From a virus: a DNA stretch of 44,235 nt. Made by a program: the position numbers and the translations under genes. The DNA is taken from positions 1-44,235 of IMG/VR virus record IMGVR_UViG_3300042540_000967; one strand, given 5' to 3'. Within the stretch, counting starts at the first letter, position 1. Every line of letters starts with the position of its first letter. The notes under the pieces were generated by a model that did no database searches, was not told the origin of the DNA, and saw only the letters and a program-made list of their open reading frames with translations. This document shows positions 1-44,235 of the stretch, in pieces.

Positions 1-238
1 CGGCATTAAACGCGTCGGCAAACTGCTCGGGCGTGATCCCGCGGGCGACGACCTGGTCTTCGCACATGCAGTAGAGGACTTTGCCCAACTTGAAAACGTC
101 GCTGATTTCCCTGAGGCATTGCTGCGTGGTCGGCAGGTCGAGCATATCGACGCCGGTGCCTGTCTTGACGCGTTCAAACGCCCCCAAGCTGCCCTTGACG
201 TTCCACAGGCGGCCCTCAGTGTCGGTGAACGTCTTCAT
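1..238 (-). CDS. Tail assembly chaperone (G-like), N-terminal part cut by window edge
   Basis: This is the left-end copy of the gene that is complete at 43536-44093. It encodes MKTFTDTEGRLWNVKG and onward and runs off the left edge. I place the start at 238 because its ATG overlaps the upstream stop as ATGA, the coupling seen throughout this operon; an in-frame ATG at 253 would add five residues. The protein should act with its frameshifted long form to load the tape measure during tail assembly. The nucleotide differences from the right-end copy are synonymous where I checked them. Confidence 0.75.
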   Translation of the reverse strand, partial: MKTFTDTEGRLWNVKGSLGAFERVKTGTGVDMLDLPTTQQCLREISDVFKLGKVLYCMCEDQVVARGITPEQFADAFNA

Positions 239-380
239 TTGCCGTGGTTCCATTGCTTGAGCACAAACGACGCGACGGCCACCCCGTCGAGCGGCTCGTC
301 GTGATTGGATTCGCAGACCATGAAGTCAGCCGACACTTCGCGCACGCCGTTGGTGGACGACACAGTCACGACGCCCATGC
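1..380. repeat. Terminal redundancy, left copy
   Basis: These bases match 43856-44235 almost exactly, with about 11 substitutions counted by eye and no indels. The match means the contig closes on itself. Most differences inside the chaperone reading frame are synonymous; one changes Asn to Thr in the neighbouring tail gene. This looks like two natural haplotypes joined in assembly rather than sequencing error. Confidence 0.95.
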
Positions 381-606
381 CCGACTCCGCGTTGCGGAGC
401 CGGGCCGCGTCGGCAGGCTTGAGCACCTGCACGTCGATTTCCCATGTCCGGTGGATAACGAGCGTCGATTGCGAACTGTGCCCAAACCCGGTTGCGTCCA
501 CTTCGTTGGTGATTCGCCTTGCGCTCACGTTCGTGACGCTAGGCAGAATTTGACCATCGACGGAAAAGACGCATTGCCGTCCAAGGCGGAATTTTTCGCT
601 CGGCAC
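235..606 (-). CDS. Tail tube-like or minor tail protein
   Basis: This 123-residue protein starts at a GTG preceded by a GGAAGGTG ribosome site. It is rich in beta-forming residues, with segments such as VFSVDGQILPSVTNV and WEIDVQVLKPADAA, which resembles small tail tube or tail-associated beta-barrel proteins. I cannot name a family from sequence alone. It lies directly before the tail assembly chaperone, overlapping it as ATGA, and after another small tail-like gene. In siphophages that position is held by the major tail protein, so either this gene or the one at 625-987 is the likely tail tube subunit. Confidence 0.55.
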   Translation of the reverse strand: MPSEKFRLGRQCVFSVDGQILPSVTNVSARRITNEVDATGFGHSSQSTLVIHRTWEIDVQVLKPADAARLRNAESGMGVVTVSSTNGVREVSADFMVCESNHDEPLDGVAVASFVLKQWNHGK

Positions 607-624
607 GTGTCACCTTCCGGTGAA

Positions 625-987
625 TCACCCAACGGTCTTGCGGAGCGAAATCGTGAACTCCACGGCGCCGTCGAGCTCTTGCGGTTCGCTGATCGACATG
701 ACCTGGAAAACGCCGCTGGGGCCCGCCGGGCCGCTCGGGGAGAGCGTAGACGTGACCGTGCCGGTTTCGCCCAGGAGGCACGTGTGATCGAGGCAAACGA
801 CCTCAATCGTCGTGTTCTTCCGCACGTAGGCAAACTCCTGCTCGTCGTCCGACCCGCGGGTCGTCACGTCGGCTTCCGCCGCCGTCTCGCGGTTGATCGT
901 GACGGTCTTTACGTCCTTGTTCTCGATGCCGGACGAGAACGAAAAGGAGGCGTTTTTGCCGAGGTAATACTTGTGTGCGGTGGGCAT
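625..987 (-). CDS. Probable major tail (tube) protein
   Basis: A 120-residue protein with an ATG start and a GGAG site upstream. It begins MPTAHKYYLGKNASF and contains VTINRETAAEADVTTRG, a stretch like those of small tail tube proteins in which an early beta hairpin is followed by a strand listing substituted residues. It sits between the tail completion gene (1063-1836) and the second small tail gene (235-606), the usual site of the major tail protein. The assignment rests mainly on gene order; I did not recognise a specific family. Confidence 0.5.
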   Translation of the reverse strand: MPTAHKYYLGKNASFSFSSGIENKDVKTVTINRETAAEADVTTRGSDDEQEFAYVRKNTTIEVVCLDHTCLLGETGTVTSTLSPSGPAGPSGVFQVMSISEPQELDGAVEFTISLRKTVG

Positions 988-1062
988 TTATGGCTCCAAA
1001 GCAGTGCGGTGGGGGCATGACGTGCCCGCCTGTACGTCAGTATACCAGCCGGATGCCGCCAA

Positions 1063-1836
1063 CTACCCCCTCACGAACACCCCGCGGCCGGCCTGCGCCG
1101 CCGAGAACTTGCCGCCAAACGCCTTGGCCAAATCGCCGTTTCGCACGGCCTTCATGAGAGCGGGGTACATATAAGGCCTTGACGGGTAGGTGACGGTCTG
1201 CCGCTGTTGTGTGACCAACCACCGGCCTGGATCGCGCGGCCGCTCGCTGGCCTCGCGCTTCCACACAATCGGGGCCTTCATTCCACCCGGCCACTTGGGC
1301 TTGTAGACCCACGTGACCATGGTTTGCTGTCCGCCGAACTCGTGAAGGTAGGGCAGCATTCGCCCTTTACGAGACGGCCCCACGACCGCCGAGTGGCTTG
1401 TGGGGTCGTAAAAATTCCACAGGTTGCGACGAAACCCAAGCATGTGTCCGTAGGGCACGTGCGTGTGCGGCGGCGTGCCGGCCGGAGACGGCGGCTTCAT
1501 CTTGATTTCGCGGATACGCTCGATGACGGCTCGCTTTGTCCTGCCAGCCACGCCAGGCTGCCGGAGGATCGACGTAAGGTCGAGGCCTGGGTTGGCCTTT
1601 TGAATCTTGAGCAACGGCCTGGCCCGGCCCATCTTTTTGATTGAACGCTTGGCGTGATCCTTAATCCGCATCGACGCTTTGCTTAACGACTTCCATTCCA
1701 TGCTCGACAAAGCGCTTTTGACAGAGGCCCGGTCAAAAAACAGGTTCACGCTCGCGCGCATTCCAATGGCCGGAATGCGGATTCCGCCCATTGCCGCGCC
1801 GTAGGGATTGCCGCCACCGAGCGGAAAAATGCTCAT
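1063..1836 (-). CDS. Tail completion protein, HK97 gp10-like
   Basis: A 257-residue basic protein. The C-terminal motif RPYMYPALMKAVRNGDL matches the RPFxxPAL signature near the end of HK97 gp10-type tail completion (neck) proteins, and YLHEFGG near residue 165 is the hEFG element typical of that family. The family caps the top of the tail where it joins the head. The start overlaps the upstream tail terminator stop as ATGA. It is longer than most family members (about 130-180 residues) because of an N-terminal extension of about 60 residues of unknown role. Confidence 0.7.
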   Translation of the reverse strand: MSIFPLGGGNPYGAAMGGIRIPAIGMRASVNLFFDRASVKSALSSMEWKSLSKASMRIKDHAKRSIKKMGRARPLLKIQKANPGLDLTSILRQPGVAGRTKRAVIERIREIKMKPPSPAGTPPHTHVPYGHMLGFRRNLWNFYDPTSHSAVVGPSRKGRMLPYLHEFGGQQTMVTWVYKPKWPGGMKAPIVWKREASERPRDPGRWLVTQQRQTVTYPSRPYMYPALMKAVRNGDLAKAFGGKFSAAQAGRGVFVRG

Positions 1837-2291
1837 GTTGTTTTTGCTCGAGGAACGCGGAATGTCACGTCGATTTGGGCGAGGAAAATACGCCGCTCGG
1901 TCAGCGAGTCGCGGTCAAACTGCACGCTCATGCCGGCTGCGAAATACTGGGCATCCTCCGGCATTCCTGTGTAGGTCAGCGTCTCGGACCGGATGGCGTC
2001 GATAATTTCCTCGCAGAGCATGGTGAGGTTGTCTATGTCGCCGTTGGTGCCGTCGACCTGCTTCCCAACAACAACCATGATTTCGTGCGTAAACAAATCC
2101 ATGCCGCGGGCGCCTCGCTCCGTTTCCACCGGGCCGGGCACGACCGACACCTGGAGCTCTTTCAGTTCCGTGGCGTCGTAGTCTGGCACGTAGCGCCGGA
2201 CGGCCTGGACCGTGTCGTAGGGCTCCGAAAACGTGGCCGCCGCAAGTCCGGCCGCCATGGCGTCGGCAATCTGCACTGCAATGCTTGGCAT
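1833..2291 (-). CDS. Tail terminator-like protein
   Basis: A 152-residue protein beginning MPSIAVQIADAMAAGL and ending in a beta-rich segment with RIFLAQIDVTFRVPRA. A small alpha/beta protein with a C-terminal strand describing a measured quantity and an LTYTGMPEDAQ loop is typical of gpU-like tail terminators, which stop tail tube growth and dock the tail to the head. It sits between the sugar cassette and the tail completion gene; order terminator, completion, tube, chaperone, tape measure is normal. Recognition is by general shape and context, not by a catalytic motif. Confidence 0.6.
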   Translation of the reverse strand: MPSIAVQIADAMAAGLAAATFSEPYDTVQAVRRYVPDYDATELKELQVSVVPGPVETERGARGMDLFTHEIMVVVGKQVDGTNGDIDNLTMLCEEIIDAIRSETLTYTGMPEDAQYFAAGMSVQFDRDSLTERRIFLAQIDVTFRVPRAKTT

Positions 2292-2292
2292 T

Positions 2293-3348
2293 TCACGCGG
2301 CCTTGGGGCCGACCTCCGAGAGTTTGCGTTCTAGGTGGGCAAGGTTGCCGATGAGCCGAGAGTCGTCGGGGCGTCGGCGGACGGCCTCGCGGGCGTGCTT
2401 GAGCGCCTCGTCGTCCCTGGCCAGCCGCGAGGCTGCCACACAGGCCAAGTCGGCCGGTAGCTCGCCGTAGGCACGCGCGTCACTGGCGTGCGTTTGCGAC
2501 GACGCAGGGCAGGAGAGGGCTTGCCTGGCGTAGTAGAGGCAGGAAACCCAGTCCTCCATGCGATAGGCCATTTCGGCAAACGCTAGGAACGATTCCGGCT
2601 CCTGCGGCGATTCGAGCATGGCCGCGAACAAATGCCGCTTCGCCCGGTCCGGCTCGCGCTTGGCAAGCATTCGGAACGCGTAGGCCCGCTCGGTCGTCTG
2701 GCCGCCGGGCATCCGTAGGTAACGCTGCCACGCGTCAACGGTTTCCGCTTCGTCGGCGTAGTCCATTTCGCGGGCCAGATACCAGTGCATCCGAGCATCG
2801 TGCGGCGTTTCGCGAACGGCCTGCCGCAACAGCGTCAAATCGCTTTTGTGCTTTTTGCCAGGCTGCCGATGGTGGCGAATGCCGAATCGCTCGCTCATCG
2901 TGTGCGCGTCGTCTCCATCCCAGCACACGAGCCCCTCGTGCGTCGGGCCAGACCATCGGTAGCCCGCCCGCCGATGCACGCGGTCGCAGAGGAATCGCAC
3001 CTGCTCTGACCACTGATACCAATAGCGGAGCCGGCCAGTCTCGGCCGTCCAATCGGCTTCCAGGGCTTCCCGCCAGCCGGGGTCGAGCACTTCGTCCAGG
3101 TCGAGGCGAATGCACACGTCCACGTCCGCCGGCACGTGGTAGAGGGAAAGGTTGTGCGCGTCATCCCATCGCCACGGCACCGGGGCACCGGTGGCCACGG
3201 TGACGCCGGCGGCCGCTAGGAGCTCAACGGTGTTGTCGGTCGATCCCGTGTCGGTGACGACCCGCACGTCGGCCTCACGGCACGACGCTTCCCACGCCGG
3301 CACGTTGGCGGCTTCGTTCTTCGCGAGAGCGTATATGGCCACCTTCAT
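2293..3348 (-). CDS. Family 2-like glycosyltransferase
   Basis: A 351-residue protein. The start at 3348 overlaps the upstream methyltransferase stop as ATGA. The N-terminus MKVAIYALAKNEAANV, the segment VVTDTGSTDNTVELL and the DVCIRLDLDEVLDPGW block form a GT-A nucleotide-sugar fold, with the LDLDE acid cluster in the DxD (metal/UDP-sugar) position. The C-terminal half (from about residue 200) is helical and TPR-like. It probably transfers a sugar to a glycan or protein. It is the last gene of a three-gene, translationally coupled sugar cassette lodged between fibre and tail genes. The acceptor cannot be told; virion protein, host surface glycan or DNA are all open. Confidence 0.8.
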   Translation of the reverse strand: MKVAIYALAKNEAANVPAWEASCREADVRVVTDTGSTDNTVELLAAAGVTVATGAPVPWRWDDAHNLSLYHVPADVDVCIRLDLDEVLDPGWREALEADWTAETGRLRYWYQWSEQVRFLCDRVHRRAGYRWSGPTHEGLVCWDGDDAHTMSERFGIRHHRQPGKKHKSDLTLLRQAVRETPHDARMHWYLAREMDYADEAETVDAWQRYLRMPGGQTTERAYAFRMLAKREPDRAKRHLFAAMLESPQEPESFLAFAEMAYRMEDWVSCLYYARQALSCPASSQTHASDARAYGELPADLACVAASRLARDDEALKHAREAVRRRPDDSRLIGNLAHLERKLSEVGPKAA

Positions 3349-3896
3349 GTCAGCACCGCCACGCGCCGCAGGCCGTCGTGAATGAGTTGCACGTTCCGGT
3401 TGGCCTCTTTCGCAAACTGATCGACGGCCCGCATTACATCGGGGTTGCAACAGTCGTCGGCCAAGATGGCCCGGCAGTGGGCCACCAACCGCAGGTCGGC
3501 CAAGGCTCCCTCGTAACTGTGGTCGCCATCCACGTGGGCAAAGCAGGCCCTCGGCAGCGACCGGACGTGGTGCGAGTTGACGACCACCAAATCGGCCTCA
3601 ATGTCGTGCCGGTCAATCAGATGCTTGGCGTGGGCGAGGCACTCAAGGCTGTCGTCGTCCATCGCGCCGTCGAGGCAGAGGAATGATGCCCGCGGGGCCA
3701 CGGAATTGAACGCCAGCATCGAATAGCCGCACCGCGTCCCAATCTCAATGATCCGCCGCGGCTTGTACCGCTCGCAGATAATCGCCTTCATGGCGTAGTG
3801 CGAAATCACCTTGGAATCGCAGAAAAACCAGTCGTTTTCCCGCCAGTTGGATTCCAACAGCGATTTCACTTTGTCGTAGACGCTGGCTGCAATCAC
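3345..3896 (-). CDS. Class I SAM-dependent methyltransferase (Methyltransf_24-like)
   Basis: A 183-residue protein read from a GTG at 3896 that overlaps the upstream stop as GTGA. RRIIEIGTRCGYSMLAFN is the glycine-rich SAM-binding motif I, FLCLDGAMDDD is the motif II acid region, and FAHVDGDHSYEGALADL is the strongly diagnostic HxDGDHxYExxxxDL block of the Methyltransf_24 family, often found in glycan-modifying clusters. The most likely role is O-methylation of a sugar. It lies between the GH130-like and glycosyltransferase genes with stop/start overlaps on both sides, so the three are probably made in fixed ratio. Confidence 0.82.
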   Translation of the reverse strand: MIAASVYDKVKSLLESNWRENDWFFCDSKVISHYAMKAIICERYKPRRIIEIGTRCGYSMLAFNSVAPRASFLCLDGAMDDDSLECLAHAKHLIDRHDIEADLVVVNSHHVRSLPRACFAHVDGDHSYEGALADLRLVAHCRAILADDCCNPDVMRAVDQFAKEANRNVQLIHDGLRRVAVLT

Positions 3897-4957
3897 GCTA
3901 CAGGCTCCAAGAGAGGCATTACGTCGGTGAGCCGCAATTCCACCAGCCACGCCTCGCAGTCGCGGACGCCAAACGACACGACAAGCTGGCCGGGCGTGCG
4001 GGCAAGGCCGGCCGCAAACTCAATCGACCGGGCCTCGCGAAATACAAACGGCCGGCTCACCCCCGAAATACTCCAGTCCTCGGAGTCAAACGCCACAAAC
4101 CGATGCTCGTACGTGCGGCGGCCGTCTTTGTCGTGGGCCACTTCGTGAATCACGGCCAGGTAGAGCCCACTGCCAATGTCCACGAGTTGCGAGCCGCCAC
4201 GGAACCCACGAGCAAGCGCCGGCGATTCGGCACCTAGTTCAATCGCCCACCGGCCTGCCTCTTGGGTTGCGGTGGCTACGCGACCCTGGACGTGGCAGGA
4301 GTAGAGCCACCGGCGTGAGCCGGTTACGGGCATCCAATTCTTTTCGTGGATGCCATCCGCGGTTTCGTAGACCTCCAGGCCGACGTACTGGCCGGCGTGC
4401 CGAGTGGCGGTGGCCGTCCCGATTCGACACGTGCCGTCCAGGCCCGCAAAGTCTCGCACGGTGGCGCTGGCGAGTATTTCGCTGCCGACGACGTTGAGCC
4501 GAACGTCCTCCAGCCCCTCGACCTGGTAGCCGCTCGACTGGTAGTCGCACGCCATTACCGTTGGGCGGCCCACGGGCGTCAAGTCGCGAGCGTAGTCGGT
4601 CAGAATGTTTTTGGTTTTGATCCGGCCGCCATCCTCGTCCGGCATGACGTACCGCCCGCCGAAAATCCGGTAATTGGAACTACGGACGTTGACCAGGAAT
4701 CCGCCGTCCAGGGCCACGACGGACGGGTTGAAAAGCGACCAGCCGGGGGCCGCCGGCTCCACGTCGATCCGCACGTAGTTGGTCGCCACGAGCTCGTCGA
4801 GCCGTTGCGCGTACCAAGTGCGGTTCCGCCTGGTGAGTATTTCGATACCGTCTGGCAGGTCGCGCATGGCCAGGAGGCGCTCACAGGCCCGGCGGCCGGC
4901 CTCGAGTTCGCCGGCGTAATACGCGTGGGCCGCGATGGCCGTTAGGTGGTCGATCAT
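3893..4957 (-). CDS. GH130-like five-bladed propeller protein (glycoside phosphorylase/glycosidase fold)
   Basis: A 354-residue protein. Residues 1-50 look like a short TPR-type helical segment. The rest carries the pattern of GH130-like propellers: FNPSVVALDGGFLVNVR, then GLEDVRL (the EDxR core motif), KNWMPV, RGGSQLV, YLAVIHEV and a late GVRDCEAWL. GH130 enzymes phosphorolyse or hydrolyse beta-mannosides; related propellers occur fused or next to glycosyltransferases, where they may bind rather than cut glycans. It is first in the coupled sugar cassette. The 132-bp gap upstream of it holds an inverted repeat. Substrate and activity are unknown. Confidence 0.7.
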   Translation of the reverse strand: MIDHLTAIAAHAYYAGELEAGRRACERLLAMRDLPDGIEILTRRNRTWYAQRLDELVATNYVRIDVEPAAPGWSLFNPSVVALDGGFLVNVRSSNYRIFGGRYVMPDEDGGRIKTKNILTDYARDLTPVGRPTVMACDYQSSGYQVEGLEDVRLNVVGSEILASATVRDFAGLDGTCRIGTATATRHAGQYVGLEVYETADGIHEKNWMPVTGSRRWLYSCHVQGRVATATQEAGRWAIELGAESPALARGFRGGSQLVDIGSGLYLAVIHEVAHDKDGRRTYEHRFVAFDSEDWSISGVSRPFVFREARSIEFAAGLARTPGQLVVSFGVRDCEAWLVELRLTDVMPLLEPVA

Positions 4958-4971
4958 GCCGAATCCGCGGC

Positions 4972-4991
4972 AGGTGTAGGGACGTACACCT
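4972..4991. repeat. Inverted repeat upstream of the sugar cassette
   Basis: Arms AGGTGTA and TACACCT enclose six bases, just 15 bp upstream of the cassette start at 4957. A TAGAAT box on the minus strand (4992-4997) lies immediately beside it, which would suit a -10 element, but I see no good -35. It could be an operator or an RNA hairpin in the leader. The rest of 4992-5089 holds nothing else I can name. Confidence 0.4.
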
Positions 4992-5089
4992 ATTCTACTT
5001 TTGCGGAATTGGCTGTCTCCCCCTGGCGGACGCTACGCCATGTCGCCGCAGTAGCGCACCTGGCCAGTCTCTCCCTTCGCTCAAGAGCG

Positions 5090-5359
5090 TCACTGCGCCC
5101 GCGACGGCGGGTAAACGGCACGACCGACAGAGAAGTTTGCTTCCAGCACAGTGCAGTCCTTGCTCCCAAGTTTCACGCACCTGCTGATGGCGTCGTTCTT
5201 CTTTACGAAAACGGTTGCCTGCCGCAAAGTCCTCATCCACCCGTGACCGTTGCGCCAAAACAGCGGATCGCCGTTCCATCCCTTTGACTCCACCACCCAG
5301 CCGCAGCCGTAGGCAAGCGACGGCGAGCCTTGATCCGGTTCCTTCGTGATGGCGTCCAT
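5090..5359 (-). CDS. Small hypothetical protein
   Basis: An 89-residue protein beginning MDAITKEPDQGS. I chose ATG 5359 because GAGAGGGA stands at ribosome-binding distance; a TTG at 5389 that overlaps the upstream stop would add ten residues. The protein contains aromatic, glycine-rich segments (GCGWVVESKGWNGDPLFW) and two cysteines. I do not recognise a family. It lies between the small gene at 5386-5589 and the sugar cassette on the same strand. Confidence 0.55.
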   Translation of the reverse strand: MDAITKEPDQGSPSLAYGCGWVVESKGWNGDPLFWRNGHGWMRTLRQATVFVKKNDAISRCVKLGSKDCTVLEANFSVGRAVYPPSRAQ

Positions 5360-5385
5360 CGCGTCCCTCTCTGCGGCGTGTTGCG

Positions 5386-5589
5386 TCAAATGTCCAACAG
5401 TTCGCCTGGAATCATCTCGCGTATCTGCTCTGCCAGCTTACGCTCCTCTGCGGTCGGCTCGCCGTACTTGCACAGGCTGCGGCACCGCTGGTCGATTTGC
5501 CAGAGCGTCTGCATCGCCTCGCTGCCCAGCCGGGCGGCGTCGTACTGGGCCTGATCTTTCGGCAGCGTGAACTTCAGAACGGCTTGCAC
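5386..5589 (-). CDS. Conserved small phage protein of unknown function
   Basis: A 67-residue protein from a GTG start. The pattern LKFTLPKDQAQYDAARLG, then LWQIDQRCRSLCKYG and a charged helical tail, recalls a short protein seen in many unrelated phages (LxFxLPED...A..G......L..D...R...K), for which no function is known to me. It follows a 211-bp gap with a hairpin, so it may begin a transcript of its own. Confidence 0.6.
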   Translation of the reverse strand: MQAVLKFTLPKDQAQYDAARLGSEAMQTLWQIDQRCRSLCKYGEPTAEERKLAEQIREMIPGELLDI

Positions 5590-5685
5590 GGATATACCGT
5601 TGGTGTATTCCTGGCGTTCAAACCGAAGAACATTGTACCGCAGCGGTCACGCCGCGCAATGCCATCTAGCGTCTGATCTGTCAGA

Positions 5686-5717
5686 AACCTATGCCAGTTT
5701 TTCTTTCGGCATAGGTT
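5686..5717. repeat. Perfect 10-bp hairpin in the 5590-5800 gap
   Basis: Arms AACCTATGCC and GGCATAGGTT enclose a 12-base pyrimidine-rich loop (AGTTTTTCTTTC on the plus strand). There is no U-tract after either arm, so it is not a plain intrinsic terminator. It lies about 100 bp from the gene at 5386-5589 and about 85 bp from the AlpA-like gene at 5801-6010. It may be a protein-binding hairpin or operator. No coding sequence is visible in this gap. Confidence 0.55.
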
Positions 5718-5800
5718 CCGTAACGGCACCCTATTTTTCGATTAGTGGCTGTCAGCCAGCCGGGCCGAAATACCGTGCCGTACTCTGGTGCAAGAGCGCA

Positions 5801-6010
5801 CTACGTCCGCTGCTCGTAGGTGACGGCGGCGGCGTCCAGGCCAGCCCTGCGATACAGCCACTCCATTACGTCTTCGCGGCGGTAGCGGACTGACTTGCCG
5901 ATCTTGATGCACGGCGGCGAATCCTCGCCTGCCCACTTCCAGCGGGCCAGCGTGGCGGGCGACAGTCCGAGCATCTCGGCCAGTTCTTTTCGGGTCATCA
6001 ACTTGTCCAT
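5801..6010 (-). CDS. AlpA/excisionase-like helix-turn-helix protein
   Basis: A 69-residue protein with an ATG at 6010 and an AAAGGA site. MTRKELAEMLGLSPATLARW is a MerR/AlpA-type HTH, followed by the wing residues IKIGKSVRYRREDVMEWL, the standard end of this family. Such proteins act as excisionases (recombination directionality factors) or as small regulators. Its own promoter region holds a 12-bp palindrome and three direct repeats containing GTCAAC, the same hexamer that forms inverted repeats on both sides of the integrase gene, so a role in excision or in autoregulation is a fair inference. Confidence 0.85.
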   Translation of the reverse strand: MDKLMTRKELAEMLGLSPATLARWKWAGEDSPPCIKIGKSVRYRREDVMEWLYRRAGLDAAAVTYEQRT

Positions 6011-6042
6011 TGCGTGTCCTTTCGTGTGAGGGGAACACGCGA

Positions 6043-6070
6043 ACCATACGCCCGCCGGAGCCGCTTGCAA
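6043..6070 (-). promoter_or_regulatory. Promoter of the AlpA-like gene
   Basis: On the minus strand TTGCAA (6070-6065), a 16-bp spacer and TATGGT (6048-6043) make a plausible sigma70-type promoter, with a short leader before the ATG at 6010. The -35 sits inside the perfect palindrome CGCTTGCAAGCG (6062-6073), which would allow a repressor to occlude it. Confidence 0.5.
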
Positions 6071-6084
6071 GCGAAAAAATGACG

Positions 6085-6113
6085 GTCAACGAACGTCAAC
6101 GAACGTCAACAAC
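6085..6113. repeat. Three direct repeats of GTCAACGAAC
   Basis: Two full 10-bp copies and one shortened copy (GTCAACAAC) lie in tandem just upstream of the AlpA-like promoter. Their spacing of one helical turn puts the sites on one face of the DNA, as expected for cooperative binding by an excisionase-like protein. The GTCAAC core recurs in inverted repeats at 23718-23735 and 24864-24885. Confidence 0.7.
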
Positions 6114-6145
6114 TGGCGCGGCTCTCTCTAAGGTGAAGAGCGCAA

Positions 6146-6874
6146 CTACTGATTCGGGAACGGCGCGTCGGGTGGCGTGAATGGAGCGGTGTAGCGGGCT
6201 CCATTCACGCCTTTCGTGATCCGCACCTCGTCGATGTAGCCGTCAAACAACTGCCCGTCAAATCCGCCACTGCCAATAAAAAACGACTCGTTGCCGTCGT
6301 AAACGCCACCGCCAAGAGTACCAGACTGTGACAACACGCCATTGACATATACAGCAACGGAAGTGCCGTTTTTTACGAACGCAACGTGCGTCCACTGGTG
6401 CGCAGGAATAGCCTGGCTCCCTGCGGAGTTATAACTCCAGCCCTCTCCGTTTTCAGAAACGACCAAATATGAATACCCGTCCAAGGCATAGAGAACGAAC
6501 TCAAGGCCGGCTTCGGAGCCGTAAGCGCGTTTTGCGAAAATTCCTAGCACGCCAGAGTTGGTGGCTGGCCGTACCCACGCTTCCGCAGTGAAATTCCCCG
6601 ATCCAGCTGTGAGCAGCGGAGAGTCTGCCAATAGCAACCCGTCTCCGTTAGCGTCAAACAGGCAACTGCCAGAGCCAAACTTACTCTGCGCTGCGCTGAT
6701 TGCCGCATCGCCTTCAACGGTAATTGAAAGGTTGTTGCTGCTTGCGTCGGCAATAGAGCCGTCAAAGTGCAGCAACAGCGAGACGCTAGAGAAATATGGG
6801 TCTGTCGGCCCAGATGGCGGCAGCGCCCCCGCTTGGCGGGCGAGCGGACGAAGGAGGCGGGGATTCATCGGCAT
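6146..6874 (-). CDS. LamG/concanavalin A-like lectin domain protein (virion or receptor-binding)
   Basis: A 242-residue protein. After a proline-rich start, DPYFSSVSLLLHFDGSIAD opens a Laminin_G_3 jelly-roll (about residues 27-230). FTAEAWVRP, HQWTHVAFVKNGTSVAVYVNG and the closing FDGYIDEVRITKGV are the usual strand signatures. These domains bind glycans or proteins and decorate phage fibres. It is the last of the fibre cluster and follows the collagen-like genes. No strong ribosome site is visible; an in-frame ATG two codons later is also possible. Confidence 0.8.
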   Translation of the reverse strand: MPMNPRLLRPLARQAGALPPSGPTDPYFSSVSLLLHFDGSIADASSNNLSITVEGDAAISAAQSKFGSGSCLFDANGDGLLLADSPLLTAGSGNFTAEAWVRPATNSGVLGIFAKRAYGSEAGLEFVLYALDGYSYLVVSENGEGWSYNSAGSQAIPAHQWTHVAFVKNGTSVAVYVNGVLSQSGTLGGGVYDGNESFFIGSGGFDGQLFDGYIDEVRITKGVNGARYTAPFTPPDAPFPNQ

Positions 6875-6904
6875 GGTTTGTGCGCTACTGTGGTGAGAGA
6901 GGGA

Positions 6905-7519
6905 CTAGACGACGCGCCAGACGGCCGAGGTCGAGTCGTAGACGATCAAGGCCGCGCCACCGCGTGCGTCGAGCACATAGTTCCCTGCCCATGGCACCGA
7001 AAACTGAGCGTTGGCATTTGGCCCGGTTGCGTGTTGAAGCGTGATCGGGGCCGTGGCCCCGACGTTGACGAGGAGCTTGGCGTCGCCGTCGATTCCGGTA
7101 ATGCCCATGTCGCGAATCACAACGCCGGTCGAGCCGGTGACCGCCAGGCGGTAAATGTCGCCGGAGCCTGGCGAAAACCCGGTCACGGTTGTATTTGCCG
7201 TGAGGACGGTCGGAGTAACGACTACGTTCGTGTAACTCAAGCCTGTCGGCCCAGTAACGCTTGGCCCGGTTGGCCCCGTGCTGCCAGTAACTCCGGCTAC
7301 ACCGGCTGCGCCCGTCGGCCCAGTCACAGCAGATGCCGGCCCGGTCGGTCCAGTGACGGTTGAGGCCGCTCCGGCGGCGCCAGTCGGCCCCGTGACGCCA
7401 GTAGGGCCTGCGATGCCGCTGCCGACGAGCTCCCAGGCTTGTCCATTCCACGAATACGTGCGGCCGCCAGTTGTGGTTTGCTGGCCGTTCGTCGGCCCTG
7501 CAGGAAATGTAAGAGGCAT
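6905..7519 (-). CDS. Collagen-like fibre protein with C-terminal beta domain
   Basis: A 204-residue protein. The N-terminus has GGRTYSWNGQAWELVGSG, a short WNG-type fold used for fibre attachment, followed by GPTG repeats (about residues 38-92) that should form a collagen-like triple helix. The C-terminal 110 residues have repeated beta strands (VTGFSPGSGDIYRLAVTG). The GGAGCTC ribosome site is clear. It belongs to a run of four collagen-like genes (6905-10433) that together make the side or tip fibres. Confidence 0.75.
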   Translation of the reverse strand: MPLTFPAGPTNGQQTTTGGRTYSWNGQAWELVGSGIAGPTGVTGPTGAAGAASTVTGPTGPASAVTGPTGAAGVAGVTGSTGPTGPSVTGPTGLSYTNVVVTPTVLTANTTVTGFSPGSGDIYRLAVTGSTGVVIRDMGITGIDGDAKLLVNVGATAPITLQHATGPNANAQFSVPWAGNYVLDARGGAALIVYDSTSAVWRVV

Positions 7520-7528
7520 TGCGAGCTC

Positions 7529-8260
7529 CTAGTGGGCGATTTGCACCCAAACACCGTTGTACCTAATGAACAGTTTGCCGTTGTCGTCGTCTTGCCACAG
7601 CGACCCGTTGGAAATTCCAGTCGGCGCCGCAGCGGTTGAATAAAACGGAACAGTCCCAGTTGGACCGGTAATGGCCAGAAGGTCAATCGCTGGACTGCCC
7701 CAGGCGCCTCCGCTTTTCGGGCCGTAGAAGTCGGCCGCCGCAGTGTCGATAAACCAGTCGCCGTCACTGCCGTAGCCCGAAAGTGGCACGCCTACGCCGG
7801 CAAGCAGCGTTGCGCCTCGAATCCCGGTAGGGCCCGTGACGCTTGATGCAGGCCCGGTTGGGCCCGTCACAGTGCTTGCTGGCCCGGCGACGCCCGTTGG
7901 GCCTGCTACCGTAGAGACAGGCCCGGTGACGCCTTGCGGGCCTGCTGGGCCACTCTGCAGTTGGAGCGGCGTGCCCCAACTACCATCCGCCTTCGGTCCG
8001 TAAAGTCTGCCGTTTGCTGTGTCGAGCCAGAAATCGCCAGACGCACCAAAGCCGGCCGCCGGCGCTCCGCTGCCGCTCCAGATTCTCGCCCCATCGTCTC
8101 CTCGAGCGCCTGTCGGGCCTGTGACGCCGGAGCCTGGAACCCACGTCGATCCGCTCCACGCCAGAATTGAGCCGGTAGCCGGAGCAGTCGCGCTTACCGC
8201 TCGGCCTTGAAGCTGGGTGGCGTTGCCGGACGACGGGGATGAAATGGAAAAAAATGGCAT
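7529..8260 (-). CDS. Collagen-like fibre protein
   Basis: A 243-residue protein beginning [19 protein letters not shown], nearly the same as the start of the neighbour at 8950-10056, so the two are paralogues. Residues 30-100 contain the GSGAPAAGFGASGDFWLDT motif common in phage fibre stalks, GPTG repeats follow in two blocks, and a second GDWFIDTAAADFYGPK copy lies near residue 165. The protein ends in FIRYNGVWVQIAH, a short beta motif. Likely a trimeric fibre. Confidence 0.75.
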   Translation of the reverse strand: MPFFSISSPSSGNATQLQGRAVSATAPATGSILAWSGSTWVPGSGVTGPTGARGDDGARIWSGSGAPAAGFGASGDFWLDTANGRLYGPKADGSWGTPLQLQSGPAGPQGVTGPVSTVAGPTGVAGPASTVTGPTGPASSVTGPTGIRGATLLAGVGVPLSGYGSDGDWFIDTAAADFYGPKSGGAWGSPAIDLLAITGPTGTVPFYSTAAAPTGISNGSLWQDDDNGKLFIRYNGVWVQIAH

Positions 8261-8269
8261 GGTAGGTAA

Positions 8270-8953
8270 CTATGTGAAATACAACACGACCGCACCGCTA
8301 CCGCCTGGACGAAACCCTCGACCTCCGTTGCCGACAACGCCACCACCGCCAATGCCGGGGCTCTTGGTAACACCGCCCTCAACGTCATCGCCGCCACCGC
8401 TGCCAAACGCAGGCTCAGTGCCGCCGTCTTCGACTGTTTTCAGGCCAGCGAGCGCAACTGCGGCAACGATGCCGGAAACGTCCAAGCCTGGCATTCGCAG
8501 GATAGTTGCGTCCCAACTTGCATTTCCGCCAACAGCACCACTGGCAAAAATCAACCCAGACTGGTAGCCACCTACGCCGCCGTTTGCTCCGCCGTCTCCG
8601 CCGGAATATGAGCCGCCTGGCCCTCCGCCGGCCGGCGAGTTTCCGCCCTGTCCGGTGATTGTGTTGCTTCTGAACGTAAGCGTAGTGCTTTCACCTGCCG
8701 CGCTTCCGTTTTGGCCTCCGGCCCCAACAGTGAACGAAATAGCGGAGTCATCGTTCGATAGTGTTGTCCACGTCTTATATGCGGTTCCGCCGGCATACTG
8801 CTGGCCGCCTCCGCCGCCGACAGCCCATGCCTTTAACGTAGTCGCGCCGGTAGGTATTGAGTACGTTCCGCTTGATGTCAAAACAACTGCCATTGGATCA
8901 AAAGGGTCTAGCGATTTTCTTCGCCAGTAATGGCCCACCTTGCCGCGCGTCAT
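8270..8953 (-). CDS. Glycine-rich fibre tip or adhesin protein
   Basis: A 227-residue protein. The start at 8953 overlaps the stop of the fibre gene upstream as ATGA; a downstream ATG at 8893 would also fit the domain. [22 protein letters not shown] and later [20 protein letters not shown] with [18 protein letters not shown] at the end match the glycine-rich tip proteins found at the end of tail fibres, where polyglycine helices display receptor-binding loops. It is coupled to the collagen fibre gene and probably forms its tip. Confidence 0.7.
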
Positions 8954-10056
8954 GTCGACAAGTCTCCAACAAGGAGCCATGTGTTGCCGACGTACTGGAT
9001 GAGCGTGGCCGTTGAGTACTGTGCCCGCAATTTCTGGCCTGGGGTCGCGTTGATGGTGACGCCAGTCGCGCCGGTCACGGTCAACGCACCGGCGCCGAGC
9101 CTTGCGATGTCAACGTGAACGCCAGTGGCAAGAGCGACCGATGCGTTGGATGGCACCGTGAGAGAAACGCCGGTAGATGTGTTGATGGTCACGAGCTTCC
9201 CGGCGTCCGCAAGCGCGAGCGTGTAGGCCGCAGTTTGGGCGTTAATCGCCTGCGATTCGCCAAACGATCCGGCCGATCCAGTTGCACCAGTTGGGCCGCC
9301 AGACGGTCCAGTTGGTCCAGTTATTGACGATCCTTGTGAGCCTGTCGGTCCCGTAACGGTGCTCGCCGCGCCGGTTGGTCCGGTGATTGAATTTCCTTGC
9401 GCGCCGGTTGGACCTGTGACTGTGCTTGGCGCTCCTACGGGGCCTGTGCTTCCAGTCGGACCGGTCACTGTGCTTGCGGCGCCGGATGGCCCTGCGCTAC
9501 CAGTTGGGCCGACGCTTCCAGTCGGGCCGGTTACTGTGCTTGCGGCGCCTTGCGCGCCGGTTGGCCCGGTGATCGAAAGCCCCTGGATACCCTGCGGGCC
9601 CGTTGGTCCGGTGACAAGCGAATTCGCACCAGTCGGCCCAGTAATCTGCGGTCCAGTCGCGCCAGTCGCGCCGACGCTGCCAGTTGGTCCGGTTATAGAC
9701 AGACCCTGAGCGCCCTGCGAGCCAGTTGGCCCGGCAGGACCGCTTTGCAGTTGCAGTCCAGCGCCCCACGAACCGTTGGCCTTTGGCCCATAAAGGACTC
9801 CGGCACCGGTCGTCGTATCAACATAAAAGTCGCCACTGCGGCCAAGGCCGGCAGACGGAGCACCTGTGCCGCTGTAGATTTTTGCGCCGTCAACGCCGGC
9901 GGCACCCGTGGGCCCAGTGACTCCAGGCGATGCAGTCCAGGCCGTTCCGCTGTAGGTAAGTACGCTGCCGGTCGCTGGACCGGTCGCGACCACAGGCTGC
10001 CCCTGCAGTTGCGTCGCGTTACCGCTCGATGGTGAAGAAATCGTGAAGAACGGCAT
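8950..10056 (-). CDS. Long collagen-like tail fibre protein
   Basis: A 368-residue protein with the paralogous start [16 protein letters not shown] and the fibre stalk motif [22 protein letters not shown]. About residues 105-258 are GPTG repeats with VTGPTG, SITGPTG and STVTGPTG variants, the longest collagen-like tract here. The C-terminal 110 residues form a small beta domain ending [22 protein letters not shown]. The start overlaps the upstream stop as TAATG. Such repeats are prone to slippage and recombination, which allows host-range change. Confidence 0.8.
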
Positions 10057-10433
10057 TACGTATAGTGCTTTCCACCTACTTCAACCCACAGCCCGGCGTA
10101 GCGCGTGAAATACTTTCCTGTGGCTGTGTCGAGCCACGTAGACCCGGCCGACGCAACAGCAGGCGCGAGGTCGGCTTGGTAAATCTCGCCGGCGCCACGC
10201 GGCCCAGTTGGGCCAGTCACGGAGTCTCCGGCTTGGCCAGAAGCGCCCGTGGGGCCCGTTACGCCTGCCACGCCAGCCACGCCTGTCGGGCCAGTCGGTC
10301 CGGCCGCTGCAAAGAATGACGAGAGCGTTGCGAGCGTTGCCCGGCTGGTGGTCGTGCCGACGACGACGGGCACGAGGCTCGCGCCAGTCACGCCAGTCGC
10401 CAACGGCAATTCGCTGATTTTCTTTTGTGCCAT
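10056..10433 (-). CDS. Short collagen-like fibre-base protein
   Basis: A 125-residue protein beginning [18 protein letters not shown], the standard KISEL-type start of phage fibre connectors. A short GPTG tract (residues 47-82) precedes a [21 protein letters not shown] fibre motif. It lies first in the fibre cluster and may link the collagen fibres to the virion. Confidence 0.7.
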
Positions 10434-10871
10434 TTACGCTACCAGCGGTTCGCCGGCCTCGGTTGTCATGTGCTCGCCGAGCTCTGTCGTCAGTACGAAG
10501 GCTGCCACGGCCTCCTGCGACTGCTCCATCGTGTGAATGCGTCGAATCTTGTGCCGTCGGTCGGCCCACCGCCACGCTTGCTGTCCGCCGCCCGGCACCG
10601 CCACGGCGTAGGTACGCTCGATGCCGTCTTCGATAGCCGTAATTACGTCACCAATCCTGGGGTCGCCCAACAAGTCATCTGTGTTGATGAAAAAGTCGCG
10701 CGTCTCCATGCGGACGATTTGGCCGGCGGCATCCATGGTTTCCCACTTGCCGTCCACCAAAGTGGCCGCGCATTCCAGCGGGAGCATTGAACCGACGCGG
10801 AGATACGACACGCTGACCGAAAGGTGCTGTAGCCGCACCTGGTCAAACCACGCCGCTCCCTTCGCCATCAT
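10434..10871 (-). CDS. Possible head-tail connector or minor virion protein
   Basis: A 145-residue protein. I choose one of the paired ATGs near 10871; a TTG at 10922 would add 17 residues. Segments MLPLECAATLVDGKWETMD, DFFINTDDLLGDPRIGDVI and a beta-rich end suggest a small virion protein, with wording similar to stopper-like connectors. It lies between DUF2190 and the fibre genes. I do not recognise a defined family, so the function is assigned by position only. Confidence 0.45.
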   Translation of the reverse strand: MMAKGAAWFDQVRLQHLSVSVSYLRVGSMLPLECAATLVDGKWETMDAAGQIVRMETRDFFINTDDLLGDPRIGDVITAIEDGIERTYAVAVPGGGQQAWRWADRRHKIRRIHTMEQSQEAVAAFVLTTELGEHMTTEAGEPLVA

Positions 10872-10962
10872 GTCCTGCACAAAAACCTCGCACGTGGCAT
10901 TGCAGGGCCGCGCGGCGGGCAAGAGGCACTCGCCGCGCGGCCACTGCTTGCGTGGGAATCAA

Positions 10963-11286
10963 CTACGCACCGGGAACGAGCAGCACGTCGACCATGCTGT
11001 CGCTGGTGGTCGCGGCCTTGGCCGCGAACCCCATGGCGGTGCCGGTGGCACCGGTCACGGCCTGGCCATTGAACAGGCTCACCTTCGCGCCCTGCGCGAT
11101 GGCCGTGCCAGCACCGGTCGGCTTGCCGATGGAAAACACACCCTCGACGTTGAGGCTGCCGAGCGCGTTGGCAGCAATCGGCGACGACGCGACGCCGACA
11201 ATCGAACCCACGACGACCGCCTCACCGGCGGCCACGCCGGTAGCCGGCGTGTAGTCGATCACATCACCATCAGACCTGGTTGCCAT
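10963..11286 (-). CDS. DUF2190 capsid decoration protein
   Basis: A 107-residue protein. The start MATRSDGDVIDYTPAT and the pattern AVVVGSIVGVASSPIAAN, GSLNVEGVFSIGK and VSLFNGQAVTG match DUF2190, small beta-barrel proteins encoded next to the major capsid protein and thought to stabilise the shell. An ATG at 11298 would add four residues. It follows the protease-capsid fusion by about 90 bp. Confidence 0.85.
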   Translation of the reverse strand: MATRSDGDVIDYTPATGVAAGEAVVVGSIVGVASSPIAANALGSLNVEGVFSIGKPTGAGTAIAQGAKVSLFNGQAVTGATGTAMGFAAKAATTSDSMVDVLLVPGA

Positions 11287-11379
11287 GGAAACACTCACTT
11301 TCTGGAACTGATTGTTGAAATTGAGAATCCCGCCGGCCTGCCGATGGCGACAGGCCGGCGGGAACGGTAGTTACATCAC

Positions 11380-13251
11380 TCAGGCAGTCGCCATGCGGTA
11401 GCAGGCGTTCCGCTCGGCCTTGGCGACGCCGAAATCGAAGTACCCCCTGACCTGGATGCCCAACTGGCTGAAATCCACGTCGGCCTGCTCGATGGTGGGC
11501 AGCCGGTTTCCGTTGAGGAAGGCCACTTCCATCCCAGCCAAGTCGCCGGGGTTTGCACAGAGCCACCAGGTCGAAGCGCTCGTGAGGTACGAGCTCGACA
11601 CGACCTGGTAGCGACCGGCCAGCACGTTCGTGCTCGGCGCGGCCCCGCTGGTGCCGTGAATGAGGGCCGAGCCCATCAGTTCAGCGGCAGCCACTTCGAG
11701 CTCCGGCGGAACCAGCAGCAGCGCCGGAGCGATGCCGAGCGGGTTGCCGTCGGGGTCCTTGAGCTTCCGGTAGGAAGTCACCGCGGTCTTGAGCGACGAG
11801 AGGGCCAAGGCGTTGCCGCCGGCGGCCGATTCCTTCGCGTAGAACGTGGCGTTGTTGTTCTGGAATTCCGTCCAGAAAACCGAATTGAGCTTGAGAGCCG
11901 CACCGCGTCCGAGCCGGGTCGGTACGACGGTCAGGGCACCCAAGTCATCGTTGATGATGTCCTCGCGGCGGATCGACGAGAGCCGGCCGTAGGTCTTCGC
12001 TTGGATCGTCCGAGTCTCGTCGGACGCGTCCGCGCTCTTGAGCTCGCCACCGGGGGCGACCTCCTCGAACTCAAACCCGCCGTTGAGCCGCACGCCCGTG
12101 ACGGCCTTGAAGTCGCTCACGGAGCGAATCGAGGCAATCCGGTCCCATGTCGACTCGACCGCGGTGAAGCCGGCGAGCAGGAACTTGCCGTACGTCGCGC
12201 TCACGACGTTCGCGATGGAATGCGTCGCGAACGCGGTGGCGAGGATCGTGCGGATGTTGCCGGTCGTCACCTTGGCCGGACCGTCGTAGCCGTTCTCGCG
12301 AGCGGCCTTCACGAGCACTTCGCCGAGCGAAGTCGTGCGCGACCGGTGAGCGGCCTCGAGCGTCTTCGCGTCGTAGTGACGCTCGGGATTGGGCAGGCCA
12401 CCGGCGAGCGCCAGGCTCGCCTCGACGACCGCGGGGCCGTCGACCTTCTCCACCACATGCACGGCCGGGGCGGCCGGCCGGGCGGACCGGACCGTCTCAA
12501 GGAGCTCGGCACGGATCAACTCGCGAATCTCGCTCACGTTGGGGCTCTCCTTTGCCGGCACGGCCGGCACTTCCTTCGCTTCCACGGCGACGCTCGCCGT
12601 GGCTTCCACCTTGGCAGCCGTGACCGGCTCCTCGGCGGGCGTCTTGGTGGCCTCGTCAGCCATAGAAACGTCCTCACTCGCCTCCGCGGCGATAGCGGCC
12701 GATGTAGCGGCATCGGCACCAAACAAAACGATTGACACCTCGCGGAGCGAGGATGCCCGAACGACAGACAGCGGCCCGGTGAACTCGCGACCGTTGACGG
12801 CCGCCATTTCGCCGGGGGCAATGTTTTCAATGCGGCTCGTGTCGGCGCCGATGGAAGCCTGGAACCGCAAACCCTTCTTGGCAAGCGAAATCACACGCTC
12901 TGCCACGGGCCCCTCGCCGATGAGCGAGCCGGCCACGACAAGCTGATGGCCGTCGCTCGAAATACTCGCCGACTGGCCGAGCACGCTATCGAGGCTGGCG
13001 TCGTGGCCCCACAGGATGGGGATGGACTGGTTGCTCGTGTCCATGCCGGCCAGGTCGACGACGAGAGGGTTGCGGCTCCACGCTTGCCGGATTGCCCGGC
13101 CGGTGTAGGCGACCAGTTCGAACGTCGGGGTAGAGCCGGACTCCGCGGCGGCCTGGACCGAAAACTCGGCCTCCATTGCAAGCACGCGGGGCGGCTCGCT
13201 GGCCTCCACGCGGCTGGCTGTTTGGGCATTCCATTTCCGGTGATTCTTCAT
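11380..13251 (-). CDS. Prohead protease / major capsid protein fusion
   Basis: A 623-residue fusion. Residues 40-200 form a U35/HK97-type prohead protease: SIPILWGHDASLDSVLG carries the catalytic His, with later RASSLREVSIVLFGAD holding the Ser-bearing strand. Residues 200-285 are an Ala/Glu/Lys/Val-rich linker that can serve as scaffold. Residues 285-623 are the capsid protein, with VSDFKAVTGVRLNG, GRLSSIRREDIINDDL and a C-terminal YFDFGVAKAERNACYRMA, as in Mu/HK97-like shells. The protease would release the shell by cutting near the linker. It overlaps the portal stop as ATGA. Such fusions are known but not common. Confidence 0.88.
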   Translation of the reverse strand: MKNHRKWNAQTASRVEASEPPRVLAMEAEFSVQAAAESGSTPTFELVAYTGRAIRQAWSRNPLVVDLAGMDTSNQSIPILWGHDASLDSVLGQSASISSDGHQLVVAGSLIGEGPVAERVISLAKKGLRFQASIGADTSRIENIAPGEMAAVNGREFTGPLSVVRASSLREVSIVLFGADAATSAAIAAEASEDVSMADEATKTPAEEPVTAAKVEATASVAVEAKEVPAVPAKESPNVSEIRELIRAELLETVRSARPAAPAVHVVEKVDGPAVVEASLALAGGLPNPERHYDAKTLEAAHRSRTTSLGEVLVKAARENGYDGPAKVTTGNIRTILATAFATHSIANVVSATYGKFLLAGFTAVESTWDRIASIRSVSDFKAVTGVRLNGGFEFEEVAPGGELKSADASDETRTIQAKTYGRLSSIRREDIINDDLGALTVVPTRLGRGAALKLNSVFWTEFQNNNATFYAKESAAGGNALALSSLKTAVTSYRKLKDPDGNPLGIAPALLLVPPELEVAAAELMGSALIHGTSGAAPSTNVLAGRYQVVSSSYLTSASTWWLCANPGDLAGMEVAFLNGNRLPTIEQADVDFSQLGIQVRGYFDFGVAKAERNACYRMATA

Positions 13252-14651
13252 GGCGTCTCCGTCGGGTCGGTGGCGTCGGCCGGCGTCGCCGGCTCGTCAA
13301 GGCCCAATTCGCGGGCCAGTTCCTTTTCTGCGGCACGCTGCCGGAGTACGACCCGCCAATCGCGGCCGCGCTTGGAGCAGACTTCCGACAGCGTCGTCAT
13401 GTTGGCGGCCACCATCGCCGCCTCGGCATTGGCTTCCTTGAGCGGGTCCACGTGCTCAAACCCGTCCCACGTCCACGTCCAATTCCACGCGGCCACCGGC
13501 GGGAGCCCGTCGGGGATGAGGCCCGGCACCAGGGCGGCCTCGTCGAGCCATTTGCCGAGCAGCGGGTCGAGCACGACACGCTCGAGGTCGGAACGCAGGC
13601 AGCCAATGTGCTTGCGGTACACGAGGTAATCGCCACGCATCGACGAGTAATTCGCCGACGAGGAATCCATGGCCGCAACGATATAGGGCATGGAAACCGC
13701 ACGTGCGATTTGATTGAGGATCGCGCGGACGAACATATCGAACGTGGCCACCGGTTGCTCCGGCTTCATCTGCGTGGCGTCCCACCCTTCGGGCAGGGCC
13801 ATGGCCATGCCACGCACGAGCGGCATCGTTTCCCACTCGTCGAGCCCGGCGGCCGCGCCGCTCGTGGGGGAATTCGTGTGTATGACGGCGGCAAAGTCGG
13901 CCGCGGTTTCGGCGGCCGTGACGACCGCAAGCGTGTACCGCCGCAGCATCGCAAACAGTTCGAGTGCCGGCACAATCTCGCCGACGCCGCGGTGCTGCCC
14001 TGGACGCGTCGAGTGCATCCAGTGAAACACGTCTTCCGCGTCCACCCAGTTGCCTTCGTTGCTCCACCCGTAGGCGATGGCACCGGGATGGAACTTGAGC
14101 ACGTGATACTCAGCCACGTTGCCGGAAGCATCGAACCGCACGCCGTCCACGGCCGTAGGGTCGAGCGTGATCGGCGGGCTTGTCACTTGGTCGCCTTCGA
14201 CAAGCCGCATGTCCAACTGCACGCCGCGAAGCGCCCGGTTGGTTGTGGTGAGCGCGAACACTTCGCCGTCGATGGCCCGCGCCTTCCGCATGGTCCGCAA
14301 CTTGCCGGGCAAGTCGATGGCGATTGACCAGTCGTAGTTGGCGAGCTCCACCTGGCGGACGGCAGAAGCGTCCACGTCGGGGCCAAGATCGAGTTGCAGT
14401 TTGGGGCCCGTGCCAATCAAGTCGGTGGCCAGCGTCTCGGCCATTCCGGCAAGGTACGCGTTGTTGGCTGCCTCGTATCGGGCCCGCGACCGGAGCCGCT
14501 CGCGGACGGCCGGCGTAAGCGCGGCGTCGGCCGCCAGCAGGTCGGCCATCGACCAGTGCCGTCGGTTCAGCGTCGTCGTCTGCGCGGCGTCATAGCGGGC
14601 ACGCACCTGCGGCTTGCCACGACGCGACAGCAGATTGCCGATCCAACTCAC
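13248..14651 (-). CDS. Portal protein (lambda gpB-like family)
   Basis: A 467-residue protein. RSRARYEAANNAYLAGM followed by ATDLIGTGPKLQLDL is the hallmark of phage_portal_2 (lambda family) proteins; QHRGVGEIVPALELFAML and YSSMRGDYLVYRKHIG follow in the expected order. The dodecameric portal is the entry for DNA and the site of tail docking. Its length is within the family range. It overlaps genes on both sides by four bases. Confidence 0.92.
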   Translation of the reverse strand: MSWIGNLLSRRGKPQVRARYDAAQTTTLNRRHWSMADLLAADAALTPAVRERLRSRARYEAANNAYLAGMAETLATDLIGTGPKLQLDLGPDVDASAVRQVELANYDWSIAIDLPGKLRTMRKARAIDGEVFALTTTNRALRGVQLDMRLVEGDQVTSPPITLDPTAVDGVRFDASGNVAEYHVLKFHPGAIAYGWSNEGNWVDAEDVFHWMHSTRPGQHRGVGEIVPALELFAMLRRYTLAVVTAAETAADFAAVIHTNSPTSGAAAGLDEWETMPLVRGMAMALPEGWDATQMKPEQPVATFDMFVRAILNQIARAVSMPYIVAAMDSSSANYSSMRGDYLVYRKHIGCLRSDLERVVLDPLLGKWLDEAALVPGLIPDGLPPVAAWNWTWTWDGFEHVDPLKEANAEAAMVAANMTTLSEVCSKRGRDWRVVLRQRAAEKELARELGLDEPATPADATDPTETP

Positions 14652-14854
14652 GAAGCCCCCGGCATTTCAAGTTTCGAAAACCGCAATGCCGCAAAGGGCG
14701 ACGACGTGGCGGCCCGTTGCTGCATTACGAACTTCGCGGCCTCCACCTGCAGGTCGAGCTCGTGCTGCTCCACCTCTCCGGCATCGGTCCGCGCACGGCG
14801 CGGTTGGGCTAGGTTCGCGGCCAGCGCGTCAATCACGTCTTCGTTATCCGGCAT
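14648..14854 (-). CDS. Small protein in the gpW position
   Basis: A 68-residue protein with a GGAGG site and ATG at 14854. The pattern VEQHELDLQVEAAKFVMQQ then FAALRFSKLEMPG resembles a small conserved phage protein found between terminase and portal. The length equals that of lambda gpW, but the sequence is not clearly homologous, so only position supports a head-tail joining role. Confidence 0.6.
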   Translation of the reverse strand: MPDNEDVIDALAANLAQPRRARTDAGEVEQHELDLQVEAAKFVMQQRAATSSPFAALRFSKLEMPGAS

Positions 14855-14881
14855 GGGCAGACCTCCGGCGTCCTACCCGTT

Positions 14882-14899
14882 AGTGTACCACCGTACACT
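14882..14899. repeat. Inverted repeat, possible operator
   Basis: Perfect 7-bp arms AGTGTAC and GTACACT separated by CACC, 28 bp upstream of the gpW-position gene. An imperfect relative (AGTGTAC then GTGCATC) lies near 17973. The LexA-like HTH protein encoded nearby (17958-18212) is a possible binder, but I cannot show this. Confidence 0.4.
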
Positions 14900-14980
14900 C
14901 GCCGTTACGGGCGGCCGCAAGCAAAAACCACTAGGCCGATCTCGTCGCCCAGGTCGTCGAACGCGTCGAAGTCAACGTCG

Positions 14981-15127
14981 TCAGCGTGTAGCGAGCATCC
15001 ACATGCCGACGTTCGCGAACGCGTAGCCGCTGTAGGCGGTGGCCATGCCGTAATTGCCGCGCCAAAACTGCTCTGCCGCGACCCAGGCATACACGAGCCC
15101 CGTGAGTGCAATGAGCGGTCCGCTCAT
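14981..15127 (-). CDS. Small membrane protein, 48 residues
   Basis: This short gene starts at an ATG that overlaps the upstream stop as TAATG and ends at TGA 14981. The product begins MSGPLIALTGLVYAWVAAEQ and ends YAFANVGMWMLATR, giving two hydrophobic segments of about 16 residues around a GNYGMATAY turn. Very similar short membrane proteins are common in phages beside terminase or portal genes; their function is unknown to me. Confidence 0.7.
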   Translation of the reverse strand: MSGPLIALTGLVYAWVAAEQFWRGNYGMATAYSGYAFANVGMWMLATR

Positions 15128-15426
15128 TACCAGTATCTCACGCAGGCGAACCAGCCCCGCGGGCCACGGGCCACGCCGATTTCACGCGGCTTCCGCGTGC
15201 CCCAGTAGCAGCAGCTTTTGATGGCAGCGTCGGCCGAGACGACCGAAAACCCGATGCCCTCCATGCGGCCACCGTTGCGGCCACAGTGACGCAGGATGCC
15301 GGTTCGCGCCATCGTCTCAGCGTCGGACTGTGCGGTGGTGATCGTGATTGTGGTCGTCACAATCGACGTGTCTGCGGCGGCCACGGAACAGGCAAAGAGG
15401 GCGGCAATCACGACGGCAGTACGCAT
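15127..15426 (-). CDS. Small secreted or membrane-exported Cys-containing protein
   Basis: A 99-residue protein from ATG 15426 with an AGGAGC site. MRTAVVIAALFACSVAAADT is a clear signal peptide. The mature part includes GILRHCGRNGGRMEGIGFSV, AIKSCCYWG and ARGPRGWFACVRYW, with four cysteines suited to disulphides. I have no firm family name. It sits between terminase and the small membrane gene, so it may alter the cell envelope of an infected or lysogenic host. Confidence 0.65.
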   Translation of the reverse strand: MRTAVVIAALFACSVAAADTSIVTTTITITTAQSDAETMARTGILRHCGRNGGRMEGIGFSVVSADAAIKSCCYWGTRKPREIGVARGPRGWFACVRYW

Positions 15427-15483
15427 GAGTTTGCTCCTGGTTTCGGGGGAACTCACCCTAGCGTGGCAGGCCGTGCAAATACG

Positions 15484-17592
15484 TCAACTCCCTTTGAGGG
15501 CCAGCAATTCGGCCCGCCGCTTGGCCATCTGCTCGCGGCTAATTGTCTTCTTCACGCCAGCGCCAGCCGTGCTATCAACGCCTACGGCCGAGAGTCCCGT
15601 GTAACTCGCCGCCACCGCTGACCCTACAACGCAATCGAGCCAGTGGTTGTCGCGGCCAGGCATGAGCCGCCATTCATCGACGATACGCCCCTTGGCCTCC
15701 ACTCGCGTCGGATATTCGCTCGCCAGTTGCTCGCACAGCATTTCGTGATGGCCAGAGTAAATCGTCATGCCTTGCAGGTCGCCCACCGGCAACTTGAACC
15801 GCGCCGCCAGAAACGTCTTCCACGCATTCGTGTCATAGAGCACGTGCCGCTGCCGGTTGATCGTGCTCGTGCGCCAGTTGGCACCGACACGCTCGCCGCG
15901 ATCCGCCTTGCGATCCGAGAGGGTTGAGCCGCTCGCGCCGACGAATCGGCCGTGAGTCGGAAGGATGCGCGGCCCCCACGAACTACGCCTGGCAAAGTCT
16001 CGCACCACGCCGGCCGTCTGTGCCCAGTTGGCGTCGATGAACATTTGGCTCACCCGCAATACGGCATCGTCGGTTTCGCGAGAAAACTCCCGGTCGAGTA
16101 TTTCGGTAGCCACCTGGCCGAGCCCGGCGTGGATGGCGGCCTCGAGCGAGGCGCCGCCGGCCGCCTTGACCATCGTTTTTCTGGCGTCGCGGAGCGTGAA
16201 GTAGGACCGCGATTGCTCTGGATACGTGCCGTACGAGACGACGTGGCCGCGGAGTTGGGGGCCCCAGGCCACCACGGCCCAATACAAAAGTTTTTCCTGC
16301 ACGTCGCAAAACGCCGTCAGCGTCTCTAGGCCGGCCGGCACGATCCACCGCGGAATGTTGACGATCTTGGAACGCACGTCGTCGGAGGCAATCGCCGCCG
16401 ATTGCGCCGCGTTGGCCAGCGGCTTTTGCTGGAACTCGCTCGCAAATACGTCGTCGCCGTCGTCAATGAGCGCGTTGTACGCGTGCTGAATCGCGTTGGT
16501 TTCCGCCTCTGGATCGAAGCACGATTGCCATGAGACGAGGCACCCGGCATCCATGTCGGCCTGGTTGGCGGCGTAGAACGCGTTGGCGTCGCGGTGGGCA
16601 CGGGCCTGGTCGCCGACCGTGTCTTTGTTGAACGTGTTGCGGAGCTCGCGGTACTTGCCGAGCCACAAGTCTTCGTGGCGGCTCGACCACTGCCGCACCA
16701 TGGGAATCCGCTCGCCTTGCCACGCCGGGAATTTGTGCTGGTCAAGCAGTTGGTCAACCATGTCGTCGTTGGCGATGACGGTAGCGTTGACCACGCACGC
16801 GATGCTTGTCGTGTGCCCGGCGAGCTTCAACACCGACTTTGAAAGTATTTCGAGCCGCTTCTGACACTGCATCGGGCTGGCAGCCGACTCTCGCGTCTGC
16901 GGGTCGTCCACGATCACGAAATCCGGCCGGAGTTGGGTTCCGTCCGGCGACTTGTGCCGTAGGCCAAGGATTGAGCCGGTGAGTCCGCGAGACATGATGA
17001 TTGAACCGCTCGCCACGCCACCCTGGATCGTCGGAAGCACGACGCTATCGGCGTTCCACCGGATATGAGTGTGCTTGCCGCCAAACGTCTGCGAGTTGCA
17101 CCGCTGCGGCTTTCCCTCGAGCGCCCGCACGGGCGCGCAGACCTCGGGGAAGTCTTCAAACAGCAAATCGTTTTCGGCCAGTTCAAGCTTGATGCTCGTG
17201 ATGGCCTTCGTGGCCAGGTCGGCCTCGGCCGCGAAGATCGCGCCGAATCGGCGGTGGCCGTAGAGCATGGCCCACAAGAGCGAGTTTTCGCTGATCGTGC
17301 TTTTGGCGAAGCCGCGATAAACCGCGTTGATGAATCGCCCGCCGCGCAGGATGCAATCTTGAATGCGGCCGATCACGCGATTGTGGTCGTCCGAGAAGGG
17401 CGACAGGCCGGTGGACTGCGGGAAATACTCCACGAGAAACTTGGCGAGGTCGAGCCGGCAGGCTTCGCGACGGTCTGGATTGAGCGGCTTGGCGATTTCG
17501 CCAATGTCGGCTCCCAATCGGCTGGTTGCCCGGCCGCGTTCGAGCGTTGACCTCCGGCGATTCTCCAGCGCTTCCTTGCTCTTTGCGGCCAC
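15484..17592 (-). CDS. terL: Terminase large subunit
   Basis: A 702-residue protein. I chose GTG 17592 (VAAKSKEAL), which overlaps the resolvase stop as TAGTG and follows AAAGGAG. YRGFAKSTISENSLLWAML is the ATP-binding Walker A-like loop, DFVIVDDPQTRES is Walker B, and the nuclease half (residues 440 on) holds acids in LTAFCDVQEK, MFIDANWAQ and NHWLDCVVGS. The enzyme packages DNA through the portal. No convincing small terminase is nearby; the HTH gene at 17958 or another small upstream gene might fill that role. Confidence 0.9.
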   Translation of the reverse strand: MAAKSKEALENRRRSTLERGRATSRLGADIGEIAKPLNPDRREACRLDLAKFLVEYFPQSTGLSPFSDDHNRVIGRIQDCILRGGRFINAVYRGFAKSTISENSLLWAMLYGHRRFGAIFAAEADLATKAITSIKLELAENDLLFEDFPEVCAPVRALEGKPQRCNSQTFGGKHTHIRWNADSVVLPTIQGGVASGSIIMSRGLTGSILGLRHKSPDGTQLRPDFVIVDDPQTRESAASPMQCQKRLEILSKSVLKLAGHTTSIACVVNATVIANDDMVDQLLDQHKFPAWQGERIPMVRQWSSRHEDLWLGKYRELRNTFNKDTVGDQARAHRDANAFYAANQADMDAGCLVSWQSCFDPEAETNAIQHAYNALIDDGDDVFASEFQQKPLANAAQSAAIASDDVRSKIVNIPRWIVPAGLETLTAFCDVQEKLLYWAVVAWGPQLRGHVVSYGTYPEQSRSYFTLRDARKTMVKAAGGASLEAAIHAGLGQVATEILDREFSRETDDAVLRVSQMFIDANWAQTAGVVRDFARRSSWGPRILPTHGRFVGASGSTLSDRKADRGERVGANWRTSTINRQRHVLYDTNAWKTFLAARFKLPVGDLQGMTIYSGHHEMLCEQLASEYPTRVEAKGRIVDEWRLMPGRDNHWLDCVVGSAVAASYTGLSAVGVDSTAGAGVKKTISREQMAKRRAELLALKGS

Positions 17593-17942
17593 TAACCGGC
17601 TCCTTTGCGGGCCTCGACGATGGCCACCGCCAGGTCGTAGAGCCTGGCCGTCTCGACGATCACGACCGACGGCTTGCGGTTGCACTTGTGCCACACGATT
17701 GGCACGGCCCCGGTCGGGGCGTCGGTGCCAGCCTGCTCAACGGCCGGCCACAGGGCAAGCCGCTCGGTACGCTTGGCCTCGACGTGGATCGGCACGCCTT
17801 CCAGCACCACGTCGGGCGATTCGGGCCCGCCTTGGAACTGGCACCCGCGTCTGGCCTTCACCGCCCCACCGAATACGTCGATGAGCTCGTCGCGACATTC
17901 GCGCTCCCCGCGCTTCCCTTTTTCCCGGCTTGCTCTGCCCAT
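17592..17942 (-). CDS. Holliday junction resolvase-like nuclease (PDDEXK fold)
   Basis: A 116-residue protein with GGAGTATTTCG before ATG 17942. GKRGERECRDELIDVFGG opens the fold, SPDVVLEGVPIHVEAKRTER carries the PD...(E)xK catalytic residues, and IVWHKCNRKPSVVIVE ends the core. Phage resolvases of this kind trim branched DNA before packaging, which fits its place immediately before terminase. The ribosome site overlaps one copy of the dispersed GAAATACTC motif. Confidence 0.82.
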   Translation of the reverse strand: MGRASREKGKRGERECRDELIDVFGGAVKARRGCQFQGGPESPDVVLEGVPIHVEAKRTERLALWPAVEQAGTDAPTGAVPIVWHKCNRKPSVVIVETARLYDLAVAIVEARKGAG

Positions 17943-17957
17943 CGAAATACTCCTTGG

Positions 17958-18212
17958 TCAGTCGTTGACTACAAGTGTACGGCTGTGCATCGGCTGCCAA
18001 TCCACCCAGTTTTTGCGGCGCAACGCCTGGAGCGTTTGGGCAACGCCGTTGGTCGTTGACATTCCAAGGTCCGCCGCGAGCTCGCGGATGGTCGGCGGGT
18101 AGCCGTGCCGGGCGGTGAGCCTGCGGATTGCTGCCAGCATGCGGCGCTGCCCTTGCGAAAGCCGGATGCGGCCGCGCTCGTCTACCGGCATGGCCTGGAT
18201 CGTCGTGGGCAT
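17958..18212 (-). CDS. LexA-type winged-helix protein
   Basis: An 84-residue protein equal in extent to the N-terminal DNA-binding domain of LexA: RLSQGQRRMLAAIRRLTARH, then YPPTIRELAADLGMSTTNGV and a wing of VAQTLQALRRKNWVDW. It has no peptidase domain, so it cannot self-cleave. It may bind a LexA-like operator and compete with host LexA, or act as a DNA-recognition subunit for packaging. Confidence 0.75.
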   Translation of the reverse strand: MPTTIQAMPVDERGRIRLSQGQRRMLAAIRRLTARHGYPPTIRELAADLGMSTTNGVAQTLQALRRKNWVDWQPMHSRTLVVND

Positions 18213-18213
18213 C

Positions 18214-18969
18214 TCAGCCTCCGTTGTGAGCGCGCACTGGCCGCGGCGTGTCCGTGAACTCGCCGCCCAACAGCCTGGCCACGAACGACCCTCGCTGGTC
18301 CCGCCGGCAGAACTGCGATAGCGACGGCGGCGTCTTGAAACCCGAGCACGCCCCTTTCTTGATGGCCGGGATCGCCTCTAGTGCGTCCTCAAGCCACCCA
18401 GGCTCGCTCAGACGGGCGATGGCGTCGGGGGGCGGCTCCGATGACCTCCACTGCCTCTTATCGCCCCAGGCGGCGTTCCAGGCGTCCCGTAGACGCTTCC
18501 ATCCTTCCCTGGCCTCTGCGTTCTCAAACGCCGGAGGCGGGGGAGGTGGAGGTGGAGAATAAGATATGGCTATGGAAGCATCGCTGGGGCATATGCCATC
18601 GCATATGCGTTCGCATATGCCATCGCATTCTTCTTCACTCGGCTTGTCCTTGCTTGCCTCATTTGCCCATCTTGCAGAGGCGGACTGACGAGCCCGCTCG
18701 CTCTTTTGATGGGAAATGTGCCGCTCATGCTCTAGGCGAGTGTTTTTGCGCAGCCCGCCGTTGCTCATCGGAAACTTCGACGCAATCGTGTCCCAGCACC
18801 GGCCGACGCCTGGCGAAATGAGCTCGAGGCGCTTCACGTCGTCCGGCAGGCCGCCTTGCTCCCACTGGGCTATCAGCAGCGTCGCGTAATGGCCGCGCTC
18901 CTCGGCAGTCCACCCAAGGGTAGCTGCCAAGAAGTCGCGGCCGTAAAGGGGGAACCAGCTAGATGCCAT
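18214..18969 (-). CDS. DUF1376 (YdaU-like) replication protein
   Basis: A 251-residue protein. ATG 18969 has a GGAGAAG site. SSWFPLYGRDFLAATLGW and YATLLIAQWEQGGLPDD match DUF1376, found at the N-terminus of phage replication organisers. A central segment holds three four-residue repeats (CDGI, CERI, CDGI), encoded by three 12-bp tandem repeats, and an eight-proline run. The C-terminal 90 residues resemble a helical primosome domain. The tandem DNA repeats inside this gene recall how lambda carries its origin inside gene O. Confidence 0.78.
   Translation of the reverse strand: MASSWFPLYGRDFLAATLGWTAEERGHYATLLIAQWEQGGLPDDVKRLELISPGVGRCWDTIASKFPMSNGGLRKNTRLEHERHISHQKSERARQSASARWANEASKDKPSEEECDGICERICDGICPSDASIAISYSPPPPPPPPAFENAEAREGWKRLRDAWNAAWGDKRQWRSSEPPPDAIARLSEPGWLEDALEAIPAIKKGACSGFKTPPSLSQFCRRDQRGSFVARLLGGEFTDTPRPVRAHNGG
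18589..18624. repeat. Three tandem 12-bp repeats (iteron-like) inside the replication gene
   Basis: The copies are GCATATGCCATC, GCATATGCGTTC and GCATATGCCATC, each with the palindrome GCATATGC. A more AT-rich stretch, around 18555-18580, lies alongside. The arrangement resembles an origin with iterons and an unwinding region placed inside the initiator gene. It also encodes a short peptide repeat, so a protein-level reason remains possible. Confidence 0.6.
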
Positions 18970-19040
18970 GATCTTCTCCACTCAATTCCGCCACCCATTC
19001 GCCAAGGCAGCGTCTTCAATATCACGACTGCTTGACTGCG

Positions 19041-19922
19041 CTACCCAATCGACTCTGCCAACTTTTGATAGTCCAGGCCTGCAATCGTCGGGAAGTCTTC
19101 GGACGCCAAAAACTTGAACATCTTCGGGCGTTCATTTGAGAGCTCCGCATTGAACGCCTTGATGGCCTTAGCGCAGTAAGAACGGCGCAAGTCAGGCCTG
19201 TTTGGCGTGCTAATTAGATGCTCGCGAAACACCATGAACGGCCTGCCTACATCGGTATGACCATCTGCCAATACAGACGCGAAATCCTCCGCAATATCAT
19301 CACTAACCAAAGAAAAAACGAAGTGCAGCATGTATCCATACTGATTTCGGAACAGCGAATTCCTTTTCATGGCGACAACGCTTTCTCGAATCTGCGGGTA
19401 CGAAAACAAAACTCGAGACGTGAGCGACGGGGTCGCCTTCCTTGCGTTACAAGTCGTGCCCGTAACTAAACCGCCAGAGTCAACAAACGAGAGCAGCGCC
19501 TGGACCGCCGACGCAACGCAATTTGCGTTTTTTTCGCCATCCATCGACAGAACCTCTCCGGTGGTTCTTGTTCTGCCTCCGTCCAGAGTGCGAAACGCAT
19601 GCTCGTCAATGCCGCGAACGACCAAACAGTCAACCGTGGCGCCAGACTTGATGATTGCATGGAGCCTGTGCTGGCCGTTTAGAAGCGTTCCATCGGCGCC
19701 GAAAATTATCGTCTCGCCATTCATCCACCAATCACCTGCCAGCATGATGTCCGTAAGCCTGCGGACATGCGCGTCGTTGAGCCTTCTGTTTTTGGTGTTT
19801 GACTCCAAATAGGCGCTTGCATGAAATGGGCCAATGCTCTCAATCGCAACATGAACATTGGCGTATTTCTTGAGGAGTTCATCATCCAAAGAAACGCCCA
19901 TAAGAATTTCCGCTGTAGCCAT
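19041..19922 (-). CDS. ParB/sulfiredoxin-like domain protein
   Basis: A 293-residue protein from ATG 19922 with AAAGGAGA in front. NRRLNDAHVRRLTDIMLAGD, then GETIIFGADGTLLNGQHRLH and AIIKSG match the ParB-like nuclease/sulfiredoxin fold found in many phage proteins (GxxxxxGQHRLxA). The remaining 190 residues are helical and unknown. Base composition is clearly more AT-rich than the flanking genes, suggesting recent arrival. Functions reported for the family vary (partition, nuclease, ATP hydrolysis); none can be chosen here. Confidence 0.7.
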   Translation of the reverse strand: MATAEILMGVSLDDELLKKYANVHVAIESIGPFHASAYLESNTKNRRLNDAHVRRLTDIMLAGDWWMNGETIIFGADGTLLNGQHRLHAIIKSGATVDCLVVRGIDEHAFRTLDGGRTRTTGEVLSMDGEKNANCVASAVQALLSFVDSGGLVTGTTCNARKATPSLTSRVLFSYPQIRESVVAMKRNSLFRNQYGYMLHFVFSLVSDDIAEDFASVLADGHTDVGRPFMVFREHLISTPNRPDLRRSYCAKAIKAFNAELSNERPKMFKFLASEDFPTIAGLDYQKLAESIG

Positions 19923-19971
19923 TGCTCGTCTCCTTTGCTTTCGATTCCATTTCGCAAGCCACGGCCGCACG

Positions 19972-20301
19972 TCACCGCGACGCCGCCGATACTCTCCAAA
20001 CAACTGCACGCCGGCCGCTGCGTGTCTCCCTGCTGCCTGCAGCGACGACTCGCCCGTCATCGACGAGCTCGCCGCGTCGCGGCCTGACCGTGCTCGGGTT
20101 CATTGCCAGGCCATCGGCAATCTCCTCGTCTGTCGCTCCACACGAGCGCTGCATGAGATACGCGACGATCCTGTCTTTGTCTGCCGACTTCTTTGTCTTC
20201 GTCTGCGAAGCCCTGGCCGCCTCGCTTGTCGCCGCCGTCGCCTGCTTGAACAGCGGCAAATCCGCCACTCGCGAAACCACGTCCATGTAGTAATCGCTCA
20301 C
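19972..20301 (-). CDS. Winged-helix DNA-binding protein
   Basis: A 109-residue protein with a GTG start and a strong GGAGGT site. A basic linker rich in Lys/Thr precedes DKDRIVAYLMQRSCGATDEEI and ADGLAMNPSTVRPRRGELVD, a winged helix in which NPSTVRPRRGEL is the recognition helix, followed by the wing GRRAVVWRVS. It lies just before the ParB-like gene in the early operon and could be a transcription or replication factor. Confidence 0.65.
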   Translation of the reverse strand: MSDYYMDVVSRVADLPLFKQATAATSEAARASQTKTKKSADKDRIVAYLMQRSCGATDEEIADGLAMNPSTVRPRRGELVDDGRVVAAGSRETRSGRRAVVWRVSAASR

Positions 20302-20303
20302 GT

Positions 20304-20549
20304 CTACCTCCCTAGTTGCTCAAGGCGCGTCCACCGGTCTTGTTCGGCCTGGATGGCGTCACGATCCGCCCGCGACGTGTAGATTCCAACGTCCACCACA
20401 AACGGCGACGGCGGGGCTGGCGGCGTCTTCGAAATACTGGCGGCCGCCCGGTTTTCCTCTGCAATCTCCGCGTCGATAAGGTCCAGGTAGGCGTTCCATC
20501 GCCTCCGCTCGCGTTCGGGATCGTCCTCGCGGTCGTCGTCGTCAAGCAT
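20304..20549 (-). CDS. Small acidic hypothetical protein
   Basis: An 81-residue protein with an AAAGGA site before ATG 20549. It opens with MLDDDDREDDPERERRRWNA, is charged and helical, and has a proline-rich turn (KTPPAPPSPF) before a second helix. No family is recognised. It stands three bases from the next gene in the early chain. Confidence 0.5.
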   Translation of the reverse strand: MLDDDDREDDPERERRRWNAYLDLIDAEIAEENRAAASISKTPPAPPSPFVVDVGIYTSRADRDAIQAEQDRWTRLEQLGR

Positions 20550-20582
20550 CGAGCACCGTCCTTTCCGTAGGCGGGCGTTGTT

Positions 20583-21083
20583 TCAAAACGGAATGTCGTC
20601 TTGGGGAAATTCTGCGGCCGGCTTGGCCGGGGCACGCGGCGGCGCCTTGGCCGGCCCGGCGTCCGCAGCCTTTGGCGCCGGCTTGATCCGTTCGAGCCTT
20701 ACGTAGTCGTTGCCTAACTTGCTCACCGCCTGGAGCGTTTCAATCGTGATCGACTTGCCGACCAGTTGTGTTTCGTCCCACTGCGGTGACGTTTTGCTTG
20801 GTGCGGTAACGCCGGCGGCGGCACAGAGAGCAGCAACCTTGCCGAAAAAGTGGCAGGGGATCGACTCCCACTGAGGCCGATACTTCGGCACGACGATCTT
20901 CACCGTCAGTACGTCGCCATGCTCGTTCTTCGGCGACTTGGCATACGGCTTTTGCTGGTAGCCGGCCCACTTGATTTCGCCGACGTGGGCCCCGTCCGGC
21001 AGGAGCGGCAGCAACTTCTCGTCTACGGCCACGCCACCCTTGTCGTCCGACTCGTCGATAAATGAACTCCAATCGAAACTCAT
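20583..21083 (-). CDS. SSB-like single-stranded DNA-binding protein
   Basis: A 166-residue protein from ATG 21083, coupled to the upstream stop as ATGA. It begins MSFDWSSFIDESDDKGG, has a beta-rich core (LTVKIVVPKYRPQWESIPCH) like phage ssDNA-binding proteins, and ends FPQDDIPF. The acidic DDIPF tip is the hallmark of the SSB tail that docks repair and replication proteins. A Pro/Ala-rich linker joins core and tip. Next to a Sak4-like ATPase it forms a usual recombination pair. Confidence 0.8.
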   Translation of the reverse strand: MSFDWSSFIDESDDKGGVAVDEKLLPLLPDGAHVGEIKWAGYQQKPYAKSPKNEHGDVLTVKIVVPKYRPQWESIPCHFFGKVAALCAAAGVTAPSKTSPQWDETQLVGKSITIETLQAVSKLGNDYVRLERIKPAPKAADAGPAKAPPRAPAKPAAEFPQDDIPF

Positions 21084-21295
21084 GTCTGAATCTCCGGTTT
21101 GTGTACGTTGCCCACGCGGACCACCGGGTCCGCCTCGCCAGTCCACGCTTCGACTATCTGATTGAGTGCTGCGTCCGCCTCGAGCTCCCCGGCCGTGAAG
21201 GCGCGGATGATGCCCACGGCCTTGTCGCGACGCTTGGCAATCGCCTCTTGCTGCTCACGCTTTGCGGCCCACGGGGATTTGTCATGCCATGCCAT
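21080..21295 (-). CDS. Small hypothetical protein
   Basis: A 71-residue helical protein (MAWHDKSPWAAKREQQEAIA). The ribosome site GGAGTATTTC overlaps a copy of the dispersed GAAATACTCC motif, as at 17942. It lies between the Sak4-like and SSB-like genes and overlaps the latter by four bases, so a role in recombination or replication is likely, but I recognise no family. Confidence 0.6.
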   Translation of the reverse strand: MAWHDKSPWAAKREQQEAIAKRRDKAVGIIRAFTAGELEADAALNQIVEAWTGEADPVVRVGNVHKPEIQT

Positions 21296-21307
21296 GAAAT
21301 ACTCCTT

Positions 21308-22252
21308 TCACTCGGCCACGAGCGCCGCCAGGCGGGCGTCGATGGCGCTTTGCAGTTCACCCCACTCGTTGTCGTCGAGCGTGCCGGCATTGCGACGCTC
21401 GTCGATGGCCTTGGAGAGCGTTTTCACCCTCTCGACCGTCGTCGCCGCGGCAATCGCTTGGAGCGCCGCTTGTTTCGTGGACGCGGCCGGTTCGGCCTCG
21501 CAGCCCGCCCGTGCCGCGCCACGGGCCTGCAACGCTGCAGGCCCAAAAATTCCCTTGATTGAGTCGAATGCCATCGGCATCACGTCCGGCAGGCCGTACC
21601 GGTTTTTGGCGTCAAACGCGGCCGTGTGGCTTGCGTACATGAGCCGCTCGGTGCCGCCCTTGGCCTTTGTCCGGCCGTCCGCGCCCTCGACGAGTTTGGT
21701 CTTGTAGTTGCAAAACAAGACGCAATCCGCCCACTCGCGGAGCAGGGGGGCGACCTGCTTCGACAACTTCAGTTCGTACCGGTCGTAGCCATCGGTTTCG
21801 TCCGGCGGGCTTGTGCGAACCGTCTTGCTGTGGGCCACGAACACGACGTTGATGCCATTGGCAATCAACGCGTCGGCGGCCGACAGCAGCTTGGAGAACT
21901 GTTCGCAGACGACGACATACCCTTTGCCGAATCCAAAGTCTTCGATGCTCTTTTTGCCGGCTCGTCGCACCACATGGTCAATCACTATCCGCTCGGCCCA
22001 GTCGGCAGAATCGACCACGACGGTTTGGAAGCCTTGCGGGTCGCGGGCAAGCTCGTGAATCGCCCCCTCCAGTTCCATGCAGTCGTTGATGGCCACGCGG
22101 GCGCAGTCCAGGTGATGCGTGCCGTCTTCCGTATCCAGCACGACCGGATTTGGAAACTGGTTTGCCAACGTCGTCTTGCCGATGCCCTCGGCGCCGTAAA
22201 TCAGCGCCCGCACGGCGTGCGGCCGGAGGCCGCGGGTGATCTTGAGTCCCAT
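21308..22252 (-). CDS. Sak4-like RecA-fold ATPase / recombinase
   Basis: A 314-residue protein. RALIYGAEGIGKTTLANQFP is Walker A, TVVVDSADWAERI is Walker B, and NGINVVFVAHSKTV followed by QVAPLLREWADCVLF is the remainder of the RecA-like core of AAA_24/Sak4 proteins. Sak4 proteins anneal or pair single strands with help from SSB, matching the SSB gene two genes downstream. The C-terminal 85 residues are a helical, Ala-rich appendage. Confidence 0.85.
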   Translation of the reverse strand: MGLKITRGLRPHAVRALIYGAEGIGKTTLANQFPNPVVLDTEDGTHHLDCARVAINDCMELEGAIHELARDPQGFQTVVVDSADWAERIVIDHVVRRAGKKSIEDFGFGKGYVVVCEQFSKLLSAADALIANGINVVFVAHSKTVRTSPPDETDGYDRYELKLSKQVAPLLREWADCVLFCNYKTKLVEGADGRTKAKGGTERLMYASHTAAFDAKNRYGLPDVMPMAFDSIKGIFGPAALQARGAARAGCEAEPAASTKQAALQAIAAATTVERVKTLSKAIDERRNAGTLDDNEWGELQSAIDARLAALVAE

Positions 22253-22480
22253 CTATGGAGCCCTTTCGCTAAATTGCACGCCGCATTGCTCAAGCGACTG
22301 CCGCAGAGCAAGGACGGCACTTGGTTCAATCTCGTACAGTCCGCGACCAACGCGACTCAGGTTTGTGAGTAGGTCGTCCGCGGCACGCGCCACGCTCGCC
22401 AGCCTTGCGGTCTGTGATGCGTGCTCTGCCTTGACGCGTCGCACGACACCCGACCGCATTTCGTCTGACCACTGGCCCAT
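22253..22480 (-). CDS. Small helical hypothetical protein
   Basis: A 75-residue protein with a GGAGG site. MGQWSDEMRSGVVRRVKAEH and the following helices have no recognisable family. Its stop and the start of the Sak4-like gene are adjacent, and it directly follows csrA, so it belongs to the early operon. Confidence 0.55.
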   Translation of the reverse strand: MGQWSDEMRSGVVRRVKAEHASQTARLASVARAADDLLTNLSRVGRGLYEIEPSAVLALRQSLEQCGVQFSERAP

Positions 22481-22669
22481 CTATGCGTCCTCCGATTCGT
22501 CTTCTGTTGGTTCAATCCGTGCCCAAACCTCATCGCGGTAACACCGGATGCTTTCGGGCGCCGTGATTCCCAACCGGACGCGGTCGCCGCGTATCTCCAG
22601 GACCGCAACTTCAATGTCTTGGTCTGGAAACACGAGCGATTCGGTTTCTTTCCGACTTAGCACTAGCAC
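22481..22669 (-). CDS. csrA: CsrA/RsmA-type RNA-binding regulator
   Basis: A 62-residue protein. I start it at GTG 22669, with GGGAGGG before it, because that gives the canonical MLVLSRKETESLVF start. DIEVAVLEIRGDRVRLGITA followed by PESIRCYRDEVW completes the CsrA fold; R in the VRLGI strand and the RxE near the end fall where RNA-contact residues lie in the family. A TTG at 22726 would give an N-terminal extension. CsrA dimers bind GGA motifs in mRNA leaders, blocking ribosomes. As a phage gene it could reset host mRNAs or regulate phage leaders that contain GGA. Confidence 0.9.
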   Translation of the reverse strand: MLVLSRKETESLVFPDQDIEVAVLEIRGDRVRLGITAPESIRCYRDEVWARIEPTEDESEDA

Positions 22670-22722
22670 GGCACCCTCCCAGTGCCGAGCGGCCCACCGT
22701 GGCCGCCCGGCGTTCTTTCCTG

Positions 22723-23016
22723 TCAACGCCGCTCCTCTGCGGCTCCATCCGTGCGCACTCCGTTGCGCACGTCTCCTAATCGCAAAAGCGAGCTACCAAC
22801 GCCTGGAACAAGCTGCTTGTCTAGGTCGTCGCGGCACTGTTCGAGCAGGCCGATAGCCTCGACGACCGCGTCGTGAATGGCCGTTGGGTCGCCAGCGGCA
22901 ATCCTCCGGTCTACGGCGTGGCCGTCGTGATCGCGGGCCGTGGCCTCGGCCTCAACGGCAGCCTCGCACCACGCCGTGAGCAATCCATCGCCAGGCAGTT
23001 CGCGGCACGCGTCCAC
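22723..23016 (-). CDS. Small hypothetical protein, start uncertain
   Basis: About 97 residues if read from GTG 23016; no strong ribosome site is visible and the frame stays open upstream through the neighbouring gene. The end of the product (AIGLLEQCRDDLDKQLVPGV) looks like real helical protein. It ends beside csrA, where its stop overlaps an alternative TTG start. No family is recognised. Confidence 0.4.
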   Translation of the reverse strand: MDACRELPGDGLLTAWCEAAVEAEATARDHDGHAVDRRIAAGDPTAIHDAVVEAIGLLEQCRDDLDKQLVPGVGSSLLRLGDVRNGVRTDGAAEERR

Positions 23017-23045
23017 CCGGTGCCGCAGCGTGTCGGAAGTGGACG

Positions 23046-23252
23046 CTATTCGGTCAAGTGTTGTAGATCGTGGCTGACGACCTGCACTTCGACGCGGTAG
23101 CGCGCCATGTAGTGCCGATTCCGACGGTCGCGAGGCGACCACGTCTGTTGAATCCTTTTGCACTCCTCCGCAATTTGCTTGGGAGTCGGCAGGTAGTGAA
23201 CCTGCACTACGCGCCCCCGCTTGTCCCTCTCGACTTCCTCGTGCGCTTCCAT
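23046..23252 (-). CDS. Small hypothetical protein with WSP motif
   Basis: A 68-residue protein; ATG 23252 has GGAGG at good distance, an ATG at 23267 would add five residues. VVQVHYLPTPKQIAEECKRI followed by QQTWSPRDRRNR resembles a short conserved helix-then-WSPxxRxxR pattern that I associate with small phage and planctomycete proteins. It is the first gene after the early promoter. Confidence 0.6.
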   Translation of the reverse strand: MEAHEEVERDKRGRVVQVHYLPTPKQIAEECKRIQQTWSPRDRRNRHYMARYRVEVQVVSHDLQHLTE

Positions 23253-23363
23253 GCTCTTGGCCTCCATGCCTGTGAGGCGCGGACGCCAGTGCGTCGTCGT
23301 GATTCATCTGGCGGTCCCTCGCCTCGTGGAATCCATCGCTCGCGATGAGCGACGTTGGGGGCA

Positions 23364-23392
23364 AAGGTACGGGAAGTAGAAAACTAGGTCAA
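23364..23392 (-). promoter_or_regulatory. Early minus-strand promoter
   Basis: On the minus strand TTGACC (23392-23387), a 17-bp spacer and TACCTT (23369-23364) give a good sigma70-type promoter for the chain that starts with the gene at 23046. The palindrome arms at 23374-23408 overlap the spacer and flank the -35, so the HTH protein encoded at 23434 could shut it off. Confidence 0.65.
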
Positions 23393-23408
23393 CACCAGTT
23401 TTCTACTT
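23374..23408. promoter_or_regulatory. Operator-like 12-bp palindrome
   Basis: Perfect arms AAGTAGAAAACT and AGTTTTCTACTT separated by 11 bp. It lies between the stop of the HTH gene and the first early gene, centred on the -35 box. The half-site TTCTACTTTT recurs near 4993, upstream of the sugar cassette. Confidence 0.75.
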
Positions 23409-23433
23409 TTCGCAGAAGGCGAGAAACAGCCGG

Positions 23434-23679
23434 TCAAATCAGCGTTTCGACTTTGACGCCAAGGGCGATGGCGATGCCCTTCATGGTCGAGATTCGCGGC
23501 GAGGCAATGCCGCCGGTGAGAATGCGATAGAGGGTGGCGTTGGCAATGCCGGCTGCAGATGCGACTTCGTCAATGCCCAAGCCGGCGTGTTCTGCAAGCC
23601 GCTCGATCTTTCGGCCGAGCGGACACCTGCGCACTGTCTGCGGCCTGCCGCCTGCGTGTCTGGAGCCCACAGTCGCCAT
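23434..23679 (-). CDS. Cro/CI-type HTH regulator
   Basis: An 81-residue protein with a GGAGG site before ATG 23679. LGRKIERLAEHAGLGIDEVA, SAAGIANATLYRILTGG and SPRISTMKGIAIALGV form an HTH_3 (lambda repressor-like) domain with NATLYRI as recognition helix. It is the first minus-strand gene, divergent from the integrase, and precedes the palindromic early operator. A repressor or Cro role in lysogeny control is likely. Confidence 0.8.
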   Translation of the reverse strand: MATVGSRHAGGRPQTVRRCPLGRKIERLAEHAGLGIDEVASAAGIANATLYRILTGGIASPRISTMKGIAIALGVKVETLI

Positions 23680-23717
23680 TCTGATGCCCTCCGTGGAATT
23701 GCTTGCCCACGGCCTTG

Positions 23718-23735
23718 GTCAACCATACGGTTGAC
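23718..23735. repeat. Inverted repeat GTCAACC / GGTTGAC
   Basis: Seven-base arms separated by ATAC, between the repressor-like gene and the attP-like site. A matching repeat with the same ATAC spacer but the arms turned the other way lies at the end of the integrase gene. These are suited to integrase arm-type or excisionase sites, or operators. Confidence 0.65.
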
Positions 23736-23746
23736 TACCGGCCGAA

Positions 23747-23800
23747 TACACCCGGAAGGGCTCGAACCTTCAACCTTCGGTTCCGTAGACCGATGCTCTA
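23747..23800 (-). other. attP-like site: 3' half of a tRNA-Arg (ACG)
   Basis: On the minus strand the D-stem 3' side (GAGC), anticodon stem TCGGT/ACCGA with loop CTACGGA (anticodon ACG), a five-base variable loop, T-stem GAAGG/CCTTC with loop TTCGAGC and the acceptor 3' strand CGGGTGT plus A are all present. No compatible 5' half exists upstream, so it is not a working tRNA. Many phages keep the tRNA 3' half at attP so that integration restores the host gene. The integrase starts 150 bp away. Confidence 0.75.
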
Positions 23801-23947
23801 CAAGAACCGAAAGGCCAAGGATGCCGGGTAGCGGCTGTGACGATGGACAGGAGGGGTTGAAAGCCTCCGAGCGCGAAGGATGCTCTCGCGGTAGTACTAC
23901 GCCAGAGGGGCAGGCGGCCTTAATGGTGGCAACACCCGACGCGCACC

Positions 23948-24871
23948 ATGTTTCGCAGACAAGGCCCAACGACACTCGGCGAGTACGTCGCCGAATACGG
24001 CCTATACCACGACTGCAAGTCTGAGACGCTCAGGCAATACGCGATTAGCGTGAGCCTGTTTGAGCGGTGGGCCGGTGGGCCCGTCCCACTGGAGCAAATG
24101 GACGCCGCAAGCGTTTCGGCCTGGATTCGCGACTACCAGGCAACCGGCGTGTCGCCCAATACCGTACGCAGCAAGCGCAATCACGTCGTCATCATGTGGC
24201 GGGCCGCTTCGGACGATGGCCTCTGCGACCTGCCCACACGCCGCGTCCGGCCGGTGCGGTGCCCATGGCGTCCACCGGTGGCCTGGACACGTGAGGAAGT
24301 CGACAAGTTGCTGGTGGCCTGCCAGCGCTTGCAGCGGTGGCACCCGTGCGGCATCCGGCGTTCGCAATGGTGGGACTTGGCGATTCGCGTGGCGTGGGAC
24401 GCCGGGCTCCGGTGGGAAGACCAGGTCCGTCGGCTGCGGCTCGAGGACGTGCGGCCGGACGGGACGGTGGCGTTTGGGCAGAGCAAGACGGGCCGGGTTG
24501 TGGTGCCGCGGCTCACGCAAGAGACGCTCGACGCAGTTGCAGCGTCGCTCGTCGGCCGCCCGCGCGAGCTCGCGACGCCGTGGACTGCCTCGCACGAGAC
24601 GTTTACGAAGCAGTTCAAGAGGATCGTGCGATTGGCGGGCGTGCGGCCTGGCACCTGGAAGTTTCTTAGGCGCTCTTCAGCGACCGACTGCGAAATTCAG
24701 CAGGAGGGGGCCGCCGCCGAGCAGCTTGGCCATCGGCCGGGGTCGCCCGTTGCGAGAATGAGCTATATCGACCCGGCCTTGGTGGCCTCGGCGCGGCCGC
24801 GAATTCACCCGCGACCGCTGCAATCACGGCCAAATTTGCCAGGGAAATTGCCGCCGGCAGGCGGCGGTTGA
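23948..24871 (+). CDS. int: Tyrosine recombinase (integrase)
   Basis: A 307-residue protein. Residues 1-100 are the SAM-like core-binding domain (TLRQYAISVSLFERWAGG). The catalytic half shows Arg I in WDAGLRWEDQVRRL, Lys in FGQSKTGRVVVP, the box-II region TWKFLRRSSATDCE with Arg but Lys where the first His usually lies, LGHRPGS with the later His, and Tyr in RMSYIDP. It should recombine the attP-like tRNA-Arg site nearby with the host gene. The ribosome site is weak. GTTGAC inverted repeats stand before and at the end of the gene. Confidence 0.9.
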   Translation: MFRRQGPTTLGEYVAEYGLYHDCKSETLRQYAISVSLFERWAGGPVPLEQMDAASVSAWIRDYQATGVSPNTVRSKRNHVVIMWRAASDDGLCDLPTRRVRPVRCPWRPPVAWTREEVDKLLVACQRLQRWHPCGIRRSQWWDLAIRVAWDAGLRWEDQVRRLRLEDVRPDGTVAFGQSKTGRVVVPRLTQETLDAVAASLVGRPRELATPWTASHETFTKQFKRIVRLAGVRPGTWKFLRRSSATDCEIQQEGAAAEQLGHRPGSPVARMSYIDPALVASARPRIHPRPLQSRPNLPGKLPPAGGG

Positions 24872-24885
24872 CATACGTCAACCGC
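24864..24885. repeat. Inverted repeat GCGGTTGAC / GTCAACCGC
   Basis: Nine-base perfect arms with an ATAC spacer, overlapping the integrase stop codon. It mirrors the repeat at 23718-23735 (arms inverted, same spacer), and the GTTGAC core matches the direct repeats before the AlpA-like gene. Confidence 0.7.
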
Positions 24886-25021
24886 TTGGACGGTGCGGCG
24901 ACGGTGACACACTCGAGCGCAGATGCGTTTCGCTCTGGTTTTCTGCGGCCCGGTGCGCGCACGGGGTCGATCATTGGGTGGAGTTCGAAGCCGGGGGCCC
25001 GCCGCGGCGGGCCGGGAAGGA

Positions 25022-25076
25022 CCCCCCACTGCCGTGGGGGGTGTGCCCCTCATGCACCCCCCACCTACGTGGGGGG
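25022..25076. repeat. Twin hairpins with identical CCCCCCAC / GTGGGGGG arms
   Basis: The first hairpin has loop TGCC (25022-25041), the second has loop CTAC (25057-25076), 15 bp apart. Arms are identical, loops differ. Both would be very stable in RNA or single-stranded DNA. They follow a perfect 18-bp GC palindrome at 24996-25013. No U-tract follows, so they are not typical terminators. Confidence 0.75.
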
Positions 25077-25184
25077 AAAGAGTATTTCGATACCGAAACA
25101 GCCCGACGCGTCGTCGCCGGGCCAGCGTCACCGCCTGGCCACGTGGTCGCGGTGACGATGGCCCGTCAAGTATTTCGATGGCCC

Positions 25185-25227
25185 GGCCATCGTCGGCCAT
25201 CGTCGGCCATCGAGCCCGGCCATCGTC
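25185..25227. repeat. GGCCATCGTC iteron-like repeats
   Basis: Three contiguous 10-bp copies (25185-25214, the third ending CGAG) and a fourth at 25218-25227. The one-turn period places sites on one DNA face, as in iteron arrays. A GAAATACT motif copy lies just before, at 25169. Confidence 0.6.
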
Positions 25228-25380
25228 GTCGGCTCATGGCGTCACCTCGCCACGAGCCCCGCGGCCATCGGCCGACGTGGCCCGGCGCGATCATGCCCAC
25301 GGGCGCGCACGGCCACGGGCCAGGCCCCCCGAAATTCTCACGATACCAACTGTCCACAATGCCACGTCGGCCGGACGTGA

Positions 25381-25402
25381 AGCCAAAAAAATTTTTTCGG
25401 CT
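25381..25402. other. A7T6 near-palindrome
   Basis: AGCC, seven A, six T, CGGCT form a near-perfect palindrome directly upstream of the first shared-spacer promoter. It could act as an UP-like element, a bent or easily melted tract, or a bidirectional terminator with no true loop. Confidence 0.4.
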
Positions 25403-25409
25403 CATGCAC

Positions 25410-25438
25410 TTGACCCGTTGTTGCCGATAGGCTACAAT
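25410..25438 (+). promoter_or_regulatory. Shared-spacer promoter 1
   Basis: TTGACC, a 17-bp spacer ending TTGCCGATAGGC, and TACAAT form an almost ideal sigma70-type promoter. The ATG of the next gene begins only 7 bases after the -10 box, so the transcript should be leaderless or nearly so. The GTTGTTGCCGATAGG spacer recurs at 26048, 26853 and (shorter) 29537. Confidence 0.8.
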
Positions 25439-25444
25439 CGAGAC

Positions 25445-26047
25445 ATGAACACGTCAGCCCACAAGCAACGCGCCCACGAGCTCGGCCTAGATTGGTCGAT
25501 TGTGCGGGCCATCTACTCCGAAATGCGTGAAATGGAAACGCTGGCCGTGGCCCGTACGCTCGAAGCTCGCCGCATTGCCTTCCAGGCCCTTGGCCACAAG
25601 CACGGCGGCACGTTCAAGATGGCCAATCGGCACGCCACCACAATCGGCGACGCCACGAACGTCCGCCATTTCGACGACGTGGCCCGCGAGCTCGCGGCCA
25701 CCGAATTGCACGAACTAGGGCAGGACGACCCGGCCGCCGCATTGTGGGACCTTGTGACGGCCCCGGCGCCGGTGCTCGCCACGGCTGACGAAACAATGTC
25801 CCAAGCAATCGACCGCGCCGCCGCGGAGCCCGCCACGTCGAGCCCGGCCGCCAGCCTGGCCGACATGATCGCGCTGCCAGAGGCCGCGGCCCTGGCCGAC
25901 GTTACGGAACAATGGCTTCGCAAACTCGTGGCGGCTGGCCGCGTCGCCGGCGTCAAGATGGGACGAAACTACCTTGTCAGCCGGTCCGCCGCCGAAAACT
26001 TCCGCCGCCATCCCTCGATGGGCCGGCCGCGTCTCTCCCCGTTCTAA
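25445..26047 (+). CDS. HTH-domain protein heading the plus-strand array
   Basis: A 200-residue protein whose ATG stands where transcription from promoter 1 should begin, so it may be translated without a leader. Residues 1-130 are helical and unfamiliar (HELGLDWSIVRAIYSEMREM). Residues 140-190 form an AlpA/excisionase-type HTH: ALPEAAALADVTEQWLRKLV then AGRVAGVKMGRNYLVSRSAA. A related HTH is encoded at 29266. It may regulate the array; the shared promoter spacer is a candidate target. A longer reading frame upstream is GC-rich noise. Confidence 0.7.
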   Translation: MNTSAHKQRAHELGLDWSIVRAIYSEMREMETLAVARTLEARRIAFQALGHKHGGTFKMANRHATTIGDATNVRHFDDVARELAATELHELGQDDPAAALWDLVTAPAPVLATADETMSQAIDRAAAEPATSSPAASLADMIALPEAAALADVTEQWLRKLVAAGRVAGVKMGRNYLVSRSAAENFRRHPSMGRPRLSPF

Positions 26048-26068
26048 TTGTTGCCGATAGGATACTGC
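26048..26068 (+). promoter_or_regulatory. Shared-spacer promoter 2 (weak boxes)
   Basis: TTGTTGCCGATAGGATAC repeats the conserved spacer found in promoters 1 and 3, directly after the stop of the HTH gene. The -10 (TACTGC) and -35 are poor, so it may depend on an activator or simply be a decayed copy. Confidence 0.45.
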
Positions 26069-26070
26069 CC

Positions 26071-26095
26071 CCCCAACCCGGAGCCCCAACCCATG
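26071..26095 (+). repeat. Repeated leader with SD and ATG, copy 1
   Basis: A 25-base leader (CCCCAACCC followed by GGAGCCCCAACCCATG) that is identical at 26330-26354. Shorter exact copies of GGAGCCCCAACCCATG end at 26626 and 28540. The complement has four G-tracts spaced by 2, 4 and 2 bases, a classical G-quadruplex pattern on the template strand. Confidence 0.85.
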
Positions 26096-26329
26096 GCCGA
26101 AATTTTGCCGATGCCCAACTCGACGACAATCCACGTAGTGCGCGACCTGCCAGGCGCCAACGGCCTCCCATGGTGGCAGATTGTCGCCCGATGGCCCGAT
26201 GCCCACGTGGGCACGTATACGCTCGCCACCGACGACGACGGCCAACCAGCAATCGACGTGGCCACGTGGCGAGCCATGGCCGCCGAACTACTTGCCAGGC
26301 ATCCGAATTGCTTTTTCGCTTACCTGTAA
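26093..26329 (+). CDS. Small hypothetical protein of the array
   Basis: A 78-residue protein read from the ATG of the repeated leader (SD GGAG at 11 bases). Segments PWWQIVARWPDAHVGTYTLA and WRAMAAELLARHPNCFFAYL suggest a small alpha/beta fold. No family is recognised. Its stop directly abuts the next leader copy. Confidence 0.6.
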   Translation: MAEILPMPNSTTIHVVRDLPGANGLPWWQIVARWPDAHVGTYTLATDDDGQPAIDVATWRAMAAELLARHPNCFFAYL

Positions 26330-26354
26330 CCCCAACCCGGAGCCCCAACCCATG
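26330..26354 (+). repeat. Repeated leader, copy 2
   Basis: Identical over 25 bases to copy 1 at 26071-26095, including ribosome site and ATG. It starts at the base after the previous stop codon, so gene and leader together form a unit that looks duplicated or exchanged as a cassette. Confidence 0.85.
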
Positions 26355-26594
26355 ACGATTGCCCAATTTTTCCGCCTGGCCGACATGATCCACAACCAAC
26401 CCGCCAACGTGCTGCGCATTGCCGAAAGCATGGCCGCGGGCGACAAGCAGACAGCGACGACACTCGCCGGCGGACGCTTTACGGACGACTGGTGGGCGGC
26501 CGAAGCAATCGTCGTCCGCCTGGCCGATCATGGGCTCGAAATGCCCAAGCCAACCCGTACGGCCAGCCAACCCGCCAACCTGTTTTCTAACTGA
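26352..26594 (+). CDS. Small hypothetical protein of the array
   Basis: An 80-residue protein starting in leader copy 2. MTIAQFFRLADMIHNQPANV and RFTDDWWAAEAIVVRLADHG form helices; the product ends QPANLFSN. No family is recognised. The ready translation signal and place in the array support a real gene. Confidence 0.6.
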   Translation: MTIAQFFRLADMIHNQPANVLRIAESMAAGDKQTATTLAGGRFTDDWWAAEAIVVRLADHGLEMPKPTRTASQPANLFSN

Positions 26595-26610
26595 GCCCCA
26601 ACCCAAACCA

Positions 26611-26626
26611 GGAGCCCCAACCCATG
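26611..26626 (+). repeat. Repeated leader, copy 3
   Basis: Exact GGAGCCCCAACCCATG. Upstream CCCCAACCCAAACC is related to, but longer than, that of copies 1 and 2. Confidence 0.8.
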
Positions 26627-26839
26627 CCCAACGCGTTTCCCCTCTATCGAATCGTCAAAGTGTCGGACCCGCGCAGCCGCGGTGCCTGCTACTGGTTCGA
26701 GATTGAAGCGACCGAGGCCGACGGCACGCGCCACTACTTGGCCACGTGCGACGACCGCCGCGAGGCCCGCGAGCTCGTCGCGGCCATGCAGGCCGAAAAC
26801 GCTCGACGCGTTGCCGCTGCCAACCCAAAAAATTTCTAG
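26624..26839 (+). CDS. Small hypothetical protein of the array
   Basis: A 71-residue protein: FPLYRIVKVSDPRSRGACYW, a beta sheet, then a helix (DRREARELVAAMQAENARRV). The short beta-then-helix layout (YEI..., ...HYLATCDDRREA) is seen in small phage proteins of unknown role. It is the last gene before promoter 3. Confidence 0.6.
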   Translation: MPNAFPLYRIVKVSDPRSRGACYWFEIEATEADGTRHYLATCDDRREARELVAAMQAENARRVAAANPKNF

Positions 26840-26844
26840 CCCCC

Positions 26845-26873
26845 TTGTCCCGTTGTTGCCGATAGGATACTAT
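26845..26873 (+). promoter_or_regulatory. Shared-spacer promoter 3
   Basis: TTGTCC, a 17-bp spacer identical in its last 12 bases to those of promoters 1 and 2, and TACTAT. It would drive the 333-residue gene at 26939 with a leader of about 60 bases. Confidence 0.75.
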
Positions 26874-26938
26874 CAACCAACCCGAAACCGCCGCGGGCAA
26901 TCGGCGGGCAGCCAGTAGAGAAACCGGAGCCCGATAAC

Positions 26939-27940
26939 ATGAGCGTTTCCCACCTTGAATCACTGAGCCTCGGCGCCTTTGCGGCGGCCGCCGTCCGCCA
27001 CCAATTCGCGACGCTTGCCGAGGTCGTCGAGTTGCTGGCCACCGTGGCCACCGCCAACGCGTCCGCCCTGGCCGACCAATACGGCGACAACGTCGAGCCC
27101 GCCGACGCGGACGACATCGAGGCCGTTGCCCTCGACGTGCTCGCCGGCCGCGTTGACGCCGGCACCTGGCCGCCGCTCGCCTATAACTGCGTCACCAACG
27201 CCGGCCGCGACTACCTGCCCGCCGACGTGGCCGACCGGCTCCGTTTCATCGAACAGGAAACCCGCCGCCACACTGACCGCGAGGAGCGCCAGCAGGCCCG
27301 CGCCGAGGCCAACGCGGCAGCGTATGACGACGTGCCCCGCCTGGCCACCATGACGGCCGACGAGCTCCGGCAGGCCATGGCCGACGCCGGCGCCGACCGC
27401 GTGATCGTGGCCCGGTTCCGCGTTGACGAGTCTGAATCCCAAAGCGACTACTACAACGGCCGGACCGCCCGCGAGGTCGTCATCGGGCTCGGCCGCGGCC
27501 GCCGCGAGTCGTTCGCCCAACTCAGGAAGGCCGCGGCCGGCTTCAAGCCGACCGCCGACTATGGGCCGGGGCTCGGCCGCTGGTTTGCCCATGTCGTGCT
27601 CGACACGGATTGCATGGGCAACGGCTTCCACCACTACGCCGGCGAGCGTTCCGGCTGGCACCGCGACGACGCCGCCGGCCCGCTGCCAACCACGGCGGCC
27701 GCCGAGGCCCACGCCGCCGCCCACCCGCTGCAGCCGTTGCACGTCAACGGCAAGACGGTGCCCGTATCGTGGCGCATCACCGAGGAGCGCATTGAGCACC
27801 GCGAAACCTACAGCATGGGCGGCGGCAACTATCTCGGCGACGCCCGCTATAGCGGCTGGACCGTCTACAGCACCACCTACGCCACCGGCGCCGTTGAGGT
27901 GCATTCGCTCGCCGCATTCGGCACGAAGGCCCGCAAGTAG
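26939..27940 (+). CDS. Largest unrecognised protein of the array
   Basis: A 333-residue protein with GGAGCC ahead of ATG 26939. Residues 1-130 are helical and Ala-rich; from about 145 the sequence changes to VIVARFRVDESESQSDYYNG, REVVIGLGRGRRESFAQLRK, GRWFAHVVLDTDCMGNGFHH and a beta-rich end with WTVYSTTYATGAVEVHSLAA. A helical front with a beta-sandwich-like back half is visible, but I recognise no family or catalytic motif. It stands under promoter 3 and is the most substantial unknown here. An antisense reading frame of 411 codons over it looks like a GC-rich shadow. Confidence 0.7.
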   Translation: MSVSHLESLSLGAFAAAAVRHQFATLAEVVELLATVATANASALADQYGDNVEPADADDIEAVALDVLAGRVDAGTWPPLAYNCVTNAGRDYLPADVADRLRFIEQETRRHTDREERQQARAEANAAAYDDVPRLATMTADELRQAMADAGADRVIVARFRVDESESQSDYYNGRTAREVVIGLGRGRRESFAQLRKAAAGFKPTADYGPGLGRWFAHVVLDTDCMGNGFHHYAGERSGWHRDDAAGPLPTTAAAEAHAAAHPLQPLHVNGKTVPVSWRITEERIEHRETYSMGGGNYLGDARYSGWTVYSTTYATGAVEVHSLAAFGTKARK

Positions 27941-28035
27941 CCGACCCGCCCGCACCGCCACGGCGCCCGCGGCCGTGGCGAGACGGGCCGGCCGACTACC
28001 GACCGACCACCAACCCCAACCAGGAGCCCGAAACA

Positions 28036-28431
28036 ATGAACGCCTACGATACTCTGAGCCCCGCCGACCTCGACGCCATCGTCCGCCAAATTGCCGAGGG
28101 TGGCGCCCCCGTCGATAGTTGGGCCACCCAGGCGGCCGGCGGCCATATGCGGCGCGACGACGCCCGTGAATACTTCTGCCACCTGGCGAGCTCATGGAGC
28201 GGCAACGCCGGCCCTCGACGCGTTGCCCGCGTCACCGTCTACCGCGACGCCCCTGGCCGCTGGACGATTGGAGACGTGGACGTGTTCACGCACGCCGCCG
28301 ACTCCGCAACCCGCGACGACGACGCCGCCCGTGAAATTCTCGCCGCCGTCGAGGCCGACCCGCGGCGATTTTACCGCGTAGACGACCACGGCTACCGGCT
28401 CGCAGCCGCGGAGGCCGCCGGCACGCTTTGA
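28036..28431 (+). CDS. Hypothetical protein of the array
   Basis: A 131-residue protein with leader GGAGCCCGAAACAATG, a variant of the repeated leader. LSPADLDAIVRQIAEGG, a DDAREYFCHLASSW helix and VARVTVYRDAPGRWTIGDVD with a C-terminal helix and YRVDDHGYRLAAAE are visible. No known family. Confidence 0.6.
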   Translation: MNAYDTLSPADLDAIVRQIAEGGAPVDSWATQAAGGHMRRDDAREYFCHLASSWSGNAGPRRVARVTVYRDAPGRWTIGDVDVFTHAADSATRDDDAAREILAAVEADPRRFYRVDDHGYRLAAAEAAGTL

Positions 28432-28524
28432 CACCCGGCCGCCCCGGCCACCGGCCCCCGCGGGCCGGGCACCGGGCCGGCCTGGCACAACGCCAGCCCG
28501 ACAACCCATAGCCCCAACCAGTAC

Positions 28525-28540
28525 GGAGCCCCAACCCATG
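28525..28540 (+). repeat. Repeated leader, copy 4
   Basis: Exact GGAGCCCCAACCCATG, preceded by ACAACCCATAGCC, a second repeated element that is also seen near 28840, 29205 and 29241. The 106-bp gap before this gene holds only these C/A-rich repeats. Confidence 0.8.
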
Positions 28541-28819
28541 ACCGTTACCAAAACCTACCCGCACGGCGTCAAGCTCACGACCACGACGCACGGCTACGAC
28601 TTGCACCGCGGCGGACGCCTGGCCGGCCGCGTCAGCATTCGCCGCAGTTTCGACGGCCGCCAATGGACCGCCGACATTTTCGCCCACGACGGCTACACCT
28701 GGACGCTCGACCGCCGCACGGTGCCGGGCACCATGCCCGCCACGCGTGCGGCCATCGACGCCTACGCCGCCGCATATGACCAATTCGCCTACGTGGCTTC
28801 CGGCGAATGCCACCGATGA
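28538..28819 (+). CDS. Small hypothetical protein of the array
   Basis: A 93-residue protein beginning MTVTKTYPHGVKLTTTTHGY, with a strongly beta-rich first half and a helix (PATRAAIDAYAAAYDQFAYV) at the end. No family recognised. It starts within leader copy 4. Confidence 0.6.
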   Translation: MTVTKTYPHGVKLTTTTHGYDLHRGGRLAGRVSIRRSFDGRQWTADIFAHDGYTWTLDRRTVPGTMPATRAAIDAYAAAYDQFAYVASGECHR

Positions 28820-28865
28820 ACCACGGCCAACCCATACCCACAACCCATAGCAGGAGCCACAGCCC

Positions 28866-29204
28866 ATGACCGATACGAAACGAATCGACCACGCCGCTTA
28901 CGCCAAAGACTGCCGCCGCCGATCTGAGGCCGAACTACTTTTCATCGTGGCCGATTGCCGGGCGACGCTCGCCGCCTGGCATGACTGCCCCAACGCCGGC
29001 TACTACACCGACGAAATTCATTACGCCACCGCCGAGCTCGAGCGACGCCGCCGCGGCGGCCGGCGGGCCAAGGGGCAGCCAGGCCCCACCATGGCCGAGC
29101 TCGTGGCGGCGGCCATCCCCGGCGGCGACGCCGCCGAGCTAGCCGGGCTCACGCTTGACGAGCTCGCCGATGAACTGCAGTACGCGGCCGACTACCAGTT
29201 TTAG
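28866..29204 (+). CDS. Conserved hypothetical phage protein
   Basis: A 112-residue protein with leader GGAGCCACAGCCCATG. CRRRSEAELLFIVADCRATL and NAGYYTDEIHYATAELERRR match the general sequence of a small conserved phage/plasmid protein with (S)EAEL...I..DA...NAGYYADEI.Y...EL.RR, of unknown role. The rest is an Ala-rich extension. It is the best-conserved member of the array. Confidence 0.65.
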   Translation: MTDTKRIDHAAYAKDCRRRSEAELLFIVADCRATLAAWHDCPNAGYYTDEIHYATAELERRRRGGRRAKGQPGPTMAELVAAAIPGGDAAELAGLTLDELADELQYAADYQF

Positions 29205-29265
29205 ACAACCCATAGCCGGACAACCCATGGCCCAGCAATTGACAACCCATAGCCGACTGGAAACA
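29205..29265 (+). repeat. C/A-rich tandem leader repeats (ACAACCCATAGCC)
   Basis: Elements ACAACCCATAGCC or ACAACCCATGGCC occur three times in 61 bases between two genes. One includes an in-frame ATG (29227) that could extend the next protein, but no ribosome site precedes it. Confidence 0.65.
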
Positions 29266-29493
29266 ATGTCGGACATGGCACCAAAAATTGACCCCGACAA
29301 ATACCTGACGATTGGCAACGCTGCCAAGCTGGCCAACGTGTCACGCTTCTGGCTTCGTTCGCTCGTGAAGGGCGGCCACGTGGCCGGTATTCAAATTGAC
29401 GGCCAATGGTTCGCCTTGCGGTCGTCCGTGGAATCGTTCGCCAAGTCTTCCGGCAACGTGGGCCGGCCACGCGGCGGAAAACACGGCAACTAG
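29266..29493 (+). CDS. AlpA-like HTH protein, second copy in the array
   Basis: A 75-residue protein from ATG 29266 with a GGAAACA-type leader. LTIGNAAKLANVSRFWLRSL and VKGGHVAGIQIDGQWFALRS SV form an AlpA/MerR-type HTH with the same IDGQW-style wing, ending SGNVGRPRGGKHGN, similar to the GRPRLSPF end at 26047. The two array HTH proteins are probably paralogues. Confidence 0.75.
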   Translation: MSDMAPKIDPDKYLTIGNAAKLANVSRFWLRSLVKGGHVAGIQIDGQWFALRSSVESFAKSSGNVGRPRGGKHGN

Positions 29494-29525
29494 CCAACCC
29501 CAACCCGTACGAATTCGTTCACGAC

Positions 29526-29554
29526 TTGCTTCTGACTTGCCGATAGGATAGAAA
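29526..29554 (+). promoter_or_regulatory. Shared-spacer promoter 4
   Basis: TTGCTT, a 17-bp spacer ending TTGCCGATAGGA, and TAGAAA. It would drive the last block of the array (29604-30819), including the PrimPol gene. Confidence 0.65.
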
Positions 29555-29603
29555 TAGACAACCAACAGCCGGACAACCCGGCCCAACCCAGGAGAGATAC
29601 GCC

Positions 29604-29915
29604 ATGCCAAACACGAAAACACTTGCCGACATGGAGCTCGAGCAGGCCGCAGCGGTCGAAGAATATCCCGGCGGCCACCGGACGCTTTACGACTTCGTCC
29701 GGCTCGCCGAACGCTGGAACACGCTCGGCAAGAGGGCCAAGGCCGCGGCGCTCGCCATGAATCGCGGATCGCTCGACACGGCAGCCGACTTGCTCGGCCC
29801 GCGCGACGAGTCCCAGGCCAGCCCGGCATATGACGAACTGTTTGAGATTCTTTTCGACATTGAGGAGGCCGGCTTTCGCGTTGACAACGGCGCCGTCGGC
29901 CGGCTCGACGACTAG
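29604..29915 (+). CDS. Hypothetical protein of the array
   Basis: A 103-residue protein with AGGAGAG before ATG 29604. It is mainly helical (TLYDFVRLAERWNTLGKRAK, SPAYDELFEILFDIEEAGFR) and acidic at its end. No family recognised. First gene under promoter 4. Confidence 0.6.
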   Translation: MPNTKTLADMELEQAAAVEEYPGGHRTLYDFVRLAERWNTLGKRAKAAALAMNRGSLDTAADLLGPRDESQASPAYDELFEILFDIEEAGFRVDNGAVGRLDD

Positions 29916-29948
29916 CCACAACCAACACCCAACCCAGGAACCCAACCT

Positions 29949-30209
29949 ATGCACGCCGCCAGTTTTGAAACCGATCTTGCCAATGTGCTCGACGCCGATC
30001 CGCTCACTCAACCCATCGTTGACGCCATCGCCGCCGGCCACGACCTGCCCGACGAGTTTCTGATTCTCGACACGTACCACGACATTGGCGAGCCCGTGGC
30101 GGCCCACCGCTGCGAGCGCATCCGTTCCGAGGTATGCGACGTGCTCAATTTTTTTGGCCTGGCCATGCCCGCCACCCACACGATGCTCGACAAGGGGGCC
30201 AACCCATGA
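29949..30209 (+). CDS. Small hypothetical protein of the array
   Basis: An 86-residue protein with CAGGAACCC before ATG 29949. VVDAIAAGH-like helices and DEFLILDTYHDIGEPVAAHR with a final DVLNFFGLAMPATHTML segment are visible. It overlaps the PrimPol gene as ATGA, so it may act with it. No family is recognised. Confidence 0.6.
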   Translation: MHAASFETDLANVLDADPLTQPIVDAIAAGHDLPDEFLILDTYHDIGEPVAAHRCERIRSEVCDVLNFFGLAMPATHTMLDKGANP

Positions 30210-30703
30210 ACGACCTGGCCGCACTTGCCGCCATCGGCGGACGCTTCGTCCGCCTGGCCCGCCGGGAAAAGCGCCCGCTCGGCGCCGCCTGGCAAACTCG
30301 CTCGACGGACAACCTGGACGACGTGGCCGCCTGGCTTCGCTCGGGCTCAAACGTGGGGCTCCTGCTCGGGGCCGCGTCCGGCCTGGTCGACATTGAATTC
30401 GACACGCCCGACGGGCCCGCCGAACTCGAGCGGCTCGGGCTCACTGCCCCAACCCCGACGTGGCGCTCGGCTCGTGGCGAGCACCGCCTCTATTGGTGGG
30501 AGCCCGGCTTGCCGGCCATGGCCTGCTGCCACGTGGGGGCGCTCGAGGTCCGCATTGGCGGCCGGGCTGCGCAATCGGTGCTCCCGCCGTCCCGCCACCC
30601 GACCGGGACAACCTATACATGGACAACCAGCCCGGCCGATTGCCCCGTGGCCGCGCTCCCAACCAGGCTCATGGAGGAGCTATGCGGACAACCAACAGGC
30701 TAG
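30206..30703 (+). CDS. PrimPol domain protein (bifunctional primase/polymerase N-terminal type)
   Basis: A 165-residue protein equal to a single Prim-Pol (PF09250-like) catalytic domain. VRLARREKRPLGAAWQTRST binds the start, LVDIEFDTPDG carries the DxE/D metal ligands, HRLYWWEPG and EVRIGGRAAQSVLPPSRHPT (with the conserved Pro-Pro-Ser-x-His) follow. Helicase and C-terminal domains are missing, so it probably works with a host or other phage helicase. It is coupled to the gene before it and is the only clear replication enzyme on the plus strand. Confidence 0.85.
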   Translation: MNDLAALAAIGGRFVRLARREKRPLGAAWQTRSTDNLDDVAAWLRSGSNVGLLLGAASGLVDIEFDTPDGPAELERLGLTAPTPTWRSARGEHRLYWWEPGLPAMACCHVGALEVRIGGRAAQSVLPPSRHPTGTTYTWTTSPADCPVAALPTRLMEELCGQPTG

Positions 30704-30819
30704 ATGCCACGATCCGGGCGCTCGTGCTCGTGCGGCTCGGCCAGGAGCTCGGCAGCGAATCCTCGCTTGCGCGGGCAGTCTACGACTTGGGCAACCTACT
30801 GTTGGCTTTTCTTCGGTAG
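30682..30819 (+). CDS. Very small protein, 45 residues
   Basis: The ATG at 30682 lies 22 bases inside the end of the PrimPol gene with GGAGGAGC directly before it. The product is MRTTNRLDATIRALVLVRLG and a helical, leucine-rich remainder (LGSESSLARAVYDLGNLL). It ends convergently, overlapping the stop of the minus-strand gene at 30796. The fine ribosome site supports it; function is unknown. Confidence 0.55.
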   Translation: MRTTNRLDATIRALVLVRLGQELGSESSLARAVYDLGNLLLAFLR

Positions 30820-31185
30820 GTCGCCGGCCGCAATCTGCCGAGACAACCCACGCAGTATCACCCGCCACGAGGCGTCGCAGAACCACAACTCCACGACCGC
30901 TTGCGAAATAGACGCCACGAAACCGGCCAGAAAGAGATTCCACAGCGGCCCAACGCCGTGCCGGGCTTCGTAATGCTCCCGCACTTGAGCCCGAACCAAT
31001 GCCATGGCGTGCCGGACGGCCACGTGATTCTTTCCGCCGGCTCGCTGGATAGCGTCAAGGTGATTGTGCGGCCAATGGCGGACGACCAGGCCAACGAGCT
31101 CGGCCGTTCGCTCCCTGCCGGCCATGCGGGCACGCTGGCCAATGAGGCCGGTTACGTGCGCATTCAGCCAGTCGAGCGCATCCAT
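30796..31185 (-). CDS. Small membrane-associated protein of the lysis-like block
   Basis: A 129-residue protein from ATG 31185, overlapping the upstream stop as TAATG. A basic front half and a hydrophobic stretch (GPLWNLFLAGFVASISQAVV) with a basic end give one probable membrane segment. It is the last gene of the minus chain. A holin-like or spanin-like role is possible, but one segment alone does not show it. Confidence 0.5.
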   Translation of the reverse strand: MDALDWLNAHVTGLIGQRARMAGRERTAELVGLVVRHWPHNHLDAIQRAGGKNHVAVRHAMALVRAQVREHYEARHGVGPLWNLFLAGFVASISQAVVELWFCDASWRVILRGLSRQIAAGDLPKKSQQ

Positions 31186-31484
31186 TACTTGGGCGGGCAC
31201 TTGCCGTCAAGGCAGGGCAGGGCCGGCCGCTTGATGCACCGGGCACACTTGCACGTGCAAACTTGCTCGATCCTGCCATCGGGCTTCCAGACGCCGTTTT
31301 TGCACGTGCCGCCACACACGCAGTCCGCCGGCGTTGGGGCCGGGGCCGGGCCAGGCTCGGCCGGCGCGAGGCTGGCCCGTGCCGCCGTCACCGCCGCCGC
31401 CGCCTGGGCGTGCTCGAGCGGCGCAGCCTGGGGCACGGCCGCCACCGCCACCAGCCACCCAACCAGCCATTCGTAGAACGTCAT
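31185..31484 (-). CDS. Small exported Cys-rich protein
   Basis: A 99-residue protein starting at ATG 31484. MTFYEWLVGWLVAVAAVPQA is a signal or membrane segment, a Pro/Ala-rich linker follows, and the last 50 residues hold eight or so cysteines (CVCGGTCKNGVWKPDG, VCTCKCARCIK), resembling a small disulphide-rich or metal-binding knot. It is coupled to genes on both sides (TGATG and TAATG) within the membrane-protein block. Confidence 0.6.
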   Translation of the reverse strand: MTFYEWLVGWLVAVAAVPQAAPLEHAQAAAAVTAARASLAPAEPGPAPAPTPADCVCGGTCKNGVWKPDGRIEQVCTCKCARCIKRPALPCLDGKCPPK

Positions 31485-31756
31485 CACCACCCCCGCCCGT
31501 GATTGACCGTGGCAAACCCATCGCGGCCAACGCCGCCGTGATCGTGGGCCATGCTCGGCTCGCTCGCCGAGGCCGGCGGCCCTTCGGCAAATACCATGAC
31601 CCACAACGCCGTGCGGGCCACCTTGGCCAAGAACGACAGCACCGGCCGGCCGTTGTTGGGCACAATCGGGCTTGGCTTGTCCGGCGATGAGAACAGCCAC
31701 CAGCCAGCCGCCAGGCCAACCACCAGCACGAACAGAGTATTTCGGTCAATTTTCAT
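31484..31756 (-). CDS. Small membrane protein
   Basis: A 90-residue protein from ATG 31756: MKIDRNTLFVLVVGLAAGWW is an N-terminal membrane anchor, and SFLAKVARTALWVMVFAEGP is a second hydrophobic helix. The gene starts inside the end of the peptidase gene (11-base overlap). One GAAATACTC motif copy lies over codons 4-8. Small two-helix membrane proteins beside a peptidase suit holin-type functions. Confidence 0.55.
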   Translation of the reverse strand: MKIDRNTLFVLVVGLAAGWWLFSSPDKPSPIVPNNGRPVLSFLAKVARTALWVMVFAEGPPASASEPSMAHDHGGVGRDGFATVNHGRGW

Positions 31757-32903
31757 GCGGCCCCCACATCTTGAACACGTCCGAAACCAGCCGCGCCGGA
31801 TTGGCCAGTCGCCCGGCATTCGGCGCCGGCTGCAGCCATTCGCCGTGGTGAATGTCACGCCATCCAAACCCACTGACGCCACCGATGGCCCACGTATCGC
31901 CGCGGATCATGCGCTCGACAACGGACCGACGCGCGAGAAATGCACCGTCCGGCAAATCGTCCGGGAGCTTCGCCCCTTCATACCGGCACCACCGCGGCCC
32001 CCACGAATTGAGCACCACCACCAGGTCGTCGGGGTTGTTGTTTTTTTTGTGCAAAATCCCACAAATCATCATTTGGTGGTGCCACGTGCCAGACGCTTCG
32101 GCAATGCCGTTGCGGGCGACGCTCTCGAACCCTTGCGAACTGGCGACCGTGCAGGGATAGCCCGCCTCCAAAGCTGCGGCCAACTCGTCCCACGTCTCGA
32201 CTTTCACGACGTGCTTACAAGGATGCTTTTTGGCCAGCTTGTCGAGCCGGTAGTTATCACCCTGCCCGCCGGCCCCGTAGGCGCCCTCGTGCTTTTCACG
32301 CGTCGCGTCGTATGTCGTGTAGTCGAAAATGCCGGGGTAGGGCTTGCGATAAATCACGCCCCAATCACGCAGCCACCGGGCGGCGGCCGCCCCGAACGAT
32401 CCATCGGACCACCCGCCAACAGGCGACGAGCCATCAAACCCGTCGGGGTTGCTTCGTCGCGCCTCGACGCGCGAACCTCCGTAGAGGGGCTCGGTCGCGG
32501 GCATGAGCGGCGGCTCGGCCAACTCGCCGATTTTCCATGACACACTTTCCGCGCAGAAAACTCCGTGCATGGCACCCCAGGCAACACAACTTCCATTCAG
32601 TTGCCTGCCCACCACGAACTCGGTGCCGTAGCGGGCCCGGTGGGCCTCAAACATGGCACGGTAAAGGAGCGTATCGACCCCCTTGGCCTTCTCCATGCAC
32701 TCGGCACCGGCCTGCGCAAACCGCGGCTGGTCGAGCTCGGCCATGAACCGCTCGACGGCTTCCGGGTCTGGCGTATAGCCAAACCGCGGCGCGAGGGAAT
32801 CCTCGAGCGTCACCGCAGACCGGAGAAATACAAGCAGGGCCAGCACGGCTAACGCCAGGCCGACGGCCACCCGGTAAAAACGCACGTCATCAGCGAAGCG
32901 CAT
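31746..32903 (-). CDS. Papain-fold (C1-like) cysteine peptidase with membrane anchor
   Basis: A 385-residue protein. Residues 8-28 (YRVAVGLALAVLALLVFLRS) are a signal anchor. GRQLNGSCVAWGAMHGVFC carries the oxyanion Gln and catalytic Cys; WHHQMMICGILHKKNN holds the His in the place of papain HAVxxVGY; VVVLNSWGPRWCRYEG is the Asn-Ser-Trp-Gly block. The triad Cys/His/Asn is therefore complete. It sits among membrane proteins at the end of the late chain, where endolysins lie. It could cut envelope or host proteins or process virion proteins. An A-run (A AAA AAC) lies between His and Asn. Confidence 0.8.
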   Translation of the reverse strand: MRFADDVRFYRVAVGLALAVLALLVFLRSAVTLEDSLAPRFGYTPDPEAVERFMAELDQPRFAQAGAECMEKAKGVDTLLYRAMFEAHRARYGTEFVVGRQLNGSCVAWGAMHGVFCAESVSWKIGELAEPPLMPATEPLYGGSRVEARRSNPDGFDGSSPVGGWSDGSFGAAAARWLRDWGVIYRKPYPGIFDYTTYDATREKHEGAYGAGGQGDNYRLDKLAKKHPCKHVVKVETWDELAAALEAGYPCTVASSQGFESVARNGIAEASGTWHHQMMICGILHKKNNNPDDLVVVLNSWGPRWCRYEGAKLPDDLPDGAFLARRSVVERMIRGDTWAIGGVSGFGWRDIHHGEWLQPAPNAGRLANPARLVSDVFKMWGPHEN

Positions 32904-33351
32904 CGGCGGCAGCCCTCGACACGGCTCGGTACGCTTCCACCCACTTGGCCCGTTGCTGGTCGCTCACCGGGCCGCCGGCCACGCCAATGGTCGCATCCAA
33001 ATACTCGTGAATGGCCGTCCGCACCGCCGGCTGGCGGTCGCCGATGCTCTCGCCGCGGCAACGCAACTCACGGGCCCGCGTCCGCAACGCGTCGAGTTGC
33101 ACGCCCGTCTTAAAGAGCGGCTCGGCCTGCTTGCCGTCCCAGGCGATTTCGTCGGCCAATTCAGAGCACAACGCCTGCACGAGCATGGCATCGTCGGCGC
33201 CAGTCGTGCCGGAAAACTTGCCGCGGAGAGTAAACGCCAGCGGCTCGGGGGGCGTCGGGTCAGGCGCCGGGCGCCGGCCATCAAGCAGCAGGGCAAACAC
33301 TGCCCCGGCCACCAGGGCCGCCGCCAACAGCATCCGTGCGCGATCATTCAT
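32890..33351 (-). CDS. Membrane-anchored hypothetical protein
   Basis: A 153-residue protein from ATG 33351, overlapping the upstream stop as ATGA. MNDRARMLLAAALVAGAVFA is an N-terminal anchor; a Pro-rich linker and a helical domain (LVQALCSELADEIAWDGKQA) follow. Its stop overlaps the peptidase start. Such anchored helical proteins may be i-spanin-like partners, but no motif proves it. Confidence 0.5.
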   Translation of the reverse strand: MNDRARMLLAAALVAGAVFALLLDGRRPAPDPTPPEPLAFTLRGKFSGTTGADDAMLVQALCSELADEIAWDGKQAEPLFKTGVQLDALRTRARELRCRGESIGDRQPAVRTAIHEYLDATIGVAGGPVSDQQRAKWVEAYRAVSRAAADALR

Positions 33352-33599
33352 GGTTGGTCGCTCCCGGCCACCAACCCAAGCGTCAGCGTATCGACCGCTG
33401 CCCGGCACTTGTCGTCGAGCATCTTTGTTTCGACGAGCCGGCGGCGGACGCTTGCCAGGTCGGCAATGGCAGCCTGGTAGCCGACGCCCGGCTTGGCCAA
33501 TGGGGCTGCAGGCTTCACCGTCGCCTCGACCACACGGCCGACGACGGACGGGAAAAGAACGACAACGGCCGCGACCGCCAACAGGCAGGCAACAATCAT
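33348..33599 (-). CDS. Small membrane protein with coiled coil
   Basis: An 83-residue protein: MIVACLLAVAAVVVLFPSVV is a membrane segment, then a helical ASVRRRLVETKMLDDKCRAA stretch that could coil. Layout of one N-terminal helix plus coil recalls Rz-type spanins. It overlaps the neighbours by four bases on both sides. Confidence 0.5.
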   Translation of the reverse strand: MIVACLLAVAAVVVLFPSVVGRVVEATVKPAAPLAKPGVGYQAAIADLASVRRRLVETKMLDDKCRAAVDTLTLGLVAGSDQP

Positions 33600-33946
33600 G
33601 AACCACCCCGAATCATGGGCAGCAGGCTTTCAATCGCACCGGCCGCCAACGCCAACGCGAGCGAACGCAGGGCAGGGCGGAATAGCAGGTAGACCGGCCA
33701 TGCAACCAGCGGCACGCACTGATCGGCGACCGCGTCAAACAACTCGCCGACGGCATCGAGCACCATTGCCTTTTTGTCAACGCCGGGCCCGGCCAGCTTG
33801 TCGAGCATGGCAATGGACAGCCGCATCAAATCCACAGCCAACGTGCCGAACTCGTCGACAGTGAGCCCGCCTCCGGCCATTGCCTTGGCGCGTTCAATGA
33901 AGGCCGTTATCTGGCCGTGAGCGGCCGCGTAGTCGCCGTTTGGCAT
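33596..33946 (-). CDS. Small membrane protein, possible holin
   Basis: A 116-residue protein from ATG 33946. The first half is helical; the second half (VPLVAWPVYLLFRPALRSLA then LALAAGAIESLLPM) has one long or two short membrane helices. Position at the head of the membrane-protein block fits a holin, without a defining motif. Confidence 0.5.
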   Translation of the reverse strand: MPNGDYAAAHGQITAFIERAKAMAGGGLTVDEFGTLAVDLMRLSIAMLDKLAGPGVDKKAMVLDAVGELFDAVADQCVPLVAWPVYLLFRPALRSLALALAAGAIESLLPMIRGGS

Positions 33947-33948
33947 TG

Positions 33949-34455
33949 TTAGGTATCCGAAATGGCTCCAACCCCAACGACGGCCACGTCGATTTCGACG
34001 GCGCCGGCCGAGGGGTTGGCGATATAGAGAACTTTGTTGGCGTTGGTGACAGCCCACCCGTCGAGATAGTCGGCCACCCGGTAGTCGCCGCCGCGGTTCA
34101 CGCGTGCGGAGAATGCGGTCGTGTCGCCGGGGCCAATCACGCCCACGAGCACCCAGCGGCTCGCCGTCTCGGTATTCACGATGACCATGAATTCCTTGAG
34201 CGTCGTAATAGCAATCTTGCCGGCAAACCCGAACGCACTGGCCCCCAGGTTGTCGAGCTCGAGGCTATAGGCTTGCCCGGCCGCAATCGTGACGCGGTTT
34301 CGCCAGGCCACGTTGGCCTGGCCGGAGCCCGTGCCTTGCTCGACGGACCGTGTGAGCCGGAGCTCGGCGGACTCGGATAACGAGCCAATGGTCGGATCGT
34401 CCGTTAGCGACCAGGTAAGCCGGGAGTTGCCGCTTACTGCCAGTGTCGTAGCCAC
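33949..34455 (-). CDS. Virion-like beta-rich protein
   Basis: A 168-residue protein from GTG 34455 (overlap TAGTG). LTRSVEQGTGSGQANVAWRN, VVNTETASRWVLVG and VLYIANPSAGAVEIDVAVVG are repeating beta strands, as in small virion decoration proteins. Similar ANPxxxxVxVDVxxxG endings occur in phage structural proteins. No exact family is assigned. Confidence 0.5.
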   Translation of the reverse strand: MATTLAVSGNSRLTWSLTDDPTIGSLSESAELRLTRSVEQGTGSGQANVAWRNRVTIAAGQAYSLELDNLGASAFGFAGKIAITTLKEFMVIVNTETASRWVLVGVIGPGDTTAFSARVNRGGDYRVADYLDGWAVTNANKVLYIANPSAGAVEIDVAVVGVGAISDT

Positions 34456-34703
34456 TAAATCAGACCCTCCTCAAACAGACGCTTGGCCGTCGCCACGTTG
34501 CAACCCAACTCGAATGCCAGCACTTCGAAAAACGTGGCGGCCGGCATGGCCTTCCCGTCCCGCGACGTAATGCAGCCGAGGCCCGCCCGCTTGAGCGGCT
34601 GGTAATGAACGTGGCTGCCGCCTTGATTCGGTGCCGCCAGCGGCTCGCGGCCCTTCGGGCCATGGCGAAACGCTGCCTCATCCGGTCGTTGGCGACGAAT
34701 CAC
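34455..34703 (-). CDS. Small basic hypothetical protein
   Basis: About 82 residues from GTG 34703 (a GTG at 34742 would add 13). The second half (AMPAATFFEVLAFELGCNVA) looks like a short helix-turn-helix-like pair ending ATAKRLFEEGLI. The start is unsure since GAGAGGA stands at a long distance from the GTG. Confidence 0.45.
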   Translation of the reverse strand: MIRRQRPDEAAFRHGPKGREPLAAPNQGGSHVHYQPLKRAGLGCITSRDGKAMPAATFFEVLAFELGCNVATAKRLFEEGLI

Positions 34704-34764
34704 GTGCGGGGTTCCTCTCCCCCTAATTGTACGAATGTTCACGTGTCGCCCTGGCTAAAAAAAA

Positions 34765-35466
34765 TTACGCCGAACCAGCCTTGGCGGCGTGCAACGCCCG
34801 CAGCCTGCCAACGTGCGGCGTGAGCTCAGTGGCCATCCGACGGTAGCCGCCGGGCGTGGGGCGGTCGTCGATGAGCGTTTCCGCTGCCATCGCGTCCACC
34901 AGGATTGCCATACTTGCTAGCACGCTCGAAAGGTGCGGCACGCCTTCCTCGTCGGATTCCTCGCCATCAAACCAGGCCGCGAGGTGACGCTGCGCCGCCC
35001 CGACGTAGACCGACGCCTTGACGGGCGTGGCCCGCCAGTTGGCCCGGCCGTACTTGAGACTGCCGTTAAGCAGGGCAATGCACGCCATGGCCGTGGCCGA
35101 ATGCGGCCAGAGGTCGAGCGGCAGCCGTTGCGTGGATGCAATGTCTTTCGGGTTGCCTTCCTCGCGTGCCGGGATGGCGGGGGCCGCCTCCGGCGCGGCA
35201 ATGCGCTCGTGCATGGCCTGGTGCCGCGAGCGAACTGCAGACCAGGCGGCGTCCATCTGCTCCGGCGACATACCTGCCACCTGCTGCATTTCGGCTTCCA
35301 TGCTTGTGCTCCTCAAGGCTCGTATCATGCGAACGCATCTCACGAGGTCGGCGGCAAGAGAGCCCGATGTACCCGTCCAAGCGCCCGAAAATCGACGTGC
35401 CCGTTGCTCGGCCTCTGCCAAATACTCGTCTGAAAGAATGTCGCTCGGTTTGCTCACCGGTTCCAT
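34765..35466 (-). CDS. DUF5664 (dATP/dGTP diphosphohydrolase-like) protein
   Basis: A 233-residue protein. The first 95 residues are a helical extension. NPKDIASTQRLPLDLWPHSA, ALLNGSLKYGRANWRATPVK, HLAAWFDGEESDEEGVPHLS and the helix ASMAILVDAMAAETLIDDRP match the DUF5664 pattern (KYG..NWR, HL.....GE..D...G..HL). Family members are linked to nucleotide pool control, sometimes to base modification. This copy keeps the acids expected for metal binding (EESDEE). Confidence 0.7.
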   Translation of the reverse strand: MEPVSKPSDILSDEYLAEAEQRARRFSGAWTGTSGSLAADLVRCVRMIRALRSTSMEAEMQQVAGMSPEQMDAAWSAVRSRHQAMHERIAAPEAAPAIPAREEGNPKDIASTQRLPLDLWPHSATAMACIALLNGSLKYGRANWRATPVKASVYVGAAQRHLAAWFDGEESDEEGVPHLSSVLASMAILVDAMAAETLIDDRPTPGGYRRMATELTPHVGRLRALHAAKAGSA

Positions 35467-35484
35467 CCGATTGCCTGTCCAGTG

Positions 35485-36690
35485 TTATGCGGTGCGGGCG
35501 GTCGGCCGGGGGCCGGCCACGCACATGCCGACGAGGCCGCCGTCGTGGTGATAGAAAAACGTCTCCATGGCCCGACGGGCGCCAATAAACCCCATGGACG
35601 CGTGCCAATCGTCGGCCGGCCCGAGACTGGGGGCGACGCGCACGAGCACCGAATCAACCGTCTCGATGGGCAGCGACCACTCGGCCGCCTGGCTATGAAA
35701 ATGGCCGGTATGGATTTCGCGGTAGGACGCTTTGCCCCACAGGTCGGCAGCCTCGAGCGCCATGAGTTGCGGCAGCCGACGCTTGGCCTTGTGGCCGTGG
35801 GCAATGCCCAACAGGTTGCCGCCGTGGTGCAAATACTGGCGGCCGGTAAACCGCTGCGAAATACTCACCCGGCGGTCGGACCGGAACCGCTCGACCATTA
35901 TTTTTTGAAACGCGGCGCTGAGCGTCTCGTCGTGATTGCCGTGGACAATATGCACGTCCGTGGGGCAGGTGGTCGCGGACCGCTCGACGAGCCCCATCAG
36001 ACAGTCGGCCCCAACGCCAATCATCTTCTGGAGCCTGCCGTCCATGCTGCCGGCCAGCGGCGTGCCCGAGGTCGTCGTGCCGCCAACCGTGTCGAAATGA
36101 AATAGGTCGCCAAGCATCACGATGGAGCGGCGGGCCGGGGCGTAGATGGCGTCGCCGGTGGCCAGGAGCTCGCGGCCGGCGTCACTGACCAGTTTCTCCG
36201 CGATGGCCAAGTCGTAGTCGGCGTCACCCGTGCCTTGCTTCCAGCAGTATTTAGCGAAATGAACATCGGCCACAACCAACACTTGCCACGTGCCAGGCTC
36301 GCGACGCTTGTGCGGTCGCACTGGTGCCTTGCGAACAGTCTTGGCGGCCGCCGCAATCATGGCCGCCACTGCTTCCGCCACGCCCGGCCCGGCCTTTGGC
36401 TTGAGCCGCACCCACACGCGGAACAAATCCGTCACGGTGGCCTGGCCGTCGCTATCGCTTGTGGCCACTTGCCACGTCGTCGCCTCTGACTGCGCGACTT
36501 CGTACTTGGACATATCGGCGTCGATATGCCGCAGCAAATCCTCGACAGTCCGAATCGTGGACGAAACGCTGTTGGCCTCGAGCTCGCCGCCGCTCGTGCG
36601 TTGCGTCACCTGCTCGGCATCACGCGGCGGCCGGCCGGCGGCCTTGCCGGCCTTTTCCGCGATGGCGTGGGCTATTTTCTTTTGAGCCAA
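35485..36690 (-). CDS. Calcineurin-like metallophosphoesterase
   Basis: A 401-residue protein; the start appears to be TTG 36690, overlapping the previous gene. The catalytic half shows all five metallophosphoesterase blocks: VVADVHFAKYCW, MLGDLFHFDTV, HIVHGNHDETL, GIAHGHKAKRRLP and IHTGHFHSQAAE. It may be a DNA or nucleotide phosphoesterase. The first 130 residues are helical and unknown. It stands between virion and lysis genes with other apparently early functions. Confidence 0.85.
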   Translation of the reverse strand: MAQKKIAHAIAEKAGKAAGRPPRDAEQVTQRTSGGELEANSVSSTIRTVEDLLRHIDADMSKYEVAQSEATTWQVATSDSDGQATVTDLFRVWVRLKPKAGPGVAEAVAAMIAAAAKTVRKAPVRPHKRREPGTWQVLVVADVHFAKYCWKQGTGDADYDLAIAEKLVSDAGRELLATGDAIYAPARRSIVMLGDLFHFDTVGGTTTSGTPLAGSMDGRLQKMIGVGADCLMGLVERSATTCPTDVHIVHGNHDETLSAAFQKIMVERFRSDRRVSISQRFTGRQYLHHGGNLLGIAHGHKAKRRLPQLMALEAADLWGKASYREIHTGHFHSQAAEWSLPIETVDSVLVRVAPSLGPADDWHASMGFIGARRAMETFFYHHDGGLVGMCVAGPRPTARTA

Positions 36691-36944
36691 TTCTCGATCC
36701 CCTGGCGGCCGATGGTCGCGATTTTCCGCTCGGCCAACTCGGCCGACAGCATCGTGGCAAACCGACTCAGTGGCATTTCGCCGAACTGGCTGGCAAACCC
36801 GCCGCGCACGTACGCGTCTTTGGCTTCCTGCAATTCCGCCTGCACGCCTGGCGGGAGCTTGTCAAACCAAATCATGTTTCGCGGCGGCTTGGCGGCCGCT
36901 CGCACGCGGAGCGAATCCAGAATGCCGGCAGACTTTTTGCCCAT
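36672..36944 (-). CDS. Small helical hypothetical protein
   Basis: A 90-residue basic protein. MIWFDKLPPGVQAELQEAKD then YVRGGFASQFGEMPLSRFAT and a C-terminal GRQGIENWLKRK look like a compact DNA-binding-type helical fold. No named family. It overlaps the phosphoesterase gene. Confidence 0.55.
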   Translation of the reverse strand: MGKKSAGILDSLRVRAAAKPPRNMIWFDKLPPGVQAELQEAKDAYVRGGFASQFGEMPLSRFATMLSAELAERKIATIGRQGIENWLKRK

Positions 36945-37244
36945 TCAATCCTCCTCGTCGTGGTCGTCAGCCTGCCGGAATCCTTCCCGGTGCAGGATCG
37001 CGGCTTGGGTACTCGCCAATTCTTCGACAACGTCTTCCGATAAGTCTGGAAAACGGGCGTGGAGTAATTCGTGGAGCAGCGCGTCCATAAGCTGCAGCCC
37101 TACTAGGTTTGCGGCTATGCGAATCTGCCGCTTGCTCCAATCACAATCGCCATCCCTGTCCCGCGGATACCGGACGTGCGAAATACTCCACCGCCGGTCG
37201 CCCACGTACACGCGAAGCGTTTTGGTTGCGTGCCGACTTGCCAC
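36945..37244 (-). CDS. HExxH zinc metallopeptidase-like small protein
   Basis: A 99-residue protein from GTG 37244 with AGGAGCG in front. A beta front (RRWSISHVRYPRDRD) leads to RQIRIAANLVGLQLMDALLH and LHELLHARFPDLSEDVVEEL: HELLH is the HExxH zinc site with the downstream acid EDVVEE. Size and order resemble SprT/IrrE-like minimal metallopeptidases of phages. Substrate is unknown. Confidence 0.75.
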   Translation of the reverse strand: MASRHATKTLRVYVGDRRWSISHVRYPRDRDGDCDWSKRQIRIAANLVGLQLMDALLHELLHARFPDLSEDVVEELASTQAAILHREGFRQADDHDEED

Positions 37245-37294
37245 GTAATCGCTCCTGCGTCCATGTCCCTAGCCTGCGGCGGCCCGCAAATCTG

Positions 37295-37798
37295 TCAACC
37301 GGTGCTGGCGTGCTGTTGCTTGCGTGCGTTGTGGATGGCCCGCCGTACAAGCATCCGCCCCGCCGCGTCGATAAACGGCAGGCCGCGTGCCTTTGCCTCC
37401 TCTCGCATCACGCCAACCACCTCCTCAATCCGCTCAGGCTTGCTGCACTCGTCCGGCCCCCAGGCGTCCATCTTGGCCGCCTTGGCGCGGCAGGCGCAGG
37501 TGGGCGTTGGCTCGATGCCGAAACGCTTGAGGAGTTTGGAGAGTTCGGTGCCGGGGCCGTGCGATGGCGGTTCAACGCCGATGGGAGCAAAGTTTTCAAA
37601 ACCAACAGGGTCGGATGCGTTGCGGCTGAGTTCCTCTAAGTCCGCAAGCGTTGGGATGCCGACCGCAGCAGATGTATTCATCTCGACGTTTGCGTTGCTT
37701 GGCGCACAAACACGCCTCAAGCCACGAACGTGCGACGTGTAGCCACATTTGGCACACACACCATCATCCGCGAACACGCACATTTCCTGCACAGTCAA
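37295..37798 (-). CDS. Hypothetical protein with CxxC segment
   Basis: About 167 residues from TTG 37798, which overlaps the upstream stop as TTGA; ATG 37783 is the alternative. CVFADDGVCAKCGYTSHVRG has a CxxC pair with a later Cys, like a small zinc knuckle. A helical C-terminal half (GIEPTPTCACRAKAAKMDAW) includes CxC. No family is recognised. Confidence 0.5.
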   Translation of the reverse strand: MTVQEMCVFADDGVCAKCGYTSHVRGLRRVCAPSNANVEMNTSAAVGIPTLADLEELSRNASDPVGFENFAPIGVEPPSHGPGTELSKLLKRFGIEPTPTCACRAKAAKMDAWGPDECSKPERIEEVVGVMREEAKARGLPFIDAAGRMLVRRAIHNARKQQHASTG

Positions 37799-39438
37799 AA
37801 CCGCACCGTCACTTTTCCTATCGACGTAAATCCGCTTCCGTTGATTGACCTTGTTTGCAGCGTGACATTGTTGAAAACGGATTCCGTGCCAGCGTCGGCA
37901 CATATCGGAACGCACTCGTTCACGTCTGGAATTCGCGTTGCGTTCGTGCTTGCGCTACCATCAAAACCACCCCCAAAACCCTGCCAACTCACAAAGAGCC
38001 CAACCGTCCTTCCATCGCACCCGCAGCGATCACTCACGGACCATTGAAAACCGCCGCTTGCCTGCCGAAAAATTGAAATAGTCAATTGGCGTTGCAAATT
38101 AAATGTCTGCGAATAAGTACCGCGGAAGCCTGCAAAATAATTGTCGGGGAGAAATGTGCCCGCGCTTGATAAACAAAATGCGCTTGAGCGAGGGATTGAG
38201 TATGTGCCAGAAGTCCACTGCTCCGATCCGCCTTCGATAGTTACCTGTATTTCTGATGGCGGACATTTGTTACCAAAGCAACCCTCCGCAAGCGACAACA
38301 AGTCTGCCTGCGCGCCTCCACAAAGAAGCTGCGGTTCTGGTTGGTAGGTTCCCCCAGGGGTAACTGTGGCAAAGTCGCCAAATGCATAGACGTGCAAATC
38401 TTTTGCGGATTGGTAGCCGGCCGGGGTTTGCCGATACTGCTGCGAGTTCCACACGCAAAGCGGGGCGTCTGCGTAAATTCGTGCAGAAGGATGCTGCGTC
38501 CATCCTGCGCTTTGAACCGAGTATGCCGACAACGCAGGCGCAATGTGGTAATCAAATCCACTTAGGATAAGCCCTGGGCACGCATCAAACCTATACCGCA
38601 CTTGCGCGCAAGGCTTTATGTTTATCGGGTCGCTTAAGTAGGTATGGTTTGTGCCTTGGACTTTTCGCAGCACTATCGGCTGCAAAATTCTTTCCAGGTA
38701 CGAATCGCATCCGCCGCGAACATCAAACGGCGTGAAGTATTCACGAACGTCATTGGGCGGCATGAATCCCGCGTATTTACCAATGGCATATTGCCCAAAT
38801 CCGCCGTAGTAGGGAGTTGCTGGCTTGGGCCACCTCGGCCCATTTGGGCGCGCATCACTTTTCGTAAATTGCAGGGTGTAGGTGTTGGGCGTCGTTATTG
38901 GCTGAGAGGGCGCAAAGTAGTTTGGCTCGCAAGAGCATCCGCATTCCGAAAGCTGTGCTTTCCTAATGTAGAATTTTCCGATTTGAGAAAAAGCGTCCTT
39001 GTCGTACTCGTCTTTTGAAAGAGAGATGGTGTTCGATACAACGCTAGAAATCTCAACTATGTCACCATTCAAGAACTGTTCTACGTTTGCTGTTTCTAGG
39101 GTGACCTCTCCGCCGTCAAAAGTAATTCCGTTTCCGCTCGAAGATGCCTCGATCTTGGCTTGGATAGCCGACAGGCCAATCGTAAACGAAAGTTTAATTC
39201 GCCGGTTCGGCCAAACTGCAATCACATACGGCCGTTGTAGTCCGCCGCTAGTAGCGAGCCCGTCGCCCCAGCCATCCCCGTTAATTGGGTTTCCGTATAT
39301 CGTTCCGGTGTCTTCGTTGTTGATGTAGCCAGACCATCCCTCTGACTTGAATACGACGCAATACGCACAACACCCGCAATTCTCTGCGAGCTTGCCGTCC
39401 TTGACGATGAGCGAATTGCCTTTAGTGCCAAGCGGCAT
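37795..39438 (-). CDS. Large Cys-rich distal tail or fibre-associated protein
   Basis: A 547-residue protein starting MPLGTKGNSLIVKDGKLAEN then CGCCAYC. About two dozen cysteines are spread as CGCSC, DRCGCDG, NECVPIC and others, which suggests disulphide-bonded or metal-binding domains outside the cell. Beta-rich segments alternate with Pro/Gly loops. GC content is lower than in the neighbours. It follows the tail proteins and is probably a large virion protein that meets the host. No family recognised. Confidence 0.55.
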   Translation of the reverse strand: MPLGTKGNSLIVKDGKLAENCGCCAYCVVFKSEGWSGYINNEDTGTIYGNPINGDGWGDGLATSGGLQRPYVIAVWPNRRIKLSFTIGLSAIQAKIEASSSGNGITFDGGEVTLETANVEQFLNGDIVEISSVVSNTISLSKDEYDKDAFSQIGKFYIRKAQLSECGCSCEPNYFAPSQPITTPNTYTLQFTKSDARPNGPRWPKPATPYYGGFGQYAIGKYAGFMPPNDVREYFTPFDVRGGCDSYLERILQPIVLRKVQGTNHTYLSDPINIKPCAQVRYRFDACPGLILSGFDYHIAPALSAYSVQSAGWTQHPSARIYADAPLCVWNSQQYRQTPAGYQSAKDLHVYAFGDFATVTPGGTYQPEPQLLCGGAQADLLSLAEGCFGNKCPPSEIQVTIEGGSEQWTSGTYSIPRSSAFCLSSAGTFLPDNYFAGFRGTYSQTFNLQRQLTISIFRQASGGFQWSVSDRCGCDGRTVGLFVSWQGFGGGFDGSASTNATRIPDVNECVPICADAGTESVFNNVTLQTRSINGSGFTSIGKVTVRF

Positions 39439-40092
39439 TTAGCACCCCGTCACGCCGATTGCCGAGCCGGTGACTCCCGTGACGCCGATAGCCCACAAGC
39501 GCTTTTTCTCAAACTGAATGCCCGTCGGTCCGAGCGTAGCATTCGTCACCACGTCTACGCCCGTCGGCATTCCAGTGCCGATCCGCACAAGGCCCCACTT
39601 GCCGGCCCCGGTGGAACCGTCTTTCCATAAGATGAGAGCCGGCCCGCCCCAGTCGGTTTGCATTTCCGACGTGGAGTCTTTGGGCCTGGCAAACTTGTGG
39701 TCGGCGTTGCCGATGTCGAGTTTGCATTGCACCGCACCATCCACGGCGACGCGGCCGATCTTGCCAGACTCAATCGGCTCAATGGCAATGCACAACGCCT
39801 GCGACGTTTCGGTTGGCGTCCCGCCGGTAAGTACGGGCATTGACTCAAACTGTGAGTTGCCCGGGCCTGTGGCGCCGGTGGGCGTAATTTCCATGCCCGT
39901 GATTTCAAGCACGCCCCATTGGGCAACGGTCACGGACGGCTTGCAGTAAACGAACGTGTACGGAGCCGACGGGCCGCGGACGCCGTCGGCCGAAAATGCA
40001 GGCGTTTCCGCCAACCCTCCCATAAGCGCGTTCCACGCTCGTGCCGGCACCTTCAGCCGCTCGCCAGGCTGGACCTTGCGGTACGGGTCCAT
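39439..40092 (-). CDS. Tail-associated structural protein
   Basis: A 217-residue protein overlapping the gene before it as TAATG. MDPYRKVQPGERLKVPARAW then NALM is a common start of phage structural proteins in this place; two GPTG-like turns and several beta strands follow, ending AIGVTGVTGSAIGVTGC. Role is likely in the distal tail or fibre base. Confidence 0.55.
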   Translation of the reverse strand: MDPYRKVQPGERLKVPARAWNALMGGLAETPAFSADGVRGPSAPYTFVYCKPSVTVAQWGVLEITGMEITPTGATGPGNSQFESMPVLTGGTPTETSQALCIAIEPIESGKIGRVAVDGAVQCKLDIGNADHKFARPKDSTSEMQTDWGGPALILWKDGSTGAGKWGLVRIGTGMPTGVDVVTNATLGPTGIQFEKKRLWAIGVTGVTGSAIGVTGC

Positions 40093-41054
40093 TAGGCGCT
40101 CCCGCGGCCGCCAAGGCCGTTGTCAAACGTGGAGCTCGGCGCATGCACCTTGGGGAATGTCGTGCCAATCGACAGCAACCCAAAGTTTTTACGGTCGTAG
40201 ACTTGATTGACGTGGACGGACGCCGGGCGACGAATGAGCGTGTTTTCGCTCACCTTCGGCTCGTAGCGAATCCACATATAGTCCCAGCCCCTCTTGTAGT
40301 TGACCTCGATGGCGCTATCGCCAGAGCCGACTTCAAAGTTTTCTTTGTTGGGCCGAGCGCTAAATTGGTACGTGACCGACACCAACGTCTGGCCGCGCGT
40401 CATTTCTGCACGGGCCCCAAGGAACAGGCATTCCCCCTGCTTGAACACGCGGAAGTCGCCGTCGTTCACTGTGCCCGTCAGCGAGTAGAGGGTTTCCACG
40501 TACTTGTCGATGAGAAACGCCGCCGGCATCGTCCACGTTTCAGTGAAGTTGAACGTCGGCACGACAATGTCGAGGCCGTTGACGCTCTCGCCATCGACGT
40601 TGATAGCCCCATCGAAATACACGATGTTTTCGGTTTCGCCGGGCCGCGTGTGAACTTCCTCGCCTTGGAAGCCTGGCGATCCGCCGTTAATGGCCGACGT
40701 GATATGTTCCGTGCCGCCGGTCGTGTCGAAAGCAACCGTGTTGGCAATCGGCTCAGCGCCGCCGTTGTCGCCGTTTTGATCGTCGCCGCCATCGGCCTTG
40801 ATGGCGGTATTGGTGTAGACGGCACTGACTTCCCACCAGCGGTTGCCGAGGCTGCGGCACTCGAGGCGCGTCCGGCGGTGGCCGTTGTAGTCGATGGGGC
40901 AGAAATCAGCGGCCCATTCCTCGCACGCGAGATAGGTAGCCTTGTTTGGCACCAGCCACTTGAGCGGCACCTCGCGGGCGAGCGTGCCGTCGTCGTTGAG
41001 CGACAGCGTGCCGCTGGCGGAATCAAACAGTTCAATGTATTCGGGGTAGGGCAC
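40092..41054 (-). CDS. Distal tail or baseplate-like protein
   Basis: A 320-residue protein, first after the tape measure, the place of distal tail (Dit-like) or minor tail proteins. Beta-rich sequence (YIELFDSASGTLSLNDDGTL, VVPTFNFTETWTMPAAFLID, SVTYQFSARPNKENFEV) with few charged helices fits a baseplate hub component. No specific family is recognised. Confidence 0.55.
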   Translation of the reverse strand: MPYPEYIELFDSASGTLSLNDDGTLAREVPLKWLVPNKATYLACEEWAADFCPIDYNGHRRTRLECRSLGNRWWEVSAVYTNTAIKADGGDDQNGDNGGAEPIANTVAFDTTGGTEHITSAINGGSPGFQGEEVHTRPGETENIVYFDGAINVDGESVNGLDIVVPTFNFTETWTMPAAFLIDKYVETLYSLTGTVNDGDFRVFKQGECLFLGARAEMTRGQTLVSVTYQFSARPNKENFEVGSGDSAIEVNYKRGWDYMWIRYEPKVSENTLIRRPASVHVNQVYDRKNFGLLSIGTTFPKVHAPSSTFDNGLGGRGSA

Positions 41055-41061
41055 GCTTCAC

Positions 41062-43395
41062 CTATGCAAACTGCAGGCCGCCGCGATTGGCCGCGGTGGC
41101 AATCTGCCGGAGGTAGTTGACGGCCGCGTCGATGCCGGAGGCCGTTTTCTCGGCGGACGACACGAGCTCGCGGTCGGTGCCGCCTGGTGCCGGCGGCGTC
41201 ACCTTTGAGTGGTCAACAGCCGCCATGAGCGCTTTGTCCATGCCGCCAAGTTGCGGCTTCCCGCCAGGCCCGAAATCGCCCATGCCCATCAGCGCCTCGA
41301 CGCCCACGGCAGTCCGCTCGGTGGCGTTGGCCGTCCGCTCCGCAGCGCTCAACTCCGGCCCGGCGCCGAGCCGGCCAGCAATCTCGGAGGCAAACGTGCC
41401 GATGGTGCGGCCGATGCCGTTGCCGGCCATTCCGGCGGCCGGCGGCATTTCCCCCATGGGGTCGCGGGCCGGGGAACGCTGCACCGTACTGGCCTGCTCT
41501 TGCGGCGTCTGCGTTTCACCAATAGCGGCCTTGCGGGCCTTTTCCAAATCTTCCCGCAGCGTGTCGATGGTTTGCTCGTACCCGTCATTACGGGCCTTGT
41601 CGGCAGCCGCGCGGGCGGCGGCCGCCTGGTCGCGGCCGGATCGCCGGTCAGCCGCTCGCGACCCGGCCGTTGGGGAACGCTCCCGCTCGCGGGCAATGCG
41701 GTCGTCCACCTCTTGAATGGCGTCGCGGAGTCCTATTTGCGCGAAATTCCAATCAAATGCCGCCTTGAAGATGAGCCCGAGTTTCTCGAGCCCGGCCTGG
41801 AGCGTGAGAATGTCGGCCCCGAACAGCGTCATAAACCGGTCGAGTCCCTCGATGAGCTTGTCGCCGATGAACGCAGAAGCCGCCACGACGCCATTGCGGA
41901 CGGTGGCCCACGCGTTTTCAAATTGTTGTGCCATCTGCGTGAGCGCGATGGCCAGGTTGAGATTCATTACCTGCCAGGCCGCCGCAAAATCCAGCCGGCC
42001 CAGCGCCGCCATAATCGCGTTGGCTTCCTCGCGAAATGCCGGCGAAAGTTGGTATGCGGCCGCCAGCATCAGCGCGATGCCGCCAACCACCGCCGTGACC
42101 GTCGCACCCATAGGCGTGGCGATGAATGCAATGGCCTTGGCCACGGCCCCAAGCGTCTTTGACAGCACGGTCAATGAAATGCCGGCGGTAATCGCCACGA
42201 TGCCGAACAGCACCAGGCCGGCGGCGGCCCCGGCGGCAATCGTGGCGAGCACAGGAAACTTTTGGAGCAGAGCCGACACGCCGTCCAGAAAGTTGACGAT
42301 TGCCGCAGTGGCCGAATCCAGCGACGCGCCCAACGCTCCGGCAAAGGCAATCGAAAGCCGTTGCACGGCCGCGGAGAGCTTGGAGAACGCCCCCGAAATG
42401 CCGGACATAAGGATTTGAAACTTGGTGGCCACCGGCAGGTTGCCCTCCATGGCCTTGGCCAAGTCTCCGAATCCGGCCACTCCCATGTCCAAAAACGCAC
42501 CGACGACACGAATGCCGCGGTCGCCGAACACGTCGCCGAGCACCTGGTCGCGGGTGATCCTGTCCACGTTTTGCATGGCCTTGGCCAGCACGTCCACGAT
42601 TTGGACGATAGGCAAAATCTTGCCGTCCATGTCGCGAAAGGACGCTACCGTCAGACCCACCTTGGCCAACGCCTCGTGGGCCGTGTCGGCCGGCGACGTG
42701 AGCCGCATAAGCATTGTCTTGATGCCCGTGCCGGCTTCCTCGCCACGGATGCCGTACTTCGCCAAGGCCGCCAATCCTTGCGACACGTCAAACAGCGATT
42801 GGTCAAACGCCTTGCCGGCAGACCCGACGAGCGCGAACGATTCGACCATGGCCGCAATCGACGTTTCGCTCGCGTCGGCGGCAGCCGAAAGCGTATCGAC
42901 GGCCTGCGTGGCCGACACGCCAAACGTGTTCATCGCGACCTTCATGAACACGGCCGCGTCCACCATTTCGACGCCGGACACGCGTGCGAACTCGACGGCG
43001 CTCTTGCCCGCACCGGCCAGCACTTCCTCGACGCTCATGCCGGCCTTGGTGAGCTCGAGGAACGCGCCGGCAATCTTGGCAGGATCGACGCCCATACTCT
43101 TGGAGAGCCGCAGCGATTCCTTTTCCAACGCCTTGACCTGGTCAGCGGACAGGCCGGCGGCCGCCTCCATGCCGAGCAGGGCATCCTCGAACGTCGCCGC
43201 CTGCCGGGCCGCCATCACCATCGGGATGCCGATGGCCGCGCCGGCGAGGCTGGCCGACGTGCCTAGCTGCCGCATCTTCTGGCCCACGACCTTGAGCCGG
43301 TTTTCCACGCGGCTCATGGCCTGCTGGAACGGCCCATCCTTCGCGAATATCTCGACGAACGCACCGCCCGCCCTCACGCTGCCCGCAGATGCCAT
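41062..43395 (-). CDS. Tail tape measure protein
   Basis: A 777-residue protein. FVEIFAKDGPFQQAMSRVEN opens a TP901-type tape measure: coil, then FEDALLGMEAAAGLSADQVK, KAGMSVEEVLAGAGKSAVEF, and FDQSLFDVSQGLAALAKYGI. Hydrophobic membrane-like segments lie around residues 355-450 (VLATIAAGAAAGLVLFGIVA). The C-terminal 200 residues are charged and repetitive. Its length predicts a tail of roughly 115 nm if 0.15 nm per residue holds. Confidence 0.9.
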   Translation of the reverse strand: MASAGSVRAGGAFVEIFAKDGPFQQAMSRVENRLKVVGQKMRQLGTSASLAGAAIGIPMVMAARQAATFEDALLGMEAAAGLSADQVKALEKESLRLSKSMGVDPAKIAGAFLELTKAGMSVEEVLAGAGKSAVEFARVSGVEMVDAAVFMKVAMNTFGVSATQAVDTLSAAADASETSIAAMVESFALVGSAGKAFDQSLFDVSQGLAALAKYGIRGEEAGTGIKTMLMRLTSPADTAHEALAKVGLTVASFRDMDGKILPIVQIVDVLAKAMQNVDRITRDQVLGDVFGDRGIRVVGAFLDMGVAGFGDLAKAMEGNLPVATKFQILMSGISGAFSKLSAAVQRLSIAFAGALGASLDSATAAIVNFLDGVSALLQKFPVLATIAAGAAAGLVLFGIVAITAGISLTVLSKTLGAVAKAIAFIATPMGATVTAVVGGIALMLAAAYQLSPAFREEANAIMAALGRLDFAAAWQVMNLNLAIALTQMAQQFENAWATVRNGVVAASAFIGDKLIEGLDRFMTLFGADILTLQAGLEKLGLIFKAAFDWNFAQIGLRDAIQEVDDRIARERERSPTAGSRAADRRSGRDQAAAARAAADKARNDGYEQTIDTLREDLEKARKAAIGETQTPQEQASTVQRSPARDPMGEMPPAAGMAGNGIGRTIGTFASEIAGRLGAGPELSAAERTANATERTAVGVEALMGMGDFGPGGKPQLGGMDKALMAAVDHSKVTPPAPGGTDRELVSSAEKTASGIDAAVNYLRQIATAANRGGLQFA

Positions 43396-43398
43396 TCG

Positions 43399-43806
43399 TT
43401 ACTCGCTAAAAATTTCGTTGAATTGCTCGGGCGTGAGAATCTTGGGCTTGGGCGGCTTAACGTAGGGGTGGAACTCTTGCGGACGGTAGGGCTGGCGTCG
43501 CTTCTTGGGGTCGCGGTGGATGGAGTATTGCTGTGCTACGAGCGTGCTCGTGTGATTCCATTCCTCTTTTTGTTTCGCGTTGGCCGCCCAGAGGAGGCCG
43601 CGGAGCGTCCATTCGCCGGGGTGGACGCCGATAATTCCGCCGAGCTCGTAGCAGAATCGGTAAATGTCGAGAGGCTCGCCATTGCCGTGTCGAGCTCCTC
43701 GCCCATCGTCTCCACCCTCTCCTTCATCGCCGCTATCGCCCTCGTCTCCGCTTCCTTCGCCTTGTCCAGCGCCATCTGCATCATCGGGCGCAGGTCTTTC
43801 CGGCAA
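43399..43806 (-). CDS. Tail chaperone T-like frame, reached by -1 frameshift
   Basis: This frame has no good start of its own; it opens at a TTG inside a run of nine T. Its end (EPLDIYRFCYELGGIIGVHP, LLWAANAKQKEEWNHTSTLV, RDPKKRRQPYRPQEFHPYVK) is clear, helical, conserved-looking protein. An acidic Gly/Asp linker precedes it. If ribosomes slip back one base on U UUU UUU in the chaperone gene, a fusion of about 231 residues joins the G-like N-terminus to this domain, as in lambda gpGT. Confidence 0.75.
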   Translation of the reverse strand: MPERPAPDDADGAGQGEGSGDEGDSGDEGEGGDDGRGARHGNGEPLDIYRFCYELGGIIGVHPGEWTLRGLLWAANAKQKEEWNHTSTLVAQQYSIHRDPKKRRQPYRPQEFHPYVKPPKPKILTPEQFNEIFSE

Positions 43807-44093
43807 AAAAAAATCACTTCTTCGATAAGCGCGTTGCTTGCTTCGTAGAGCGTGTCGGCATTAAACGCGTCGGCAAACTGCTCGGGCGTGATCCCGCGGG
43901 CGACGACCTGGTCTTCGCACATGCAGTAGAGGACTTTGCCCAACTTGAAAACGTCGCTGATTTCTCTGAGGCATTGCTGCGTCGTGGGAAGGTCGAGCAT
44001 ATCGACGCCGGTGCCGGTCTTGACGCGTTCAAACGCCCCCAGGCTTCCCTTGACGTTCCACAGGCGGCCCTCAGTGTCGGTGAACGTCTTCAT
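43536..44093 (-). CDS. Tail assembly chaperone (G-like)
   Basis: A 185-residue protein from ATG 44093 (ATGA overlap). MKTFTDTEGRLWNVKGSLGA, ERVKTGTGVDMLDLPTTQQC and VFKLGKVLYCMCEDQVVARG with TPEQFADAFNADTLYEASN resemble the G-like chaperones upstream of tape measures. After the slip site it continues in frame with a helical tail to 43536. The full-length and frameshifted forms would coexist. The same gene is cut at the left edge (1-238). Confidence 0.8.
   Translation of the reverse strand: MKTFTDTEGRLWNVKGSLGAFERVKTGTGVDMLDLPTTQQCLREISDVFKLGKVLYCMCEDQVVARGITPEQFADAFNADTLYEASNALIEEVIFFCRKDLRPMMQMALDKAKEAETRAIAAMKERVETMGEELDTAMASLSTFTDSATSSAELSASTPANGRSAASSGRPTRNKKRNGITRARS
43805..43813 (-). 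promoter_or_regulatory. Slippery run of nine T (-1 frameshift site)
   Basis: On the minus strand the zero frame reads ATT TTT TTT TGC, so the heptamer T TTT TTT is correctly phased for a -1 shift into the frame ending at 43399. A nine-base run also allows RNA polymerase slippage. Both frames stay open past this point. Confidence 0.75.
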
Positions 44094-44235
44094 TTGCCGT
44101 GGTTCCATTGCTTGAGCACAAACGATGCCACGGCCACCCCGTCGAGCGGCTCGTCGTGGGTGGATTCGCAGACCATGAAGTCAGCCGACACTTCGCGCAC
44201 GCCGTTGGTGGACGACACAGTCACGACGCCCATGC
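43856..44235. repeat. Terminal redundancy, right copy
   Basis: Second copy of bases 1-380; see that entry. It covers the end of the chaperone gene and part of the tail tube-like gene. Confidence 0.95.
44090..44235 (-). CDS. Tail tube-like protein, C-terminal part cut by window edge
   Basis: This is the right-end copy of the gene complete at 235-606, lacking its N-terminal part. It encodes the last 48 or so residues, ending with the segment FVLKQWNHGK. One residue differs (Thr here, Asn in the left copy). Confidence 0.75.
   Translation of the reverse strand, partial: MGVVTVSSTNGVREVSADFMVCESTHDEPLDGVAVASFVLKQWNHGK

Follow-up and report, generated by a model that had tools for sequence, protein, structure and literature searches.

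Why does one short sequence recur throughout the genome of an uncultured phage, in genes and in several reading frames, and which protein reads it? We addressed this question in an IMG/VR phage record of 44,235 bp and 63% GC (analysed over its full length and hereafter called the window), which encodes a lambda-type portal, a gpA-type terminase and a tyrosine integrase. AAATACT occurs 21 times in the window (13 copies on the + strand, 8 on the −) and GAAATACT 17 times (10 and 7), exactly as counted in an earlier, sequence-only reading. Base composition predicts 1.08 and 0.34 copies, which upholds the over-representation claimed there. GAAATACT ranks first among all 8-mers of the window by over-representation, GAAATACTC and CGAAATACT occur 12 and 14 times, and a reversed control pattern has 0 occurrences. 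With the core properly defined as (C)GAAATAC(T)(C), three more copies of CGAAATAC that lack the final T are included, giving 20 sites in the window. The 17 longer copies and the features discussed with them are as follows (RepX is a working name):

1941–1948, + strand: GAAATACT site inside gene 1833–2291
4065–4072, + strand: GAAATACT site inside gene 3893–4957
4473–4480, − strand: GAAATACT site inside gene 3893–4957
4836–4843, − strand: GAAATACT site inside gene 3893–4957
10107–10114, + strand: GAAATACT site inside gene 10056–10433
12959–12966, + strand: GAAATACT site inside the capsid gene
16097–16104, − strand: GAAATACT site in terminase, kept in relatives
16844–16851, − strand: GAAATACT site in terminase, kept in relatives
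17422–17429, + strand: GAAATACT site in terminase
17944–17951, + strand: GAAATACT site at a gene junction
20431–20438, + strand: GAAATACT site inside gene 20304–20549
21296–21303, + strand: GAAATACT site directly past the stop of AAA gene 21308–22252
23948–24871, + strand: tyrosine integrase adjoining the array
25061–25180, no strand: control-region site array in the integrase–repX gap, two sites 88 bp apart in the window
25081–25088, − strand: array site 1
25169–25176, − strand: array site 2
25410–25438, + strand: repX promoter-like element TTGACC-17-TACAAT, including the repeated TTGTTGCCGATAGG element
25445–26047, + strand: RepX gene (200 aa), proposed cognate binder
26048–31735, + strand: remainder of the rightward repX operon, site-free, including a short HTH_17 gene and the Prim-Pol gene
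31736–31743, − strand: site at the convergent-operon junction, directly past the stop of 31746–32903, kept in relatives
35858–35865, + strand: GAAATACT site inside the phosphoesterase/exonuclease gene, kept in relatives
37180–37187, + strand: GAAATACT site between genes 35485–36690 and 37295–37915

Coding constraint does not account for this enrichment: 13 copies of GAAATACT lie in genes, compared with 1.10 ± 0.96 in a codon-preserving shuffle (5 at most in 1000 shuffles), and CGAAATAC tops the ranking in a synonymous codon shuffle of the window genes (13 versus 0.8). Coding sequences contain 13 of the 17 leftward sites of the window; nine sites in genes are opposed (1.0 in the shuffle) and four are co-oriented (0.4). 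The codons previously read through the motif (AGT ATT TCG, GAA ATA CTC or CTT, and TAT TTC or TTG) were correct. The frame given for five Ser-Ile-Ser places also stands, but the fifth place (25169) sits in an ORF extension that is in fact the integrase–repX intergenic region, and we count it as intergenic because repX most likely starts at 25445.

Sites occupy the same places in relatives that are only ~73% identical, bearing out the conservation between related phages that the sequence-only reading had proposed as a check. Between the window and phage G002 (72.6% identity where aligned), four of seven aligned sites are exact, compared with 8.6% of AT-rich control 8-mers, and in the reverse direction all four aligned sites are exact; local identity (roughly 60 bp on each side) predicts 0.83 of the seven and 0.46 of the four. 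Positional conservation is similar in a second clade, and between clades the site places turn over. Taken with the codon shuffle and the presence of sites on both strands and in several frames, this supports selection at the DNA level, one of the possibilities raised earlier. Among the functions then listed, a regulator site fits best, while a Chi-like, uptake or otherwise host-wide role seems less likely because the motif is sparse in genomes carrying distant relatives, related phages can be without it, and changes in its flanks parallel changes in one phage protein. The density of CGAAATACT is 1.4–8 per Mb in five such genomes, whose records are named planctomycete and which need not represent the host, versus ~316 per Mb in the window.

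The first 24 kb of the window had no close DNA counterpart in an annotated phage collection. Relatives of its terminase are viral contigs and, at about 32–48%, mostly planctomycete and Lentisphaerae MAGs, which points to a planctomycete-type host as likely. Relatives with an 84% identical terminase again have GAAATACT as their top 8-mer, those at about 72% terminase identity have ATCGAAATAC, and many further relatives show the motif at background level. The logo is CGAAATACTC for the window and G002–G004 and gCyATCGAAATACyC for G005, G009 and G012–G014.

Among 49 window proteins, RepX alone matches the distribution of the motif: all ten long phages with the motif encode it, and the four long phages without the motif do not; the co-occurrence was also examined on 50 records. 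Counter-cases are G012, which has eight copies of CGAAATAC and no RepX on its possibly incomplete contig, and the RepX homologues of L208–L210, which have no upstream array. In L209 and L210, CGTGGAAAC was considered as a switched motif and rejected, being instead a strand-specific gene leader. A LexA-like 84-aa protein (17958–18212, − strand), the XRE protein, the integrase, the AAA protein and the SSB-like protein were all rejected as binders because each either also occurs in phages without the motif or is lacking in some phages with it. The LexA-like protein has the DNA-binding domain of LexA but no peptidase domain. A second, short HTH_17 protein (29170–29493, + strand), paralogous to the DNA-binding domain of RepX, occurs in nearly all relatives. 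RepX was not found in 392 sampled genomes from the phylum of one planctomycete MAG, a weak search run without a positive control.

The mosaic structure of the window separates RepX from the genes that hold the sites. Its integrase is nearest that of G021 (70% identical), a phage without the motif, and its capsid and tail genes are nearest those of G037 (of the ATCGAAATAC type), while its RepX is nearest that of G002 (of the CGAAATACT type), and the window motif is of the G002 type: the AT prefix differs between window and G037 (p = 0.004) and not between window and G002 (p = 1). Motif flanks track RepX type and not the site-holding genes. Across 36 phages, the more two RepX proteins differ, the more their motifs tend to differ as well (Mantel r 0.52, p 2e-4), and the AT prefix is found in 182 of 238 sites where wing residue 168 of RepX is basic and otherwise in 17 of 84, both relationships being confounded with phylogeny; G050 (L249) is an exception to the covariation.

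Sites are concentrated upstream of repX and absent from its operon. Across 47 phages, we counted 106 sites in the 700 bp before repX (a density ~ten-fold that of the lytic operon), 0 in the 134 kb covering repX and 3 kb downstream, and about 2–4 sites per 10 kb beyond this stretch. Base composition predicts only ~1 site in repX and the 3 kb downstream, so this gap means that sites are not enriched there, and not that they are rarer than by chance. With the operon delimited by an estimate of coding strand, its rightward part contained 25 sites over 220 kb and the region beyond it 108 over 230 kb. The first downstream site is often no more than a few hundred bp from the switch between rightward and leftward coding; sites begin near this junction of convergent operons and then continue along the lytic operon, which is transcribed in the opposite direction. 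Between the integrase and repX, array sites in relatives are mostly spaced 32–33 bp apart, also 21–22 and 44 bp, or form inverted pairs 12 bp apart. Between 21304 and 25080 of the window, upstream of the leftward operon, there are no exact core sites, and no recognised leftward early promoter carries one.

Other elements of this region are distinct from the motif. An XRE-type regulator (23434–23679, − strand) with its own palindrome (AGTAGAAAACT...AGTTTTCTACT, at ~23370) is likely a classical switch, and a tRNA-Arg-like antisense sequence at ~23760–23840, missed by ARAGORN, is possibly an attachment-site remnant. All four copies of the element TTGTTGCCGATAGG(A/C)TA lie in the rightward operon (25421, 26051, 26856 and 29537, + strand), and every one precedes a gene start; 0.42 copies are expected (14-mer, 2 mismatches), and the element appears promoter-like. 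From 26059 to 28868 (+ strand), a repeated leader, CCCCAACCCGGAGCCCCAACCCATG, precedes rightward genes, with CACAACCA or CGAACGTGGAAAC versions in relatives. The repX operon ends in a stand-alone Prim-Pol domain (30134–30703, + strand), and this primase suggests that the operon may be early lytic rather than lysogenic.

Dispersed sites are mostly oriented head-on to lytic transcription (159:70 overall). Since the phages are related, such site counts overstate independence; ten representatives gave 75:33 (p 7e-5), and the window alone 13:5. Array sites are opposed to repX transcription by 96:11. G002–G004 are without head-on bias (5:9, 4:10 and 6:9), and their control region has inverted pairs. 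An initial estimate by coding score, which classified just 41 sites and looked unbiased, was superseded by orientation relative to repX.

The AF2 model of RepX (pLDDT 87.5) comprises a helical N-terminal domain (residues 1–127) and a C-terminal winged helix of the Xis/MerR type (139–191), together with an invariant GRPR tail and a C-terminal PF. The winged helix matches BldC (Z 6.4 over 53 residues, rmsd 2.5), Pukovnik Xis (Z 5.7) and lambda Xis (Z 4.6), with RacA also among the matches; the HTH_17 match is weak (18.7 bits, under the 27-bit cut-off). Modelled alone, the N-terminal domain reached pLDDT 95, and no solved structure stood out in comparison with it. A profile of 40 RepX sequences run against the PDB returned just two chance-level ribosomal matches and no L5/TipsytheTRex repressor chain, and fold searches list only Xis/MerR domains. 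The PF ending is common to RepX (26044) and the SSB-like protein (20583), as in the SSB C-terminal tip.

Our data suggest that the sites are probably dispersed operators of RepX, a phage-encoded silencer, acting as stoperator-like roadblocks on virion genes. We prefer this regulator-silencer reading because it accounts jointly for the co-occurrence, conservation, geography and orientation of the sites. Counting against it are the missing core site at any recognised leftward early promoter, the unbiased orientation in G002–G004, the intragenic position of most sites, the Prim-Pol in the repX operon, and the counter-cases G012 and L208–L210. Judging from its fold, the winged helix of RepX would recognise the core CGAAATAC through the major groove, its wing contacting the flank. 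At the clustered integrase–repX sites, several copies of RepX could bind helically phased direct repeats (21–22, 32–33 or 44 bp) or inverted pairs and so set expression of the control region. On single sites of the oppositely transcribed lytic operon, RepX may form a polar roadblock: RNA polymerase would mostly meet bound RepX head-on, shortening leaky or run-through transcription of the terminase, capsid, tail and downstream genes. Such a block might serve lysogeny or the timing of early infection, and the repX operon, without sites, would remain expressed.

The fold and gene neighbourhood of RepX could also belong to an excisionase or architectural factor for integration that acts mainly at the array (as attP arms), its dispersed sites being secondary and serving titration or looping. 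The Xis-like fold, PHROG excisionase matches, a mycobacteriophage 'excise' protein as best phage-database match of the DNA-binding domain, and the int–array–repX order kept in several phages all agree with such a role. Excision, however, needs no sites over tens of kb of structural genes, where the array motif extends with conserved positions and biased orientation, and the motif does not track the integrase, as G021 illustrates; we regard this account as rather unlikely. Partition, condensation or packaging sites bound by RepX, in the manner of MatP, Noc or RacA, would suit single dispersed sites on both strands and the structural match to RacA. This organising role would not lead one to expect the head-on bias or the lack of sites over repX and the following 3 kb, Pfam and PHROG scans of window proteins showed no ParA, and we consider it improbable.

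That RepX is instead a replication initiator, with the array an iteron origin by an AT tract and the dispersed sites titrating the initiator, seems decidedly improbable: it would explain an array with 21–22 or 32–33 bp spacing upstream of repX, the A/T tract near the repX promoter and the Prim-Pol in the same operon, but gives no reason for sites to spare the initiator's operon and oppose lytic transcription. Orientation bias relative to transcription would also be expected of an element working in mRNA (as AGUAUUUCG), for example in processing or translation control. About 30% of sites overall, and the majority of those in G002–G004, are reversed, inverted pairs keep a fixed spacing, and RepX, the protein linked to the motif, carries a winged helix for DNA binding, all of which make an mRNA element highly improbable.

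Dispersed silencing sites are already well described in one mycobacteriophage group. If the silencer reading of RepX is correct, these phages, whose uncultured host is probably a planctomycete, would use an unrelated-looking protein to the same end and so indicate that the strategy evolved more than once. We give about even chances to a second, independently evolved genome-wide phage silencing system, convergent with stoperators, based on an Xis/MerR-type protein, with roadblocks in virion-gene codons and the regulator's operon spared. Site drift with one wing residue would then lend itself readily to testing how immunity specificities shift in phages, and the 47 RepX-bearing loci would provide a natural mutant series.

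Several known systems resemble this one in part. Operators of P1 C1 are asymmetric and scattered over the phage genome singly and in pairs, as in the window. They differ in being located at promoters, and C1 is not known to be of the Xis type. Xis- and BldC-type proteins are small and single-domain, with a limited number of sites (BldC has 68 residues). Unlike them, RepX carries an extra domain of 127 aa, and its proposed sites extend over the entire lytic operon. It shares with excisionases and BldC-type winged helices its fold, a basic wing, expected direct-repeat binding and a gene beside an integrase (PMC5859096); the direct repeats bound by BldC are 9 bp long, and its basic wing residues lie in an AT-rich minor groove (PMC5859096).

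The closest parallels are with the Cluster A stoperators of L5, Bxb1 and TipsytheTRex (PMC9283540, PMC6550527), which are likewise short, asymmetric, dispersed sites tied to one phage DNA-binding protein. In both systems, orientation correlates with transcription (here 75:33, and 13:5 in the window, G002–G004 excepted), a site lies upstream of the regulator gene, and the motif drifts with the repressor between phages. Site numbers (17 GAAATACT and 20 core sites in the window, 11–19 CGAAATAC in long RepX-bearing relatives) are in keeping with the "more than twenty or so" given for stoperators. Cluster A systems also have an operator at an early lytic promoter, whereas here no exact core site lies upstream of the leftward operon (21304–25080), and their repressor halts elongation where it binds, as is predicted for RepX. 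Stoperators occupy short intergenic spaces, whereas the sites described here, of about 9–10 bp, are mostly intragenic, and one subclade has inverted pairs and no orientation bias. Because intergenic placement is a defining feature of stoperators, we do not class the RepX system among them. The proteins also differ in plan: the L5 repressor joins an N-terminal HTH to a stoperator domain, while RepX joins an unrelated-looking helical N-terminal domain to a C-terminal Xis/MerR winged helix.
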